From Candidatus Poribacteria bacterium (GTDB taxonomy: Bacteria; Poribacteria; WGA-4E; WGA-3G): 64,000 nucleotides of DNA. Position 1 is the stretch's first letter; every line of letters starts with the position of its first letter. The position numbers and the translations under genes are program-made. The notes beneath the pieces are model-generated. The model searched no databases, was not told where the DNA came from, and saw only the letters and a program-made list of their open reading frames with translations. Where the stretch lies: the NCBI GenBank assembly GCA_021295715.1, contig JAGWBV010000012.1, forward strand, positions 17,325 through 81,324, in the 5' to 3' direction. Shown in pieces: positions 1 through 64,000 of this stretch.

Positions 1-509
1 CCACGGAGAACGTCACAAACGCAGCGAGACGTTCCTCTGCTGTCTGGGCAGACCTGAACCGTAAGAGCGTCGTTGAAGCGGGTGATAAGCTCAAAGTCGC
101 ACTTTACGACGACAACAACAGGATCGTCTCAGGACCCTTCCAACGGACAGTGACGACGTCAGACATTCGCAATGCGTTCCTGAGTCTTCAACTGAATGTT
201 GGAGATGTTCAGCCGCAAGACACGTTACTTGCGCAGAACTTCCCGAATCCGTTCAACCCTGAAACGTGGATACCGTATCAGTTGAACAAAGCGACAGAAG
301 TGAAGATCGATATTTATAATGTATCGGGTCACTTGGTGCGTTCGTTGGATTTGGGTTGGCAGCCGACAGGTTCGTATATGACGCCGTCGAGTGCTGCGTA
401 TTGGGATGGTAAGAACGCGGTAGGTGAGCGTGTCGCGAGTGGTATCTACTTCTATACGCTGCAGACGTCAGATTTCACTGCGACCCGACGGATGGTTATC
501 CTTAAGTAG
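1..509 (+). CDS. C-terminal end of a secreted protein with FlgD/T9SS-like tail (5' partial)
   Basis: The frame is open from base 3 to the stop at 509, so the gene begins outside the window. The last ~95 residues form a compact FlgD-Ig/type IX-like C-terminal sorting domain: the word NFPNPFNPETWIPYQL, then KIDIYNVSGHLVR, then GIYFYTL and a basic end (TRRMVILK). Such tails sit at the end of large exported proteins and mark them for secretion or surface attachment; the exact wording with PETWIPYQL is one I associate with Poribacteria. Residues before it (about 60 visible) show an Ig-like stretch with DLNRKSVVEAGDKL. The catalytic or binding part is not visible, so no specific function can be given. 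Confidence 0.8.
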   Translation, partial: TENVTNAARRSSAVWADLNRKSVVEAGDKLKVALYDDNNRIVSGPFQRTVTTSDIRNAFLSLQLNVGDVQPQDTLLAQNFPNPFNPETWIPYQLNKATEVKIDIYNVSGHLVRSLDLGWQPTGSYMTPSSAAYWDGKNAVGERVASGIYFYTLQTSDFTATRRMVILK

Positions 510-524
510 GTATCGCAGCGAAAA

Positions 525-560
525 TGCTTTTTGGCGAAGCTTGCGAGCCAAAATTTGCTA
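525..560 (+). repeat. Dispersed TTTTGGC palindrome, copy 1
   Basis: The arms TTTTGGC and GCCAAAA flank GAAGCTTGCGA. Near-identical copies occur at 35501-35536 and, inverted, at 52286-52318. All three lie directly next to a coding-sequence end. Confidence 0.7.
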
Positions 561-605
561 TTGAAAAATAAAACGCCCCAATTTGCCGGTTGAGCTAACT
601 GCGAA

Positions 606-642
606 CCAACGCCGATTAGCAGTCGGCGTTGGGGCGTTTTTT
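606..642 (+). terminator. Rho-independent terminator
   Basis: A perfect 10-bp stem (CCAACGCCGA, 606-615, with TCGGCGTTGG, 623-632) and a 7-nt loop are followed by GGCGTTTTTT. It ends transcription of the upstream gene. AACGCCCCAA at 571-580 can also pair with TTGGGGCGTT at 629-638, so an alternative longer pairing is possible. Confidence 0.85.
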
Positions 643-667
643 AATGTGTACATAGGGGAGAAGTTTT

Positions 668-1786
668 TTGAGTTATCTAAAAAATATTTTGCCTATTTGT
701 GGATTGATTCTACTGTTTTTCATTGCGAGCAGTAGCAGTGCATTTGCTTTCTCTTCCGGCCCGCCGGATGAGAGGACAGGAGCCCCCAATGAAGGCACTT
801 GTGCTCAGGTAGGATGCCATACTGCTAATGATCTCAACGTCTCAGGTGGTTCACTGATATTAACTGTCCCCGAAACCTATGTCCCGAGTGAAGTGTATAC
901 GATCGTCGTCGATTTGTCGCGTACTGGGCAAAGTCGTTGGGGATTTGAAATGACTGCACTGGATGCCGATGGTGCGAGCGCCGGTTCGTTTGCTGTGGAT
1001 GCTGCGGGGGCTACGCAGTTATCGGAAGCAAATAGTAAGCAGTACATTAAACACACTTCTATTGGAACTGCTCAAGGCACAAACGATACCCACAGTTGGG
1101 AATTCCAATGGACTGCCCCTGACGCGGATATAGGTCCCATTATCTTCTACGCTGCTGGAAACGCTTCCAATGGGAATTTCAATCCTATAGATGATTATAT
1201 CTACACAGAACAAGCGGAATCAACACCCCCTGTTCCCATAGTTGTTAGTCTGTCCTTGGAAATCGTAGGAGATACAGCACTCTCTACAATGAATGCCGTT
1301 GAAGGTGTAAATTATACCCTCAAAGTCACGAATACCGGCAATATGATGGACACGGTAATGCTTGAAGCCTCAGCAGAGGTCGGCATTGAAGGCAGTGTCC
1401 TTGGCGCGCTCAGCGACAGATCCGTTGAACTTGAAGCCGGTGCAGATGCAGAAGTAATGTTGAAGGTGGCAGGGGACTTATTCACAACACCCGGTGATTA
1501 TGACATCAATGTGACAGTTACCTCCGAAACAGATAACACAATGACTGCCGAAGTCACAACCACAACAACTATAGAAGCGCTGCCACCACCGCCACCACCT
1601 CCAACACCTTGGGATGTCAATGGTGACGGGACTGTGAATATTCAAGACTTGGTCTTGGTTGCGAGCGAATTCGGTCAGTCTGGAGAAGCCCTTAAAGGGG
1701 ATGTAAACGGTGATGGGACGGTAAATATCCTTGATTTAGTCCTTGTTTCTTCGCATTTCGGTGAGGATACAAATGCCGGTCAGTAA
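668..1786 (+). CDS. Secreted heme-motif / reeler-like protein with dockerin tail
   Basis: This is an exported protein of 372 residues. The start is a TTG at 668, chosen because AGGGGAG (653-660) lies at good spacing and a signal peptide follows at once (hydrophobic residues 7-27, ending AFAFS). Residues 40-51 hold GAPNEGTCAQVGCH, a CX4CH variant of the heme-c motif typical of choice-of-anchor-V/reeler-like secreted proteins. Residues ~55-180 look like the associated beta-sandwich, ~195-300 like an Ig/CARDB-type domain, then a proline run (PPPPPPP). Two dockerin loops (DVNGDGTVN at about 316 and 344) close the protein. Dockerins bind calcium and cohesins; no cohesin is seen here. Whether heme is really attached to CX4CH cannot be told. 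Confidence 0.75.
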   Translation: MSYLKNILPICGLILLFFIASSSSAFAFSSGPPDERTGAPNEGTCAQVGCHTANDLNVSGGSLILTVPETYVPSEVYTIVVDLSRTGQSRWGFEMTALDADGASAGSFAVDAAGATQLSEANSKQYIKHTSIGTAQGTNDTHSWEFQWTAPDADIGPIIFYAAGNASNGNFNPIDDYIYTEQAESTPPVPIVVSLSLEIVGDTALSTMNAVEGVNYTLKVTNTGNMMDTVMLEASAEVGIEGSVLGALSDRSVELEAGADAEVMLKVAGDLFTTPGDYDINVTVTSETDNTMTAEVTTTTTIEALPPPPPPPTPWDVNGDGTVNIQDLVLVASEFGQSGEALKGDVNGDGTVNILDLVLVSSHFGEDTNAGQ

Positions 1787-1802
1787 AGCATATATTTCAA
1801 AT

Positions 1803-1868
1803 TGGATTGGAAGATTGGAAGAAAGGAAGAATGGGACACCCTTCCATCCCTTCTTCCATCCTTCCTCA
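1803..1868. repeat. Purine/pyrimidine imperfect inverted repeat
   Basis: A run of GGAAGA words (1809-1836) is followed by CTTCCATCC words (1840-1866) that are nearly its reverse complement, giving a long imperfect hairpin in the gap after the dockerin gene. It may act as a terminator for 668-1786. No protein is supported here. Confidence 0.5.
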
Positions 1869-1875
1869 AATATTG

Positions 1876-1902
1876 CTTAACCGCAAGGAAAAATAAAAGA
1901 TG
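1876..1902 (+). repeat. SD-carrying leader repeat, copy upstream of 1900
   Basis: TTAACCGCAAGGAAAAATAAAAGATG. The AAGGA serves as ribosome binding site. The same ACCGCAAGG-A/T-rich-ATG wording recurs before at least ten other genes in the window. Confidence 0.75.
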
Positions 1903-2970
1903 GCATCTAAATATCGTGTTGGAATTATCGGATGTGGTGGTATCGCCAATGCTCATGCCCGTGGCTATCAGGGTGTTGAGCAAACCGAGATTGTCGCACT
2001 TGCCGATCCAGTTCAAGCAGCTCTTGATAAGTTTGCAGACACCTACGACGTATCTGCTGAAAACTGTTATTTGGATGCGCGCGAGATGCTGGATAATGAA
2101 AACCTTGATATTGTCAGTGTCGCGACGTGGCATAAGCTCCATGCGCCAATGACAATCGCAGCGTGCGCGCGAAGTCCAAAGGCGGTGCTCTGTGAAAAAC
2201 CAATGGGTATCAGTCTCGGTGAATGTGATGAAATGTTAATCGCCGCGAATCGAAGTAATGTCAAGGTCGTCATCGGGCATCAGCGTCGTTTCAATTCCGC
2301 ATGGACGGATGCCCGTAACCTCATTGCTGAAGGGGCAATCGGTGAACCTCGACAGATTGTCTGTCACGGTGGTCAAGGGTTGTTGAATGACTGCTCACAC
2401 CTTTTTGATATGATGCGCTATGTCATCGGCGACCCGGATCCACAGTGGGTTATCGGTAACGTTGAACGGAAAACGGAACGTTACGAGCGAGATATTCAAA
2501 TTGAGGATCGGAGTGCTGGAATTATTGGCTTTTCAAATGGTTGCATCGGCATGCTCTTGCAGGAGATCGGTAGACCGAACTATCAAGGTGGCATCGTCTA
2601 TGGAACAGACGGTATCGCAGATGTGACGGAGGGACGCGTCCGTCTCCTCAACAACAAGGCTACAGACTGGGAAGAACGTCCGTCTGATGGAAGGAATCAG
2701 CACGTCGCACAAGCAACTGAACTGGTTGAATGGATTGAGGGCGGTCCTGAGCACCGCGGCGAGGCGAAACATGGGCGCGCTGCTGTTGAAATTATAATGG
2801 CGATCTATGAGTCCGCACGTATGCACGAAGTCGTCCAATTACCGCTGCGGACGCATGCCAATCCGTTGGATTTGATGATCGAAAGCGGAGAGTTGCCTAT
2901 TGAACGTCCTGGGCGTTACGACATCCGCGCGTTTTTGTTGCACGGCGAATCCATGAAACCTCAAGGATAA
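1900..2970 (+). CDS. Gfo/Idh/MocA family oxidoreductase
   Basis: This is a 356-residue NAD(P)-dependent sugar or polyol dehydrogenase-like protein. The N-terminal Rossmann motif is GIIGCGGIANAHARGY (residues 8-23), and the family's EKPMG element (VLCEKPMGISLGE) carries the catalytic lysine. The GHQRRFNSAW segment follows, and the C-terminal alpha/beta domain reads into ADVTEGRVRLL. The start ATG follows the conserved leader with AAGGA. Substrate cannot be assigned from sequence; families like this oxidise or isomerise inositols, glucosides and amino sugars. It precedes a membrane permease by 26 bp, so the two may be co-transcribed, though no functional link is obvious. Confidence 0.85.
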   Translation: MASKYRVGIIGCGGIANAHARGYQGVEQTEIVALADPVQAALDKFADTYDVSAENCYLDAREMLDNENLDIVSVATWHKLHAPMTIAACARSPKAVLCEKPMGISLGECDEMLIAANRSNVKVVIGHQRRFNSAWTDARNLIAEGAIGEPRQIVCHGGQGLLNDCSHLFDMMRYVIGDPDPQWVIGNVERKTERYERDIQIEDRSAGIIGFSNGCIGMLLQEIGRPNYQGGIVYGTDGIADVTEGRVRLLNNKATDWEERPSDGRNQHVAQATELVEWIEGGPEHRGEAKHGRAAVEIIMAIYESARMHEVVQLPLRTHANPLDLMIESGELPIERPGRYDIRAFLLHGESMKPQG

Positions 2971-2996
2971 GAGTCGCCTACGAGAATTAGAGAATT

Positions 2997-4232
2997 ATGC
3001 AGATTACACAAGGTGTTAGTGTTGGTTTGTCAGCACTGCAGCGCAACAAGTTGCGCTCTGTGCTCACAACCCTCGGAATTATCATCGGTATTGCAGCGGT
3101 TGTGGCTGTCGTTTCTGTGGGCGGCGGTGCTGAACATCTTATGCTCGCTGAATTGGAACGCATCGGCGGGGCAGGACTGATTGTCTGCTTTAGGAAAGGG
3201 GAATTTCGTAGAGAGGATGGTTCCTACTACGAAAATAGGCATCCAGAATACATTGAATACGAGGATTTGGATTTTCTCCTTGAGAATTGTCCCTCTCTTA
3301 AAGCAGCGACAGCGTTGTCAGAGATGAATTTCACTGTATCGCATAAGCACGTGAATCAGTCGCTTAATATCCAAGGCGTTACACCTTTCTATGAAGAGGT
3401 TAATAACTGGTACATTCAAGCTGGCAGATTTATTTCGGAAAGTGACATGGAGCGGAGAGAACCCGTCTGTGTCATCGGTTCTGAAGTCCGCAAGGACCTG
3501 TTTGAGAGGGAAGACCCGATTGGTCTTGAATTGAGAGTCGGCGAGGAACGGTTTACTGTCATTGGGGTCATGGAGGAAAAAGGCAACAGTATGGCGAGTG
3601 AGGGGTGGGATAATCGGGTGGTTATTCCCCTCACCACAATGGAAATCCGTTTTATTGGGCAGCAGAAAGGCCGGATCTACTTATGGGCGCAAGCCGAGAG
3701 TTATGAAAAGGTTGAACAAGCCGTCGCTGAAATCAAAGTCGCTATGCGACAACAACACGGTGATGAAAAATATTTTGAATTTTTCACTGCTAAGGAGATT
3801 ATAAAACAGGTAGGGAACGTCAGTCGGATTGTACAAATACTCTTGGGGGGTGTTGCGAGTGTTGCCTTGTTCGTTGGTGGCATCGGCATCATGAATATTA
3901 TGTTGGTCTCTGTAACGGAGAGAACACGTGAAATCGGTTTACGCAAAGCCCTTGGGGCAAAACGTCGCGACATCCTGATCCAATTCCTCATTGAAGCCAT
4001 TGTTTTAAGCATTTGCGGTGGGCTTATTGGCATTTTCATTGGAAGCAGCCTCGCCTCTGTTTCCGGTTTGGTTATTTCAAAACTCATGAAGGCGAGTTGG
4101 CCCGCTGTTGTGTCTGTCCAAGCCGCTTTGATCGCGTTTAGCGTTTCCGCATTAATCGGCATATTTTTTGGGCTCTATCCAGCGAACAAAGCCGCAGGTC
4201 TCACCCCAACAGAGGCACTGCGTCATGACTAA
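2997..4232 (+). CDS. MacB/FtsX-type ABC transporter permease
   Basis: At 411 residues it has the MacB periplasmic-core plus FtsX architecture: TM1 at about 21-42 (after SALQRNKLRS), a periplasmic domain to about 270, TM2 ~276-304, the hallmark ERTREIGLRKALGAKRRD, TM3 ~326-350 and TM4 ~372-398, ending YPANKAAGLTPTEALRHD. Such permeases work with a LolD/MacB-type ATPase in mechanotransmission (type VII) systems. No ATPase gene is adjacent: both neighbours are Gfo/Idh/MocA oxidoreductases. The nearest ATPase of the right type is at 12307 on the other strand. The ribosome binding site is weak. Confidence 0.88.
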   Translation: MQITQGVSVGLSALQRNKLRSVLTTLGIIIGIAAVVAVVSVGGGAEHLMLAELERIGGAGLIVCFRKGEFRREDGSYYENRHPEYIEYEDLDFLLENCPSLKAATALSEMNFTVSHKHVNQSLNIQGVTPFYEEVNNWYIQAGRFISESDMERREPVCVIGSEVRKDLFEREDPIGLELRVGEERFTVIGVMEEKGNSMASEGWDNRVVIPLTTMEIRFIGQQKGRIYLWAQAESYEKVEQAVAEIKVAMRQQHGDEKYFEFFTAKEIIKQVGNVSRIVQILLGGVASVALFVGGIGIMNIMLVSVTERTREIGLRKALGAKRRDILIQFLIEAIVLSICGGLIGIFIGSSLASVSGLVISKLMKASWPAVVSVQAALIAFSVSALIGIFFGLYPANKAAGLTPTEALRHD

Positions 4233-4380
4233 ATTAGCAATCAGCGATCAGCACGGCTTTTCTTGCGAAAAAACTTTTCGGCAGTCAGTATAAGAGGTAT
4301 TCGTTTAAAAAGCCCTTTTTGCTGATTGCTTTTTGCTGATTGCTTTTTGTTGATTGCTGATTGCTGACGGCTAATAAATA
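4233..4380. repeat. AATCAGC-type short-word intergenic repeats
   Basis: The gap is built largely of AGCAATCAGCGATCAGC, GCTGATTGCTTTTT (three times) and GATTGCTGATTGCTGACGG. The same words recur at 6260, 12270, 17170, 17240, 28630-28780, 50805 (inside a gene) and 56810. Confidence 0.7.
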
Positions 4381-4394
4381 AAGGAGCACGTGCT

Positions 4395-5441
4395 GTGTCA
4401 AATCGAACAACGAAAGTTCGCGCTGCTGTCGTCGGGCTCGGTTGGCCCGGGATGCAACATCTTAAAGGCTATACCGCCGATCCGCGTTCAGAAGTGATTG
4501 CTGTCTGCGATTTAGATAAGAAGCAGGTCAAGCAGGTGGCATCGGAACATAAAATACCGAATACGTATACCAGCCACTTAGAGATGTTGAAAAATGAGGA
4601 TATTGATGCTGTTAGCGTCTGTCTACCGAATTTTCTTCATGCCCCGATCTCTATTGACGCATTGAACGCTGGCAAGCATGTGCTTTGTGAGAAACCTCCT
4701 GCTCGAAGTGCACAGGAAGCGAAGGCTATGGGGGATGCCGCTGCTGAAAATGAAAAAACCCTAATGTATGCCCTCGTGCAGCGGTTTGATGGGAGCACTC
4801 AGCGACTCAAGCAGTTGATACGGGAAGGTGAACTCGGTGAAATTTACTTCGGTAAAGCGGGTTATGTCCGACGGCGTGGTGTTCCTATCGGCAAGGAAGG
4901 GTGGTTTGTCGATAAAGAGCGCGCAGGGGGTGGTGCTCTCATTGATATTGGGGTCCATGCGTTAGATTGTGTCTGGTGGCTAATGAATTCTCCAAGACCG
5001 GTTGAAGTTATGGGGACCTCCTATTCCCACTTTAAGCATCTGGTGCCTGATGACGTTAAATACGATGTTGATGATGCAACCTTTGCACAAATCCGGTTTG
5101 AAAATGGCGCGACTATTATCCTTGAAACAACGTGGGCACTGAATTTACCGGGTGACAACTACATTAAAGTCGCAGGAACGAAAGCAGGAGCGACTCTCAG
5201 TCCCTTCACCCTTTATACTGAAGAAGATGGCAAGGACTTGGATAAACCACTTAGCGCGCCTTCGATTAACGGCTTTGACGAAGAGGTAAAGCACTTCGTA
5301 GAATGCGTTGTTGATGGCAAAGAACCGATCTCCTCAGCGGAACAGGGCATTATGCTAATGCAGATGCTTGATGGTATCTACGAATCCGCAGAGAAGGGAC
5401 GGTCTGTGCCCATCGCAGATCTAAGTGCCGCGACCGGATGA
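4395..5441 (+). CDS. Gfo/Idh/MocA family oxidoreductase
   Basis: 348 residues, GTG start placed by AAGGAG at 4381-4386. It has a Rossmann nucleotide site (VVGLGWPGMQHLKGY), the EKPPA version of the family's EKP motif, and a C-terminal domain with GGGALIDIGVHALDCVWWL containing the usual catalytic-region D/H pair. Substrate unknown. Its stop overlaps the start of the next gene by ATGA, so it is translationally coupled to the ABC-2 permease at 5438. This suggests one transcript covering the dehydrogenase and the exporter. Confidence 0.87.
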   Translation: MSNRTTKVRAAVVGLGWPGMQHLKGYTADPRSEVIAVCDLDKKQVKQVASEHKIPNTYTSHLEMLKNEDIDAVSVCLPNFLHAPISIDALNAGKHVLCEKPPARSAQEAKAMGDAAAENEKTLMYALVQRFDGSTQRLKQLIREGELGEIYFGKAGYVRRRGVPIGKEGWFVDKERAGGGALIDIGVHALDCVWWLMNSPRPVEVMGTSYSHFKHLVPDDVKYDVDDATFAQIRFENGATIILETTWALNLPGDNYIKVAGTKAGATLSPFTLYTEEDGKDLDKPLSAPSINGFDEEVKHFVECVVDGKEPISSAEQGIMLMQMLDGIYESAEKGRSVPIADLSAATG

Positions 5442-6253
5442 AACGCATCAATTTAGCATTCCAAGTCTATCTGGCGTTTATAAAGAAATCGTTTCAGAGA
5501 AGGATGCAATATCGGGTCGCAAACCTCGCAGGCTTGACGACTAATTTCTTCTTTCTGCTGGTGCATATCTTTGTCTATACTGCTTTCTACGCAGCGCGTA
5601 CCGTTCCCCAACCCCTTAGTCTGAATGAAATTATCACCTATTTCGTTCTGTGTCAGGTGTCTTTCATGCTCATGCCGCTTTGGGGGACTCGCTCTGAAGT
5701 TACAAGCGCGATTAAAGACGGCAGCGTTGCGCTCCAATTAACCAAACCTGTCGATTTCCAGGCATATTGGTTTGCCGATGAGTGCGGGAGAGCCTTTTAT
5801 TTTTTACTCATGCGGGGATTTCCGACCTTCCTTATCAGCATGCTCTTCTTCAAGGTTACAATTCCGCAGCAGCCCACCGTTTTGATGGCGTTTACAGTTT
5901 CAATGCTGCTCGCTGTTTTCATGAGTAATGCTATCACGATAACAATCTTTAGCTCGGGGTTCTGGACGCTGGATACAACAGGAATTCCTGGAATGTCTTA
6001 TTCCATAATCACCCTGTTTTCTGGAATGTTGGTCCCAATTGCGCTATGGCCCGAATGGTTGGCACACATCGCCAGATGGCTACCCTTTGAAGGCTTGATT
6101 GACATCCCATTTAGTATCTATTTGGGCAAAATTACAGGTATTGAAGTCTGGATTGCTATAGGCAAACAGATGGGGTGGAACCTCTTTTTTATTGGCTTGG
6201 GACGGTTTCTCTTAACCCGTGGCTTTTCGCGGTTGGTGATACAAGGCGGTTAG
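5438..6253 (+). CDS. ABC-2 family transporter permease (first of pair)
   Basis: 271 residues with about six membrane segments. It fits the ABC-2-like family PF06182, whose members occur as two different permeases beside one ATPase. Visible traits are an N-terminal YLAFIKKSFQRRMQYR amphipathic stretch, the loop DGSVALQLTKPVDFQAYW and the final LFFIGLGRFLLTRGFSRLVIQGG. It overlaps the preceding dehydrogenase by 4 bp. Together with 6363 and 7333 it makes a complete exporter; the cargo is unknown, and polysaccharide, lipid or drug are all possible for the family. Confidence 0.82.
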   Translation: MKRINLAFQVYLAFIKKSFQRRMQYRVANLAGLTTNFFFLLVHIFVYTAFYAARTVPQPLSLNEIITYFVLCQVSFMLMPLWGTRSEVTSAIKDGSVALQLTKPVDFQAYWFADECGRAFYFLLMRGFPTFLISMLFFKVTIPQQPTVLMAFTVSMLLAVFMSNAITITIFSSGFWTLDTTGIPGMSYSIITLFSGMLVPIALWPEWLAHIARWLPFEGLIDIPFSIYLGKITGIEVWIAIGKQMGWNLFFIGLGRFLLTRGFSRLVIQGG

Positions 6254-6257
6254 TAGA

Positions 6258-6362
6258 ATAGCAGTCAGCAATCAGCAGTCAGCGGTTGGTAAAGAAGGTG
6301 TTTGCTTGGGTGTTTCCTCGTTTCAGATTACCTCTTAACAGACAGCCGACAACGAATAAAAA
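6258..6362. repeat. Mixed repeat block between the two permeases
   Basis: GCAGTCAGCAATCAGCAGTC at 6261-6280 is followed by a TTTGCTTGGGTGTTTCC word at 6301-6317. Both belong to dispersed families found throughout the window. Confidence 0.65.
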
Positions 6363-7163
6363 ATGCACCATCTTTCTCTCTACTTCCATTTTGTCAAACT
6401 CCGCATCCGGTCACAGATGGAGTATCGACTCTCGTTTGTCTTTGACCTCTTTGCCCAAGCGAGCATCTCTGTCATCGATTTTTTCATGGTTGCTCTCCTC
6501 TTTAACCGTTTTAAAGAGTTAGCGGGATGGAGTCTATGGGAAGTCGGATTCCTCTACGGCATGATTGGTATCTGCTTCGCTGTCGCCGAGATGGTAGGGC
6601 GAGGCTTTGATGTCTTTCAGAGTAGTATTGTGCGTGGGGACTTTGATACGGTCCTCATCCGTCCTCTTGGCACTTTCTTTCAAGTGTTTTCGCATGAATT
6701 CCTGCTTCGTCGGTTAGGGAGGATAGCACAAGCACTCGTCGTGTTTCTCATTGCTAATTCGCAGTTGACTGTGGCTTGGTCACTTACCAAGGCAGGGTAT
6801 CTGTTCATTTCGCTGGTGAGCGGGACCTGTTTTTTTGTAGGTCTCTTCGTAATCGGCGCAACAAGTTGCTTTTGGACTGTCCAATCCATTGAGATTATTA
6901 ATATCTTCACGAACGGCGGCGTTTTCATGGGAAGTTACCCGTTTTCCATTTATCGGTGGTGGTTTCGGCATTTTTTCACCTTCATTGTCCCGTTGGCGTG
7001 TGTTAACTATTTTCCGTCCCTTTTTCTGCTCGAAAAAATTGGATCATCAGGAGGTTCACCAATTGGTGTCCTGTTAGCACCGGGTGCCGGTTTTCTGTTT
7101 CTCGGTATCACCATGCTATTTTGGAGATGGGGGGTCTTGCACTACCAAAGCACGGGGCACTAA
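6363..7163 (+). CDS. ABC-2 family transporter permease (second of pair)
   Basis: 266 residues, about six membrane helices, in the same PF06182-like family as the previous gene but divergent in sequence. Diagnostic segment: GRGFDVFQSSIVRGDFDTVLIRPL (compare the KPVDFQ loop of its partner), then IEIINIFTNGGVFMGSYPFSIY. The ATG at 6363 has no strong Shine-Dalgarno, only an A-rich stretch, so the start is less certain. It probably forms a heterodimer with the 5438 product. Confidence 0.8.
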   Translation: MHHLSLYFHFVKLRIRSQMEYRLSFVFDLFAQASISVIDFFMVALLFNRFKELAGWSLWEVGFLYGMIGICFAVAEMVGRGFDVFQSSIVRGDFDTVLIRPLGTFFQVFSHEFLLRRLGRIAQALVVFLIANSQLTVAWSLTKAGYLFISLVSGTCFFVGLFVIGATSCFWTVQSIEIINIFTNGGVFMGSYPFSIYRWWFRHFFTFIVPLACVNYFPSLFLLEKIGSSGGSPIGVLLAPGAGFLFLGITMLFWRWGVLHYQSTGH

Positions 7164-7245
7164 TTTATTGGGTTTCGGTTTCCCCGCTCTCTACTACGCT
7201 TACGAATAGGTTTTCGGTTATTAGGTCTTTCTTAAAGTCGGAACC

Positions 7246-7335
7246 GTAGTCCGTAACGGAGTGGAGGACGGATTTGAGAAACGGACTACAAGACACAACG
7301 ACGGCTATTTCTCCGCAAGGTAAGTTTAAAAGATG
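7246..7335 (+). repeat. Composite leader repeat before the ABC-2 ATPase
   Basis: A TAGTCCGTAACGGAGTGGAGG word (7246-7266) is followed downstream by TCTCCGCAAGGTAAGTTTAAAAGATG, the SD-carrying end. It is the same modular order as at 14907-15017, 37496-37640 and 46890-46996. Confidence 0.65.
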
Positions 7336-8358
7336 ATTGAAGTTGACAACCTTAGCAAAACCTTCAAGGTTTATCATCATCGCAAAGGATTTTTTGGGAG
7401 TTTTGCGAACCTCTTTTCTCGCAAACACCGCGTGGTCCAAGCGGTGGACAGCATTTCATTCACCGTCGAACGTGGCGAGATTGTGGGATATTTGGGTCCA
7501 AATGGTGCTGGAAAGTCAACCACTATCAAAATGCTGACTGGTATTTTGGTGCCGACATCGGGCAGCGTGACCGTGAATGGATATATCCCACATCGTCAGC
7601 GAAAAGAAAACGCTAAACACATTGGGGTCGTATTTGGGCAAAGATCGCATCTGTGGTTCGATTTACCCGTTGAAGAATCGTTTGAGTTGTTGCAGCGTAT
7701 CTATGGGATTCCAGAGACGCAATACCGCTATAACGTGGAGACGTTTGACGAATTGCTCAGTATTGGCGATTTTTTCCGGACACCTGTTCGTCAATTAAGC
7801 CTCGGTCAGCGGATGCGTGCCGACATCGCCGCCGCCCTGCTCCACAATCCGGATGTTCTGTTTCTCGATGAACCGACAATCGGTTTGGATGTCGTCGCCA
7901 AGGCGCGTATTCGCCAGTTTATCCAAAAAATTAACGCTGAACGGCAGGTCACGGTTGTGCTAACGACACACGATTTAGACGACGTCGAAAAACTCTGCAA
8001 ACGTGTCATTCTCATTGACAACGCGCGTCTCCGTTTTGACGGGGAACTCGTCACACTTCGGCGTTTACTTTCAACAGAACGGATTTTGAGTGTTGATTAT
8101 GCCGAAGCGTATCCAGATGTCAGTATTCCCAGCGCGCACATTGTGTATCAGGAGGAGGCTCGCGTGCAGTACCGATTTTCCCCAGAAGAGATTAGCACAG
8201 CGGATCTCATCGGTGTAATCCTTCAGCGATTCAAAATTGTAGACATATCCGTTCAGGAACCTGATATTGAAGAGTTAATCAAAACCGTTTACGAGGACAA
8301 TCTCACGCTTGAACGTAAATTGACAGAGCCGATATCTTCAAACACACAGGCAAATTGA
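7333..8358 (+). CDS. ABC transporter ATP-binding protein (ABC-2 exporter)
   Basis: 341 residues. Walker A is GPNGAGKST (55-63), the signature reads LSLGQRMRAD (~155), Walker B VLFLDEP (~175) and the H-loop sits in TTHDLDDVEKL. After the ATPase domain (to ~235) there is a ~100-residue C-terminal domain as in exporters of the DUF990/daunorubicin type. It powers the two permeases just upstream and is separated from them by a repeat-bearing leader, so it may have its own translation control. Confidence 0.92.
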   Translation: MIEVDNLSKTFKVYHHRKGFFGSFANLFSRKHRVVQAVDSISFTVERGEIVGYLGPNGAGKSTTIKMLTGILVPTSGSVTVNGYIPHRQRKENAKHIGVVFGQRSHLWFDLPVEESFELLQRIYGIPETQYRYNVETFDELLSIGDFFRTPVRQLSLGQRMRADIAAALLHNPDVLFLDEPTIGLDVVAKARIRQFIQKINAERQVTVVLTTHDLDDVEKLCKRVILIDNARLRFDGELVTLRRLLSTERILSVDYAEAYPDVSIPSAHIVYQEEARVQYRFSPEEISTADLIGVILQRFKIVDISVQEPDIEELIKTVYEDNLTLERKLTEPISSNTQAN

Positions 8359-8359
8359 C

Positions 8360-8389
8360 TTGACAGACCTGAAATCTATACGGTAAAAT
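8360..8389 (+). promoter_or_regulatory. Sigma-70-type promoter for the LamG gene
   Basis: TTGACA (8360-8365), an 18-bp spacer and TAAAAT (8384-8389). It lies immediately after the ATPase stop and leaves a ~180-nt leader before the next start codon. Confidence 0.7.
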
Positions 8390-8510
8390 GTCTGAGTGAG
8401 TTTTGGCGAACCGATATAGTTATGGGTTTGTCTTATTAGTAGTTGTGTAACGCTTAAAGGTGTGGGCTCATCTGCGTATTGCGCCTACCTTGTTGTGCAT
8501 AATGAGAAAG

Positions 8511-8531
8511 GCACCTATAGAAAATAGGTGC
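8511..8531 (+). promoter_or_regulatory. Leader hairpin upstream of LamG gene
   Basis: A perfect 8-bp stem (GCACCTAT / ATAGGTGC) with the loop AGAAA, followed by GCAAAACGAAGCCT. The downstream word faintly recalls the GCAAAGCC element of c-di-GMP-I riboswitches, but the conserved core is not matched well enough to call one. Confidence 0.4.
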
Positions 8532-8576
8532 TTGCAAAACGAAGCCTGATTTCTATGATCAAAAGGAGCGATTTAA

Positions 8577-9341
8577 ATGTATCTAAGGAATATCAGAATA
8601 ATCTGTGCACTCGCTGCACTCCTCACAGTGTTCTGCTATGTGACAGCGGCTGATGCACAAGATTTCGTAATAGATGGACTCGTTGCCATGTGGACCCTCA
8701 ATGAAGCGGATATCGACGGTAAAACTGTCAAAGATGTGTTTGGTGGCAAAGATGCGAAGATCGAAGGCACTCTTAAATCCGTCGAAGGTGCGGCTGATGG
8801 CACGGGAGAAGCGTTGGAGTTTGAAGGCGACAGTTACATCGAAATCCCTGCGATGGGTGAGTTTGAGCATGTGAGTATTGAATGCTATGCGCTTGAAGGA
8901 CAGTTCGGCGGCATTCAAGGCATCGTATCTACATGGCAGTGGGCGGCGGGCAAAGTCCACTTCAAATTTGAGGGCAACCAAATCCAAGTTCATAAGAACG
9001 ATGGTGTGAAAATCCGCTTAAATGCTGAGGAGGAGAGGTGGTATCACATCATTTACACCAGCAATACCAAAGACAATGAGTTGAAACTCTATGTTGATGG
9101 TGAGTTGGTTGACGAAGGGAACGCCGGCGGAACCCCTGAACTGATGGACGAACGCCGTATCGGTAGCGAACACGACGGTAGATTCCTGATCGGTATGATT
9201 GATAACGTCCGTATTTATGACCGGATTCTTGACGAAGACGAGGTTGCACAGAATTTTGAGTCGCAGAGCGATCAATTGCCTGTTGAACCTGCTGGCAAAC
9301 TCTCGGCGACTTGGGGTTACCTCAAAGCATTGAGAAATTAA
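8577..9341 (+). CDS. Secreted LamG/concanavalin-like domain protein
   Basis: 254 residues; ATG preceded by AAAGGAG. A Sec signal peptide covers residues 1-27 (IICALAALLTVFCYVTAADAQ). The rest is a single LamG/laminin-G-3 jelly roll, with DGLVAMWTLNEADIDG at the front, YIEIPAMGEFEHVSIECY, the KLYVDGELVDEG hairpin and IDNVRIYDRILDEDEVAQNF at the end. These domains bind carbohydrate or protein ligands at the cell surface. The last 15 residues (GKLSATWGYLKALRN) form a short conserved-looking tail. It has its own promoter and a hairpin-containing leader. Confidence 0.85.
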   Translation: MYLRNIRIICALAALLTVFCYVTAADAQDFVIDGLVAMWTLNEADIDGKTVKDVFGGKDAKIEGTLKSVEGAADGTGEALEFEGDSYIEIPAMGEFEHVSIECYALEGQFGGIQGIVSTWQWAAGKVHFKFEGNQIQVHKNDGVKIRLNAEEERWYHIIYTSNTKDNELKLYVDGELVDEGNAGGTPELMDERRIGSEHDGRFLIGMIDNVRIYDRILDEDEVAQNFESQSDQLPVEPAGKLSATWGYLKALRN

Positions 9342-9345
9342 AAAC

Positions 9346-9425
9346 GGTTATCGGTTGTCAGTTATCGGTTGTCAGTTAAGGAATGCATCTATTGAACCGG
9401 TGTCCTTTTAAACTGAAAACTGAAA
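9346..9425 (+). repeat. ATCGGTTGTCAGTT / AACTGAAAACTGAAAAC repeats
   Basis: Two tandem GTTATCGGTTGTCA words are followed by AAACTGAAAACTGAAAACGC. The second word continues into the next coding sequence at 9465-9495. Confidence 0.65.
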
Positions 9426-9443
9426 ACGCTTAGAAGGAATCAA

Positions 9444-10388
9444 TTGTTCCAGATGGATATTAAACTGAAAACTGAAGACCAACAACTGAAAACCATTAAG
9501 AAGGCTGTTATTCCTATTGCCGGATATGGGACACGCCTTTTCCCTGCAACGAAAGCCGTGCCAAAAGCACTCTTTCCAATTATCGCTCAGGATGGTATCG
9601 CAAAGCCGATCATTCAGTTGATTATTGAGGAAGCGTTAACGGCGGGTGTGGAAGAGGTGTGTCTCGTTGCCCAACCCCAGCAGGTCGAGCCGATTGCCGA
9701 CTATTTTTCTGGGACCGTTGCGGATGCGATTCGAGAAAAGGCGGAATTAGCAGCACAGGCGGATCGGTTAGAGGAAATAGGCGAGCGGTTGCATTTCGCG
9801 ATTCAGGCAGAACCGGAAGGATTTGGGCACGCCATCTATTGCGCAAGGGATTTCGCCGCTGGTGAACCTGTCATGATTCTGCTCGGGGATCATCTCTATA
9901 TTTCCGAGTCAGATGTCTCTTGCGCGAAACAACTGGCGGAGGTCTACACACAAGTTGGGCAATCTGTCACGAGTCTTGATCTCTGCCATGCGAGTGAACT
10001 CTCGCTCAACGGCATCGTTCATGGCACTTCTTCTACTGAATCCTCGAGAATTTATACGTTAGCACAAATCTCCGAAAAACCGACAGTTGAATTCGCGCGG
10101 GAGCACCTCCGTGTTGAGGGTGTTCCTAATCAGCAATACCTCTGCAACTTCGGGATTGATCTCCTCAGCCCCCTCCTCTTTGACATTCTGGACCACAACT
10201 ACAGACACCGAATTGTGACGCATGGAGAGATTCAACTGCGGGATGCAATGTCGGAAATGATTAAACAGGAAGGCATGTACGGGTATCGCGTCGCAGGTGA
10301 GCGTTACGATACCGGAAACCCGCAGGACTTGTTGAAGACCGTGAATGCCTTTGGTCTCCACGGTCCCTATCGGAATGTCTTAGTCTAA
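9444..10388 (+). CDS. galU: GalU-like UTP--glucose-1-phosphate uridylyltransferase
   Basis: 314 residues of the nucleotidyltransferase (PF00483) fold. The signature GYGTRLFPATKAVPKALFPI starts near residue 27; LLGDHLYI is the metal-binding region, and YDTGNPQDLLKTVNAF matches the GalU C-terminal end. It makes UDP-glucose from UTP and glucose-1-phosphate for glycan synthesis. Two starts are possible: TTG 9444 (AGAAGGA 5 bp upstream) or ATG 9453. The first ~20 residues (KLKTEDQQLKT) are encoded by the intergenic CTGAAAACTGAA repeat and are not part of the conserved enzyme. It overlaps the convergent gene at 10380 by 9 bp. Confidence 0.82.
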   Translation: MFQMDIKLKTEDQQLKTIKKAVIPIAGYGTRLFPATKAVPKALFPIIAQDGIAKPIIQLIIEEALTAGVEEVCLVAQPQQVEPIADYFSGTVADAIREKAELAAQADRLEEIGERLHFAIQAEPEGFGHAIYCARDFAAGEPVMILLGDHLYISESDVSCAKQLAEVYTQVGQSVTSLDLCHASELSLNGIVHGTSSTESSRIYTLAQISEKPTVEFAREHLRVEGVPNQQYLCNFGIDLLSPLLFDILDHNYRHRIVTHGEIQLRDAMSEMIKQEGMYGYRVAGERYDTGNPQDLLKTVNAFGLHGPYRNVLV

Positions 10389-11090
10389 TGTTTCCCCAAC
10401 CTCTAATGAAATGATTTCCACATCCTGAGATGCCGTCAATTTACGGAGTTCTTCGGGGGTTCCTGTCAAGAGTGGGAAAGTCCCGTAATGGATGGGCAGA
10501 ATCGTTGGGACATTGAGTAATTGTGCAGCGTAGGCGGCTTCACGCGGTCCCATCGTGAAATGGTCGCCGATAGGGAGCAATGCGAGGTCAGGTTGGTAAA
10601 TCTCACCGATAATCCGCATGTCCCCGAACACGTTCGTATCCCCAGCATGATAAATTTTGTAGCCGTTCCCGAATTCAATCACATAGCCTGCGGGTTCCCC
10701 CAAATAAACTGTTGTACCGTCTTCCTCTGTGAAACTGCTACTATGATTTGCTGAGACCATCGTTGCTTTCACGCCGCCGACAGAGACAGTCCCACCCTTA
10801 TTCATACCGATCGTGTTCTCGACATCCTGTTTACCAAGCCATCCTGCGATTTCAACGATAGACACAACTGTCGGTGTATGTTTTTTCGCCAGTGGTACTG
10901 CATCGCTAATGTGATCTGCGTGTCCATGCGTTATGAGGATAACATCGAGACTGTCGAAGGTCTTGAGCGCATCAGGACACACAGGGTTGTTGGTTACCCA
11001 TGGGTCTATGAGGAGCGTTTGTCCATCTGCTTCGATTTTAAAGGTGGAGTGTCCGAGCCACGTCAGGCGAATACCATTGTTAAGTTCCAT
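10380..11090 (-). CDS. UPF0173-family metal-dependent hydrolase
   Basis: 236 residues of the metallo-beta-lactamase fold. The metal site is THGHADH (H55, H57, D59, H60), with later ligands in HAGDTN and the terminal LPIHYGTFPLLTGT. Length and wording match UPF0173 (YtkL-like) proteins, whose substrate is not established. Its start lies inside the end of the PLP enzyme gene (11-bp overlap), so the two are translationally coupled. Confidence 0.9.
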   Translation of the reverse strand: MELNNGIRLTWLGHSTFKIEADGQTLLIDPWVTNNPVCPDALKTFDSLDVILITHGHADHISDAVPLAKKHTPTVVSIVEIAGWLGKQDVENTIGMNKGGTVSVGGVKATMVSANHSSSFTEEDGTTVYLGEPAGYVIEFGNGYKIYHAGDTNVFGDMRIIGEIYQPDLALLPIGDHFTMGPREAAYAAQLLNVPTILPIHYGTFPLLTGTPEELRKLTASQDVEIISLEVGETLD

Positions 11091-12198
11091 CGAGAATTTC
11101 CTTTAGTCTTTGGGCAATTTTTTCTACCTCTCCGGGCATTAGCGTCTGTCCATTGATGATGACACCGTTTTCTCCTGATCCTGGAATGTCAATAGAGGGT
11201 TCACCTTCTGCAAGTTGCTGAAGGATTTCGTTCCGTGTGATGCCGAGTTGTTCCGCATCAAATCGGATTTCAGTGCGGGGCATCGGTTGTCCGGCTTCGG
11301 AGGGGAAGATACGGTGCACCGTAACGCCTTCGATGTCCGAGAACACTTCATCGTAATAGGTAACTTGATCCTCGTAAGATTGCTGTAGTTTATCATGGTC
11401 TTGATTCAGATACCATTCGACTGCGGCGAGGAGCCCTACCAGTTCTTCTTTCCCGACTTTCATGCCTCGACCGATAAATGGATGCGGCGGTCCGTTGAAG
11501 GCGATAGCCTCAATCAACGATTTTTTGCCGACAATTAACCCACTACTCTGTGGTCCGCACAAACCTTTCCCGCCACTAAAGAGTGCCAAATCAGCACCCA
11601 TCTGTGTGAACTGCCATAAGTTTTCTGGGGGTGGTAACTGTGCGGCGGCATCAACAATGAGGGGGACGTTGTGCCTTTCGGCAATAGCGATGGCTTCTTC
11701 ATAAGGCACCCAGAGGTGTTCTCTGCTGGGGTTTGCGAAGTAAAAGATTGCGGCGGTCTTTTCCGTAATGGCGTTTTCTAACTCGTCAGGAGTTGTCCCG
11801 TTTTCGTTGCCTATCTCTATAAATGTGACGCCGACCTGCCGAACGGCGTAATCGTATCCGACACGCCCGTGACGATGCACAATGACTTCGCTTTTCATTG
11901 ATGCATCAAGGTGGGGCAATTTTTCGCGCTTGTCAGGGTCGAGTCCGGTGATACACGCCGCTGCGCTGAGGGTCAAGGCAGCAGCGGCACCACAGGAGAC
12001 ATACGCCGCTTCGTTGTGAGTGAGTTTCGCAATCTCTTCCCCGACCCGTTTTTGGAGTTCGATGATGTCTATAAAGTGCTTGGCAGCGTCTGACATCGCC
12101 GCGACCACCTCAGATGGCATAATCGAACCACCGAGCCGTGTGAGCGTCGCATTGCCGTTGATGACTGTGCGAATGCCTAAGCGTTTGTAGATGTTCAT
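11080..12198 (-). CDS. PLP-dependent SelA/DgaE-like enzyme
   Basis: 372 residues of aminotransferase fold type I. IVDAAAQLPP provides the PLP-nitrogen aspartate (D183) and LFSGGKGLCGPQSSG the Schiff-base lysine (K211). The opening YKRLGIRTVINGNATLTRLGG and the glycine-rich AAAALTLSAAA segment are typical of the SelA-like group that includes D-glucosaminate-6-phosphate ammonia-lyase and various uncharacterised lyases. It is not a real selenocysteine synthase by length. Exact substrate unknown; the neighbour is a UPF0173 hydrolase. Confidence 0.82.
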   Translation of the reverse strand: MNIYKRLGIRTVINGNATLTRLGGSIMPSEVVAAMSDAAKHFIDIIELQKRVGEEIAKLTHNEAAYVSCGAAAALTLSAAACITGLDPDKREKLPHLDASMKSEVIVHRHGRVGYDYAVRQVGVTFIEIGNENGTTPDELENAITEKTAAIFYFANPSREHLWVPYEEAIAIAERHNVPLIVDAAAQLPPPENLWQFTQMGADLALFSGGKGLCGPQSSGLIVGKKSLIEAIAFNGPPHPFIGRGMKVGKEELVGLLAAVEWYLNQDHDKLQQSYEDQVTYYDEVFSDIEGVTVHRIFPSEAGQPMPRTEIRFDAEQLGITRNEILQQLAEGEPSIDIPGSGENGVIINGQTLMPGEVEKIAQRLKEILDGT

Positions 12199-12306
12199 TT
12201 GAGTGGTTATCGGAAACTATCGGTTTTCAGCAAAGACATCTTGTGGCAGTTCTGCAACTTTTACATGCCACACACTGACTGCCGACTGCTGACTGCTGAC
12301 AACCAT

Positions 12307-13119
12307 CTATCCGACTTCCTCACCATCTAATTTACCGACGTGGAGATCAATCTCATCGCGCGACTCAATCTTGTCCACTTTACCATCTGCCATGTGGAAG
12401 ATGCGATCGGAGACATCTAACATTTTATGATCGTGCGTCGCGGTGATGATGGTTACGCCGTTTTCAGCATTAAGTCGACGGAGTAGGGCAATGATTTCGA
12501 GTCCAGTTTTGGTGTCCAAGTTTCCCGTCGGTTCATCGGCGAGAACAATTGCGGGGTCGTTTGCAAGCGAACGTGCGATTGCGACACGTTGTTGTTGTCC
12601 ACCGGAGAGTTCTAACGGTTTATGTTGCACGCGATCACCAAGTCCGACGAGTGTGAGGAGGTCAATGCCTTTTTCTCTGCTTTCGTCGGCACTCATACCG
12701 GCGAAGATCATCGGAAGCGAAACGTTTTCGAGTGCTGTCATAACTGGAATGAGATTGAACGATTGAAAAATATAGCCGATTTTTCGGCAGCGGAGCCATG
12801 CGAGTTCGTACGCGTCAAGTTGCGCGATGTCCACCTCGTCGATGTAGACTCTACCTTCGGTCGGTTTGTCTAAACCACCAATCATGTTGAAAAGTGTCGA
12901 TTTTCCTGAACCGGAGGGACCCATAATAGAGATATATTCACCGCGCTGGATTTGGAAATTAACACCGCGGAGAGCATCCACGGTCTGCGTTCCCATTTCA
13001 TATCGCTTGATGAGGTTCCTGACGCGAACTGTATTCTCCTTCGGAAGAATGCGTTGGAACTTTTCTGGCGTTTCGGCAAGAATGGCATTAACATCGCCGA
13101 TTTCTGTTGGTATATTCAT
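12307..13119 (-). CDS. LolD/MacB-type ABC transporter ATPase
   Basis: 270 residues. Walker A GPSGSGKST (67-75), signature LSGGQQQR, Walker B IVLADEPTGNLD and TATHDHKML are as expected for the LolD/FtsE/MacB class, which pairs with FtsX-type permeases. An unusual 30-residue N-terminal extension (to LPKENT) precedes the domain, and an acidic tail of ~20 residues follows. No permease lies directly beside it, but the giant FtsX-containing gene (17584-24942) heads the same run of minus-strand genes. I infer the two form one transporter. Confidence 0.9.
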   Translation of the reverse strand: MNIPTEIGDVNAILAETPEKFQRILPKENTVRVRNLIKRYEMGTQTVDALRGVNFQIQRGEYISIMGPSGSGKSTLFNMIGGLDKPTEGRVYIDEVDIAQLDAYELAWLRCRKIGYIFQSFNLIPVMTALENVSLPMIFAGMSADESREKGIDLLTLVGLGDRVQHKPLELSGGQQQRVAIARSLANDPAIVLADEPTGNLDTKTGLEIIALLRRLNAENGVTIITATHDHKMLDVSDRIFHMADGKVDKIESRDEIDLHVGKLDGEEVG

Positions 13120-13160
13120 TTTTTAATTATTCCTTGCGGTTTGGTGAGGTGGGTTGAGTG
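13117..13160 (-). repeat. SD-carrying leader repeat before the LolD-type ATPase
   Basis: Read on the minus strand: CCACCTCACC, then AAACCGCAAGGAATAATTAAAAAATG split over the element. It matches the leader copy at 14907-14945 almost base for base. Confidence 0.75.
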
Positions 13161-13263
13161 ACCAACACTCCTCTCCGTATATCCGCCTGCGCCGTTGTTG
13201 CAGGCTCCAATTTCGTTAAAGCTGCACAATCTAACAGATTATGCTACAAGTTCCCAAAACGAC

Positions 13264-13725
13264 TTACCGTCTCTGTAGGAATCCAAAAATACCCTGTTTT
13301 TCAGGTTCGGGCGTTACAGGGGCGTTCTGTTGCGGGTTCGGAATGGCGAACCCTATAAAATTCCGTTTGCCAAGCTGCTGCATAAACGTAAAGAGGGACG
13401 TTTCCGCTTCTTTCCGAGTCAACTGGTACTGGTTTTGGACTCCCTTTATAATCTGTGAAATGGTATGCTTACCGTCGCACATCTTCCACACATAAGTTCC
13501 GATGGAATCTAATACAATAACCCTTTTATCGGGGAGCATAAAAAGTTTGCTGGCGAGTCGGGTCCAGAGTTTGTCTTTCTGTGGAACAACGAGTGAGGCT
13601 TCGCCTTTGTCGTCTATCTCCCAGTTTATCAACTGGTTCCGAACAGGAAACGACTTCATGATCCGAGTCCGATCCATCTCCGGACGTTTCTTGAGTTTGA
13701 GAGCGTATAGAATTCTGTTTAGCAT
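13264..13725 (-). CDS. PqqD family protein
   Basis: 153 residues. The PqqD/RRE-like winged-helix domain lies at about 68-135: VIVLDSIGTYVWKMCDGKHT, then ISQIIKGVQNQYQLTRKEAE and FMQQLGKRNFIGF. PqqD proteins bind peptides and present them to modifying enzymes, but many free-standing copies have no known partner. A ~65-residue N-terminal region rich in basic residues and a Pro-rich tail flank the domain. It sits between a duplicated-domain protein and an ABC ATPase; no radical-SAM enzyme or precursor peptide is visible nearby. Confidence 0.82.
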   Translation of the reverse strand: MLNRILYALKLKKRPEMDRTRIMKSFPVRNQLINWEIDDKGEASLVVPQKDKLWTRLASKLFMLPDKRVIVLDSIGTYVWKMCDGKHTISQIIKGVQNQYQLTRKEAETSLFTFMQQLGKRNFIGFAIPNPQQNAPVTPEPEKQGIFGFLQRR

Positions 13726-13745
13726 TTTTTAATGGTTGTCGGTAC

Positions 13746-13769
13746 GAAAATCTGCATGAGCAGATTTTC
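13746..13769. other. Perfect 10-bp intergenic hairpin
   Basis: GAAAATCTGC, loop ATGA, GCAGATTTTC. It lies in the 116-bp gap between the PqqD and duplicated-domain genes. The rest of the gap is CAGTTA/AACTGAAAACCGATAACTG repeat words. There is no T-run on either side strong enough to call a terminator. Confidence 0.55.
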
Positions 13770-13841
13770 TTTCTGTCATCAGTTACAAGAGGCTTTTGTT
13801 AAACGAATACCTCTTAACTGAAAACCGATAACTGATAACTA

Positions 13842-14909
13842 TTAGTGGCATTCAATACTTTCAGCAACTTTTTGAACGGTCGAACGCGCATCGGTACTAC
13901 CGATGGACTGGATGACATAGATACGGTTGGACTGGTTGCATCGCCATAGATGAAATACAAGTGCTGTCCTTTTGGATAACTTATCAAACATCAGCACCGG
14001 ACTGAATGGTACACCATCATAGAGCCGCGTCTGTTCCCCAATAAGCGTCAGGCGTTCATCCGCCGAATCTGTATCGGATGTTACTTCAAACCCATAGCCA
14101 CGAATGGCTTTTGCGTATTTGGCACGAAACCATGCCTCTAATGGATTTTCGGCATCTTTATGGTCGCTTAGCATCACTTCTGCTGGTCCGTATCGTTCCA
14201 CACTCAGTCGTCCTTTGTCGGGGACGGGGTTTTTGCTTGGGTGTTTCCGCAAGGTTAGCTCACCCCTACGATCTTCTATAGAACCATTATTTCGTAGGCG
14301 ACTGCTTGCCAGTTTCGCAAGCCTGACTGCACGCTGAAAGCGAACGGGCTTTGCAACGAAGGCAAACAACAGGTAACCACTGAGCAATTTCTGACTTTCC
14401 AACTTATATTCTTTCGGAACCCCTAACTTAAGTCCGTAAGCACTCCAGAGCGTTAGCGGCGCGTCCCCGCGGTCTGTAATTGATTTGAAAATCCGAAGAA
14501 CCGTAGGTCGCCAATTCTCCTTGAGCCGTCCCATCACCTGTACGATTGTAATTCGTTTGCCGGTGTGAAAAATCAGCCCATTCGCACGAATACTCCCCTT
14601 CCAACTGAAACCGAGAACGGTGCGTCCATCAAAGAATTCCTCTTCTTTGATGAGATTAACGTTCCGGCGGAAGGAGAGTTCGGTGCCCTTCTTATACGTC
14701 TTGCGAATCAACTTGAAGTATTCGTCGAGCGTTGCATGGAGGTCTGGCTTTTTGCGTCGGGTATGCGCCCATTTGAGTTCAAGACGAGGCATCTCTGGAT
14801 CATCGAGCCGGAGATATCCTGTTTTCTGATCTCCACTGAGTCCACTCAGTTCCCATGTTGTGGGAATTTCCAGTTCTATGCCTGCCCAGCCAAAAAGTGT
14901 CCAGTCCAT
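13842..14909 (-). CDS. Unknown protein with two tandem copies of one domain
   Basis: 355 residues, not recognised as a named family. It has an internal duplication: WTLFGWAGIELEIPTTWELS near residue 3 matches LTLWSAYGLKLGVPKEYKLE near 150, and the ends of both halves (TVLRIFKSITD and STVQKVAESIE) also correspond. Each half looks like a ~150-residue alpha/beta domain that begins with a short W/L-rich strand and a Pro-Tyr/Trp turn. No signal peptide or membrane segment. The gene lies between the OPT-like protein and PqqD in a same-strand run. Residues ~221-231 (RKHPSKNPVPD) are encoded by a dispersed intergenic repeat, see 14220. Confidence 0.75.
   Translation of the reverse strand: MDWTLFGWAGIELEIPTTWELSGLSGDQKTGYLRLDDPEMPRLELKWAHTRRKKPDLHATLDEYFKLIRKTYKKGTELSFRRNVNLIKEEEFFDGRTVLGFSWKGSIRANGLIFHTGKRITIVQVMGRLKENWRPTVLRIFKSITDRGDAPLTLWSAYGLKLGVPKEYKLESQKLLSGYLLFAFVAKPVRFQRAVRLAKLASSRLRNNGSIEDRRGELTLRKHPSKNPVPDKGRLSVERYGPAEVMLSDHKDAENPLEAWFRAKYAKAIRGYGFEVTSDTDSADERLTLIGEQTRLYDGVPFSPVLMFDKLSKRTALVFHLWRCNQSNRIYVIQSIGSTDARSTVQKVAESIECH
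14220..14262. repeat. TGCTTGGGTG repeat inside a coding sequence
   Basis: GGGGTTTTTGCTTGGGTGTT followed by TCCGCAAGG. The word also occurs intergenically at 6301, 14977, 17530, 33355, 40737 and 54030. Here it is read in frame on the minus strand as HPSKNP without breaking the gene. Confidence 0.75.
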
Positions 14910-15017
14910 ATTTTAATTTTCCTTGCGGTTCGGTGAAGTGGGTCTCATAATGGGTTTCCTTTACGTAGACCTGAAGAAACACCCAAGCAAAACCCCTCCA
15001 CTACGTTACGGACTACC
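14907..15017 (-). repeat. Full composite leader repeat
   Basis: On the minus strand, in order: a GTAGTCCGTAACGTAGTGG word, GGGGTTTTGCTTGGGTGTTT, a CAGGTCTACGTAAAGG segment, CCCACTTCACCGAACCGCAAGG and AAAATTAAAATATG. The last ATG is the start of the duplicated-domain gene. Copies at 33282-33400 and 37496-37640 have the same modular order. Confidence 0.75.
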
Positions 15018-15146
15018 GGTTTTGTGTGATCTTTAATTTTATCACCAAACCGCGTAGCCTGCGACAATCCGCAGAAATCCGCAGAAACACCCTAAACACG
15101 CAGGCGCATTTGAGGAATACACGTCAAGGCCGAATGTTCAGTGTTT

Positions 15147-15168
15147 TCTCCGCAAGGAAAAATTAAAA
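15147..15168 (+). repeat. Orphan leader repeat overlapping a stop codon
   Basis: CTCCGCAAGGAAAAATTAAAA on the plus strand, with no ATG after it. On the minus strand the same bases supply the TAA stop (15163-15165) of the OPT-like gene. The 15018-15146 stretch holds degenerate CGCAGAAACACCC words and no gene. Confidence 0.6.
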
Positions 15169-17151
15169 CGGTTTGACGATTACGGCTTTAGAGACAAGTG
15201 CAATTGCTACGGTTCCCATACCGATCAGCCCGACACCGCAGGCAAACCCTGCCGCAAGTACCGGGTTGAACATGTACCAACGCCGCATTCCAAATCGCTT
15301 GATCATGTAGAACCGCCCGATAATTGCACCAAGTAGCCGGGTAACCATACTTCCTGGATCTGCGCCGATGCCACCGACAATACCGTAGAACCACATTGAG
15401 GGTAGTTTGAATACCCACAACATTCCATAGATCGCGAGGCTTCCCGTAAATCCGGCAGCGATGTAATCTCCCCGAATTGCTTGAAGCATTTGGCTATTTC
15501 CATCCCGCAGCGACGTTTTCCAGAGACACTCATTTGTGGCGTTAATGGGCCACATCATCTGTGCGAATGGATATTGTGCACTGGGAATGGGTGCAATCTT
15601 CCAGATAAAGTGAAGCACCACAATTCCACTGACAAGTAGGATCGGCATAATCAACAGTGTGCCAGCGAGATTTGAAGTGAAGGTCGTTCCTGTCAATTCA
15701 AGGACTCGCCAACTCTGGGTGCCGCGTCCATAATCTTCGTCTGGGAGTGGCGCGAACCAGATATCTACCTCTTCATAGCGGCTCAAAATAAAGGTAATTT
15801 CGTGTAAATACGGTATCTCAAATAGGTCGCGCCCCAATACACCGAAGGTCCGTGCGGTAATATACGAATTGATCGGTGTATACAGGAAAGCGTAGCCTAA
15901 CAGGAAACTCAACGGGAAGTTCGGGACCATCCAGTGAATGAGCCATACAAATCCACCCATACCGAGGAGCCACATTAATCCCATCAACCATATCGGGAAA
16001 TCGCCACGGTTCGGAGGCGGAGCAAAGGTGCCGCGTTCGCCTGCAGTTTTCTGAGTCCTCCGCATTTTAAAGAGCATCGGAACCGAAGCCGCCATACCTG
16101 CGATGGCGAAGCTAAAGGATTTCCCCATGCCGGCACTCTGCCAGAAATCCAGTCTGTTGAACAACTCGACACCACGAACATCCAAACCCGGAGACCACTG
16201 GTGGAGAATCTCATACCGGTAAAGGATTTGTGGGTTCAAGACAAATTGCGTCGCCATTGCGGCAATAAATTCTGTCATCACAATTGGAAACGGTAGCACG
16301 AACCCGAAGAGCATTTGTCCAAAGTCGGTTCGGAAGGCGAAAACACCCGTTGGTGCGAAACCTTCTATACTCTGTGTGAAATCTATCCACGGGATCTTCA
16401 GAATCTGAATCGGCTGACTCATCATGACACCGGTGAGTGCAGGCACACCGATGTAAAGGAAGCCCCAGATAAGTCCTGCCATTGAGCCAATAGAAAAAAC
16501 CCGCCAGCGCCACGTCTCTTCTTTACCTGTCGTTTCTGCGAGTGCTGTTGCCCCTTGGGCACTAATCGGTGCCATCGGATATGGGAGTCGCTCGAGGTCC
16601 GCCGTGAGCCGGAACAGAATATACTGTCCGCTGACAAAACGCAGGGTACCCAAGAGTTTTCCTATGAGATAGATACCGATAGGCAGGAACCAGTCTGGAT
16701 GTATGAGACTTCGCGTGAGCACGCCGACGGAATCGCCTGCGGGTACAATCCACTCTGGAATCTTATCCGCGATTTCGTAGGATGCCGCCTGCGGGGTGTT
16801 AACAAAGTAGGCGTACCAGATAAAGTTCCGGTACTGAAGCCCACTTCCGACAGCTGCACCTGTTAACCCGAGGAGCATGTAAAGCTCCTGTCGCCGGGCA
16901 GTTGTAAAGGAACGCCGCGCGAGCTCAGTGAATAGAATAACGGCAACCCAAGGTGCTGCGCCAGCACCGGATTCACCGGATACATAACTGAGATAAATGG
17001 AACCCGGCATCATCAGCAAGCCAACGAAAAGTGCTCCAACAAACACCTTGACTGTTAGCCCCGACTCAAAGGTACGGATACCGCCTTCAATGTCGTATCG
17101 CTGTGCCCAAGCTTGCCATTCATCTGCTTGTGATACTCTTTCTCTCGCCAA
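15163..17151 (-). CDS. OPT-like multi-pass membrane protein
   Basis: 662 residues with more than a dozen hydrophobic segments. The layout resembles the oligopeptide-transporter (OPT)/DUF6785-like superfamily: an N-terminal GLTVKVFVGALFVGLLMM helix, SYVSGESGAGAAPWVAVILF, many re-entrant Gly/Pro-rich segments and a C-terminal block with GGIGADPGSMVTRLLGAIIG and RWYMFNPVLAAGF. The start is TTG 17151, with AAGGAGAA about 8 bp upstream on the minus strand. Substrate unknown. It follows the giant FtsX protein and a 59-residue membrane peptide in the same direction. Its stop codon lies in a leader-type repeat, so the native C-terminus may have been altered. Confidence 0.75.
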   Translation of the reverse strand: MARERVSQADEWQAWAQRYDIEGGIRTFESGLTVKVFVGALFVGLLMMPGSIYLSYVSGESGAGAAPWVAVILFTELARRSFTTARRQELYMLLGLTGAAVGSGLQYRNFIWYAYFVNTPQAASYEIADKIPEWIVPAGDSVGVLTRSLIHPDWFLPIGIYLIGKLLGTLRFVSGQYILFRLTADLERLPYPMAPISAQGATALAETTGKEETWRWRVFSIGSMAGLIWGFLYIGVPALTGVMMSQPIQILKIPWIDFTQSIEGFAPTGVFAFRTDFGQMLFGFVLPFPIVMTEFIAAMATQFVLNPQILYRYEILHQWSPGLDVRGVELFNRLDFWQSAGMGKSFSFAIAGMAASVPMLFKMRRTQKTAGERGTFAPPPNRGDFPIWLMGLMWLLGMGGFVWLIHWMVPNFPLSFLLGYAFLYTPINSYITARTFGVLGRDLFEIPYLHEITFILSRYEEVDIWFAPLPDEDYGRGTQSWRVLELTGTTFTSNLAGTLLIMPILLVSGIVVLHFIWKIAPIPSAQYPFAQMMWPINATNECLWKTSLRDGNSQMLQAIRGDYIAAGFTGSLAIYGMLWVFKLPSMWFYGIVGGIGADPGSMVTRLLGAIIGRFYMIKRFGMRRWYMFNPVLAAGFACGVGLIGMGTVAIALVSKAVIVKPF

Positions 17152-17262
17152 ATTGAATGTTCTCCTTTCTTGGCTATCGGCTATCAGCCATCAGTTATAA
17201 GAAGTTTTTGATTCATACGGGTTTCCACTCTTAACTGACTGCTGACTGCTGATGGCTAATTC
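17152..17262. repeat. ATCAGCCATCAG / GACTGCTGACTGCTGA repeats
   Basis: GGCTATCGGCTATCAGCCAT (17173-17192) and GACTGCTGACTGCTGATGGC (17238-17257) fill this short gap. No gene. Confidence 0.6.
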
Positions 17263-17442
17263 TCACTCTTCACCTGAGTCTTCGGTGTCTCGTAGTTCTT
17301 CCCAGAAATGCGCACAGAAAATACCAACTATCAGCACAAGAGCCGAGAACATCTGCCATTGCCAACGTCCTTCGAGGGCGAAAATACTAAACAGCCATAA
17401 GAAGGTGCCAATGATGATAATAAGACTTGCTAATTTTTCCAT
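17263..17442 (-). CDS. Small membrane protein, 59 residues
   Basis: ATG at 17440-17442 on the minus strand, stop TGA at 17263-17265. The peptide starts MEKLASLIIIIGTFLWLFSI, and a second hydrophobic segment follows (WQMFSALVLIVGIFCAHFW) before an acidic end (EELRDTEDSGEE). Two transmembrane helices with both ends probably on the same side. It lies between the giant FtsX protein and the OPT-like protein, same strand, and would be missed by a 60-residue cut-off. A GTTAAAAAATG start context like that of several neighbours supports it. Function unknown; a small accessory subunit of either membrane neighbour is plausible. Confidence 0.65.
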   Translation of the reverse strand: MEKLASLIIIIGTFLWLFSIFALEGRWQWQMFSALVLIVGIFCAHFWEELRDTEDSGEE

Positions 17443-17583
17443 TTTTTAACTATGGTCCTCTACACAGATACCGCCCCTACGGGGCTAAGATAACGTGAAA
17501 CCAAAAACGCAACCTGCAACAATACGCAGAAATACCCAAGCAAAAACACGCAAGTGGGTTCTCTGAAAGAATTGTTAAATACA
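17443..17583. repeat. Repeat-filled gap after the giant gene
   Basis: It holds a CGCCCCTACGGGGC palindrome (17472-17485) and an AAATACCCAAGCAAAAACACG word (17530-17550) of the TGCTTGGGTG family. No gene. Confidence 0.6.
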
Positions 17584-20500
17584 TCAGTCCGCTGGTGTCG
17601 GTACTGGTTCCATCTGTCCTGCTTCTTCTGCCTCCGGGTCCATACCTTCGGTTCTACCGCGTTCATGGAACTCTGCTCGGATATCGACGCTGAATGTCCG
17701 CCAAATCAGAAGTTGTTTCCGCAGTAAATTGAGGAAACGTCGGTTGACCCGCTTCCAAGAGGCAATCTCGCCACTCTCACGGTGGACATCCAACGTGATT
17801 TTGTAGAGATCCTCTTCTTCACCACCGACTGGGGATGTAACGAACTGGATCGACTGGCTCACACCTAAGTCATAAGGTGCCAACCATACCATCATCCCGA
17901 TCTGATAAGAATCTTCGGCTTCTATTTGGCTGAACGCAACCTGATCGGTATAGAAGTCGCTGGCGGATTCGTCGGCATGTGCATCAAAATAGTCGCGCAT
18001 AAAGACGTTCAACCCGAGTGCTTCTTCTTCAAGGACGGTAAAGGGTAAGTTGAAGTGCCATACATCCCCTTCAGGTTCTGGTAGTTTCCATTTACGTTCG
18101 ATATCAGGGACTGCCATCCGTGAAGCCTTGATTGCCGGATACATGGTGCTGAGTAAAACGACAAGCATGACAATAATTGTTGCGACGACGGTTGACATTG
18201 ACGAATAGTTAAGCGTCAACCCAGCGAGCCAACCGAAATGCACGAGGGTTGTTGCTATTGCTTGTCCCATGAGATAGCCTAACACCGCACCAACGATGGC
18301 ATAGACGCATGCCTCCGCAAGGAAGAGGAAGGCGATATGCACAGGCGCGAGTCCGACGGAACTGTAAATGCTGATTTCACGGACCCGCTCATAGACGGCT
18401 CCAAGCATGGTGTTAAGAACGATAAGAGCGGCGATCAGGATGGGTACGAACAGGTTACCCATACCACTGAAACTCGTCATTCCGATACTGCTGTAGAGAT
18501 ATGTATCTTTATCACGTCCCACAAAGAAATCAAGGGCAATGCGGTTCATGAGCGGTGCCATGATGAGATCTAACTTATCAATTGCACCTAACAACTTCGG
18601 ATCATCCTGTTGCGGTTCCATGTTAACGGCAACACTTCGGAGTGTGCCGCCTTGATTCATAACTACCTGATAAGGAAGGATGGCAACACTGTCTGGCGTG
18701 AGATGGAGGTATTTCTGTAATTCACCTTCAAGCGTCTCATCACCAGTGGCACCCCGGCTCCGCTGCTGTTGCATCAACTGATAATCGACAGGTGTGAGTT
18801 CTTCGCCGTCGTTATCGGTAAGATCCTTGAAGCCGATACCGAGGACACCGACGACAGTGAAGTCGGCACCGTAAACAGAGACGGTGGCTTTCCCCATATC
18901 GCTTTCGGTGATCTTAAGCAGTTCTGCCATTCCTTTGGGCAACACAATGGCGTAGGGCCACTCCGTCGGCCATTCATTGGCATCTGCTGGGTCAAACCAT
19001 TTTCCGTATTGGAGGTATCTGTTGATACCGCTGACACCGGGTTCTGATTCATTCATACCCACGAGCATGTTTGCAGCGAATGTCAACGCTTCACCCGTGA
19101 GTGGGTGTGTCGGCGGTGATGGATCTGATTCGTTCTCAGTACGCGTAAGTTGGACAAACGATTGGTCTCCGGTTCCTGAGGATTGATACCATGCGCGCGG
19201 TGCGACGACATTCCGGACGGTTAAGACGGATTCTGCGTCTACCTGTTCGATGAAACCCTTCTCTTCTAAAGTTCTCCGTGCTTCCGCGAGGTCAACAGGC
19301 TGTTCTCCTTGCTTAACCAAGAGTTCGTTCTTGCGTTCCAAAAGCCGTTCTAAGGCGGTGAGTGTGATCTGTGTCTTTTGCATATCGTTCAGCACGGAGG
19401 TAAGCACGGGTTCCTCAAGTGGACGCCAATACTGGTCGCGGATAAGGAGTCCTGTATAGCGTGGTGTCACCTGTGGTAGACTCGTTCTATTCGGGTGCAT
19501 AAACGTCCGCACAGAGGTAAACGATATAACAGTAAAGGTAAGAATTACCAACGTGCAGCATGTCAGGACAGTTCGTCCTTTCCGTTTCCGCATGTTGGAA
19601 ATACCTAAACTAAATGCAGCAGCACTTGCACTCAATCTGCCGACATCGGCTTTATAAACCTTATTTCCCTCTTGCCGGATCTTTTCGAGTTGCTCCTCGA
19701 ATTTTCGGACAATGATACTGATAACGATAACCGTCAAGGCAAGCACAACGAACGCGATCAGGATAATCACAGGGGTGGTGGTAATCTGGAATGCGGGATG
19801 AACTTGGCTGAGGAAGAAGAATACGAGTAAAAAGATGCCGAATGAACCCAGAATCTGCTTATGAATATTTGGGAAACCGAAAATGAGCCGTTCCATGAAG
19901 TAGGCGAACGGCATCAGTAAGGCGAGATAGAACATCACACCGTTAACGACATCGTTACCCGTCTGTTTGACGTCTGGGTATGCGCGTGATTCATAACCCC
20001 ACGCGGCGCGTGCGAGTTTGAGTGCCTGTTGGTAGTCACTTTGGAGTAATTCGGTCTCGGCGCGTGCGAGGTAATCGTTCGCAAATTGATGGAGTTTGTC
20101 AAGCCGGTCGCTGGAGATACCAAACCGTTTGTAAAGTCGTGAGCGGTTCTCATCAAGCCACCACATATCTCGGACAACGACATACGGCGTGAGGCGAATT
20201 TGCCCGTTTTCGCGAACGACAAAACCTTCACCAGTATAAAGCGTCGGGTTCTTCATACCGCTCTTCGTCGCTTTAATAAGAAGGAGACGTTTACCAATCT
20301 GTCCGTATGCCATTCCAACTTTAATGCGCGTGTTGGGTTCGCTATACACGAGGGCAATGGGTTCGGCTGCGGACACACCTTCCTGCTGCCACGGTTTGGA
20401 CATCCCGAATTTCTCTGGTGCACTATCCGTGAGGGCATCATAGACTTCGAGTTCCCGCAGGGTTCGCAGATACCGTTGATCCACCAAGTCGTAGATAGTT

Positions 20501-23500
20501 GTAGATACACACGGGAATGTAACAACACGGCACCCACGTCTACGGGTGTTGATCGGAATTTTATTGGGAAGCAGTTTCGCGCCATAGTTCCCGAGATCGG
20601 GGGCATAGACGATGTCTCCGGAGTCTTTGTCAAGAATGTATGCTTCAACCTCTTGAGCACCACCGAGACGCCGTGTGGCTCTGCCTTCCATCGCTAACCC
20701 GGCGACTTCAAAGTTCCCCTTGTTATCGCCCATCACAAACAGATCGCCACGAACCCCCATCATGGTTTTGTGTTTCCTGCGGAGCGTCAAAATCGGGTAA
20801 GGCACCGGTTTATTCGGGAGTGCGGACTCGCGCGCGTCAAATTCGACGACATCACCGAAAAGGTTGCAGTAGAAATTCCCGACACGTGCGGCGGTGGGCA
20901 TTTCTTCGTCCCGAAGTGCTTGGATGAGTAAGGATGCTAATGTTTGTGATTGCTGATGGAGATTACCACCTTCGCGCAAATCAACGCGTTCGATTGTGTC
21001 AAGAGGTGTGTCCGTTAAGACGCGAGCGTCTTCGATAGTTGCAAAAGCGATTCCGGTCTTTCCGACAAGTGTTGCGACCTCGCTGTCAAAGGCGATTTTA
21101 CCTGGGATATAGGTCTTCCACGTCTTTCCGCCGCTTGCGGAGATAGCGTTAACGAAGTTTGACTCGCCGCCGAGACCGGCGATCGAAATGAGGGTTTTAA
21201 TATCCTCAATTTCTTCATCGGAGAAGGTATCCGGATCTTCGTGTCGAAGTCGGAGCATGGCATCGAGCTGCTCACGCGTACGGATGTTATTCTTTCGATT
21301 CTTCTTTGCAGTGCGGACATCATTTCGGATGAAACGCTCGACCTCTTTGCGGATGTAATCCATATCTTTGAGCATATCCTCAGAGGGTTCACCTTGATTG
21401 CGCCACTGTTCAAACTGCATCTTCATGAGTCGGCTCACTCCACTGAGACCGGTGAGTTTGTTGAAGTGCGAACTCAGTAACGTTTCAAGCGTCTTTCCTT
21501 CAAGAGCCGCTTTATCGGATATCCCGTTTGCCACTGTCCATTGGCGTGCCATAACGGCTTGACGAATTTGATCGTCTGTCCACTGCCAAAGTTTCCTGAC
21601 ACGGACACCAAAATCAGCATCTTCGGCGTAAGCGGCAAGTTTATTACCGATGCTTGCAAACTCGCGCCGTAATACAAATTCGGGCTGCTGATCGTAGAAC
21701 CATCCCTTGTTGAACACGCCGAACTGATTTGACTGTGAGGAAAGGTCAATGCTAATATAGAGAGAGGTATAATACCGGTTGAACAGGTCTTGTAGTGCGA
21801 TTGCTGCCTCGATCTGCCCGAGTTTTCGGTTGTATTCATCGGTATCAATACGCAACATCTTTTCGATACGACTCTGGATGTTACGAAAACGTGCATTGCG
21901 GAGGGTCAACATATTATCGCGTAGGAGTGTCTTCGTCTCTTCATCCAAATCGGTACCTAATGTGGGTAACCGTTCAATCAGGTTTTCGAGTGCTACGATA
22001 TCTGTATCCGCCCGCTTTTTGACGATCGTTAACAATTCATTTTCAGTGATCTGTGATGCGATGCGCGAGCGCAAAGAAAGTGCCTGTTCAACTTCATCCT
22101 CTGATAGGTAGTTTTCCAAAATGAGACGTTCTTCATCCAAGTATTCTCGCCCCAAAGTTTCAGCGGTTGCGATCAAATTTTGGATACGCGTTCGTTCCAA
22201 TCGAGCGTTCCGGAGTGCGATTTCAAAGATACTTTGTTTATCTTTGAGAAGATCTGCTATCAATACAGCAACATCAGTAGTGTCTCCAGATTCGGCTAAT
22301 CGCTGTCGAAGTTGGGTATCGATAGTGTTGAGACGTTCTATCCCGGCTTTCGACAAAAACTGACCACCATAAATCAAAGAATCGCCGCTCGGTTTTCCCA
22401 TCGGCGTTTCTTTGAGTTGCCGAATGCTCGTTTTAACCTCATCTTCAACCGGTTGGCTATCAGGTATTTGGACCAGAACCTTTTCAAGTAACTGGACCTC
22501 TCGCTGGATCGCGATCTCTTGGGTGTCGTTAGCATCGCGCAAGACACTACGTGCCTCTTTTGCTTTGTTGAGTGAATGTAGGTCGAGATGCCGGTCGAGT
22601 ATTTTCTCAGGAGTCCACATCAGCGCAAATTTGCGTTTGTCGCTCATCTCCCAGTTTGCGAGGGTTGTGTTAAGCATCTCAATATCAGAGATGCGTTCTT
22701 CTGGGAGGTCTTCGGGTATGGGGATTTGCCAATCTGAACCCTGTTGCACCGGAATAAGGTAGGCATCATTTGGGTGCGTATCATATCCATCAGTACTGCC
22801 GGTCTCTATCGCGTGAATGAGTTTCTTGACCGCCCATGTGTCGAGACGCGCAATCGGTAGCCCAAGCGTTTCGATCAATTCTCGCTGTGCGGATCGGCTT
22901 GTGCTGAGCGCAACAGCACGCACCTCAGCCATCCTGCCGACAATATCTCGGAGGAAATGTGTCGTTTGCAAAGCCTCTTTCTTCGATCGGGCGAGGTTTG
23001 CTAACAAACGACTCTTCTCTTCACCTGTGAAGCCTTGCTTTTCGCGTTTTCGATTCCTATCTGCCTGTTTCTTCTGGCGTTCTGAAAAGTCCCGCTGCTG
23101 CTCCGTAAGGGATTCAATCTCAGACCGTGTTTCTGACAAGCCGTTTAGTGTAGTTGTGAGGGAGTCCAAGTCAGACTTTACGTTATGTATACCGTGGAAA
23201 AAATCAGCGGGGAGATCGACGAGGACGCTCCGGTCAATGGAGAGGACAAGCCTTCTGCCCAACTCTTCAAATTCGAGGACATCTGTAGAGAGTCCACGGC
23301 GAAGGCCGTGCATCGTTGGTGTGCCGGGTGAATCGGTGTCGGAACCGACAATATCTTGTCCAATTCCTTCCATGAAGGCGCGCATGCCGGCAAGCCCTTG
23401 GAAGTGTCCATCGACTGCAACAAAGAGGACAGAATAGCCGGGTCGGTATTGGGGCTGACTAAAAAGGCGTGCAAGTTCCATGAGGGTTGCGATGCCGCAA

Positions 23501-24942
23501 GTCGGATCGGCACCGGGTGCCATTGCGGGAACAACGGACATGGCGTCGTAATAAGCTGTGAGAACGATGAGTTCATCGCGTAAGGTTGGGTCTCCGCCTT
23601 CCAAAAACCCGCGTATATTTTGCCCTACGCGGCGTTCCCATGTCATCTTACCTCTCACACGAACATTAACTTGATTGCCTTGCGTGTGCTGTTCCTCTAT
23701 CAAATTGGTTAGGACAGCAGCATCTTCTTTAGAAATCCAGAATCGCGGTATGTTAGCGGGGACGGTACCGAACTTATTTTCTGCTTCTCCTCGGATGGTT
23801 GTTTCGGGTTCGATAAAGATGACAGCAGTGCCACCGAGCATTGCTGCATTGATATAACGAGTGCTGGAGTTAAAATCGATAAGGACGATTGCCCCTTTTG
23901 GGATAAAGATGTGTGATTCACTCGCGGCGACAAACTCGCCAGATTCATCGACGTGCCCATCGTTATTGTTATCGATGCCATCGGTATCGTCACCCGGAAT
24001 TTCGTCTGTCCATCCATCGGCATCGTTGTCAATACCATCTGTTCCCCACCCTAAGATTTCAGAAAGCAGGGGGATTTCACCGTATTCATCAATAGTGCCA
24101 TCCTCATCGTTGTCGATGCCATCGGATGCTTTTTGCAGGTGCTCATTAAGTATATCATCGGTGATACTGGCTTCGGTGATACGATAACGTCTGGCGAGCG
24201 TTGTAAGTGTATCTCCCTCTTGGAGCTTGTGCCAAAATCCGCCAATGTTAGTCCCGTTGAAATCAGCGAGTTCAGCATCATCGCCGTCGAGGAGGGGACC
24301 AGATAAACCACCTGTCGGAATAAACACAGTGCTTCCTTCGACAACGGGGGTTGCCAGAAATTGATTCCGCTCGTCTGCAAGAATAGTTGTCTCATCAACT
24401 TGGTAACTTTCTGCGATGTCGTTGAGTGTTTCTCCTGTTAATACGGTGTGTTTAATGCCATCTGCTAATAGGGAGGTCCGCACAAGGTTGGGCCAGAGGG
24501 GTGTGAGTTTAAAGGCGTGTAGCACATTGGCTTCCGGCGAGAGGACTTCAATAATACTATCACCGTGATCGATGGGCACGGTGACAGAAAATTCGCGGCT
24601 TTCCACATTCTGCAAACCGGTTTCAACGAAACGATCAAAAATATATTTGCTCCCGCTTGCCGATTGTGGATAACCCGTTACGCGACTGTCGAGACTTGAG
24701 AGGCGTGCAATGTCCTTTCGAATGTTACCGATAGAGAGGTCATCCCGAATCTGGATGGCTGCAGATTGCATACCAGTACTGGAAACTGCTTGTGCGTATG
24801 CAGTATCGGATAGTGGTACCCCAGCGACAAGCAAAACCGAAAGAGAGAACATTAATACATTGTCTCGAAAGTCTCTATAGGCTTGCGCAAAAAGCGCACT
24901 GAAATGCCGCCCGCGGCACTCGTGTCTACTATGGATTTTCAT
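17584..24942 (-). CDS. Giant LysM / degenerate M28 peptidase / coiled-coil / FtsX permease protein
   Basis: 2452 residues. Order: hydrophobic export segment at ~29-51 (VLMFSLSVLLVAGVPLS); M28-associated N-terminal region (RVTGYPQSASGSKYIFD); LysM-like repeats at ~168 (GETLNDIAESYQVDETTI) and ~241 (EGDTLTTLARRYRITEASI); three DGIDND-type acidic calcium loops at ~275-340; an M28-like peptidase domain ~400-540; a long charged helical/coiled-coil region ~590-1250; a beta-rich region; membrane helices ~1665-1770; and an FtsX permease from ~1784, with a periplasmic loop and final helices ~2160-2265 around YERVREISIYSSVGLAP. The M28 metal ligands are lost: the H-x-D site reads AYYDA (463-467), GADDNxSG reads GADPTCG (477-483), and the GEE position reads DGHFQG. 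It therefore looks like a pseudo-peptidase ligand-binding domain on an ABC permease. The ATPase at 12307 is the likely partner. Confidence 0.85.
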   Translation of the reverse strand: MKIHSRHECRGRHFSALFAQAYRDFRDNVLMFSLSVLLVAGVPLSDTAYAQAVSSTGMQSAAIQIRDDLSIGNIRKDIARLSSLDSRVTGYPQSASGSKYIFDRFVETGLQNVESREFSVTVPIDHGDSIIEVLSPEANVLHAFKLTPLWPNLVRTSLLADGIKHTVLTGETLNDIAESYQVDETTILADERNQFLATPVVEGSTVFIPTGGLSGPLLDGDDAELADFNGTNIGGFWHKLQEGDTLTTLARRYRITEASITDDILNEHLQKASDGIDNDEDGTIDEYGEIPLLSEILGWGTDGIDNDADGWTDEIPGDDTDGIDNNNDGHVDESGEFVAASESHIFIPKGAIVLIDFNSSTRYINAAMLGGTAVIFIEPETTIRGEAENKFGTVPANIPRFWISKEDAAVLTNLIEEQHTQGNQVNVRVRGKMTWERRVGQNIRGFLEGGDPTLRDELIVLTAYYDAMSVVPAMAPGADPTCGIATLMELARLFSQPQYRPGYSVLFVAVDGHFQGLAGMRAFMEGIGQDIVGSDTDSPGTPTMHGLRRGLSTDVLEFEELGRRLVLSIDRSVLVDLPADFFHGIHNVKSDLDSLTTTLNGLSETRSEIESLTEQQRDFSERQKKQADRNRKREKQGFTGEEKSRLLANLARSKKEALQTTHFLRDIVGRMAEVRAVALSTSRSAQRELIETLGLPIARLDTWAVKKLIHAIETGSTDGYDTHPNDAYLIPVQQGSDWQIPIPEDLPEERISDIEMLNTTLANWEMSDKRKFALMWTPEKILDRHLDLHSLNKAKEARSVLRDANDTQEIAIQREVQLLEKVLVQIPDSQPVEDEVKTSIRQLKETPMGKPSGDSLIYGGQFLSKAGIERLNTIDTQLRQRLAESGDTTDVAVLIADLLKDKQSIFEIALRNARLERTRIQNLIATAETLGREYLDEERLILENYLSEDEVEQALSLRSRIASQITENELLTIVKKRADTDIVALENLIERLPTLGTDLDEETKTLLRDNMLTLRNARFRNIQSRIEKMLRIDTDEYNRKLGQIEAAIALQDLFNRYYTSLYISIDLSSQSNQFGVFNKGWFYDQQPEFVLRREFASIGNKLAAYAEDADFGVRVRKLWQWTDDQIRQAVMARQWTVANGISDKAALEGKTLETLLSSHFNKLTGLSGVSRLMKMQFEQWRNQGEPSEDMLKDMDYIRKEVERFIRNDVRTAKKNRKNNIRTREQLDAMLRLRHEDPDTFSDEEIEDIKTLISIAGLGGESNFVNAISASGGKTWKTYIPGKIAFDSEVATLVGKTGIAFATIEDARVLTDTPLDTIERVDLREGGNLHQQSQTLASLLIQALRDEEMPTAARVGNFYCNLFGDVVEFDARESALPNKPVPYPILTLRRKHKTMMGVRGDLFVMGDNKGNFEVAGLAMEGRATRRLGGAQEVEAYILDKDSGDIVYAPDLGNYGAKLLPNKIPINTRRRGCRVVTFPCVSTTIYDLVDQRYLRTLRELEVYDALTDSAPEKFGMSKPWQQEGVSAAEPIALVYSEPNTRIKVGMAYGQIGKRLLLIKATKSGMKNPTLYTGEGFVVRENGQIRLTPYVVVRDMWWLDENRSRLYKRFGISSDRLDKLHQFANDYLARAETELLQSDYQQALKLARAAWGYESRAYPDVKQTGNDVVNGVMFYLALLMPFAYFMERLIFGFPNIHKQILGSFGIFLLVFFFLSQVHPAFQITTTPVIILIAFVVLALTVIVISIIVRKFEEQLEKIRQEGNKVYKADVGRLSASAAAFSLGISNMRKRKGRTVLTCCTLVILTFTVISFTSVRTFMHPNRTSLPQVTPRYTGLLIRDQYWRPLEEPVLTSVLNDMQKTQITLTALERLLERKNELLVKQGEQPVDLAEARRTLEEKGFIEQVDAESVLTVRNVVAPRAWYQSSGTGDQSFVQLTRTENESDPSPPTHPLTGEALTFAANMLVGMNESEPGVSGINRYLQYGKWFDPADANEWPTEWPYAIVLPKGMAELLKITESDMGKATVSVYGADFTVVGVLGIGFKDLTDNDGEELTPVDYQLMQQQRSRGATGDETLEGELQKYLHLTPDSVAILPYQVVMNQGGTLRSVAVNMEPQQDDPKLLGAIDKLDLIMAPLMNRIALDFFVGRDKDTYLYSSIGMTSFSGMGNLFVPILIAALIVLNTMLGAVYERVREISIYSSVGLAPVHIAFLFLAEACVYAIVGAVLGYLMGQAIATTLVHFGWLAGLTLNYSSMSTVVATIIVMLVVLLSTMYPAIKASRMAVPDIERKWKLPEPEGDVWHFNLPFTVLEEEALGLNVFMRDYFDAHADESASDFYTDQVAFSQIEAEDSYQIGMMVWLAPYDLGVSQSIQFVTSPVGGEEEDLYKITLDVHRESGEIASWKRVNRRFLNLLRKQLLIWRTFSVDIRAEFHERGRTEGMDPEAEEAGQMEPVPTPAD

Positions 24943-25085
24943 GTTGTGAAGTCCCTCGCCTTTTTCTGGTTTTTCAGACCACTTTTTTATTTATTTCGGT
25001 GCTCGGAAGTCATAAAGTCGTCACTTTTCGTTGTAGATTCCCGTTTTCGGAGCCTATTGGCGTAATTTTAGGAGACAGTATCTAT

Positions 25086-25115
25086 ATTGTATATTATTAT
25101 TACAATTTTTGTCAA
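25086..25115 (-). promoter_or_regulatory. Promoter for the giant FtsX gene
   Basis: On the minus strand: TTGACA (25115-25110), an 18-bp spacer and TACAAT (25091-25086). It lies ~145 bp upstream of the ATG at 24942 in an AT-rich divergent region. Confidence 0.65.
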
Positions 25116-25126
25116 ATTAAAAAAAT

Positions 25127-25155
25127 TTGCATTTAAGGCTTTTTTAGGTTAAAAT
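25127..25155 (+). promoter_or_regulatory. Promoter for the XRE regulator
   Basis: TTGCAT (25127-25132), a 17-bp spacer and TAAAAT (25150-25155). It is back to back with the giant-gene promoter; the two -35 boxes are only 11 bp apart. A near-palindrome TTAAAATATATTTAA covers 25149-25163 and could be an operator. Confidence 0.6.
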
Positions 25156-25292
25156 ATATTTAACGCTTTTGCCTCTCATCGAAGCAGAATCCTCTTCAAA
25201 CTACATTTCACTGCAATACTGCAGCAATACTAAAAAAATTTAAAAAAATCAGCAGCGTGAGCATAATTTTGCTGCCTGATAAGGAGCCAAAC

Positions 25293-25673
25293 GTGGGCAA
25301 AGAATCAAGAGACTCAAATACAGATAAAGTCGTCTCACGTATAAAACTACGTCGTCATGAACTGAAGTTGACACAAACGGAACTTGCAAAGGTGGCAAAT
25401 CTAACACCTGCTGCGATCTCTCAATTTGAATCAGGAGCCCGAAAACCGTCGTTTAAAACACTTTCAAGTCTTTCCGATGCTTTAAAAGTCACTACCGATT
25501 ACCTACTTGGAAAAGCCGACAAAAGTTACGATGACCTCTTAGCCGACCCCAAGATTAGTGCTATGTTCAAAGGGATGATGGAATTTACGGAAAAAGATAA
25601 GGAAACGCTCTACGAGTTCTACGAATTTCTTAAGATGAAAGCGAAAAAACTCTCTAACACCTCAAACACATAG
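25293..25673 (+). CDS. XRE-family transcriptional regulator
   Basis: 126 residues from GTG 25293, chosen because AAGGAG (25281-25286) sits 6 bp upstream; an in-frame GTG at 25257 lacks this. A helix-turn-helix of the Cro/CI type lies at ~15-70: RIKLRRHELKLTQTELAKVA, NLTPAAISQFESGARKPSFK, TLSSLSDALKVTTDYLLGK. The C-terminal half is a charged helical tail (MMEFTEKDKETLYEFYEFLK). It is divergent from the giant FtsX gene with back-to-back promoters, which suggests that it regulates itself and/or that gene cluster. Confidence 0.88.
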   Translation: MGKESRDSNTDKVVSRIKLRRHELKLTQTELAKVANLTPAAISQFESGARKPSFKTLSSLSDALKVTTDYLLGKADKSYDDLLADPKISAMFKGMMEFTEKDKETLYEFYEFLKMKAKKLSNTSNT

Positions 25674-25820
25674 CAGGCTGTTTCATATTGAAGTCTTTGT
25701 CGGTTTGACCCATCAGTTCGTGTCCCAAACACATTCTAATCGGAAGTTAAGAAACCTCGTAGCAACTGTGTTTGTTGTCGAGACTATAGGAAACGTTACT
25801 AAAAACTGTTAAATTTTTTT
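25674..25820. other. Short intergenic gap, no feature seen
   Basis: It lies between convergent genes. No clear hairpin with a T-run was found, apart from a TTTTTTTTT stretch at 25815-25823 that could serve the plus strand. Confidence 0.3.
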
Positions 25821-26879
25821 TTAACTTTCAGTTATTCTTGGACAAAGACAAATTTTTCCGAAATTTTGGCGTTTCTCTAACAATAAGTGTGCCTCACCTG
25901 CATGGTCGAGCGGTAAAATCCTGTCGATAATAGGTTCCAGTTTTCCTTGTCCAGCGAGATAGACAAGTGTTCGGAGTTCGGAGATTGTGCCGAGGGCAGA
26001 GCCCATCAATGTTAGCTGCTTTTGATACATCTTCCGGATATTAATTGTGCCAATATTTCCTGTTGTCACACCGCACGAAACAAGTCTCCCATTTTTAGCA
26101 AGACTCGCGATGCTCTGCTCCCATGTTGCAGCACCAACATGCTCAAGGACAACATCCACGCCTCGTCCGTTGGTTACCTCCAGCACGATCTCCGAAAAAT
26201 CCGTGTCTTTGTAGTTAATTGTAACATCAGCACCCATTTGTCGTGCGCGTTGTAGTTTCTCATTGCTGCTTGCTGTCGCAAAAACTCTGGCACCCGTTAA
26301 TTTTGCGATTTGTAATCCCGCGCTTCCGACCCCTCCCCCTACACCGAGAATTAAGACATCGTCCTCTGGACGAAGTTCTGCCCGCGTTATTAACATATGC
26401 CATGCGGTGAGATACGCTATTGGCATCGCAGCGGCGTTAACGAATGACAGTGTCGCTGGCATCTGAATCGCGTTTTGGGCAGGGGCTTTTACGTATTCTG
26501 CGTATCCGCCATTTGTTTGGAAGCCGATGAGTTCTTGTGTGTCACACAAATTTTCGGCACGGCTATGGCAGTCGCTACAAATACCACACGGAATGCAAGG
26601 CGCGAGAACGACGCGATCCCCGACCGTAACACCGCGGACTGCATCACCAATTTCGTCGATTGTCCCAGCGATGTCGGAACCGAGTATATGTGGTGTATCG
26701 CTGCGACGGAGTTTCGCTTCTATCTCGGGGCGGTTTCGCCGGGCGTGAATATCCAGATAGTTCACCGCACAGGCTTCGACTTTAACGAGCACTTCATTGG
26801 GATCAAGTGTCGGTTTAGGGACATCTGTGTACTGAAGGACCTCCGCGCTGCCTTGTTCTGAAAAAACTACTGCTTTCAT
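25821..26879 (-). CDS. Zinc-type medium-chain alcohol dehydrogenase / quinone reductase
   Basis: 352 residues of the MDR superfamily. GroES-like domain with HILGSDIAGTIDEIG; the structural zinc site CIPCGICSDCHSRAENLC supplies C95, C98, C101, C104 and C112; the nucleotide-binding site is LGVGGGVGSAGLQIAKL. It oxidises an alcohol or reduces an enone with NAD(P)H; substrate not predictable. A stand-alone gene, no operon partner evident. Confidence 0.9.
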   Translation of the reverse strand: MKAVVFSEQGSAEVLQYTDVPKPTLDPNEVLVKVEACAVNYLDIHARRNRPEIEAKLRRSDTPHILGSDIAGTIDEIGDAVRGVTVGDRVVLAPCIPCGICSDCHSRAENLCDTQELIGFQTNGGYAEYVKAPAQNAIQMPATLSFVNAAAMPIAYLTAWHMLITRAELRPEDDVLILGVGGGVGSAGLQIAKLTGARVFATASSNEKLQRARQMGADVTINYKDTDFSEIVLEVTNGRGVDVVLEHVGAATWEQSIASLAKNGRLVSCGVTTGNIGTINIRKMYQKQLTLMGSALGTISELRTLVYLAGQGKLEPIIDRILPLDHAGEAHLLLEKRQNFGKICLCPRITES

Positions 26880-26955
26880 ATTATTAGTTGGGAGATGGAC
26901 AGGAAGACAGGCAATAGATAGAGCGAACTTCCTAATTCATACTATGGTTAGGGAT

Positions 26956-27783
26956 TTAAAGCCTATGTAATGCATCTAAACAATCAGAAAGCCCTAATAT
27001 CTGTAATTCTCTGGAGACATAATTAAGGACAGCCTTTTCCAATGCCAACGGATAGCCGACTCCGTGCTGTTTTGCAATATCCGGTCCGTACCGTTGCATC
27101 ATCGCTGTTAACCGGAGATGTGCTTTCGCAATGCCTTCTCTATCAATGCTTGGCATTGTTAATGCGTCTTCGACTTCTTCTCTGAGTACTTGCGGCACAA
27201 AAGCATTAATGTTTTTTACACCTCTGTCTCTCTGTTTCCCACTGCCTATGATGAGTACTTCTGTGAGCGACATTACAGCAAATGTAGTGCCCATAAATCC
27301 CGCAATGCGTTCCTCACGTCCCAAGACTGTAGGAAGTATAGCAAGCACACGCCAAAACTCGTTGAAATGCTGCTTTAGTACCGAACTAATATCTTTTGAT
27401 TCTTTGTCTCTACACGTTTCCTTAAATTGAATACATCCTTCGGTAGTGGACAACACGCGAACTTTAGTAGGTTCAAGGACGATTGTATTTCCGGTGTGTA
27501 ACCAGACATCAACTCGCAAGCCTGCTGTTGTGATGCAGGTCACCATCTGTCCGGCGAAAGTATTTTTGAAGAGAACCAACGACTGAATATTGGAGAGCCA
27601 AGATTCTAACCCCTGTTGAAAAGTTTCTTTATTCTCTTCGGCGACCAATAGGTGAAGGTCGATATCTGAATATCTGTCAGCGGTGCCTGTTGCGAAACTC
27701 CCTTCAATCCATGTCCCTAATACGCGCACGTCCGACGCGACTTTATCTGCAAATGCTTTCAGATATTCTTGATGCATTTCCAA
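26956..27783 (-). CDS. Nucleotidyltransferase-domain protein (ANT/MNT type)
   Basis: 275 residues. The pol-beta motif GSFATGTADRYSDIDL gives G28-S29 and the catalytic aspartates D40 and D42; a third acidic position lies in LRVDVWLH. The C-terminal two thirds is helical, as in aminoglycoside 6-adenylyltransferase-like and streptomycin adenylyltransferase-like proteins. Acceptor unknown, and resistance should not be assumed. It ends 17 bp after the PhyH gene's downstream neighbour position, on the same strand, so it may be co-transcribed with the PhyH gene (stop at 27801). Confidence 0.8.
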   Translation of the reverse strand: MEMHQEYLKAFADKVASDVRVLGTWIEGSFATGTADRYSDIDLHLLVAEENKETFQQGLESWLSNIQSLVLFKNTFAGQMVTCITTAGLRVDVWLHTGNTIVLEPTKVRVLSTTEGCIQFKETCRDKESKDISSVLKQHFNEFWRVLAILPTVLGREERIAGFMGTTFAVMSLTEVLIIGSGKQRDRGVKNINAFVPQVLREEVEDALTMPSIDREGIAKAHLRLTAMMQRYGPDIAKQHGVGYPLALEKAVLNYVSRELQILGLSDCLDALHRL

Positions 27784-27800
27784 TCCTTACAGCGGAAAAT

Positions 27801-28610
27801 CTACCCGTAGGCACCGTGATTGAGGAAGCCGAGCAGTCGGCGGAGACGAGGACTTGCATCTTTGTAAACAGATGCCGGCATATTGTAGTTCATAAACGGG
27901 TAGTATTTATGCCCAACGAGGCGGCGTCCGTAGGTCACCTGGGTGATATATCGGATGCGGTCGGTCTGGTTCGGGCCTCCGCGATGCCAGACCTGATTGT
28001 TGAACATAATAACGCTTCCGGCTTTTCCGAGATTATACTGAATTTTGTCCTCCCACTCTGTTCCTTCTATCGGGTTCGGAGGCGATGCGCCGAAAAGATG
28101 TGAACCTGGGACAACCTCTGTGCCGCCGTGTTCAATTTCAGTGACATCGGTGAGATAGTAATTCGCCGTGAAAAGCAGAACCGGTAACCGAACGTTCTTT
28201 GGGGGTTCACCATCCGTTACAATGTAGTGTGGGGCATCGTCTTGGTGCCATGATGTAATTCCACCACCGGGGAACGTCTGAAACGAATTGTTGTGAATGA
28301 CATGGCAGTTTTCCGCGACGAGTGCCTCAGCGAAAGAGACAATCGGTTCAAGGTCAAACAATCGCCGATTCGCTTCACTGTGTTCAAACATTCGGTGGCT
28401 CAAGTGCATACGACCTGCGGGGCTTCCACCGTTTAAGTTATTCGGATCGTTTTTGAGTGCCCACTCTAAATCTTGTCGAAGTTGCGCGCATAAATCAGGA
28501 GGCAAAACGTTTTGCAGGAACAGGCAGCCTCGCTCGTGGAATGTCTCTACCCATTCCTGGATTTGTGCCTCGCTGACAACCTGATCTGCAAGGTAGGTTG
28601 TTTGTGCCAT
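27801..28610 (-). CDS. Phytanoyl-CoA dioxygenase (PhyH) family protein
   Basis: 269 residues of the Fe(II)/2-oxoglutarate oxygenase fold. The facial triad is visible as SWHQD (H122, D124) and VWHRGGPN (H209), with R220 (DRIRY) as the 2-oxoglutarate anchor. HGGTEVVPGSHLFG is the usual PhyH strand-turn. It hydroxylates an unknown small molecule. PhyH genes are multiplied in Poribacteria-like genomes. Confidence 0.9.
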   Translation of the reverse strand: MAQTTYLADQVVSEAQIQEWVETFHERGCLFLQNVLPPDLCAQLRQDLEWALKNDPNNLNGGSPAGRMHLSHRMFEHSEANRRLFDLEPIVSFAEALVAENCHVIHNNSFQTFPGGGITSWHQDDAPHYIVTDGEPPKNVRLPVLLFTANYYLTDVTEIEHGGTEVVPGSHLFGASPPNPIEGTEWEDKIQYNLGKAGSVIMFNNQVWHRGGPNQTDRIRYITQVTYGRRLVGHKYYPFMNYNMPASVYKDASPRLRRLLGFLNHGAYG

Positions 28611-28789
28611 TTTCCACCCTCCATAGGATGGCTATCAGCCGTTGGAAACTGTCAGCGATCAGTAAGGAGAACGGTGTGGCAGGTGAAAACAAATTCAACC
28701 ACCACAACGATCTACTGATTGCTGATGGAACTATCTTGCTGATTGCTGATTGCTTTTTTTTCATGGATGATTGCTGACGGTTATTCTTG
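28611..28789. repeat. AATCAGC / GATTGCTG repeat block
   Basis: GGCTATCAGCC, GTCAGCGATCAGTAAGG and GCTGATTGCTGATTGCTTTT words fill the 180-bp gap. No gene. Confidence 0.6.
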
Positions 28790-29128
28790 CTAACCCATCG
28801 CGGCAGCGACGATGATGCCGAGTGAGACAAGGACACCCGCCACCGCAATACCTGCAGCGGTGTTGTTCTCTTCGGCGATCTGACGGTTTAAGTCGTAGGG
28901 GGTCGCCATATCAAAGACTTTGTAGCCTACCATCAAAATGATTAAACCGACGATACTGAAAACAACGCCTTCAACGATAAAACCGCCCAAGACTTTGAAA
29001 TCTATCATCGGGACATCTCCAGACGCAGCCGCGTCGGATTGGGCAACAGCATTGTGTGAAAACAGAACAGAGGCAACAATTGCCACAGTGACCAGCATAA
29101 ATGTGGTGAATACAATTTTTTTAGCCAT
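28790..29128 (-). CDS. DUF350 membrane protein
   Basis: 112 residues from ATG 29128, chosen because AAGGAGAG lies ~8 bp upstream and a signal-like hydrophobic N-terminus follows (FTTFMLVTVAIVASVLF). The DUF350 body has two helices joined by the conserved loop FDMATPYDLNRQIAEENN and then TAAGIAVAGVLVSLGIIVAAA. DUF350 proteins are small integral membrane proteins of unknown function. It is the last gene of the minus-strand run headed by 33284, 61 bp downstream of that giant. Confidence 0.85.
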   Translation of the reverse strand: MAKKIVFTTFMLVTVAIVASVLFSHNAVAQSDAAASGDVPMIDFKVLGGFIVEGVVFSIVGLIILMVGYKVFDMATPYDLNRQIAEENNTAAGIAVAGVLVSLGIIVAAAMG

Positions 29129-29189
29129 TTTACGACTCTCCTTATTTTTCGGGACCGGTTTAGGAGCCCTGGTGCGGTAACTCAGATTG

Positions 29190-32100
29190 TTAAACGATCT
29201 CAAACTGCACATCCGTAGTGGTGTGCAGATATTTTACCAATATAGCGTCCTTATCTTTGATATAAAGCCATCCGGATCCGACGTCTTCGAGCGTTTGCAC
29301 ATTCGCAATCTCGATCTCTGCGTATTGGTCCGATGTGCTATCGGGTTCAGAAGCGTCAGCGGGTGCATCCGCATCGGCAATTGAGGGTTCGTCCGTTGGT
29401 GGTGAAAACTGATAGCGTGCCCGAAGGGCTTGTGGTGCCCGTCCATAACCAACGATAAGGGTATAACTCGTTTCGTCGTCGGCATAACTGAGTTGCCATT
29501 TCAGTTGACCGTTATCGGTTAAGGTAGGTCCATCTACTATCGCGCCGGAACTGAGGTGTATCTCCCCGACGATAGCGGTTTTAATTCCCGGATCGACCCC
29601 TCGGAGCGTATAAACGTTCACCATAATATCTTCGGGATTCAAGTGGGGTCCCTTACCTTCGGTGCAGAACCCATAAAATCCATCGGGATAGGTGCCTTTG
29701 AGTTCACCATCATCCCACTGTTGATACATCGCACTTACCGTAATACCTTCAGCGATTTGAAGCCATCTGTCATCTTCGATGTGTCGGTTTAAGCGTTGTA
29801 AGTAGTAGGCGAGGACTAATCCGTTCCATTGAACAGGGACACCGAACCACGGATGCGTGTGGAAAGATGTCCCGAAAACGGGTATGGAGGCGAACTGCAT
29901 ACCGGGTCGGTCTGGGAGATGCCAATGGTAGAGGAATGGCAATGCTGTTGCCGCCCAATACGTTGCGCGTGTGAGATGTTCTTTATCGGCTGTCAATTCG
30001 TAAGCCTCAACATAGGCACCAATGGCGTGCGCAGCCGCAAGGACATCAGGTTGATACATCGGACATTCCCACATTTGAGCCCCGCGTGGCACAGAAAATT
30101 GCTGAATAAATCCAAGTGCTTTCAAACCTGCTTCATGAGAGGCTTTATTTCCGGTAATCCGAGCGTGTTTGAGGAGTAAAAGTGCTGATTCAGCACAAGT
30201 GCCGAGTACTGCTTCACCTGCCGTTCCGAGCGAAGCGGTTTTCGCGTCTGCTGGGTGCCACCGCCAACTTCCGTCCGATTCTTGTGTCGCAATCCGTTGC
30301 TGTGTTTCTTCCTCCATGTAAGATAATCCAGCATTGATATGACCGATGTAGAATGGGAATTCCCATCTTAAGATGTGGCACGAACCGCGTGCCGCCAAAC
30401 CACCTGCTCCGGATTCCGTTATGGTGTTTTTGGCAATTTCTAACACCCGCTCCTTCACATGTTCATCTTTTGTAGCAAGGTAGTCGTACCAAAGTAGAGT
30501 ACCGAAACCTGGTTCATTGTGCGGTGCCCAGCCTACGCAGTGACGGGATTTTCGAGTCGCTTCGTCCCATGTTGTCTGCATAAACCCGTGCCGCGAAAGT
30601 AAAACCTCATCTGCGTCACTACGGGGTGATGATAGTGGTTCAGGGGCACCGTAAGCGTCGTTCCAATGCGCGATAGCATCTAAGATAGAGGTATTTCCAT
30701 CGACGATGATTTCGGTTTTGATGGACACCGGACGCGATGGTTTTAGTGGATACGGGATAGAAGCCTCTGTCTGGTTTTCTGGGACCCATGCTGGCACAGT
30801 AGGAACGAATACACCGAGGGCGTGATTTTTCTGATACTGATGCCAATTGGGAGAAGCGAATACCGCAGAGAGCATTTGATTCTCACCATCCCAAGTTTCC
30901 AGTGGATTCCAGATGATGCCGACCACTGATTTTTGCATCTCTACTGCCATGACCGGCACTGTGATTTTGTAGGGATGCGGGACCAGCCGGTTGTCGAATG
31001 GCGAGGCTGCGTCGCGTGTGCTTGAGGAGCGTTCATCGTTTTCCAGGAATTCGAGTCCGGGGAAAAGTGCTGCCGTTTTCTTCTCGCGATGTCGTCCTTG
31101 CCCCGCATAAAGCATCGGACCGCGAAAGGCAAGGAGTTCTCTATTCCCATCCGTTTGCAGTTGATATTCCGTTTTCACCCGCGTTGCACTTTCGCTCAGC
31201 GTCCACTGCATCTCATAAGTCCACTCAATGCCATCTACATCCGTATCCGAGCCGCTTAGGCGGACAATTGATTCCCCTTGATTGTTACCCGAAAGTTGAT
31301 AGTTTGTAGGTGTGAGTTGTGACGTTTGGCGATTTTGTGATGCATCTAAATAGACAACCTCAGAGAGTGCTGGACAGGTTGCTACCTGTTGGTAGTTACC
31401 ACCTTTTGCGACAAAGATTATGCAATACCCGAACCCTCCGTCAACACCCTCAGTCTCTTGGTTGTTTTCATTGCTGATTTTTGGTGTTGCTTCGGTTCCG
31501 CGGACGAAAACGATACGAAGGTGTTTATTCGCCAGCACGACGCTACCATTTTCCGTATAGGTGTGCAGTTCTTTGACCACCTTGGCAGCGAGTTTAGGTG
31601 GCTCAGGACGAATCACAACGTTTTCTTGGGCTGTTTGACGTTCTTCACCTGCTGCGGTTTGACATTTGAGCGAGACAGAAATAGAAGTTACAGTCGGATT
31701 TGGGAAGCGACGCACTATCCACGAGACGGGAACTTCTTCACCGGGTTCAATTTCTTTAATGGTTTGTCTGGGGCGTCCGCGCCGTAGTTTCATGCCGTTG
31801 ATAGCGATTCGCGCCGTGTCCGCTTTACCAAGTGGTGCTGTGCCGATATTCCGAAGTGTACATTGCACTTCAAAATCTTCGCCTGCGGTGACAACTGCAG
31901 CTGTCGCACCTACGTTCACAATTTCTAATTTTGGCTGTGCAGCGTAGAGCGATATTTTGACAGGTGGCTCTTCGGGGGCGTGCGATTCGAGACATAAGTT
32001 TGCTAAATCGGAAGCCCTCGTTGATGTGGGTTGACTGAACTCCCGCAATCGCATTGTATCATTATTGAAATGTAGAATGGCGATTCCGCATTGAAATTCC

Positions 32101-33284
32101 GGTTCGGTGTTTCTTTTCCCTTTTCGGAGGGACATCTCTTTAAGCTTGCGCAACTGCGGCTTCCCCCACAAAGCCCACGCGAAGTTACTATTACCTTCTA
32201 TGTTGCATTCCGTCAGAAATGAGATGACGACCTCTTTACCGGCGTAGGACGTGAGCTCGATGCTTTCTTCTACCCACTGACATTCGGTTGATACGGATTC
32301 GAAACATCTTTCGGGTGTAGTTTCTACACCTGTATTAAGAAGATCGAAAATTTCGATAGCGAACTTCACGCCTCCGGGCTGTCGCTCCGCGTCGTCAAAA
32401 GCAACACCATCCCGTAACCCGATGGAAAAATGTAGAAAGAGTTTCTCTTTTTTATCAACATCTGGAAGTGCAAACGTATAGTCGATTTTTGCGGCTTCTG
32501 TTGGGGTTGGGTGTTCAAAGATAGCAGGCTTTGTCACACCGCCGGAACAATCCGTTCCGCTGACGGATGCCTGATCTGTACCGGAAACAGTACTTTGTCC
32601 AAACATCTCCACGAAGTCATAAATATCTTCAATAATGCCAAGTCCTAACAGCGTTGGTTTCTGCTCTGTTTCGGTATCGTCGCTTCCGTCTGTTTCCTGT
32701 GTTTTAGTTGCTGTGATTTCAACGTCAGAAACCTGTGCGTGCTGCGTTATAGCACTCTCATTTTCCTGTTCAGATGTTACAGTCTCTGTTGCAGATTCTG
32801 TCTTATCTTCAGAAGCAGGGTGGGTGTCTTCCGGGAACTCAGTTGCTTCATCATCGGACGAGGCGAGATTGGCGATCTCGACGATAGGTGTTTCTGTTGC
32901 TCTGGGTGTATCGGGAGTGTCGTCCTCACTCGTATGAGCCTCTTCGTTTATAGAGATAGGTAGATCCTCGCTGTCGGGTTGTGTTTGAGGGTTGTCATCA
33001 TCTATAGCGATAAGAGGAGACCCATCGTCTTCAGAGGATGTTTCCTCCGACTCAGGTGGCGCGTCAACATTTTCGATTTCCGAGGATTTGGAAACCGGGG
33101 TATCGGAGGTATCTGATGCTGCGGATTCAGAATCGCCTGTGGAATTATCGTCGGTTGCGAATTCCGTTTCCGTTTGGTGTTCGTTACTCTGCTGTGCATC
33201 GGATCCTGATGGGTTGGTTTCTTCCTCTGTATTTCCGATACAAGCGGCTAAAAACTGTTGAACGATATAGGGGGCGGTGAGCAT
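29190..33284 (-). CDS. Very large modular protein with acidic linker, CARDB-like and helical-barrel regions
   Basis: 1364 residues. Residues ~17-215 are a low-complexity Ser/Thr/Glu/Asp-rich stretch (many SED and TET words). Residues ~245-375 look like a carbohydrate-binding jelly roll (YTFALPDVDKKEKLFLHFSI, then a late WGKPQLR); ~440-560 is CARDB/Ig-like (RNIGTAPLG, EIEPGEEVPVSW); ~580-880 is a beta-sandwich with substrate-side loops; ~890-1240 is helical with GWAPHNEPGFGTLLWYDYLA and WFGVPVQWNGLVLAYYLQ, reminiscent of alpha/alpha-barrel glycan-active enzymes. No catalytic residues can be named. LAAC at 12-15 resembles a lipobox but lacks a hydrophobic stretch before it. It sits with GH172 and sugar-acid genes, suggesting glycan processing. 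Confidence 0.7.
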   Translation of the reverse strand: MLTAPYIVQQFLAACIGNTEEETNPSGSDAQQSNEHQTETEFATDDNSTGDSESAASDTSDTPVSKSSEIENVDAPPESEETSSEDDGSPLIAIDDDNPQTQPDSEDLPISINEEAHTSEDDTPDTPRATETPIVEIANLASSDDEATEFPEDTHPASEDKTESATETVTSEQENESAITQHAQVSDVEITATKTQETDGSDDTETEQKPTLLGLGIIEDIYDFVEMFGQSTVSGTDQASVSGTDCSGGVTKPAIFEHPTPTEAAKIDYTFALPDVDKKEKLFLHFSIGLRDGVAFDDAERQPGGVKFAIEIFDLLNTGVETTPERCFESVSTECQWVEESIELTSYAGKEVVISFLTECNIEGNSNFAWALWGKPQLRKLKEMSLRKGKRNTEPEFQCGIAILHFNNDTMRLREFSQPTSTRASDLANLCLESHAPEEPPVKISLYAAQPKLEIVNVGATAAVVTAGEDFEVQCTLRNIGTAPLGKADTARIAINGMKLRRGRPRQTIKEIEPGEEVPVSWIVRRFPNPTVTSISVSLKCQTAAGEERQTAQENVVIRPEPPKLAAKVVKELHTYTENGSVVLANKHLRIVFVRGTEATPKISNENNQETEGVDGGFGYCIIFVAKGGNYQQVATCPALSEVVYLDASQNRQTSQLTPTNYQLSGNNQGESIVRLSGSDTDVDGIEWTYEMQWTLSESATRVKTEYQLQTDGNRELLAFRGPMLYAGQGRHREKKTAALFPGLEFLENDERSSSTRDAASPFDNRLVPHPYKITVPVMAVEMQKSVVGIIWNPLETWDGENQMLSAVFASPNWHQYQKNHALGVFVPTVPAWVPENQTEASIPYPLKPSRPVSIKTEIIVDGNTSILDAIAHWNDAYGAPEPLSSPRSDADEVLLSRHGFMQTTWDEATRKSRHCVGWAPHNEPGFGTLLWYDYLATKDEHVKERVLEIAKNTITESGAGGLAARGSCHILRWEFPFYIGHINAGLSYMEEETQQRIATQESDGSWRWHPADAKTASLGTAGEAVLGTCAESALLLLKHARITGNKASHEAGLKALGFIQQFSVPRGAQMWECPMYQPDVLAAAHAIGAYVEAYELTADKEHLTRATYWAATALPFLYHWHLPDRPGMQFASIPVFGTSFHTHPWFGVPVQWNGLVLAYYLQRLNRHIEDDRWLQIAEGITVSAMYQQWDDGELKGTYPDGFYGFCTEGKGPHLNPEDIMVNVYTLRGVDPGIKTAIVGEIHLSSGAIVDGPTLTDNGQLKWQLSYADDETSYTLIVGYGRAPQALRARYQFSPPTDEPSIADADAPADASEPDSTSDQYAEIEIANVQTLEDVGSGWLYIKDKDAILVKYLHTTTDVQFEIV

Positions 33285-33400
33285 TTTTTAATAATTCCTT
33301 GCGGTTCGGTAAGCTGAGTTGGGGATTTGATATGCCTTTCCGTATGTCTGAAGAACACCCAAGCAAAAACCCTTCCACTTCGTTTCAGGCTAAGTGCTTT
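33282..33400 (-). repeat. Full composite leader repeat
   Basis: On the minus strand: AAACGAAGTGGAAGGG, TTTTTGCTTGGGTGTTC, CTTACCGAACCGCAAGG, AATTATTAAAAAATG. The final ATG is the start of the 1364-residue gene. Confidence 0.72.
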
Positions 33401-33403
33401 GGC

Positions 33404-34549
33404 TTACGACCGGCTCCATTTCTGCTTCATTTGTTTCATTTCGTCATTGAGCACGAGTTCCACCGAGGGGGTCTGGGCAGATGTTTCAATCTGCCATGCA
33501 CCGGATTCGTCCTTCAGCACAGGTTTACGCTGGGCGACAGGTAGCACAGCAAAAGGCGTATGCGGTTCAATTTGATACCAGTATGCCACAGAGGATGTCT
33601 CATTGCTGAGATGGTTCCCGTGTCCGTGCTCTATCGTAACCCGAATCTCTTTCTCGAAACGGATCGGGTTTTCAATATGATAGACGTAGGAGGTCTGGTA
33701 ACCGTCGGTATTGTTTTCATAGATGGAGGAACCGTTGTGTGCAAAGGCGTTCTGTTGCATGCCCCACGCTTGGTTGAGGTAGTCCTCTGAACCAGTGCCG
33801 TGCAAATCTGGGGGCCACTTATAGCCATCGACCCAGATCATATCATCGCCTTCACCCCACCACGTGCCTTGGAAGTTGGTAACCGACAGGTTGCAACCGA
33901 TATAGTGTCCTCTGCCTTCGGCGGACAGAATCAGGTAATTGTTGTCCCATGCGAGCCGTTCCGCATTGATAATATTGGCTTCAGGGGTGTTCACAGTAAT
34001 TTCATGTCCCCACCCGTCACACGGGTTTTCACGATGGAATTGGGCATGGAAATAGGCAATATCATCGTCGAGGGGCTCAGGGTACTGCTCATAGTCGATA
34101 TAAAAGTATTGGCGGTGGGTCGTATCACCTTCGTTGACGAGTTCAATCCTTGCACTGCGATTAAAGGGCATCTGCAAATAGCAATTGAGCGCGCATCCTG
34201 TATTGAACTGATTGTTCTGGTGTGTGGAGGCAGAGAATAGGATGGAATCATAAGAATTAACAATTTCGTTGCCAAGCCCGAAGAAGTCGCCTAAGGGACA
34301 TATAACGCTCGGGTGCTCTTCATCGTCCCAAAACATCCGAATCAGGACGTTTCGATAACCGTTTGGTTGCGTCATCCAGATGTGATTGATACAGCCGGGT
34401 CCTTGAAGGTCTGCGATAACACGTGTTTCGCCGGGTTCGACATTCCATGCGTCGTTATTTCTGCCTGTTATATCCCATGAAGAAGCGCGTAACGAACATG
34501 CTTTTCTAACGCGCGTCAGCGATGACAATAATCCGTCAACGTAAGTCAT
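33404..34549 (-). CDS. GH172 (DUF2961) family glycoside hydrolase
   Basis: 381 residues. Characteristic DUF2961 segments: SSWDITGRNNDAW, IADLQGPGCINHIWMT, IRMFWDDEEHPSV, PLGDFFGLG, and the acid-rich WWGEGDDMIWVDG with HGTGSEDYLNQAWG. Family GH172 includes enzymes acting on arabinofuranosyl and fructofuranosyl linkages; the glutamates in GEGDD and GSEDY are the expected active-site area. No signal peptide, so it would be cytoplasmic unless exported otherwise. ATG start with AAGGGAAA upstream. It neighbours isomerases and DgoD in a carbohydrate locus. Confidence 0.88.
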   Translation of the reverse strand: MTYVDGLLSSLTRVRKACSLRASSWDITGRNNDAWNVEPGETRVIADLQGPGCINHIWMTQPNGYRNVLIRMFWDDEEHPSVICPLGDFFGLGNEIVNSYDSILFSASTHQNNQFNTGCALNCYLQMPFNRSARIELVNEGDTTHRQYFYIDYEQYPEPLDDDIAYFHAQFHRENPCDGWGHEITVNTPEANIINAERLAWDNNYLILSAEGRGHYIGCNLSVTNFQGTWWGEGDDMIWVDGYKWPPDLHGTGSEDYLNQAWGMQQNAFAHNGSSIYENNTDGYQTSYVYHIENPIRFEKEIRVTIEHGHGNHLSNETSSVAYWYQIEPHTPFAVLPVAQRKPVLKDESGAWQIETSAQTPSVELVLNDEMKQMKQKWSRS

Positions 34550-34685
34550 TCAGTTTTCCCTTATTAATTTTTCAAAGTTCCCCAGTCGTGAAGTGCGAGG
34601 AGACATGTAAGGTGTTTTTACTATTATACCACATACGCGTGGAAAATCAATACGGTTTTTGGCTTGTGTGTTTTCTGGATCCTGA

Positions 34686-35501
34686 CTAAGCATCGGATAG
34701 AACGGTTTTCATCTTTTCTAATCCGATACGTGCGACTTCTGCGGGATCTTGTTCCCAATAACTCGGATTGAACAATTCCAGTGATATGACACCTGCGTAT
34801 CCGGCATCTTTTAGAATAGAGATCATCTCCCCGAGATCGAGGATACCATCGCCCGGATAAACCCTATCCGCGTCTGTTTGTTCCGCACGTGCAGGTTCGG
34901 CAGGCGCGTCATTGAAATGGAAGACAGCGATTTTGTTGCCGGGGATGCCTCGCATGTCGTCTATTTCGCCACCACCGCGATAGATATGGAACGGATCGAG
35001 GACAATCGTGCTATCCGGATGATCTGCCACTTCCATCACCTCCGACGCATGCTTGACTTGATTGACACCATCGACAAAACCGAGAAATTCCATAGCGGGT
35101 TTAACGCCGAATTCGCGTCCGAGTTCAAGCAGTTCGCGGTAATTCTCGCCACCTAATTGGAGGTCTGCCACTTCACGCGGCGGACTTGAGATGATGTAGG
35201 TTGAGCCGACAGCGGCGGCTTGCGCCATACGCCGTTTTGCCTCTTCAATCGCTTCCTGATGTTCCTCGCCTGTCGTATCGAGCCAGCCGTGCAAAGCGAT
35301 AACGGTAGGCACCGAAAGTCCATGATCGTCAAGTGCTTTTTTGACATCCGTAAGCGAACCGCCTTGTTCCTCGTGGGCGGTTAAATCGTCATTCCACAGT
35401 TCAATCGCTGAATAGCCGGTTTCGGCGGCGATCTGAATCTTATCCATTAATCCGGCAGGTCGGATTGTGCTTGTATTTAAGGCTAATTGAAATTGTGCCA
35501 T
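34686..35501 (-). CDS. Sugar phosphate isomerase/epimerase (AP-endonuclease-2 fold)
   Basis: 271 residues from ATG 35501 (MAQFQLALNTSTIRP); an upstream TTG at 35522 would start inside a dispersed repeat and is rejected. TIM-barrel motifs: GYSAIELWNDD, PAMEFLGFVDG (metal glutamate), STIVLDPFHIYRGG, IAVFHFNDAP and GVISLELFNPSYW (last metal glutamate). It isomerises a ketose or inositol-type substrate. It is followed upstream in the run by a paralogue (35549) and DgoD. Confidence 0.85.
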   Translation of the reverse strand: MAQFQLALNTSTIRPAGLMDKIQIAAETGYSAIELWNDDLTAHEEQGGSLTDVKKALDDHGLSVPTVIALHGWLDTTGEEHQEAIEEAKRRMAQAAAVGSTYIISSPPREVADLQLGGENYRELLELGREFGVKPAMEFLGFVDGVNQVKHASEVMEVADHPDSTIVLDPFHIYRGGGEIDDMRGIPGNKIAVFHFNDAPAEPARAEQTDADRVYPGDGILDLGEMISILKDAGYAGVISLELFNPSYWEQDPAEVARIGLEKMKTVLSDA

Positions 35502-35536
35502 GCTTTTTGGCGAAGTTTGCAAGCCAAAACTTGCTC
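35501..35536. repeat. Dispersed TTTTGGC palindrome, copy 2
   Basis: GCTTTTTGGCGAAGTTTGC, then AAGCCAAAACTTGCT. It directly abuts the start codon of the isomerase gene and lies 13 bp from the stop of the next one. Confidence 0.7.
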
Positions 35537-35548
35537 TTCAAAACCCCC

Positions 35549-36349
35549 TTATTTCTCCAACAAACTTCTAATGAAACGGACATCTATACGCGCAAGGTCG
35601 ATGACAGTGTCCACAGGTTCTCCGCTGTATTCGCTATGAAAACTCACAGGACCTGAAAAGCCGATTGTTTGTAATGTATTCACTGCTGTTTCCCAATTAA
35701 CGAAGCCGTGTCCCATTCGGACGACGCTGCCGCCTCGCATGCCCGGCGAACGCGCGAGGTCCTTAAAGGCGATAACTGCGAGATGCGATTTGACAATATC
35801 CAGTGCCATGTCGATCGGTTCACCGACGATGGACAGATGCCCTGTATCGGAAAAAACGCCGACGTGCTGCGCGTCAAAACCTTTTACGAGGTTCATCACG
35901 GCACACGAGTTCAGTCCCATAGAGGTTCCGGAATGATTATGGATGCATGTCCGAGGTCCATATTGCGCGGAGAGTTTCGCAAACCCGTCCAATTGCTTGC
36001 GGATGGAATCGACTTGTGCCCAGTAGCCACCATCTTCTGCGTGCCAGTGCCAGTATCCGAGTTTGATGTTTTCAACACCCGCTTCACCTGCAGCGGCGTA
36101 GACACGACGCGTCTCTTCCTGTTCCGGATCAAGAAAATCACCCGGTGTTGTGACGAGTGGGATAGACAAGCCAGCAGCGGCGAACTGCTTTGCGGCGGCG
36201 GGTAATGCCTCCGTCGCGTTTTCTGGGTTCACTGGATAGCCCGGACGAACGCACAGGTCGGCACCGCTGACGCCGACCGATTGTAACGCGATAATAATAT
36301 CTGGAATTTCTAAGCCTTCCAGATGTTTCGTGAACATAATAAATTTCAT
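35549..36349 (-). CDS. Sugar phosphate isomerase/epimerase, second copy
   Basis: 266 residues of the same TIM-barrel family as its neighbour but clearly divergent. Motifs: SGADLCVRPGYPVNPENA, IKLGYWHWHAEDGGYW, CIHNHSGTSMGLNS (metal histidine), GVFSDTGHLSIVGEP, VIAFKDLARS and PVSFHSEYSGEP (final metal glutamate). Probably handles a related sugar intermediate in the same pathway. Confidence 0.85.
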   Translation of the reverse strand: MKFIMFTKHLEGLEIPDIIIALQSVGVSGADLCVRPGYPVNPENATEALPAAAKQFAAAGLSIPLVTTPGDFLDPEQEETRRVYAAAGEAGVENIKLGYWHWHAEDGGYWAQVDSIRKQLDGFAKLSAQYGPRTCIHNHSGTSMGLNSCAVMNLVKGFDAQHVGVFSDTGHLSIVGEPIDMALDIVKSHLAVIAFKDLARSPGMRGGSVVRMGHGFVNWETAVNTLQTIGFSGPVSFHSEYSGEPVDTVIDLARIDVRFIRSLLEK

Positions 36350-36394
36350 ATTTTTTCCATCGGTTTTGTGGCACAGCGAAACGTGCCTATTACG

Positions 36395-37498
36395 TTACCA
36401 ATCGACAACAGAACCATCGTCGGGGTGGTACGTCACGGGATTCTGCCAATCATGGTCAATCTTATCTTCGAGTGCGTCTTCATCGAGTTCGATACCGAGT
36501 CCGGGACCGGTGGGCAATTCAACGAACCCATCTTTGAAGACAAAGGGGTTCTTAAGGTAGCCTTCACCGAGTGTTGTATGCTCCTGCATCAAAAAGTTCG
36601 GAATTGACGCATCTAATTGAATACACGCTGCTAAAGAGATGGGACCGAGCGGATTGTGCGGGGCAATACCACCGTAATAGGCTTCTGCCATCCCAGCGAT
36701 GATGCGCACCTCGTTGATCCCCCCAGCATGACAGAGATCAGGTTGAAGAATAGATGCTGCTTGTTTCTCTAAGATTTCACGGAAACCCCATTTTGTGAAC
36801 ACACGCTCACCTGTCGCAATCGGAATGTGGGTGCTCCGCGCGATTTCGGCGAGGGTGTCCACATTTTGGCACTGAATTGGTTCTTCAATGAACATCGGTT
36901 GGTAGGGTTCTAACGCTTTAATCAGAACTTTTGCGGTTTGCGGGCTGACTGCCCCGTGAAAGTCAATTGCGAGGTCAACTTCTGTGCCTGCGGCTTCGCG
37001 CAACGCTGCGAAGTGATCCACGGCTCTGTCGATAAAGGCTTTGTTTTCGATGATGCGTGCGGGTCTGCCGCCTGCAGGACCTGTTTTGAATGCGGTGAAC
37101 CCTTTGTCAATCCACTCTTTGATTCCGTCTGGGTCCCCACCGCCTTTATAGAGCCTGATGCGGTCTCGCGTCGGTCCACCGAAGAGTTGATAGACAGGAA
37201 CACCAAGCGATTTCCCTGCGAGATCCCAGAGTGCTTGCTCTACACCGCTCAAGGCGCTTGTCAGAATGGGACCGCCGCGATAGAACGCGTGGCGATACAT
37301 CGCTTGCCAATGGTGGACAACGCGTCTCGGATCTTGACCGATGAGGTAGGGGGCAAGTTCGTCGACGGCTTGCGCACACGTTTTCGCACGTCCTTCCAGA
37401 ATAGGCTCGCCGAGTCCGACTAAACCCTCATCCGTATGGATTTTAAGAAAGAGCCAGCGCGGTTGCACCAGAAAAGTTTCCAATTTTGTTATCTTCAT
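36395..37498 (-). CDS. dgoD: D-galactonate dehydratase-type enolase
   Basis: 367 residues that align end to end with DgoD: RWLFLKIHTDEGLVGLGEP, YLIGQDPRRVVHHWQ, FYRGGPILTSALSGVEQALW, and the C-terminal WQNPVTYHPDDGSVVDW. Metal ligands are in AIDFHG (D179), FIEEP (E205/206) and TGERV (E231); H181 and H281 (APHNP) fit the catalytic histidines. The enzyme dehydrates a sugar acid, galactonate in the reference proteins, to a 2-keto-3-deoxy acid. No DgoK/DgoA genes are beside it; two isomerases follow instead, so the physiological acid may differ. Confidence 0.85.
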   Translation of the reverse strand: MKITKLETFLVQPRWLFLKIHTDEGLVGLGEPILEGRAKTCAQAVDELAPYLIGQDPRRVVHHWQAMYRHAFYRGGPILTSALSGVEQALWDLAGKSLGVPVYQLFGGPTRDRIRLYKGGGDPDGIKEWIDKGFTAFKTGPAGGRPARIIENKAFIDRAVDHFAALREAAGTEVDLAIDFHGAVSPQTAKVLIKALEPYQPMFIEEPIQCQNVDTLAEIARSTHIPIATGERVFTKWGFREILEKQAASILQPDLCHAGGINEVRIIAGMAEAYYGGIAPHNPLGPISLAACIQLDASIPNFLMQEHTTLGEGYLKNPFVFKDGFVELPTGPGLGIELDEDALEDKIDHDWQNPVTYHPDDGSVVDW

Positions 37499-37640
37499 GT
37501 TTTAATTGTTCCTTGCGGTTCGGTCAGGGGCGTTAGGACTTTATGCTGCCGGTTAATCAACCTTCCGGTATACCTGGGGAAATCCGCAGAAACACCCTAT
37601 CAAAAACACCCTCCGCTACGCTTACGGGCTACGCGCTTAA
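37496..37640 (-). repeat. Full composite leader repeat
   Basis: On the minus strand: TAGCCCGTAAGCGTAGCGG, GGTGTTTTTGATAGGGTGTT, CAGGTATACCGGAAGG, CCTGACCGAACCGCAAGG, AACAATTAAAACATG. The last ATG starts dgoD. The rest of the 428-bp gap (37641-37786) shows no further gene. Confidence 0.72.
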
Positions 37641-37786
37641 GTCTAACAAAAACCTCTTTACGGACACCTTGAAAGTTAATAGGTGCTTGCAAGCGGCAAT
37701 TCCCACTTGAAACGGATTGCTTTGTGGATTTTGATGTTACCTTACCATTTTCTGTGAATTTTGTCAACAGTTGCAAAATAGCGACA

Positions 37787-37815
37787 TTGACACAAATCTC
37801 CAGACGTGTTATTAT
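37787..37815 (+). promoter_or_regulatory. Sigma-70-type promoter for the lectin gene cluster
   Basis: TTGACA (37787-37792), exactly 17 bp, then TATTAT (37810-37815). It leaves a ~105-nt leader before the ATG at 37927. Confidence 0.8.
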
Positions 37816-37926
37816 TTTCTCAATGATTTCGTTCAGTGTTGCACGGTTGAGTTCATTTTTCGTGTGTTCCTGCACAATTACCTTTTTGAGCAAACCCCTT
37901 GAAATTCACAAAAGGAGACCTGCACA

Positions 37927-39177
37927 ATGAGCCGTTCTTATGTCCTTGCCCTGATTTTTATCACCAATATCACACTTCTGTTCTCATTGTCTCTCCAGAG
38001 TGCCGCTACGATATTTTCCGGTCGCGTTGTTGATGAGTCTGGAAAGCCTGTTGCTGGTGTTGAGTTAGCCTTGCCCGGATTCAGAGTGACCACACCTCAG
38101 GACCAAGATGAACCTGTGTTTCTTCCCTCTCAACAGGCTGAGACGAATTATGTTGGCGAGTTCCTAATTAGCGATATTACTTCACCTTCGGTTCAATTGG
38201 TGTTACTTCCCTTCCGTGCTGCGGCGTATGAAATTCACGCTGCCAAAATTGAGGGTATATCTTTCTATATTGATGAGAATCGGGGTCGTTATGGTGGTCT
38301 CACGTTTGCTATTACGCCGGGAGCGGATGTCAAAGGTGTGGAGATAACCCTTCGTCCGAGAATGCGGATTCGTGGGCGGGTTCTTTCTGCAGACGGCACC
38401 CCGCTTCGTAATGCGCGCGTCAGTATCAGGATAGAACGCCGACGTATAGAAGGTGGTGGTGGTGGTGATCGTGGCGGCACGAGGGACCTCGATGCAGATG
38501 GCTACTTTGTGGAATACATGGAAAGGCCTGCCTACTATACTATCTCCGTGGGCTATCAGGGACAGTCCGCAACATCGGAAGAAATATTGCTTGAAGACGG
38601 GGAACGTCATGATAAACTCGTCTTGACGCTCGACGATAAATCGCCTCTGAAGCCTGACCGAGCGGTCGCTCGCGCCCCCAACAGAGAACGCTTTGAAGCC
38701 GCGTGGAACCGCGATCGTCAAGGTATGTGGGCGATCAATCCTAAAAATCGGCATGCCTACAAAAGGATTTATTGCGAAAGCTATGAGGAGGCGCGCACCC
38801 GCGCTGTTGAGCAAGGGGCGCATCTCGTTGCTATCAACGATGCAGCGGAACAGGAATGGCTCCTTGAAGTCTTTGGACGAGAAAACTTTTGGATTGGACT
38901 GACCGACGCTTCAAAAGCGGAGAACCCACACTGGGATAACGACGAACCTGTCACGTATACCGACTGGAGTTCATCAGAGAAGATTCCGAGTAGTGTAGAG
39001 ACAGGTCAAGCCGGTGACGCAAACCAAAATTACACTGTTCTCATCGGATTGACAGGAAAGTGGCAAGAGACACGTCAAGGCGATCCGCTCGCACGTCTCA
39101 CTGAACGAGCGATTCTGGAGAAAGAGCGTTTCACTGTTGGAGCACCTGAGTTAGACGATGATATTGAGAAGCGTTAA
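37927..39177 (+). CDS. Secreted protein with carboxypeptidase-regulatory-like and C-type-lectin domains
   Basis: 416 residues; ATG with AAAGGAG 8 bp upstream. Signal peptide 1-27 (VLALIFITNITLLFSLSL). Residues ~32-100 start FSGRVVDESGKPVAGVELAL and ~145-230 contain MRIRGRVLSADGTPLRNARV, both CarboxypepD_reg-like beta-sandwiches, with a Gly-rich insert (GGGGGDRGG). Residues ~265-400 form a C-type-lectin-like domain: RHAYKRIYCESYEEA, GAHLVAINDAAEQEWL, FWIGLTDA. The canonical four cysteines are absent, so calcium and sugar binding are uncertain. Probably a surface ligand-binding protein. It is the intact first member of a three-gene tandem family. Confidence 0.85.
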   Translation: MSRSYVLALIFITNITLLFSLSLQSAATIFSGRVVDESGKPVAGVELALPGFRVTTPQDQDEPVFLPSQQAETNYVGEFLISDITSPSVQLVLLPFRAAAYEIHAAKIEGISFYIDENRGRYGGLTFAITPGADVKGVEITLRPRMRIRGRVLSADGTPLRNARVSIRIERRRIEGGGGGDRGGTRDLDADGYFVEYMERPAYYTISVGYQGQSATSEEILLEDGERHDKLVLTLDDKSPLKPDRAVARAPNRERFEAAWNRDRQGMWAINPKNRHAYKRIYCESYEEARTRAVEQGAHLVAINDAAEQEWLLEVFGRENFWIGLTDASKAENPHWDNDEPVTYTDWSSSEKIPSSVETGQAGDANQNYTVLIGLTGKWQETRQGDPLARLTERAILEKERFTVGAPELDDDIEKR

Positions 39178-39206
39178 AGCACGTCAAGACGCGAGGAGGT
39201 ATTAAC

Positions 39207-40525
39207 ATGAACCGGACATATACTATCCCAAAGTTAGTGTCGCTTGCATTGATACTTTTGCTTGTCGTGGTAGGCGTTGAAGTAGTGGCAGAAGAGCTTA
39301 GTGGAATTTCTGGGAAAGTCGTCGATTTAGAGGGTAACGCTATCGCTGGCTTCACATTTGGCATTCGACCCGTCCAACTACACGACGGTTTTCTGGAACC
39401 TGATCGAGGGAACCCAGTCGATTTACCCAAGGGAGAAACGGATTCGGCGGGTGCTTTCACTGTCAACGATATCCAGCCCGGGCTTGTTCAATTAATCGCA
39501 ATTCCAGCTCCCTTGCTGGATGCGTTTGAAATGTTTGACCCGGAGAGGCGAAATTCCGCCAGAATTGATGAGCCGTGGCGGACTTCATCCAGATAAGAAG
39601 ATTCTCTCTATTCAAGTCGGAACGGTCACCTTCTTCAATATAGGAGAGCACCGATTTTCTGAAGGACTCACCTTTGCACTCGAACCCGGTGTGATTATTG
39701 AAGATGTCAAAGTTACCGTTAAGTCACGACTTCGGATTCGTGGACGCGTTGTTTACGCCGATGGCACACCTCGAAGCGGATCTCTCTATGGAACAGCGTC
39801 ATGAATTTCGTCCAAATCATAGTAGCAGCTATGGTACCAACTTTTTTACGGATGCCGGTGGTTACTTTACGGAATATACGAATGAGCCGGGGTTTTATAC
39901 ACTATCTGTAGAATATAACGACCTTTCTGCAGGCGCGGGTCCCTTCCTTCTCAAAGATGGCGTGCAGCCTGAGGAGATTATCTTAACGCTCGAAGGTAAG
40001 CCGGCTCCTGTTGAACCCTCTACTGATAACATTCCAGCCCCCGGTAACATTGAGTTTCGCCAGCCACCTGCACCGCCAATAGCAAAAAGCGTGTGGATCA
40101 TTAATCCCACGAATGGACACGCCTACAAAAAGGTTCGTTGTGAAGACTGGCAGGATGCCCAACGCAAGGCGGTTGAGGAAGGCGCGCACCTCGTCTCTAT
40201 CAATGACGAAGCTGAACAGCATTGGCTTGAGGTAATCTTTACGCACAAACCCTTTTGGATCGGACTCACCGATGTGGAAAAAGAGGGGGAATGGCGGTGG
40301 GATAGCGGTGAACCCGTCACCTATACCAACTGGGCAACCCAACCAATCTTTCCTGATAGACTTCCAGACACCGAAAAGGACTATGTCGTGGTTACTTTTA
40401 GACAAGGCGGGTGGCAATCCGCCGGTCCCGAAAGTCCGCTCTGGCGCATGGCACGATGGGCAGTCATCGAAAAAGACGGCTTGGTTTCTACAATGTCTCC
40501 TACACCAAAGTCTACGGATGAGTAG
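39207..40525 (+). pseudogene. Frameshifted paralogue of the 37927 lectin-domain protein
   Basis: The gene starts at ATG 39207 with a signal peptide (LVSLALILLLVVVG) and runs in three frames. The first covers 39207 to about 39550 (SGISGKVVDLEGNAIAGFTF). The second runs from there to ~39780, ending LRIRGRVVYADGTPRS. The third goes on to the stop at 40525 and holds the whole C-type-lectin domain (GAHLVSINDEAEQHWL, FWIGLTDVEKEGEW). Both breaks shift by +1 and fall where the intact neighbour reads straight through. It could be a true pseudogene or two sequencing errors; the neighbouring third copy is also broken, which favours decay. Confidence 0.8.
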
Positions 40526-40967
40526 ATGGTATTATCTGACGTGTGACGAAGATGGCGATCCTTGAAAAGCGGATATGTCCCACAGTTCCCCTGCTGAAGA
40601 AAATAATAGTTACGTGAGTTTGATAAAAGTGTCAAGTTGGGTTTCGCTACCGTTATTGACACAGAAAGTGTCTTGAAAAACGACACATCTCTCCACATTC
40701 TGCGATTTTTTTGGCGTGTTTACCGCTCTACCTAGGGGAAACACCCAAGCAAAAACACCTACAGATTTATTTTCAAACTGGCGTTGGTTGGCATCTGCGG
40801 CGGTTTCGTTCAATGTTCACTTCTCCCTTACAATTTTTCCAATTAAGTTAGTCGATCCTTACCACAAAACCTATGATGTGTTGATGTGGGGCATAGATTT
40901 TTCAGTGTTTGCTCTAACTTGGGTGGGATGTGTGGAACATTTTGCTTACATGAGATGGAGGCAACTT
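40526..40967. other. 442-bp gap with one TGCTTGGGTG-family repeat
   Basis: GGGGAAACACCCAAGCAAAA followed by ACACCTACAG at 40736-40765; the inverse of the same 30 bp recurs at 54019-54050. A TTGACA at 40656-40661 has no fitting -10 box. No gene is supported. Confidence 0.5.
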
Positions 40968-41425
40968 ATGCATCGCCAAAACCTTTTGTATGGAATTGTG
41001 GTAATTCCCCTCCTGATTTGCACCCTACTGGCTTGTGGTGAAACTGAAGATGCCTCCTCTGTCGCGTTATCCGAAACCGTGATAGAAGGAGACACGTCGG
41101 GTTTTTCGGGGCGTGTTGTTGATGAAACTGGGATGCGGATTCGCGCGAAAATCGTTTTTGCAGACGGCACCCCCTTAGCAAACAAAACGGTTGACATCAA
41201 CATAAGAGCACAAGGTTTACATGGAAATAATGTTGGGGATGTCCAAGGGACGGGGCAGACCGATGCGTAAGGATACTTTGTGGAGTATGTAGATAGGAAC
41301 AGGGCAACCAGCTACAGAGTGTCAGTTGAATATAATGGGCTTTGCGCAACGTCGGAGATATTTGTACTCAAAGTCGGGGAACGCCGCGAAGATCTGATTT
41401 TGGAGTTACCAGGTCCGCCCCGATG
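40968..41425 (+). pseudogene. Decayed third paralogue of the lectin-domain family
   Basis: ATG 40968, GGAGG upstream, lipoprotein signal (IVVIPLLICTLLACG). GFSGRVVDETG runs directly into MRIRAKIVFADGTPLANKTV, so about 100 residues found in the intact copy are missing between them. An in-frame TAA at 41268-41270 interrupts TDA-GYFVEYVDRNRATSY, after which the frame continues to 41425. The C-type-lectin domain is absent. Without suppression the product is a ~100-residue lipoprotein fragment. Confidence 0.8.
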
Positions 41426-41470
41426 AAGTGGTCAGAACAGGAAAAAACGTGTAAATTGCGTGTGGGTGCC

Positions 41471-42550
41471 TTATGGAAGCAGGTTTCCGCAGTAGGCGCA
41501 AGCGTCCAGTTTGACATCCCCCTTAAACGTTTCACGTTCAGGCGTTAGGTAGGTCTCGTAATTCGTGACGCAGTTTGTGTTTTCACACGTCCGTGTAGAA
41601 ACGGCAATGTCTCGCTCTGGGGGTTGTGTCAAGATAAGTTGCTCGAGTCCAACAAGGCTCGCGATCAGTGCCATCCGAACCGGTACTGCGTTCGCGGATT
41701 GCTCAAAATAGGCAGCGCGGGGGTCGTCATCTAATTCATAGGCGAGTTCATTGACACGCGGGAGTGGATGCATAATCATCGCATCGGGTTTGGCGTTTTC
41801 CATGACTGTTGCGTTCAACAGATAACTTCCACGCACGGTTGCCGCGTCCATATTCGGCGGAAGCCGTTCCTCTTGGAGTCGGTTGACGTAAATGACATCC
41901 AACCTGTCAATCACTTCTGTAATACTTTCTACCTCGAGAGGTATCTGTCCATGGCACTGTTCGAGTTGTGCGAGCACCCAAGGTGGCATTTGTAGCGGTT
42001 TCGGCGCGATGTGAATCAGGTTCCCGCCAAATCGGGCGACTGCAAGAGCAAAGGAATGTGCCGCCCGTCCAAACTGGAGATCGCCACAGATGCCGACAGT
42101 TAACCCTTCTATCTTGGATTTTCGCTGTATAATCGTATAAAGGTCTGCAAGTGCCTGGGTCGGATGCGTGTGACTTCCATCGCCGCCGTTGATAACTGGG
42201 ATATGCGCGTGCTGTGCAATGACACGCGCCGCACCTGCCCAGTTGTGCCGAACGACAATGAGATCGGCGTAGTTTGTCACCATCCGTGCGGTGTCAGCGA
42301 GGGTTTCCCCTTTAGTGGCGGAAGTTGCTTGCGGATCGGCGAAGCCGAGTGTACCGCCGTTGAGCCGTTCCATCGCACTTTCAAACGAAAGTCGTGTCCG
42401 CGTGCTCGGTTCATAAAAGAGGGTTGCCAGCAATTTACTGCGACAGATCCCTGCCCATGTTTCCAAGTGCGACTGCATGCCTGCCGCGAGTCGAAAGATC
42501 TGCTCAATCTCAAAATTCGACAAATCGTCGAGTGTTACCAGATGCCGCAT
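41471..42550 (-). CDS. pyrB: Aspartate carbamoyltransferase with a PyrI-type zinc domain
   Basis: 359 residues from ATG 42550 (AGAGGAG upstream; an ORF extension to 42637 is rejected). Catalytic-chain motifs: FYEPSTRTRLSFESAM (carbamoyl-phosphate site), HPTQALADLYTI, LQFGRAAHSFALAV and MHPLPRVNELAYELDDDPRAAYFEQ. It makes N-carbamoyl-aspartate in pyrimidine synthesis. After the usual end at ~305 comes a tail with C321-ENTN-C326 and C351-AY-C354, matching the zinc ribbon at the end of the regulatory chain PyrI (CX4C...CX2C). The nucleotide-binding half of PyrI is not present. pyrD lies one gene upstream. Confidence 0.93.
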   Translation of the reverse strand: MRHLVTLDDLSNFEIEQIFRLAAGMQSHLETWAGICRSKLLATLFYEPSTRTRLSFESAMERLNGGTLGFADPQATSATKGETLADTARMVTNYADLIVVRHNWAGAARVIAQHAHIPVINGGDGSHTHPTQALADLYTIIQRKSKIEGLTVGICGDLQFGRAAHSFALAVARFGGNLIHIAPKPLQMPPWVLAQLEQCHGQIPLEVESITEVIDRLDVIYVNRLQEERLPPNMDAATVRGSYLLNATVMENAKPDAMIMHPLPRVNELAYELDDDPRAAYFEQSANAVPVRMALIASLVGLEQLILTQPPERDIAVSTRTCENTNCVTNYETYLTPERETFKGDVKLDACAYCGNLLP

Positions 42551-42605
42551 TCTTCTCCTCTGGAGGCGTTTTGTAAACGTCCCCTCTGAATTTGCTGACG
42601 AGTTT

Positions 42606-43562
42606 CTATCTGCGTAGGGATTGCATGAACGCTTCAAGGCTATCGGATTGAGGAATTGTGAGTAGCAATTGCCTGAGGTCTTGCAAATCGTCTATAGATT
42701 CAAGGGCAGGCTTTAAGGTTTCAACAGCATCAGTGTTGAATTGCATTGTTAACAATGCGATGATGCTTTCGATAGTGCCTTTTCTCTCGCCTTGTTCAAT
42801 TCCTTGTTCAATTCCTTGTTCAATTCCTTGTTCAATTCCTTGTTCAATTCCTTGTTCAATTCCTTGTTCAAGAGCTTCTTGTTTTGCCTCTTGAATGTAA
42901 AGTTGAAAAAAAGGGGATTCTTGCATGATGCCCTCCGGTAAAAGGTGTTTAATCAATTGTGGTTCATAAATCAATCCACCAAAAATGCCGAGTGCTGCGA
43001 GTAAAATATCCCGGGTGTATTGATCCGCGCGTACCGACGCTGTCACGTCAATACATTTTTCCAGCCAGCGGTTTGGTTCTATTCTTTCTGGTGGTTTCAT
43101 CAGCGGTGTTAAAGGCAATAATCCCGGTGCCTGCATTTCCAAAACCGATTGTCCGTCTATCTCAATCAGTCTTATCACTTTATAGCGTAGTATGTACTCG
43201 TAACCGGGTCCCTTATAAGCATAATAACCTTTATCATTTCTACCTGCATTAGGGCGCAGATAGATGACGTTAGAATAGACAGGTATCTGATGTAGATGAA
43301 TAAGAAAACCGTTATAGCCTGCAATGCGGCTCCACATCGGTTTTTGGCTATCGCCTGTTTGTACTTCGGTGTGGAGTATTACTGTTTCGTTTGGGAGCTG
43401 CACCTTCAAAGTACTATCATTTTGATGCGTTTTGAGTGTCGGTTCTTCAGTTTCGAGTTTCTCTAGAACTTTGAGATTTGAATGTCCGATTATGAATTCT
43501 GCGAATTCTTGTGAGTGTTCCAGCATGATATATTTCGATGCATTGTTGTAATACTGTGCCAT
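42606..43562 (-). CDS. Rpn-family (PD-(D/E)XK) recombination-promoting nuclease-like protein
   Basis: 318 residues. N-terminal nuclease-like region with LPNETVILHTEVQTGDSQ (the E-x-Q of the PD-(D/E)XK core) and SRIAGYNGFLIHLHQIPVYSNVIYL, followed by the helical region typical of Rpn/DUF4351 proteins. Residues ~233-260 are seven EQGI tetrapeptides in a row, encoded by a perfect 12-bp tandem repeat. These proteins are thought to promote recA-independent recombination and to vary in repeat number. It sits between pyrB and pyrD and interrupts an otherwise pyrimidine-related run, suggesting insertion. Confidence 0.8.
   Translation of the reverse strand: MAQYYNNASKYIMLEHSQEFAEFIIGHSNLKVLEKLETEEPTLKTHQNDSTLKVQLPNETVILHTEVQTGDSQKPMWSRIAGYNGFLIHLHQIPVYSNVIYLRPNAGRNDKGYYAYKGPGYEYILRYKVIRLIEIDGQSVLEMQAPGLLPLTPLMKPPERIEPNRWLEKCIDVTASVRADQYTRDILLAALGIFGGLIYEPQLIKHLLPEGIMQESPFFQLYIQEAKQEALEQGIEQGIEQGIEQGIEQGIEQGIEQGERKGTIESIIALLTMQFNTDAVETLKPALESIDDLQDLRQLLLTIPQSDSLEAFMQSLRR
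42791..42870. repeat. 12-bp tandem repeat, ~6.7 units
   Basis: Six full CTTGTTCAATTC units plus CTTGTTCA, all identical. Encodes EQGI repeats in the Rpn-like protein on the minus strand. Confidence 0.9.
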
Positions 43563-43603
43563 ATTATTATTTTACACCAGAGTGTCAGGAAATATCAACG
43601 TTT

Positions 43604-44542
43604 TTATGGTAAGTTAAGACTGACTTTTAGACTCCCAACCAGTTCTTTAACCGACTTCATATTTGCCTGCTTGAGATAGGTGTGGATACCTTTCACCACT
43701 TCCATTGATGCTTGTGGATTGACGAAATTTGCTGTCCCAACTGCTACAGCGGATGACCCAGCGATGAAGAATTCGACAGCGTCCGTGGCAGTCATAATAC
43801 CGCCCATTCCAACGATGGGGATCGAGACGCTTTTATAGACCTCCCAAACCAATCGTAAAGCAACCGGCTTTATCGCGGGACCTGAAAGTCCACCTGTCAC
43901 GTTTGCGAGTTCTGGTCGCCGCGTTTCTGCGTTAATCGCCATGCCGAGGAGTGTGTTGATGGCAGAGAGTGCGTTTGCACCGGCATCTTCAACAGCACGG
44001 GCAATCACTGTAATATCTGTAACGTTTGGGGAGAGTTTGACCAATATGGATAGGTCGGTTTTCGCCCGAACCTCTTTGACGAGTTGGTGTGCCAATGTCG
44101 CATCAACACCGAAACTCATACCACCACAGTCTAAGTTCGGACAGGAAATATTGAGTTCTATACCCGCAACACCATCTGCGCTGTTTAGTTTTTCGGTTAC
44201 GATGAGGTATTCCTCGACTGTTTTCCCGCAGACGTTGACAATCACCGGCACGTCAAAATCGCGCAGATAGGGGAGTTTCTCCGAAATGAAGCCATCTACA
44301 CCGACGTTTTGGAGTCCGATTGCATTCAGCATGCCGGACGGGGTTTCCATGATGCGTTGCATCGGATTGCCGGGCCACGGCACACTCGTAACGCCTTTAA
44401 CAACCACTGCACCGAGTTGGTTCAGATCCACGAAATCGACGTATTCACTGCCGTAGCCGAAGGTGCCAGATGCAGTCATGACAGGATTTCGCATCTGAAT
44501 CCCGCCGATATTCACGTTGAGTGATAAATCCATTGTGTCCAT
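43604..44542 (-). CDS. pyrD: Dihydroorotate dehydrogenase, class 1B type
   Basis: 312 residues from ATG 44542, which directly follows the stop of the gene upstream (TAAAATG); an extension to 44590 is rejected. Motifs: MTASGTFGYGSEY, MLNAIGLQNVGVDGF, ELNISCPNLDCGG (catalytic cysteine of class 1B), ILVKLSPNVTDI and GMGGIMTATDAVEFFIAGSSAV. Oxidises dihydroorotate to orotate, using a PyrK partner not seen here. Separated from pyrB by an Rpn nuclease gene on the same strand. Confidence 0.93.
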   Translation of the reverse strand: MDTMDLSLNVNIGGIQMRNPVMTASGTFGYGSEYVDFVDLNQLGAVVVKGVTSVPWPGNPMQRIMETPSGMLNAIGLQNVGVDGFISEKLPYLRDFDVPVIVNVCGKTVEEYLIVTEKLNSADGVAGIELNISCPNLDCGGMSFGVDATLAHQLVKEVRAKTDLSILVKLSPNVTDITVIARAVEDAGANALSAINTLLGMAINAETRRPELANVTGGLSGPAIKPVALRLVWEVYKSVSIPIVGMGGIMTATDAVEFFIAGSSAVAVGTANFVNPQASMEVVKGIHTYLKQANMKSVKELVGSLKVSLNLP

Positions 44543-44543
44543 T

Positions 44544-44816
44544 TTAGCGAAAATAGTCGAGAGCAACAGAGCAAAACAATAAAATGCCAACTATAACAAC
44601 CAATCCCCAAGATGTCGGTATTCGTCGTTGGGACAGTTGAGATGGTAATCTGTCTTTAAAGAAGGTTGAAAGGGCTACAACAGATAACAGGATAAAAGTT
44701 ACGACTGCGTCGATGATATTTGCCCAGCCGGTGATAGTTCCCGAAAGAACACGGTCCACTGTCAAACCTATCCCACATATTCCCGCGATGATACCGACAA
44801 CATGGTGCCGTTTCAT
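44544..44816 (-). CDS. Small membrane protein, 90 residues
   Basis: Three hydrophobic segments: HVVGIIAGICGIGLTVDRVL, ANIIDAVVTFILLSVVALST and WGLVVIVGILLFCSVALDYF. Not recognised. Its stop is one base from the pyrD start, so the two are probably translated together. Whether it serves the flavoenzyme or is an accidental neighbour is unknown. Confidence 0.65.
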   Translation of the reverse strand: MKRHHVVGIIAGICGIGLTVDRVLSGTITGWANIIDAVVTFILLSVVALSTFFKDRLPSQLSQRRIPTSWGLVVIVGILLFCSVALDYFR

Positions 44817-44942
44817 AGAAAATGCTCCTACGGACGATATGATTTTGAAGTGTGTTAAAGATTCACCCTTTCAGTCCAAGAAGTGTAACACCAATATACT
44901 TCGGAAGTCAAGTAATTTTTCGCACGCTTTTAGCAACGCATG

Positions 44943-46892
44943 TTACCAACTCAGATAGACGACGCGAAAGTCGAAAATTAGTCCCAGAATGCTAATGATG
45001 GATGCAACGATTACATCTCCAATAACCAGACCGATGAAAAAGGGGATAGAACGCCTATACAACCGAACACCACCCGTTGAAAGCAAAATCCGTTTCACAA
45101 TCCAGCTGATTAAGAGTGGAAACCAGAGTCCAGTAAAGGTCCACCAACTCGAGACGACGTAACCGACGGGGTGTAGGGGCCACTGAACGAATCGCCATCG
45201 CAAGAGCAAAAGGCTGACGGCGAAAGCGAATCCGCCGCTGGTATAGAGCATACCGCTAATACTCGTTTCGGTGGGATTGTAGAGCCATCCCGCGAGCCTG
45301 TTGAAAGCAGCGCGGGCATACCACGAGCGTGCTTGTTCTAAGCCGACTTCGTAGGAGAGGTGTAGATGTCCCCAAGCGGCGGAGAGTGCGCCTACAAAAA
45401 TGGCGATCGCTAATACCCACAGCAGTTGTGTCGGGTTGAAACGGGTTTGATGTGCGAGTTTTAATCCCTCCAATTGGTGCGGCATCGGGTGCGCGCGATA
45501 GGAGAGGTGATTCAGCCAGAAAAAGAGCGACATCACCGAAAGATTCCGGTTCCCGATGCGTCGTGTACCCAATGCATCTGTCAAGAGCAGATCTGGACCG
45601 GCGTTGTAGAGATCGTGCGCGGGCGGTCCGAGTTCGGCACGAATCCGGGTGATTGTTATGGACATCGCGAAATAGAGCGCGAAAAATAGACCCGCAAACC
45701 AGAGCGACATCCCTGCCTTGAGACAGAACGCCATAATCAAAATAAATCCGACAACCACCCCGATTCCCGCTGTCCTGTAGCGTAACGCTTCACCTTCGTC
45801 GTGTAGAGGTGGGGTTCCCCCGCCCCTACTGAAAATCGTTTGCAACACGACCTTGACGTGTGCGCGTCCCATCCATAATGTCCAGAGGAAGAGGGCTATC
45901 CATACACCTCGGATTTGCGCCATTTCCCTCGGAAATCCAATGGCTCCGCGCCAGCCGAACATTTCACCGACGATCCGTTGGAAGTGCCAAAATAGGTGAA
46001 AGAACCAGCAGGAGAACCCTAAATCCAGCGGAATCAGGAAACCTACGCCAATCGCAAACGGAAAAAAACTGATACGGAAACCCGGATTGTTCATCGCGCT
46101 CCACGGCTTATCGGGGAGTCGGAATCCGCGATACAACGGAATTGTAGGGAAAACTGGATCGATTTGGTGTAAACTATAGAGTAGGTTCAGGACAGCCGCG
46201 ATGCTTAAGCCGACAACCATCATCCGTTTATTGAAAAATAGATGAGACGTTGTTCGCAGGGAGTTTCCTACATTTGAAGCTGCGCGTGTGATTTCGTAAG
46301 GAAGTTGCGCGATCGGGTAGGTGAGCCGTTCATGTTCCTGCCACTGCTTGCGTAAAAGCACGTTGAGACAGAGCATTGTCATTCCGATGACGAGGCAGAA
46401 GCCCACCCATATCAGTGTTGGCAGCAGCCATGCCTGCATGTTTGTCTGAAGATAGAATGTGGATTCGCCTTTGTAGAAGCCTTGCAGTACCTCCTGTTTT
46501 CCGACGACAAGCCATTCGGGGAGATGTTGATGGAAAAGTTGTGCCCATTCGTTTTCGGTCGTTGCGTACCAAAAACCGTTACCCATTAACGGCACCAAGA
46601 CCTGTAGCATATCGCGACCTGCGAAAACGGAGGCTTGGCACAGCATCGCATAGATGGTTAACAATTCGCTCTGCGTAAACGCCAGTGTGGGGCGTAAACG
46701 GCGCAGGACCGCGCTGAATCCGATCAGGACGAGTAACGTGAATAGAACATTAAACAGTAATGCCAAACTCGTAGGTCGGTTGGAATCCCAGATATAACTC
46801 AGATGTAGAACCCAGTAACTATTAAAGGGGATGAGGAGGATACCGATCAGCGTTGCACGTAGCGTAATAGGACTTTTTGAAGGGTGTTTCAT
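44943..46892 (-). CDS. DUF6785/DUF6784 membrane protein
   Basis: 649 residues with ~14 hydrophobic segments. The opening RATLIGILLIPFNSYWVLHL and LAFTQSELLTIYAMLCQASVFAGRDML, the EHERLTYPIAQLPYEI segment and the C-terminal GVRLYRRSIPFFIGLVIGDV are typical of DUF6785 proteins, an OPT-related family common in Planctomycetes-like and Poribacteria-like genomes. Probably a transporter; substrate unknown. Residues ~354-363 (RGGGTPPLH) are encoded by a GC palindrome of a dispersed type. Confidence 0.82.
   Translation of the reverse strand: MKHPSKSPITLRATLIGILLIPFNSYWVLHLSYIWDSNRPTSLALLFNVLFTLLVLIGFSAVLRRLRPTLAFTQSELLTIYAMLCQASVFAGRDMLQVLVPLMGNGFWYATTENEWAQLFHQHLPEWLVVGKQEVLQGFYKGESTFYLQTNMQAWLLPTLIWVGFCLVIGMTMLCLNVLLRKQWQEHERLTYPIAQLPYEITRAASNVGNSLRTTSHLFFNKRMMVVGLSIAAVLNLLYSLHQIDPVFPTIPLYRGFRLPDKPWSAMNNPGFRISFFPFAIGVGFLIPLDLGFSCWFFHLFWHFQRIVGEMFGWRGAIGFPREMAQIRGVWIALFLWTLWMGRAHVKVVLQTIFSRGGGTPPLHDEGEALRYRTAGIGVVVGFILIMAFCLKAGMSLWFAGLFFALYFAMSITITRIRAELGPPAHDLYNAGPDLLLTDALGTRRIGNRNLSVMSLFFWLNHLSYRAHPMPHQLEGLKLAHQTRFNPTQLLWVLAIAIFVGALSAAWGHLHLSYEVGLEQARSWYARAAFNRLAGWLYNPTETSISGMLYTSGGFAFAVSLLLLRWRFVQWPLHPVGYVVSSWWTFTGLWFPLLISWIVKRILLSTGGVRLYRRSIPFFIGLVIGDVIVASIISILGLIFDFRVVYLSW
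45803..45829. repeat. GC-rich palindrome inside a coding sequence
   Basis: GTAGAGGTGGGG, TTC, CCCCGCCCCTAC: 12-bp arms with two G-T-type mismatches. It is in frame within the DUF6785 gene. Related GC palindromes lie in gaps at 17472 and 56785. Confidence 0.7.
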
Positions 46893-47040
46893 GTTTTTAA
46901 TTTACCTTGCGGTTAGACAAGGTGGATTAGGACTTTGACGTTTTTTCCGAGCAGCCGCCCTCCACTACGTTGCGGGCTACGTGCTTTGGTGATTTCATAT
47001 TTTACCTTTCCTTGTGGTTCGTATAGGTGGGTTTTTCGAG
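46890..47040 (-). repeat. Two tandem leader repeats with a 23-codon mini-ORF between
   Basis: The proximal copy (CTAACCGCAAGGTAAATTAA to the ATG) starts the DUF6785 gene. A second copy (CGAACCACAAGG, then AAAGGTAAAATATG) begins a mini-ORF at 46998-46927, MKSPKHVARNVVEGG and onwards to a TAA, which ends just before the proximal copy. 47041-47191 shows an AT-rich leader and AAGGAG for the next plus-strand gene. Confidence 0.7.
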
Positions 47041-47191
47041 TAAGGGTTAAGCCGAATGATGTGTAAATTTAGGAGGGTATGTGCGGATAAAATATTTAAA
47101 AAGCCGAACAAGTTCCTTAATTAAAATCAATGTGCCCAAAAACCTGCCTGAAACGAAGCGGCAAGCAACCAAGGAGCCGATAAATTAAAAG

Positions 47192-47404
47192 ATGATAGTA
47201 GTATTTACGCTCGTTGTTATAGTTATGATATGTGGCGGTATGTTGCTTGCACGACTGGCAACGGTTACCAAATCCAAGAAGTCGTGGATATGGGGATTTT
47301 TGATTCTTATCCTACTTATCTGCGTTCCACTTTTTCTGTTAGGTCTCTGTGTGTGGTTTATCTTCTTCAGTGGCGTATCGTCTGAGAACTTTAGTCCATT
47401 TTGA
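47192..47404 (+). CDS. Small membrane protein, 70 residues
   Basis: Two long hydrophobic segments (IVVFTLVVIVMICGGMLLA and WGFLILILLICVPLFLLGLC) separated by a basic turn (TKSKKS). ATG after AAGGAG and GATAAATTAAAAG, a context like the leader repeats of real genes here. Unrecognised; convergent with the M50 protease gene. Confidence 0.55.
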   Translation: MIVVFTLVVIVMICGGMLLARLATVTKSKKSWIWGFLILILLICVPLFLLGLCVWFIFFSGVSSENFSPF

Positions 47405-47450
47405 TGATACGGAATTCTTGGATCGGTGTGCGCCTCAATTGTCAGTGTCC

Positions 47451-48158
47451 CTATAAATTAGAGATTTCCTCGGTCTTTTCTTCGGCAGATGTCGGTTCGG
47501 CATCCGCTGTTTTGCCAGAGAGGTAGAGAAACCATAGCGTGAGTCCACTTGCAATGAGAATCCACAGTACCCCCCAAACCTCAGTCGGAATGCCTGTGAC
47601 TTCCGAGAGCATTCGGGCATCCGAACGGAGATTCGATCTGTCCAGAACATCGCTTTTAATGTCAAGAATTGCGTAGAGACAACTCGTCACGCCGATAATA
47701 CGGAGAATCCAATCGTTGACTGCCTCTGGGAGGTAGAAACCGATTGCCACCAGCGCGATGCCAAAGCCGATGCCGAACAGGTAAGTAAATGTGCTCTCGC
47801 CGTAGCCGATGGAGATAGCCACCATACCGGTGCCGATAAGGATACTAATCGCTTTATCTAAACGGGTTCTCGCTGCCAAGAGTAAGATGAGTCCGCCCCA
47901 TAACAGACTACCAAGATAACCTGCGGTCAACGTCAAAAACCGCGAGCCGCCTTGTGTCAGCGCGTGCCCTCCCTGCTGCGGATTAATCTGAATCTCTACA
48001 ATACTGCCTCCAGTTGCGATCGCCGCAAGACCGTGGCTCACTTCATGCATAAAGACGACAAAGATTTTGAGGGGATACACAAACGGCGTGTTCCATAAAA
48101 ACCCGATACCGATGAAAATCAGGAGCAGCGCAATGTAGCGTTGAAAAATTGTTAGCAT
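47451..48158 (-). CDS. M50-type (site-2-like) membrane metallopeptidase
   Basis: 235 residues with about six membrane segments. The zinc motif HEVSHG (H38, E39, H42) sits in a helix after KIFVVFM; GYLGSLLWGGLILLLAAR follows. It fits the short M50B-like family (PF13398). Probably cleaves membrane-embedded substrates; whether the second zinc ligand is present is unclear. A charged ~20-residue tail ends the protein. Confidence 0.82.
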   Translation of the reverse strand: MLTIFQRYIALLLIFIGIGFLWNTPFVYPLKIFVVFMHEVSHGLAAIATGGSIVEIQINPQQGGHALTQGGSRFLTLTAGYLGSLLWGGLILLLAARTRLDKAISILIGTGMVAISIGYGESTFTYLFGIGFGIALVAIGFYLPEAVNDWILRIIGVTSCLYAILDIKSDVLDRSNLRSDARMLSEVTGIPTEVWGVLWILIASGLTLWFLYLSGKTADAEPTSAEEKTEEISNL

Positions 48159-48460
48159 GTTTTAATTTTACCTTGCGGTTAGATGATGCGGGTAGTTAAA
48201 AATGCTTGCTTTTTGCGATGGAATTTGATATAGTATACCATAAGACGTTGAAAATATACAATTCTAAGTATAAGTTATCAGTTCTCGGTTTTCAGTTTTC
48301 AGTTAAGAGGTTTCTGCGTAACAATGTACCTCTTTCTGGAGTACTCCAAGCGTGTAGAGCAAAGACAAATTTGGCTCTCCGCGTGTGGGAAACCAAATTT
48401 GGGTAGATTGTCCCAGAATAGTCTCTAACCGACAACTGACAACCAACAATGAATAAATAA
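48156..48460. repeat. Leader repeat and CAGTTTTCAGTT words upstream of M50 and aroC
   Basis: 48156-48195 carries the minus-strand leader (CTAACCGCAAGGTAAAATTA to the ATG) of the M50 gene. 48270-48310 is GTTCTCGGTTTTCAGTTTTC-type repeat. No promoter for aroC is obvious. Confidence 0.6.
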
Positions 48461-49591
48461 ATGAATACATTCGGTCATCTTTTTCGGATTACGACTTGGG
48501 GCGAATCGCACGGCGGGGCTGTCGGCGTTGTCGTTGACGGGTGTCCACCGCAAATCGCCCTGGATATATCGACAATACAATTTGAACTGGATCGGCGGAG
48601 ACCCGGGCAAAGCCGACTTACAACACCGCGTCAGGAGAGCGATGTCGTTGAAATACTTTCCGGTGTCTTTGAGGGAAAGACGCTCGGAACGCCTATCTCG
48701 ATGCTGGTGTGGAATAAAGACGCGCGTCCCTCAGCATACGAACATCTGAAAGACCTTTACAGACCTTCGCACGCCGACTTTACGTATCAAGAGAAATACG
48801 GTATTCGAAACTGGCAAGGTGGCGGTAGAGCGAGCGCACGGGAAACCATTGGACGCGTCGCGGCAGGGGCAATCGCCAAGCAAGTCTTGCGCGAAGTGTC
48901 CGGGACCGAAACACTTGCTTACGTCAAGCAGATTCATACATTGGAAGCCGAAGTGGATGCAGACAGGGTGACGCTTGAAGATATAGAGGCAAGTCCTGTG
49001 CGGTGCCCGGACCCGATTGTGGGTCCAAAAATGGTAGAACGCATTGATCAGGCGCGGCGTGATCTTGACTCTCTCGGCGGTATCATTGAATCGGTTGCTC
49101 GTAACGTTCCTGTGGGGCTTGGCGAACCGGTATTTGACAAACTCAAAGCGGATTTGGCGAAAGCAATGATGTCTCTCCCCGCAACGATGGGATTCCAGAT
49201 CGGCTCAGGCTTTGAGGGAACTGCAATGACCGGCTCTGAACACAACGACCCTTTTTATATGGAGAAAGGCGGAGAGACCGACCGAATTCGGACCCGCACG
49301 AACAATTCCGGCGGCACACAGGGCGGTATTTCAAATGGCGAAAATATTCTGTTCCAAGTCGCTTTCAAGCCGACAGCGACAATCGGTAAACCGCAACAGA
49401 CCGTTGATATGCACGGGAATGAGGTGACGTTAGAAGCAAGCGGACGACACGATCCCTGTGTTTTAGTGCGAGCCCCTGCTATTGTCGAAGCGATGGCAGC
49501 ACTTGTCCTCACGGATCATCTACTCCGCCAGCGCGCTCGGAGGTCACGCGATCTCGATCATCGTGATGGCGTGCCTCCGCAAAGATTCTGA
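48461..49591 (+). CDS. aroC: Chorismate synthase
   Basis: 376 residues. Starts [19 protein letters not shown], with [26 protein letters not shown] and [24 protein letters not shown] and the terminal [13 protein letters not shown], all family signatures. It converts EPSP to chorismate with reduced FMN. The last ~18 residues ([17 protein letters not shown]) go beyond the usual end and may come from junk fused by the MgtE deletion that follows. Confidence 0.95.
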
Positions 49592-49596
49592 TGTAG

Positions 49597-50064
49597 GGCC
49601 AAACAATCATAACGACACACGATGTCGATGAACTGTTTATTTCTACGGTTGTTCGACTGATCCAGCGGCGCGCCTTCCCTAACCTCCGGAATATTATTGC
49701 CAAAACCCACTCAGCGGACATCGCTCGCTGGTTTCCGCACCTCCGTGCTGAAGCGAAGGCGACCCTCTTCAAGGTTTTGATTGAGGAAAAACGGATGGGA
49801 GAGGTTCTACGGGATCTCAACAGTGCCGATATCGGCGAATTCGTTGAAGAAACGGAGCCATCGGTTGTCGCGAGCATCTTGCACACAGTGCCTGCAGATG
49901 ATGTAACTATGATCATTACCGCGACCGTTGGCACGCTTATTCCGATGTTCTTCAAACGGATTCGCATTGATCCGGCTATTGCGACAGGACCGTTCGTTAC
50001 AACTGCTATTGATGTGGTCGGTATTTTCGCTTATTTTTTGCTGGCGAAAATTTTACTCTTCTAA
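49597..50064 (+). pseudogene. MgtE magnesium-transporter remnant with internal deletion
   Basis: The frame, open after a TAG at 49594, encodes the N-terminal regulatory domain of MgtE (KTHSADIARWFPHL, ATLFKVLIEEKRMGEVL, SADIGEFVEE). It then jumps from TVPADDV to TVGTLIPMFFKRIRIDPAIA and TGPFVTTAIDVVGIFAYFLL, which is the last membrane helix region. Both CBS domains and the first four helices (~300 residues) are missing. No ATG or GTG start precedes the domain. Not a working channel. Confidence 0.8.
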
Positions 50065-50069
50065 TTGGA

Positions 50070-50582
50070 ATGCGACAAATGGAAACCACAAAACCGGAAA
50101 TTAAAGGAATATCGCCTGATGAAACCTTGGAAGTCTGTGCTCGGCAGATAATCGCCAGTTACTTTCATGAAATGATGTCCTATAAAGAGGGTGCTAAAGT
50201 GGGAACTGATATCGAATTTGTCCATGATATGCGCGTCACCTCGCGTCGTTTACGAGCCGCAATGGACAATTTCGCTGACTGCTTTCCAAGGAGGTCTCCG
50301 TTCAGAAAACATTACAAAAAGATAAGGGCAATAACCCAAACGATGGGAGCCGTGCGGGATTTGGATGTCCTCATCGTTCGTTTTGAGACCGAATTAACAA
50401 ATCTGACTACAGTAGAGCAACAAGACCTCCGAGGATTGATCGAATCCCTACGGCGGAAACGGAAGGACGCACGAGAACCGATGCTAACCCTCTTTAAGGA
50501 ATTGGAAGAAACCAATTTTGAGACCGAGTTTTTGGAATTCTTTGTAGGTCGCCAATCGACTTCACCGAACTGCAAGGTATAA
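50070..50582 (+). CDS. CHAD domain protein, N-terminal half
   Basis: 170 residues. Contains the first histidine-bearing helix of a CHAD domain (VHDMRVTSRRLRAAMDNF), the FRKHYKKIRAITQTMGAVRDLDV helix pair and RGLIESLRRKRKDAREPML. A full CHAD domain needs the second half, which is the next ORF in another frame. The last residues (VGRQSTSPNCKV) are encoded by a leader-type repeat, which supplies the stop. CHAD domains bind polyphosphate. Confidence 0.8.
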   Translation: MRQMETTKPEIKGISPDETLEVCARQIIASYFHEMMSYKEGAKVGTDIEFVHDMRVTSRRLRAAMDNFADCFPRRSPFRKHYKKIRAITQTMGAVRDLDVLIVRFETELTNLTTVEQQDLRGLIESLRRKRKDAREPMLTLFKELEETNFETEFLEFFVGRQSTSPNCKV

Positions 50583-50592
50583 TTAAAAAATG
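50556..50592 (+). repeat. SD-carrying leader repeat between CHAD halves
   Basis: CGACTTCACCGAACTGCAAGG, then TATAATTAAAAAATG. It matches the minus-strand leader at 14907-14935 (CCACTTCACCGAACCGCAAGG). It contributes the stop of the first half, and the ribosome binding site and ATG of the second. Confidence 0.75.
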
Positions 50593-51165
50593 GCAAAGGC
50601 ACATAAGGTCATCGGTGTTGCACCGCTGCGGAGTTATCAGGAGAATGCTCGCATCATTCTCCCACAAAGGCTTGAAGAGGTCTACACGTGGGAGCCGTTC
50701 ATTCGAGATGAGACGAGGTGTGAAGAACTCCACAATATGCGAATTTCCATTAAACGCCTCCGCTATACCATGGAACTTTTTCGCGTGGCTTACCCAAATG
50801 GTGGTCAGCAATCAGCAGTCAGCCGTCGGCGGAATAGCGGCCAGTTTCAGGTGTCCACTGAAAGTCGAGGGCGAAGCGACTTGATTACTTATAACCAGTA
50901 CGCTGAATTTCTTGCCGTGATCGTTGATTTACAAGAGATACTCGGCGATATTCATGATGCTGATGTCGTTTTAGAGGTTTTAGCGGGTTATACATCTCAA
51001 TCGGGAAACCAAGGAGGACAGATTGATGTCCCATCGGGTGTCGTTACACTCATTGCTCGGACGAAGGAAACCCGAGAATCGGATTATGAAACGTTTTTAG
51101 AGAAGTGGGATCAACTCTCCGCCGCAGGTTTCAAACAGAAGTTGTTATCATTTTTACTATCGTAG
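50590..51165 (+). CDS. CHAD domain protein, C-terminal half
   Basis: 191 residues. Carries the second CHAD half: LHNMRISIKRLRYTMELF, AVIVDLQEILGDIHDADVVLEVLAGY and the end helix FLEKWDQLSAAGFKQKLLSFLLS. Between them, residues ~72-98 (NGGQQSAVSRRRNSGQ and following) replace a short loop and are encoded by AATCAGCAGTCAGC repeat DNA. With the preceding ORF it would make one ~360-residue CHAD protein. The two halves could still assemble as separate chains. Confidence 0.8.
   Translation: MAKAHKVIGVAPLRSYQENARIILPQRLEEVYTWEPFIRDETRCEELHNMRISIKRLRYTMELFRVAYPNGGQQSAVSRRRNSGQFQVSTESRGRSDLITYNQYAEFLAVIVDLQEILGDIHDADVVLEVLAGYTSQSGNQGGQIDVPSGVVTLIARTKETRESDYETFLEKWDQLSAAGFKQKLLSFLLS
50803..50832. repeat. 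AATCAGCAGTCAGC repeat inside a coding sequence
   Basis: GGTCAGCAATCAGCAGTCAGC in frame in the CHAD gene. Intergenic copies of the same words are at 6261 and 4233. Confidence 0.75.
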
Positions 51166-51179
51166 AAAAACCAAACACG

Positions 51180-51273
51180 CAAGCCCGGGACGTAGTGGAG
51201 GGCGGATCTGCGCAAGGGCACATCACGTACCAAACCCGCCGCAACGAACCGCAAGGAAAGTTAAAAAATTATG
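51180..51273 (+). repeat. Composite leader repeat before the ROK gene
   Basis: GGGACGTAGTGGAGGGCGG (51187-51205), then CGCAACGAACCGCAAGG, AAAGTTAAAAAATTATG. Confidence 0.68.
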
Positions 51274-52245
51274 AGTGCTAATGTTATCGGTGTGGATATG
51301 GGCGGCACCAAGATTCTGTCCGCTGTCATTGATGCAGAAGGGAATATCTTAGCCACAGCCAAAGTTCCAACAAAGGCGAACAAAGGGGCATCCGAAGTGA
51401 TTGATCGGATCGCAGGCTCTGTCCAAAAAGCGATTGACAAATCAGGCGTTGCCTCTGATTCAATTCAAGCGATCGGCATTGGTGCTCCGGGACCGCTTGA
51501 CCCGGCAACAGGCGTTGTCATTTTCGCCCCGAATCTCGGCTGGCGGGATGTTCCACTGAAGACGGAGTTGGAAACACGCACCGGCTTCCCAACTTTTGTT
51601 GACAATGATGTGAACGTCGGAACACTCGGTGAATACGTGTTTGGTGCAGGTCAAGGTGTTCAGAACGTCGTTGGGATTTTTGTCGGCACGGGTATTGGCG
51701 GTGGCATCATTCTAAACGGTGAATTGTTCCATGGTGCGAGCAAGACAGCTGGTGAAATCGGGCATATCATTGTCAAAGCTGGCGGTCCGCGCTGTGGCTG
51801 TGGGACGCGTGGCTGTTTGGAAGCGATCGCCAGCCGCACGGCAATGACGAAGCAATTCCGAAAGGCTATTCTAAAAAAGGGACAGAAAAGCGTTCTCTCC
51901 GAACTCACCGGTGGCGACCTGACCGCTATTCGGAGTGGTGTTTTGGCGAAAGCGATCCGCTTAAACGATAAGTTAACCCTCAAAGTTTTCAAAAAAGTAA
52001 CGAAATACCTTGGAATCGGCATTGGTTCCATTGTGAATTTCTTGAATCCAGAGATGATTGTGCTGGGCGGCGGTGTCGTTGAAGCATTAGACGACACGTT
52101 TTTGGACGATATTCGCGCCGCTGCGGAAAAATACGCGCTGCCCAATACGCTGAGCGGGGTTCAGATTGTACCCGCAAAGCTGGGGGATAATTCCGCTATT
52201 CTTGGCGCAGCAGCACTGGCACGGCAACGATCCGAAGCGGCGTAG
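51271..52245 (+). CDS. ROK-family sugar kinase (glucokinase-like)
   Basis: 324 residues. ATP phosphate loop IGVDMGGTKILSAVID, the sugar-binding DNDVNVGTLGEY, GIFVGTGIGGGIILNG, and the ROK zinc motif GHIIVKAGG followed by CGCGTRGCLE. It phosphorylates a hexose, most likely glucose or an amino sugar. No DNA-binding domain, so a kinase rather than a repressor. Preceded by an SD leader repeat; no operon partner on either side. Confidence 0.9.
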   Translation: MSANVIGVDMGGTKILSAVIDAEGNILATAKVPTKANKGASEVIDRIAGSVQKAIDKSGVASDSIQAIGIGAPGPLDPATGVVIFAPNLGWRDVPLKTELETRTGFPTFVDNDVNVGTLGEYVFGAGQGVQNVVGIFVGTGIGGGIILNGELFHGASKTAGEIGHIIVKAGGPRCGCGTRGCLEAIASRTAMTKQFRKAILKKGQKSVLSELTGGDLTAIRSGVLAKAIRLNDKLTLKVFKKVTKYLGIGIGSIVNFLNPEMIVLGGGVVEALDDTFLDDIRAAAEKYALPNTLSGVQIVPAKLGDNSAILGAAALARQRSEAA

Positions 52246-52285
52246 CGAAACTCAGACCCGCGACGGTATCGTTTTACTTTTCTAT

Positions 52286-52318
52286 AGCAAGTTTTGGCTT
52301 GCAAGCTGCGCCAAAATC
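52286..52318. repeat. Dispersed TTTTGGC palindrome, copy 3 (inverted)
   Basis: AGCAAGTTTTGGCTTGCAAG, then CTGCGCCAAAAT. It lies just upstream of the 52335 start. Confidence 0.68.
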
Positions 52319-52334
52319 GAGGGAGGGTAAATCC

Positions 52335-54014
52335 ATGTTAGTTGATGATAACAGAGAAGAACACCGGATGATGATTTTCGGCAACGATAGCCGTCTCGTT
52401 CAAGAGCGGTTAATCGTGGAAAAAGACGCAAAGCAGGATGGAATCTTGGCGCAGAAGGTTCACGCCGACTCCTATACCGTCACGCTGTATGTGTTGCTGA
52501 AGGATTACGGTCTCACGCCGGTATTTCGTATCAAGCCGCGCATCCGCTTCCATCGCTCTAACTACGACAACCTCTCTTCGAGTGCACCCCTACAGTATAG
52601 TCTTGATGACATCATCCATTTTGCTGAATTAAAACGCGGTATTGACTTGACGGAAAAGATTGACGATGCCAAACTCGCGGAAATCCTCGGCGATGCACCG
52701 GCACTCAAGAAGGTAACAGGTGATCCGGCGTTACATCTCGTCTCACAACGCGACGTGTCTCTCGGGAATCCGCCTTTTAAAACCAAAACTAAGGTTTTTG
52801 GAAAGAATGAAGATGAAGGTGTAGAAGAGGGTGGGATTCAGATTGGAACGTTCCTTGATGCGCTGAATCAACCGAAACAGACTGAGCAAATTTTCAAACG
52901 TTTTGCCAAGGGAAAAGAATTTGCCCATGATTTGCGCGAAGCGTTAGCACCCTACGAAGATTTTGAATTTCGGTTTGGTCTCTATTCTCGGTATGAACGA
53001 CGAGATTGTGTATTGGCAGATGGCGATGCGAAAACCAGCGGGAACTACCGTGCGACATTCGACCCGTGGACAGCACTCGGCTATATCCGCACCACTGGCG
53101 ACGCGCAACAGTTCCAAATTTTAGCACATGAACGCGGCACACGGTGGGAACACAAAGTTATGTTGGATCAGTTAGATGCTCCAACGCTTGAGCGGCTCGC
53201 TACGGAGATCCCTGGACTCCGCCGCGAATACCTCATCGGACGCGTTTTGTCGAAAAGCCAGACGGCTCTGACTCGATTAGCCGAGCTTCGCCAATCTCAG
53301 TTGAATCTCACAACCGATTTACATACCGGATATACGCTCCAGTTAGAAATACCCGTCACTAAAAAGCGGTTTTCTGTTATAGAACATCGTCGAAAGTTGC
53401 GAAGTATTTTTAATGGTGGCGGTGCTTATCGCCTGCATCCACTGAACGACGAGTTTGTTGAACGGCATCATAACATGGCGAAAGGTATCCGAGATGGTAT
53501 CGTCTGGACGTTAGATTCCGTTGATTTGTTCACAGGGCAACCGCCATTAAAGGACCAGGATGAAGAGTTCCTCATCATCAAAACACCGCATCAGAACAAA
53601 TTCGTGGTCCGTTCCGCCGAGGAGCTCCGCGAACGTCTCCCTAAAAACGGATTTGAAAAATGTTGGAATGAAGCCGTCGATGTCGGTGGTTATACCATCC
53701 TCAGTCGGATGAGTGGGAGGATCTATCTCGTGAGTTACGGACGCAGGAATACCGGCAGCATCCATGAAGGCGACCTTACCCAGGACGAAGTTGTACATTA
53801 TCTCTCAATTGAATACTTAGGGCTGGAACCTGACCGTATTGGAACTTCGCGTTTTGGGGTGCCGCTCCATGTCCAACAGGGTTTCTTTGAAAGACTTTTC
53901 AGCAGGCGACCTCTCCCACCCATCTTTAATCAGTTGATGCAAACCGAGGCACAGGTCATCGCAGAAATGAAAATCCTCGCTCGGCATTGCAAAGAGAAGC
54001 TGGAAATTCCGTAA
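52335..54014 (+). CDS. Unknown conserved-looking protein, 559 residues
   Basis: The start ATG 52335 is set by GGGAGGG 7 bp upstream; an in-frame TTG at 52299 lies in a palindromic repeat and is rejected. Not recognised. No signal peptide or membrane segment. Features seen: a basic cluster RIKPRIRFHRSNYDN near residue 70, an acidic stretch EDEGVEEGG near 165, GYTLQLEIPVTKKRFSVIEHRR near 345 and GSIHEGDLTQDEVVHYLSIEYLG near 480. Composition is ordinary for a soluble alpha/beta protein. Weak thoughts of a triphosphate-tunnel (CYTH/VTC) fold from the basic cluster and the CHAD gene two loci away are not strong enough for a call. Confidence 0.7.
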   Translation: MLVDDNREEHRMMIFGNDSRLVQERLIVEKDAKQDGILAQKVHADSYTVTLYVLLKDYGLTPVFRIKPRIRFHRSNYDNLSSSAPLQYSLDDIIHFAELKRGIDLTEKIDDAKLAEILGDAPALKKVTGDPALHLVSQRDVSLGNPPFKTKTKVFGKNEDEGVEEGGIQIGTFLDALNQPKQTEQIFKRFAKGKEFAHDLREALAPYEDFEFRFGLYSRYERRDCVLADGDAKTSGNYRATFDPWTALGYIRTTGDAQQFQILAHERGTRWEHKVMLDQLDAPTLERLATEIPGLRREYLIGRVLSKSQTALTRLAELRQSQLNLTTDLHTGYTLQLEIPVTKKRFSVIEHRRKLRSIFNGGGAYRLHPLNDEFVERHHNMAKGIRDGIVWTLDSVDLFTGQPPLKDQDEEFLIIKTPHQNKFVVRSAEELRERLPKNGFEKCWNEAVDVGGYTILSRMSGRIYLVSYGRRNTGSIHEGDLTQDEVVHYLSIEYLGLEPDRIGTSRFGVPLHVQQGFFERLFSRRPLPPIFNQLMQTEAQVIAEMKILARHCKEKLEIP

Positions 54015-54018
54015 ATCT

Positions 54019-54175
54019 GTAGGTGTTTTTGCTTGGGTGTTTCCCCTTGATTGAACTGCAGGTGAACCCATAGCTGTCAATTTTAGAAAAAATTGCATCG
54101 GGACCTCGTAGGTTGGGTTGAACGGATAGTACCCGATTCCACGTTATCCGAATCGCAAGGAAAATTTAAAAAATG
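54019..54175 (+). repeat. Long composite leader repeat before the SDR gene
   Basis: CTGTAGGTGTTTTTGCTTGG then GTGTTTCCCC (the inverse of 40736-40765), an unrelated middle, then ATCCGAATCGCAAGG and AAAATTTAAAAAATG. Confidence 0.7.
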
Positions 54176-55000
54176 GAAAACCGTAGAAAAATTCTTATCA
54201 CCGGTGCGTCCGGCTATATCGCTGGACGGATGCTCCCCGAATTTCGCCAACGTTATGAACTCGTCCTGTTAGACGTGAAAACCACGAATCGACAGGGCGA
54301 GGAGGTAGAAGGCGTTCAAATTGCTGAACTGACCGACCCCAATCGAGACGCGTATCGTCACCATTTTGAAGGTGTTGATGCAGTCGTCCACTGTGCTTTT
54401 AAGGGCGGCAGTTTTGAGAATGAACTTGCCAACGTCCAGATGGCATATAACCTTTATCAGACCTGTGTCGAGACCGGTGTCCGACGCGTCGTCGTCTGTA
54501 GTTCCAACCACGCTGCCGACTATTACGAACGTCTCATCTGGGCAGATAAGTGGGATGTGGTAACCCCAGAGATGCGACCGCTCTCCGATAACTTCTACGG
54601 ATGGGCGAAAGAGGCGTATGAGCACCTCGGCTTTGTCTTTGCGACAGGACATGTTGACGGTAAGAAATTACAGAACGTCCAGCTGCGTATCGGTGGGCCG
54701 CGCGAGACAGATATGGCGAATTCTTCAGCGGACGATTTGAAGGCGATGCACCGAGGACTTGGCGCGTATTTGAGCATCCGGGATCAGGTCCAACTCTTCG
54801 TCAAGAGCATTGAGACAGAGGACATAGAGGACGAAAACGGGATCCCGTTCCAGATTTTCTACGGTATCAGCGACAATTCGCATAAATTTTGGAGTATCGC
54901 CAATGCACGGAAGGTGATAGGCTACGCCCCTGAGGACGACAGCCAACTCCGTTTTGCTGACCGGTTGGCAGAATTGTTAGAGCAGGCGAAAAAGACATAG
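54173..55000 (+). CDS. NAD-dependent epimerase/dehydratase, uronate-dehydrogenase-like
   Basis: 275 residues, extended SDR fold. NAD site ILITGASGYIAGRM, the SSNHAADYY segment with YGWAKEAYE (catalytic Tyr and Lys). The SSNH motif and length resemble uronate dehydrogenases that oxidise galacturonate or glucuronate to aldaric acids. With the DgoD-type dehydratase elsewhere in the window this would suit sugar-acid catabolism, but the genes are 17 kb apart and the link is an inference. Confidence 0.82.
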   Translation: MENRRKILITGASGYIAGRMLPEFRQRYELVLLDVKTTNRQGEEVEGVQIAELTDPNRDAYRHHFEGVDAVVHCAFKGGSFENELANVQMAYNLYQTCVETGVRRVVVCSSNHAADYYERLIWADKWDVVTPEMRPLSDNFYGWAKEAYEHLGFVFATGHVDGKKLQNVQLRIGGPRETDMANSSADDLKAMHRGLGAYLSIRDQVQLFVKSIETEDIEDENGIPFQIFYGISDNSHKFWSIANARKVIGYAPEDDSQLRFADRLAELLEQAKKT

Positions 55001-55094
55001 CGCGTAATTTTTCGCGAATGTACCATAGGAAACCGTTAACCTGTGAGGCTTGGACAAACTTGCCAGTTTGCGAGAGATTAACGATCTATCAGAT

Positions 55095-56708
55095 TTAGAG
55101 GACCTGCGATAGGCGTTTTTGCACCACCGGAATCACATAACTCCGAATCTTCACACTGTTAACGGTTTCTGTCTCTGTTCGCGCTTCTGGATTTTGACGA
55201 TGATCGAAGACAACATAGTACCCCTCTGCAGTGTCTTCCAATTCCATATACGCTGCAAGTTGCTTTTTACCAGCTTCGTAGTATCGGGCCCCTTCCCATA
55301 TCTTTGTCTCGATAATATGTTTTCGCCCCTGATGGAAAATCGCTATATCCATTTTGCCGCGCCCGGTTTGCCCTTCAAGGTAGATATTTCCGTGCACCAA
55401 TTGGACGAACTGATCCAGATACGCATAGAGGAGATATTGCCCAACAAACTCTTTCGGGGTATCAGGGATTTGCAGGATCCGGAAGCCTGCACGGGCAATA
55501 AAATCCCGGAAGTTATCAAGGAGTAAACCCATCTCAATCTGCCCTGTAGGCGTGAGGTAATCAGCCAGGTCGGGGCTGGTGCCCTCAGGAAAATATTCCT
55601 GCTCTAACCCATTCACCAGCGGCTTGAACGTTTGCAAAATACGTTGCTGATAAATAGGATTGAGAATTTCACACATTCCGTCAGCCCCTCTCACAATGAC
55701 ACCATAAGTCGTGAGTTCGTCGATGACCGGGTCGTCCCGGTTAAAGCGCACCCCGCTCTCGTAAGAGGCGATTTCCATGAGGATGCTTTCAAAACGCGGA
55801 TTTCTGCGGATATTGGTCAGTAGGTGGGCGATATTGACATTTATTTCCTCAAGGAGGCGTGTATGTGCTGCTGCAAAGTGTGCCATCGTAATCGTTTCAG
55901 TTTTCGGGATGTCCAGTTCTTCCGTAAGGATCTGTGCACATCGGTTGACGAGGAAGGGCTGCCCAGCAGTCTGCTTATGGAGCGATGTGATGACTTCAGG
56001 AGCGAAGGTTTGTCCAACTTCGTCCGTATACTGCGCAAGCAGATCGCCTACCTGTTCGCGCGTGAAGTTGGGGAGGTGGAATTCATCTTGGATATTGAAC
56101 GGCGAGATGGAACGGTCGTAATCAAGTTGTGTGATGTTTTTGACCCCAACGATCCCGACGCTATGGGGGCACCGTATTTTACCCGATAGATAAATATCAC
56201 GGAGCACGCGGAGAAACCCCGTCACGGCACCACGTGGAATCGCATCAAATTCGTCAATAATGAGGACAACCCTTTGGTTCTTTAGAAATCCTGCTAATTG
56301 TCTAAAGAACCTTCGCAAGGAGAGGTGATTCGTGAATTGCGCGTTCCCCAAAGGCTGCACGAGTGGCTCAGGCAGTGACTCATCCCGTTCTTGGAAGACA
56401 GCCACTACTTTCTCAGGAATATCTTCCGCGATGCCTCCGTAAAACTCTGCAGGCGTGCAGCCTTCATATACCTCAAAATTGAGGTGTATAGGGAAGTAGG
56501 TTAAATCTGTAGCGGCGAGTTCTGCGAGTGCTAATTGGAAGAAAGTCGTTTTACCCGTCTGCCGGGGCGCGAAAAGGACGATATACTTTCCTTCTTTGAC
56601 GCGCCTAATAAAATCGGAAACCTCTGCTGTCCGAGGGACGAGGTAGTTATCTTCAGGATATAGGCGGCCTTGGGTTCCAAAGCGTCGCATATTTATTCGC
56701 ATCTCCAA
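55095..56708 (-). CDS. AAA-like ATPase with C-terminal PD-(D/E)XK-type domain
   Basis: 537 residues. Walker A APRQTGKTT (47-55), Walker B VVLIIDEFD (147-155), and a winged-helix-like region after ~260 (QPFLVNRCAQIL). The C-terminal ~120 residues have RGKMDIAIFHQGRKHIIETKIW, the D...ExK of a nuclease-like domain often fused to these AAA_35/ORC-like ATPases. Such proteins are abundant in genomes of this type and may be mobile or defence-related; function not established. MEMRINMRRF offers three close start codons. Confidence 0.82.
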   Translation of the reverse strand: MEMRINMRRFGTQGRLYPEDNYLVPRTAEVSDFIRRVKEGKYIVLFAPRQTGKTTFFQLALAELAATDLTYFPIHLNFEVYEGCTPAEFYGGIAEDIPEKVVAVFQERDESLPEPLVQPLGNAQFTNHLSLRRFFRQLAGFLKNQRVVLIIDEFDAIPRGAVTGFLRVLRDIYLSGKIRCPHSVGIVGVKNITQLDYDRSISPFNIQDEFHLPNFTREQVGDLLAQYTDEVGQTFAPEVITSLHKQTAGQPFLVNRCAQILTEELDIPKTETITMAHFAAAHTRLLEEINVNIAHLLTNIRRNPRFESILMEIASYESGVRFNRDDPVIDELTTYGVIVRGADGMCEILNPIYQQRILQTFKPLVNGLEQEYFPEGTSPDLADYLTPTGQIEMGLLLDNFRDFIARAGFRILQIPDTPKEFVGQYLLYAYLDQFVQLVHGNIYLEGQTGRGKMDIAIFHQGRKHIIETKIWEGARYYEAGKKQLAAYMELEDTAEGYYVVFDHRQNPEARTETETVNSVKIRSYVIPVVQKRLSQVL

Positions 56709-56925
56709 ACTTCGTAGTGGCTATCGACTTTCAGCCTATTCGCAATGGGTTTTCATCGGTTTTCGGTTTCCATCAGCTGTAGGAGCGAGCTGCGCTCGCG
56801 ACTCTTTCTGACTGCTGACTGCTAAGAATTATACACCCCTTTCCGAAGCTTTTCAAACGAAAAAGGGGGTGAGTTGTTCTCGGAGTTGGAGTCGTGTATT
56901 TCGGAGGTGTGATTTGATAGTGCCT
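56709..56925. repeat. GC palindrome and CTGACTGCTGACTGCT words
   Basis: GTAGGAGCGAGCTGCGCTCG at 56779-56798, containing the palindrome GCGAGC-TGC-GCTCGC, and TGACTGCTGACTGCTAAG. No gene in the gap. Confidence 0.55.
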
Positions 56926-57252
56926 TCAGAGCGGTTCAAATTGCGTCAAGTCTTGTGCTGTCTCTGCGCTTTTGACGCATCCCTGATTGTCAATTTGCTT
57001 CTCCACCTTGATGGTACTTTCGGGTGGAATGCGAATCGGGTTCTCCTGTGTCCCTGTGTAGATTGCGTAGGTTTCTATAGGGCAGAGGGTCATCTGTGTG
57101 CCTTCAGAGAGGAAGCTTTCAAACCACCAAGCGTTGTCTCCGAGAACGTAAAAGGTGTATACGTCCCCCGTTTGTGTATGCCCTGTAATACGGATTTTTT
57201 CGGTGTTCACGCGATGTCTTTCAGAGATTGTAAGAATAATTTCTTTTTTCAT
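56926..57252 (-). CDS. Hypothetical protein, 108 residues
   Basis: Not recognised. Soluble, beta-rich appearance: KKEIILTISERHRVNTEKIR, GDVYTFYVLGDNAWWFESFL and IYTGTQENPIRIPPEST. Chosen over the overlapping plus-strand ORF because its composition is protein-like and it shares strand with its neighbours. No clear ribosome binding site. Confidence 0.5.
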   Translation of the reverse strand: MKKEIILTISERHRVNTEKIRITGHTQTGDVYTFYVLGDNAWWFESFLSEGTQMTLCPIETYAIYTGTQENPIRIPPESTIKVEKQIDNQGCVKSAETAQDLTQFEPL

Positions 57253-57311
57253 AACGATGCCTAAAAACGATTTTCATCCCTTCACGCTTTCGCTGATAAG
57301 CAGACGTAGGT

Positions 57312-58026
57312 TCATTGTGTTACCGCTGGAACGTTTTTTCCGCGTGTGTCAAGGACGCGATATATCCAAACATAGTCAATCCCATTTAACCGCACCACGT
57401 GTTCGAGTTCACGGTGAAGATCACTACGGGGTTGCAAAACGGATGACGGTTTGCCGCCTTCAGGGAGGGGATCCACAGAGGATCCTTGAATCTGTCTACC
57501 GCGGACGTACTCAACATCATAATCGAAGTCAATGTTGTGCGGAAATGTCTCACTGTTGCGTCGTCTCCATGTTTTCCCAACGAAATACTTATTCAGGTTA
57601 CTGCTAAACCGACTCACTCGCACCTGTAGGTGTTGCGCATCCGGTTTAGCATTGAGATAAGCGGCGGCGACATCCAATCCTACACCGCCCCCAACAGAGG
57701 TGTTTTTAGAAATCCATTCCCCGGATAAAATCGGAAAGTGATAAGTGGCATAATAGGGATGGAGTTTCAGTACTGGCAGGGTTTGTAAAACAACAACTGC
57801 CACGAGAAAAAGCAAACGCACGTATTTTTTTGAGATGTGCTGGGTGATGTAAATGCCCCCCATAGCCGAGAGGAGGCAAGAAAATCACGAGATACCGGGT
57901 GATTTTCTTGGCGACGAAACTCAGTCCGATGACGTAAAAAAGTACAAAGAGAAGGAACACGACCATGATACGAAATGCTTTTTTCTCCTGATGTCTTTGC
58001 CTCCAGGTCCCGTACATTGCCCCCAA
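57312..58026 (-). pseudogene. Truncated, frameshifted glycosyltransferase-39-type membrane protein
   Basis: The last ~230 residues of a dolichyl-mannosyltransferase/GT39-like protein. The first frame (58026 to ~57860) reads RIMVVFLLFVLFYVIGLSFV and AKKITRYLVIFLPPL; the second (57863-57312) continues GGIYITQHISKKYVRLLFLV, LKLHPYYATYHFPILSG. The break falls exactly in a run of six G on the minus strand (57856-57861), so one base added or lost explains it. The N-terminal catalytic half is missing and the upstream side abuts the transposase remnant at 58172. Confidence 0.7.
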
Positions 58027-58171
58027 AGTGAGTACTTACTGTTACCCACAAGTTTTTTGTGTGGTGTCTGTCGGTGGTGGTTCTAAGAGACATGCTTCTC
58101 TCCAAGTTCGTCAAACAGTGTGAAGGTGTTGGAAATATCCGTCAACCGTTGCCACCCTCGCCATAAGACGG

Positions 58172-58873
58172 TCACGCCGGGGGGGCATCAGACGGACGTC
58201 CCAAGAACCCGCCGAGTTTGGCGATCCAAAGGACGACTTGGGTAACGGTGGGTGTTTTCTTGGGGAAAGTGCGGGTCTTGTGGGTTAGGGCGTAAAGTGC
58301 TTTCCACTCATTTTCCGGCACGACTTGCGTGCAATCTGCCTCGGGGAGGTGCCGGTTGAGGAGCGTCATCCAGTAGAGTCGCCACGCAATGACACTCAGT
58401 AAAGCGATATACCGCAGGAGGCGGTCTTTAGTTTGGAATCGAGCGTGCTCCACCTTGGTCCCGGATTTCAGGACTTTGAAATAGACCTCAATGTGCCAGC
58501 GCTGGGTATACCACTCAATGCGCTGGAGTGCCTCGGAGAAGTTGGAAACTTCTACGTTCGTCAGCAGTAGCCAGTTCAGAGGTGTTATGTCATCGGGAGG
58601 GTTGGGTTCTGTGACCGACACGAGAAAGCCCGATACAGGCGGTAAGTTTTTCGTCTCGGGGCGTTGCTGACACCGATGCGGCAGACAGAGCGTCGTCTGG
58701 GCGAAACACACTTGTAGATGTGCCTGACGCGCAGGAAACCGTTGCGGGCGCGCGGGGACATCAAGCGTCAACTCACCGGCAAGGGGCGCACGACTCACCA
58801 AATCCTTCAGAGTCTCGTAGGTATCTTCACTCCGACGGGGTTGTGCCGAACGTATCACAAACTGAAAAGACAA
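58172..58873 (-). mobile_element. Tn5/IS4-type transposase, C-terminal fragment
   Basis: About 230 residues. The end of the DDE domain is clear: LNWLLLTNVEVSNFSEALQR and the YREK-type signature YTQRWHIEVYFKVLKSG; the close LGGFLGRPSDAPPA is typical of this group. The N-terminal half with the first two acidic residues is missing, so it cannot transpose. Its upstream edge lies inside the last codons of the MacB-like permease. No terminal inverted repeats were identified. Confidence 0.82.
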
Positions 58874-60041
58874 CCGATGTCAGCATCCACGATACCGATA
58901 GAACGACGGGCCATTCATCCACAATAGGGAGAATACGCACCGCAAGCCCTGCCATCCCATGCGCCGCAAGCCAACCGTCCACGATACCGAGGCCCCCACC
59001 ACAGAAACACAGGGTGATGGATTCTGTTAAAAATTGCAAAAAAATGTGAATCTGTTTCGCTCCAATTGATTTTCGTAAACCTATCTCGCGGGTCCTTTCA
59101 CCGACAGAGACGAGACAAATATTCATAATGCCAATCCCGCTGACGAAGATCGAAAAACCAGCGATGCTACCTAAGGCGATTTTTATCATCTTTTGGATGT
59201 GTTCTAAGCGTCTGACGGTGCGTTTCGGTATCCGATAGGAGATAAAGTCTTTGATACCCCGGTGTCTCTTCTGTAGCACATCTCGGACAGAATCAATCAC
59301 GCCAGAGACATCTGCGTCCTTTTGAAAAAAGACGTGCAGGTCCTCAATATACCGGATGCCAGAGAGCCGTTGCTGATGCGTTGTGAGTGGGACACAGACT
59401 ATATCGTCCAAGGAGGTGTAGCTGCGGAGACTTCTGCCTTTCGCTGCCATAATACCGATGACACGACACCGCACGAAGGGGTGTCGCCAGCGGATTTTCA
59501 TTTTCACTTCCTGCCCAATGGCATTGATGTTGCCAAACAGATCCATCGCGGCTTCAGCACCGAGGACGCACACCTGGGCTGCGCTGTCAATATCCGCTCG
59601 TGTAAAAAAACGTCCGTATTGCACATTCCAATGCATGCCTGTGGCATAGTCTGCTGTCACGCCTTCAACATAAGGACGTGTTTGTCCGCCCTGTCGACTC
59701 GTGATGATCCCTTGATACCCCCTATTTTTCGGCAAGACGAAGTGGACATCCGGACATTCTGCTTCAATGGCGCGAACGTCAGAGAGTGTATAACGTTCGG
59801 TTGTAAGTCTTACGAATCGACTGCGTCTCCAAATAGAATGGCGTGTCCTGAAGTGAACTTGGTTAGCACCACCCATTTTTTCGATGTCTTTGACGATGAG
59901 CCGTTTCGCGCCGTCTCCGATAGCCATCATGCAGAGAACACTTGCAATGCCGATAAAGATGCCAAGGATAGAAAGTCCCGCACGGAGTCGATTTTGAGAA
60001 ATATGTAAGAGCCCGGCAGCAATCGCGTCATAAAGTTTCAT
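58827..60041 (-). pseudogene. MacB-like permease truncated at its 3' end by an IS remnant
   Basis: 404 residues read. Normal MacB/FtsX order: TM1 at ~20-42 (AGLSILGIFIGIASVLCMMA), periplasmic core, GSIAGFSIFVSGIGIMNICLV, ERTREIGLRKSIGAKQIH. The expected last helix and the YPAxKAxxLxPxEALR ending are replaced after TSVVFSV by CDTFGTTPSE, read from transposase DNA. About 25 residues are lost. It overlaps the WD40 gene by 14 bp, so it was the next gene in that operon. Residual function is doubtful. Confidence 0.78.
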
Positions 60042-62052
60042 GGTCCAAATAAGGGGTCATATCCCATAAAAGGATCGTACCATCAAAGCTTCCACTCGCT
60101 AAAAGCGCGCCGTCGGGCGAAAAGGCAAGGTCTTGAACGTCAGTTGGGTGTCCCCAAAAGGTTGCGATATTTTCACCCGTGGCAACATCCCATAAATAAA
60201 TAGGGACCTTTTCTGTCTGACACCACCATGTGCCCGAAGCCATATACCGTCCACAAGGCGAAAATGCCAAAGCAAACTGCCGCCTATATTCTCGTGGTAA
60301 GAGGATGATCATGTGAGTTTCATAGGTGTTCGCATCCCACAACCGAATTCCCCCCTCCATACCTGCAGCAAGGAAATTACCACATGGGGAGAATGTGATC
60401 GCCTGAACTGCCGTATGACGATAACGGGGCGTTTCTCCTTGCAGTACCGCTTCAATTGTATCCGCGTCCCCTTTATAGATATTCGCATTTAATTCCGGTG
60501 TTGACGGCAGTGAATCGGTAGACAATGGTGGACTTAACCGAAGCGCGATGATTGCTTTGCCTGACGTAACGTCCCACACCCGGGCGGTTTGATCCCTTGA
60601 GACGCTTGCCAATCTTTTTTCATCAGGTGAGAATGCACACGATTCAATATAATCCGTCTGTCCTCTAAGAACGCTCTCTTTTCCGCTGCTATCCCATACA
60701 TAGATATTTCCGCTCTGTATCGGGCAAGCCCAGAGGTTACCTGTAACCGAGAAAAAACCTCTGCTTATGCCTGCGTGAGGCGCATCCACGGTGGCGATGA
60801 TTTCATGGGAGTCGAGGTTGCAGACGCTGAGTGTTTGCTCATCGGCAAGCAGAACCCGCATATTATCAGTTGAAGTGGAACATACAGCGTAGGATCGCTT
60901 CTGTTTACCGAAGTTTACCGCATGCCGCTCCCTTTTTTTTATATCCCAAAGGGCACATTGCCATCCCGCTTCAATCGCAACAAGTCTCTGACCATCCGGT
61001 GAAAAAGCCAGTGAATGAGTAAAAGGTGTGTGTCTGGAGACGGTTGAGACCAATTCGGACGACTGATGCCATACACTGAAGTTTCGCGAACCAGCGACCG
61101 CCAAATGTCTACCATCTAAAAAGCACCTACCCCCGATGGCACCATGATGTTCAAATATACCCAGTTTTTCATTACGTGCGACATCCCAGACGGAAACAGT
61201 ATCTTCCTCAATAGCCGCAGCCAGCAGTCTACCTGCCGGTGTATAACTCGGTATCACAGCATACTTTGCATATTCAACAGGACATCCAACAGGCTGCGCA
61301 GTTTTGGCATCCCACTGTTGTAATGTTCCCTTGTGATCTCCAGAGGCAATGAACCTACCACACGCTGAGAACGCCAGGGCAACCACCATTTGAGTATGTC
61401 CTGTGAAACAAGCGATCTGTTCACTTGTCTGACTATCCCATATCGAAACGGTATTTTCAGCTGTTGCAGCGGCAATTAAAGTGGCATCGGGGGAATAGAC
61501 GAGTGGAATGATATAAGGGCGATGACGAAAAAACTCTGCTTTTTTTATTTTCGCAAGCTTTTTCCCTGTTTCCGGGCACCAGACATAAACCGCATCATAA
61601 CGTCCCCCAGTGGAGGCGAGACGGGCACCATCAGGTGAAAAAGCAAGCTGAGAGGCTGCATCAAACAGGTCTCCTCGCTGCATCTTTGAAACGCAACATT
61701 TGCTTTGCACTTGCCATACTTTTATATCACCATCCCAATTGCCGGTGGCAAGCAAGTCACCTTTCGGAGAAAATGTGATCGCCAAAACAACGCCGCGCTC
61801 GGTATCCAATAAGGCAACAGGAGACATGGTAGAAATCTCGTACAACCAGACACCGATACGACTACCTACAGCAAGTAATTCTCTGTCAGGGGAAAATGCT
61901 ACGTCTGATACTATTCCTCGCCCCAGACGTGCAATTGCCCCCGTTTGGAGTCCCCACGTGGTGACATCTTCGTTTCTGTCAGTAGTGCTTCTGATTCTCC
62001 GTCGGGTTTGATTTTCCACCAGATCCCCACCTTTTGGCGAGTCGTAGGACAA
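60028..62052 (-). CDS. WD40-repeat protein, 14 blades
   Basis: 674 residues from TTG 62052; GTG 62019 with AAAGGTGGGGA upstream is an equally good start. I count 14 WD40 units, e.g. VSDVAFSPDRELLAVGSRIG, VLAITFSPKGDLLATGNWDG, ... VQDLAFSPDGALLASGSFDG, enough for two seven-bladed propellers. No kinase, sigma or membrane domain. WD40 propellers act as protein-binding scaffolds. The gene follows a sigma-factor-like and a Cys-rich gene and overlaps the start of a MacB-type permease, so it is the third member of a four-gene unit. Confidence 0.92.
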   Translation of the reverse strand: MSYDSPKGGDLVENQTRRRIRSTTDRNEDVTTWGLQTGAIARLGRGIVSDVAFSPDRELLAVGSRIGVWLYEISTMSPVALLDTERGVVLAITFSPKGDLLATGNWDGDIKVWQVQSKCCVSKMQRGDLFDAASQLAFSPDGARLASTGGRYDAVYVWCPETGKKLAKIKKAEFFRHRPYIIPLVYSPDATLIAAATAENTVSIWDSQTSEQIACFTGHTQMVVALAFSACGRFIASGDHKGTLQQWDAKTAQPVGCPVEYAKYAVIPSYTPAGRLLAAAIEEDTVSVWDVARNEKLGIFEHHGAIGGRCFLDGRHLAVAGSRNFSVWHQSSELVSTVSRHTPFTHSLAFSPDGQRLVAIEAGWQCALWDIKKRERHAVNFGKQKRSYAVCSTSTDNMRVLLADEQTLSVCNLDSHEIIATVDAPHAGISRGFFSVTGNLWACPIQSGNIYVWDSSGKESVLRGQTDYIESCAFSPDEKRLASVSRDQTARVWDVTSGKAIIALRLSPPLSTDSLPSTPELNANIYKGDADTIEAVLQGETPRYRHTAVQAITFSPCGNFLAAGMEGGIRLWDANTYETHMIILLPREYRRQFALAFSPCGRYMASGTWWCQTEKVPIYLWDVATGENIATFWGHPTDVQDLAFSPDGALLASGSFDGTILLWDMTPYLDHETL

Positions 62053-62087
62053 TTTATTGCTTGACGACTTACTGCCACTTTCTTTGA

Positions 62088-62552
62088 TTAGCCTTCTGCT
62101 CCGCCAGATCGATCACCGTCGGTGCAACCAGAACCATCGCCACACATTGTCGAATCACTATCTTTGTTAGAACAATGTGCATTACAAGTGGAGCAGTCAC
62201 AACCACCGTCACAGGAGTCGATTTTGCTACAGCCTGAACAATCCTCGTCGTCGCAGCCTCTACCAAGACAGTTACAAGCGGAGCCTGTATAGATATTGAC
62301 ATTGTTGAGGTCACCGGTTCCGGAACTTGGAACCTCGGGGACTTCACTGCCACAGCAACTTCCTGTCTTCAATTGGGCAATAGTGCCATCGGAACGGATG
62401 GCATCCGTGTTTCCACCGCAGCAACTTTTCTGTGCCTCGGTCTCCACAACAAAGCCATCATACATACCTGCGAAAGCGAGTCCGCCAGCAAGGAGTAGAA
62501 CGATTAAAACTTGCCAGAGAGCATTGGGGTTGTTCAAAAATTTTTTCAACAT
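62088..62552 (-). CDS. Cysteine-rich membrane-anchored or secreted protein
   Basis: 154 residues. One hydrophobic segment at 12-29 (LWQVLIVLLLAGGLAFAG), then ~125 residues carrying 16 cysteines: two CCGG/CCGS pairs (SCCGGNTDA and TGSCCGSEVP), CNC, and a dense CDDEDCSGCSKIDSCDGGC region to MCGDGSGC. No family recognised. The spacing resembles no common zinc or Fe-S cluster motif; metal or redox binding outside the membrane is plausible. Its AAGGAG ribosome binding site is inside the last codons of the sigma-like gene, so the two are tightly coupled. Confidence 0.75.
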   Translation of the reverse strand: MLKKFLNNPNALWQVLIVLLLAGGLAFAGMYDGFVVETEAQKSCCGGNTDAIRSDGTIAQLKTGSCCGSEVPEVPSSGTGDLNNVNIYTGSACNCLGRGCDDEDCSGCSKIDSCDGGCDCSTCNAHCSNKDSDSTMCGDGSGCTDGDRSGGAEG

Positions 62553-62554
62553 TA

Positions 62555-62956
62555 TTAAATCTCCTTAGCAGTCTGACGAATAACAGCAGTCGCTGCGACT
62601 TCGCCTTCAGCGTCATAAACGTCTGTGTAGTCTTGCGTTGCACCGGGCTTTTTGTTCTTTCGGTGCCATCCCGCGACCAGTTGGCTGGCGATACGGAACA
62701 TCCAGTTCAGAACCTTTTCAGGCTCTTGAAGCGTGTGTAAATGTTCTTTTGCTTTGAGGAACATGTCGTTAACCAATTCCTCAGCATCACGCCGGTCGTC
62801 GATTTTGCTGATGATGAACTCGTAGAGTCGAGTGCTGTGTCGTTTATAAAGTGCATCAAAAGCAGTTTCGTCGCCAGTTAGGATCTGAAGGACAAGTTCT
62901 GCGTCTCGTCTTTGGTCACTTGATATAGCGTTCTCCAGTTGAAAGCAGTCTCGCAA
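62555..62956 (-). CDS. ECF sigma-factor-like protein with region 2 only
   Basis: 133 residues, TTG start (a TGA lies two codons upstream in frame, so no longer start exists). Sigma region 2 is intact: LQILTGDETAFDALYKRHST, RDAEELVNDMFLKAKEHLH, EKVLNWMFRIASQLVAGWHR. A short linker follows and the stop comes at RQTAKEI. The -35-binding region 4 seen in all normal ECF factors is absent, and it is not found in another frame downstream. Could be a natural region-2-only regulator or a truncated gene. Confidence 0.78.
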   Translation of the reverse strand: MRDCFQLENAISSDQRRDAELVLQILTGDETAFDALYKRHSTRLYEFIISKIDDRRDAEELVNDMFLKAKEHLHTLQEPEKVLNWMFRIASQLVAGWHRKNKKPGATQDYTDVYDAEGEVAATAVIRQTAKEI

Positions 62957-63339
62957 ATCTCAAAAGTTAAAATGAGATTTTTGTGCTTTCATAAACTATG
63001 AATGCGGATTTTGAAAAAAGTCTCATAGAAACATGAATTTGATTTAAGAATTTAGCGTGTCGGCATACTTTTAACTCTTCCTTCTTAAAGACTCCCTTTT
63101 TTCGGCGGAAACGTGCATAATGGAAAAAATGAAAAATTTTAGTTTTTGTATGGGGTTGATTGTCAGGATCATCGTCCATAAGATTTGAGGGTTTATGGGA
63201 TTATAGGTATTTCTCGGTCCAAGAGTATTCTTTATGGACAAGACTTATGAGAACGCCTCTTGAGAAGAAAACATGTGGGTAGGTTTCAGGGGGTGGGATA
63301 TGGAGAGTGGTTTCGCCTCGGATGCAGCTGAATTTGCAC
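62957..63339. other. ~380-bp AT-rich gap, no gene seen
   Basis: It separates the divergent sigma-like gene and the lactate/malate dehydrogenase. A 70-residue minus-strand ORF (62967-63179) has an unconvincing, Lys/Phe-rich composition and is not accepted. Confidence 0.4.
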
Positions 63340-63368
63340 TTGACGGGACTCATAGAGATTTGTAAAAT
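63340..63368 (+). promoter_or_regulatory. Sigma-70-type promoter for the dehydrogenase gene
   Basis: TTGACG (63340-63345), exactly 17 bp, then TAAAAT (63363-63368). The expected start of transcription leaves a ~20-nt leader to the ATG at 63396. Confidence 0.8.
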
Positions 63369-63395
63369 AGGTGTATCTCATGCAAGGAGTCTACG

Positions 63396-64000
63396 ATGCC
63401 GAAATTTACAGCCGAAGAACTCACCGAAATTTGCCTAAGTGTCTTCCAAAAATTAAATATCTCCGCTGCTGAAGCAGAAGTGGTAACCCGTTCCATGGTG
63501 GATGCCAACCGCGTCGGACACGATTCACACGGTGTGATCCATCTTGCGAAGTATGTGCGTGAATTAGAAGACGGGTTAATCCAGCCCGGTGCCCCAACAG
63601 AGACCTTACACGAATCTGCTTCAATCTCGGTCTTAGATGGCAATTGGGGCTTCGGTCCCGTAATTGCAACCCGTGCCGTTGAGATGGCAATCCAGAAAGC
63701 AAAGCAGACGGATATAAGCTCGGTTGCGGTTTCGCGGTGTAATGAGACAGGAAGGTTAGGTGGATACGCCTGCCTCGCAGCAGATGCGGAAATGATTGGG
63801 TTGCTTATGGCGAACGACCATGGTGGTGGCACGTGTGTCGCACCGCACGGCGGCGTTGAAGGTAGGCTTTCTACGAATCCGATGGCGTGTGCAGTGCCGA
63901 TTGAGGGAAAAGATCCGATTGTATTGGATATGTCTACGAGTGTTGTCGCGTCCGGGAAGATTCGGGTCAAACAGCATCGGAACGAACCCGTCCCGCACGG
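63396..64000 (+). CDS. Malate/L-lactate dehydrogenase family protein (3' partial)
   Basis: ATG 63396 with AAGGAG at 63384-63389; the frame is open to the window end (~201 residues visible). Ldh_2-family motifs: MVDANRVGHDSHGVIHLAKY, GNWGFGPVIATRAVEMAI, VAVSRCNETGRLGGYACLAA, LSTNPMACAVP, IVLDMSTSVVASGKIR. The family uses NAD(P) with a fold unlike classic malate dehydrogenases and acts on 2-hydroxy acids such as malate, sulfolactate, ureidoglycolate or 2,3-diketogulonate; substrate not decided here. Confidence 0.9.
   Translation, partial: MPKFTAEELTEICLSVFQKLNISAAEAEVVTRSMVDANRVGHDSHGVIHLAKYVRELEDGLIQPGAPTETLHESASISVLDGNWGFGPVIATRAVEMAIQKAKQTDISSVAVSRCNETGRLGGYACLAADAEMIGLLMANDHGGGTCVAPHGGVEGRLSTNPMACAVPIEGKDPIVLDMSTSVVASGKIRVKQHRNEPVPH

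Follow-up and report, generated by a model that had tools for sequence, protein, structure and literature searches.

A short interspersed repeat that ends in a candidate Shine-Dalgarno (SD) sequence and an A-rich spacer occurs in hundreds of copies in a Candidatus Poribacteria genome, about half of them directly at the start codons of unrelated genes and about half elsewhere. The repeat is structured, abuts start codons, is polymorphic between species and in one clear case has replaced the leader of a gene. We propose that it is probably a small, non-autonomous mobile repeat that is spreading in Poribacteria and supplies an SD and spacer at gene starts. The window, i.e., the whole 64,000-nt stretch of DNA that was analysed, corresponds to contig positions 17325-81324 of a 5.14-Mb Candidatus Poribacteria MAG of the sponge type. 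Its GC content is 48.6%, and the closest relatives of one of its proteins are all Candidatus Poribacteria, the nearest group being 97% to 90% identical.

The repeat is about 105 nt long and has the order CCAAAAC-nGTAGCCYG(hairpin P1)CRGGC, GGATWTA(P2), CACCTGACCGAACCGCAAGG-WAWAATTAAAAA; another 20-40 nt upstream often accompanies this core. In the aligned copies, the A-rich edge CCAAAAC is followed, from 5' to 3', by nGTAG, P1, a GGATATA or GGATTTA linker, P2, CCGCAAGG and WAWAATTAAAAA. At the foot of P1, A7 and G8 are conserved in at least 90% of the aligned copies and G5 and T6 in about 66-70%. P1 itself adopts two main forms, GCCTGCAACAACGGCGCAGGC and GCCCGTAACGAAGTGGAGGGC, and a third, rarer one, GCCCAACCAACGGGCCGGGC. 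The 3' tail consists of the SD, AAGG or AAGGA, and the A-rich spacer WAWAATTAAAAA. There is no open reading frame within the repeat, which is short and non-autonomous. The exact core-plus-tail pattern CCGCAAGGNANNATTAAAA has 317 matches in the window's 5.1-Mb genome vs none for the reversed control, and CGAACCGCAAGG has 147 vs 2, which excludes chance. These counts are at odds with a broad SD consensus devoid of upstream modules and with a motif confined to one contig, the two outcomes that the initial annotation had named as fatal to its proposal. A profile of 91 columns, trained on copies from the window's own genome, gave 71 matches in the first 462 kb, which extrapolates to roughly 800 copies per genome if that sample alone is typical.

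The initial annotation had described eleven starts preceded by a (C)CGCAAGG-type wording and a AAAATTAAAA-type run up to the ATG. All eleven are present and ten are matched by the profile, whose eleventh match in the window is an unlisted copy; the genome-wide counts make the phenomenon larger than was described. Seven of the eleven starts (7333, 13119-, 14909-, 33284-, 37498-, 46892- and 51271) have a full-length repeat. The copy adjoining ATG 7333 (7242-7332, plus strand; profile 7244-7331, E 1.4e-12) belongs to subfamily B and is shared by the orthologous locus L001 and missing from L002 and L003, and the one adjoining ATG 13119 (13120-13212, minus strand, E 5.2e-18), which is included in alignment A1, belongs to subfamily A. 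At ATG 14909, the adjoining copy (14911-15019, minus strand, E 1.5e-11) contains a nested GTTTTGCTTGGGTGTTTC insert after P1. Its neighbour, which lies inverted relative to it, is the unlisted copy (15053-15168, plus strand, E 3.4e-11), with a nested insert in the P1 loop and no start codon after the tail. Nested inserts are also found in the copies adjoining ATG 33284 (33285-33393, minus strand, E 1.4e-14) and ATG 37498 (37500-37633, minus strand, E 1.1e-09), being expanded in the latter. The full-length copy adjoining ATG 46892 (46893-46984, minus strand, E 1.6e-17) is common to the congener G001, as is the 3' part of an older copy located upstream of it (ACGAACCACAAGGAAAGGTAAAATATG; 46985-47033, minus strand; repeat family D2). 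The seventh, which was included in the congener comparison, ends 2 nt short of ATG 51271 (51176-51268, plus strand, E 3.2e-12).

The other four starts carry shorter remnants. The 3' part alone adjoins ATG 50590 (50518-50589, plus strand; profile columns 19-91, E 3.5e-06), where several congeners have serial copies, and ATG 48158 (48160-48195, minus strand; columns 55-90, E 8.6e-05), and a degenerate 3' part consisting of CCACGTTATCCGAATCGCAAGG and the spacer adjoins ATG 54173 (54129-54172, plus strand; columns 49-91, E 0.0067). Before ATG 1900, only the SD-plus-spacer tail is found (TTAACCGCAAGGAAAAATAAAAG; 1876-1899, plus strand), under the profile threshold, the repeat being still present at the orthologous loci L002 and L003. 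In the shared modular order that had been put forward, the middle module, GTTTTTGCTTGGGTGTTTC, is not a constant one and lies outside the core. It is a nested, expandable repeat located in or beside P1 in either orientation, which is absent from most copies and enlarges P1 in some through units such as TATTTCTGCG. Likewise, the repeat had been described as ending in the start codon. However, the conserved sequence extends no further than AATTAAAAA. This also applies to 80 copies that have no ATG, beyond whose tails nothing is common except for a 21-nt tandem tail repeat in some; the start codon therefore belongs to the gene and not to the repeat.

The position of the repeat relative to genes was analysed in 1.24 Mb of stretches, some picked for containing matches, which also served to sample copy density. 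With genes taken as simple ORF calls and a downstream gene on the same strand within 600 nt, 90 of 172 copies have an ATG 11-14 nt after AAGG, vs 4.6 predicted by even intergenic placement. The most frequent AAGG-to-ATG distance is 12 nt in the window's genome and in the near relatives G024, G008 and G017 (~93-96% identical), and most copies in the low-copy genomes G029 (about ten matches) and G022 (one) are at this same distance. Every start-adjacent copy is oriented in the sense of transcription. The genes downstream are unrelated in function, as first suggested, and belong to disparate Pfam families (oxidoreductase, ABC ATPases, enolase superfamily, M50B peptidase, ROK, CHAD). The 16S gene is absent from the window's own MAG, and its 3' end was taken from four congeners, in which it is canonical (CACCTCCTTTCT); AAGG(A) can therefore pair with it, and a distance of 12 nt is workable. 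Judging from these sequences, AAGG(A) makes a short but plausible SD, and the repeat tail would initiate translation of the downstream gene, so that the repeat appears to take over how adjoining genes start translation. The predicted accessibility of the SD (0.46 vs 0.50 in controls with shuffled upstreams) gives no signal of sequestration. The start-codon bias may originate from targeting, from microhomology at A-rich spacers and ATG, or from selection among random insertions.

Folding of the aligned copies for covariation, an idea of the initial annotation, strongly supports P1, which is paired in 98% of cases. For P1 and P2 together, 90.1% of the alignment cells are paired, vs 75.7% after shuffling and 29-47% after sliding of the 3' side, and 171 cells are changed on both sides vs 58 expected. 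For example, pair 10-27 of P1 is seen as CG, UA, AU and GC, the next pair as UA or CG and the loop-closing pair as CG or UA. P2 is weaker than P1, with 76-85% pairing. P1 is paired in 98.5% of the start-adjacent copies vs 97.9% of the others, and both groups are at the same distance from the consensus. Since P1 is kept equally away from starts, the hairpin would be retained by the propagation of the repeat rather than by a role in translating the downstream gene, and it more likely serves the spread of the repeat than a shared regulon. In alignment A1, a lone pair, 68-74, also covaries strongly (87% vs 46% expected), its neighbours being without support. Inspection by eye had suggested that the P1 loop might form a pseudoknot with the sequence preceding CCGCAAGG (AACAAC/GTTGTT); this is absent among the best-supported pairs and is not claimed.

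Comparison of orthologous loci with and without the element revealed both filled and empty sites. The presence of the repeat is patchy among congeners at seven of the eleven listed loci and erratic across 20 congeners. At locus 7333, besides the copy common to the window and L001, a different subfamily occupies the same start in L008 and the others have none. At locus 48158, G008, G017, G024 and G033 are without a repeat and read AAAGGAnTnT-ATG, and different full repeats end at the ATG in G010/G013, G027 and G034. In G010/G013, the full repeat lies between the old SD AAAGGATTTT and the ATG, and some 60 nt of extra sequence separates the old SD from the repeat, so this site was not made in one step. 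Insertions at the same start codon appear to be independent. Locus 50590 has two serial copies in several genomes, which in G010 and G018 arose by tandem duplication, the old gene start being part of the duplicated stretch. Among the near relatives, a G017 insertion is found exactly at |ATGATTCTT, the empty site in G024 and G008 being CTACTGAAAA|ATGATTCTT. In G017, the repeat and an ATG have replaced an ancestral leader, whose spacer, SD (GGAGG) and TTG start are seen in G024 and G008. Another insertion, inside an SD 9 nt before the ATG, is common to G024 and G017, and deletions that leave the tail alone are observed among the three genomes. Few insertions are clean and matched by an unambiguous empty site; about three of them lie exactly at the ATG and several nearby. 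No target-site duplication (TSD) is visible in the filled/empty pairs, in which the 5' boundary is not sharp and the spacer was lost in one of the insertions.

The repeat is largely a feature of one genus. The exact pattern has more than one match in 34 of 36 sampled genomes of the genus, eight of which have ~200-360, and 0-1 in the remaining two; it has none in 22 of 23 genomes outside the genus. With a covariance model, whose counts are lower bounds because no more than 112 (or 150) candidates were scored in each genome, all 38 genus genomes have at least one match and most have at least 112, the low-copy members being G022 with one and G029 with 8-10. Copy number in the genus thus ranges from one to several hundred, with hundreds in G000, G010 and G027. 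Outside the genus, one of eight genomes, G047, which belongs to another family, has a single and strong match, also located 12 nt from an ATG; it could stem from horizontal transfer or from a misbinned contig.

The polymorphic orthologous loci, the empty sites, the apparently independent insertions, the lineage-specific copy number and the tail in off-start copies all support one of the two readings initially offered, in which a mobile element inserts at the starts of genes with its own translation signal. We envisage a spread by transposition of some kind, in which copies would settle in the spacer immediately before a gene with the tail against the start codon, and the SD of the repeat, 12 nt before the ATG, would replace the gene's own ribosome-binding site. 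Later copies would land at the same start and displace the earlier ones upstream, and older copies would lose the hairpin to become solo SD-spacer tails. It is possible, if doubtful, that insertion is directed to translation starts, via the initiation region, the transcript or ribosome-linked processing, with the native leader being replaced and the initiation of hundreds of genes taken over undisrupted.

We infer that the repeat is mobilised by a dedicated enzyme. Mobilisation by RAYT (TnpA-REP, Y1) transposases, as for REP sequences, would account for a GTAG next to a hairpin; nGTAG is conserved at the foot of P1 and several congeners possess RAYT-like Y1 proteins. We nevertheless consider this quite unlikely, as the window's genome is devoid of RAYT-type Y1, its sole Y1 transposase, which adjoins a TnpB and has no repeat nearby, being the TnpA of an IS605, and no repeat is found within ~1.6 kb of the Y1 genes at 20 congener loci. 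Moreover, the number of copies is unrelated to that of Y1 matches: no Y1 was matched in G013, where at least 112 copies are found, and five were matched in G022, where there is a single copy. Retrotransposition (group II intron, retron or DGR) was rejected because the reverse transcriptase family RVT_1 has no match in four genomes, the window's own (G000), G010, G022 and G029, the latter three being single-contig chromosomes. The IS110 DEDD transposase PF01548 has no match in G000 either. The 5' edge CCAAAACnGTAG and the 3' edge WAWAATTAAAAA, compared by eye on the profiles, are not terminal inverted repeats (TIR). An autonomous long version with both ends was sought through profile half-matches in the 1.24 Mb and discarded, the sole pair being 4.8 kb apart with a marginal 5' half (E 0.76).

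That no transposase, TIR or TSD is tied to the repeat counts against a mobile element, as do the scarcity of clean insertions, the extra sequence at 48158, a strong start-codon bias that is unusual for a transposon without an ATG target motif and the copies at 50590 in G010 and G018 that are plain tandem duplications. The same duplications, the lack of a visible TIR or TSD and the lack of a candidate transposase with matching flanks would fit an illegitimate or template-switch recombination that, through microhomology of the A-rich spacer and ATG, copies leaders from gene to gene without a transposase and always ends at the ATG. In several recipients, the start is already AAAA-ATG or TAAAATA-TTG, and whole spacers were replaced. 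This scenario is nonetheless unlikely: copy numbers of several hundred and the existence of subfamilies point to an efficient process, the tail occurs without an ATG in about half of the copies, and the recipients at 48158 have GATTCT-ATG, which lacks an A tract. A class of functional leaders (riboswitch-like or protein-binding) that spreads because it usefully co-regulates its genes would explain the covarying hairpin near the SD, the strict SD-to-ATG spacing and the uniform sense orientation of the start-adjacent copies. As the reason for the repeat, such a shared post-transcriptional leader, the second of the readings initially offered, is very improbable in view of its erratic presence at orthologous genes, the half of the copies located off-start, an SD as accessible as in shuffled upstreams and the absence of an Rfam family; the mobile repeat is favoured over a regulon because P1 is kept equally in off-start copies and the downstream genes are unrelated. 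A regulatory effect on individual genes is possible. Lastly, AAGG(A) is a common SD also in genes that lack the repeat, as do most of the sampled genes, which might suggest a mere lineage-wide SD-plus-AT-rich start consensus with no discrete repeat. This is practically untenable and was ruled out by the exact pattern throughout the genome, by the same tail in ~80 sampled copies without a start codon, by the 90-100 nt of conserved order with a covarying hairpin and by the near absence of the pattern outside the genus.

Several known systems share features with the mobile repeat proposed here. REP sequences have an imperfect hairpin with GTAG at its 5' foot and hundreds of intergenic copies with no transposase inside, all of which resembles our repeat; REPs with an SD and spacer or abutting start codons are not known, no RAYT is found in the window's genome, and the RAYT genes of congeners have no copies beside them. 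IS200/IS605-type elements have subterminal hairpins and neither TIR nor TSD, so a derivative of these would be similar, but no flanking target tetranucleotide was recognised and the genome's one IS605 has no repeat nearby. Translational riboswitch leaders are also structured 5' leaders ending in an SD at a fixed distance from the ATG; the Poribacteria repeat differs in being patchy among orthologues, in preceding unrelated genes, in having many copies away from genes and in its lack of an Rfam match, either at the gathering score in 104 kb or, with the threshold relaxed, in 11 kb of sequence rich in copies. MITEs (e.g., Nezha of cyanobacteria) and Correia elements are likewise short, non-autonomous and amplified in lineages, and they alter the expression of their neighbours. 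MITEs are defined by TIR and TSD (PMC3049150), neither of which was seen in our repeat. The BOX, RUP and SPRITE repeats of Streptococcus pneumoniae are described in that paper as small, modular, interspersed and structured as RNA, like the Poribacteria repeat, and as transcribed within the 5' and 3' extensions of operons; BOX modules are interchangeable and BOX-derived ORFs lack good SD sequences (PMC3049150). Abutment to start codons is not reported for these repeats in the passages of PMC3049150 consulted. In a partial search of the literature, no description of such a repeat in Poribacteria was found, and one may exist elsewhere; intergenic or palindromic repeats receive no mention in the single-cell genome paper on Poribacteria (PMC3909097).

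Should the tails function as ribosome-binding sites, the translation initiation of hundreds of genes would have been rewired by a selfish repeat, and differently so in each species of one genus, which would constitute a route to genome-wide rewiring of expression. The same orthologous gene with its native leader, one element, two elements or a solo tail represents a natural experiment, and the precision with which the repeat abuts start codons raises a mechanistic question. For annotation purposes, the tail is a strong marker of start codons in these genomes.

In the alignment of element copies, columns 68 and 74 form an isolated base pair with strong covariation (87% paired vs 46% expected), which occurs as CG, GU, GC, UG, AU, and UA, encloses five bases, and is located immediately 5' of CCGCAAGG; the neighbouring columns give no support. 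In some copies the 21-nt tail unit CCGCAAGGTAAAATTAAAAAT is present in tandem, resulting in two consecutive SD-like sites, as in own-genome stretches such as L097:17460-17481 and L089:19508-19528. An expandable nested repeat, CAGAAATACCCAAGCAAAAACAC / GTTTTTGCTTGGGTGTTTCTG (example unit, TATTTCTGCG), lies inside or next to hairpin P1 in both orientations. It is also found beyond the element, and its window positions are 15000-15100, 37572-37609, 17512-17549, and 40721-40758.

Degenerate heptads, CTCTTAACTGAAAACTGATAACTGACAAC.., frequently paired in inverted orientation with GTTATCAGTTGTCAGTTAAGAGG, constitute a separate repeat family (window 6326-6359, 48416-48449, and 13805-13838). In several congeners this family, like the element, ends immediately 5' of start codons: it precedes the ATG in three loci orthologous to site 7333 (L007, L016, and L026) and in loci of the congeners G010 and G001. 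A MITE of conventional look, with inverted ends TATAGGACTTACGCA...TGCGTAAGTCCTGATA, occupies the leader of gene TTGGATGCGACC at L200 (G008:C21), and the orthologue of this gene in G017 carries the element. The sole Y1 transposase found in the window's own genome is the TnpA of an IS605-type TnpA/TnpB pair (L141, G000:C32:28337-28690).

Another family within the same order includes a genome that carries one strong copy of the element, with an ATG 12 nt downstream (L223, G047:C5:4933-5025). This copy could reflect horizontal acquisition of a gene together with its leader, or a misbinned contig.

Lastly, the window contains nine tandem copies of the 12-bp repeat CCTTGTTCAATT (42766-42909); these fall within an ORF (42606-43562, minus strand) and therefore would encode a repeated tetrapeptide.
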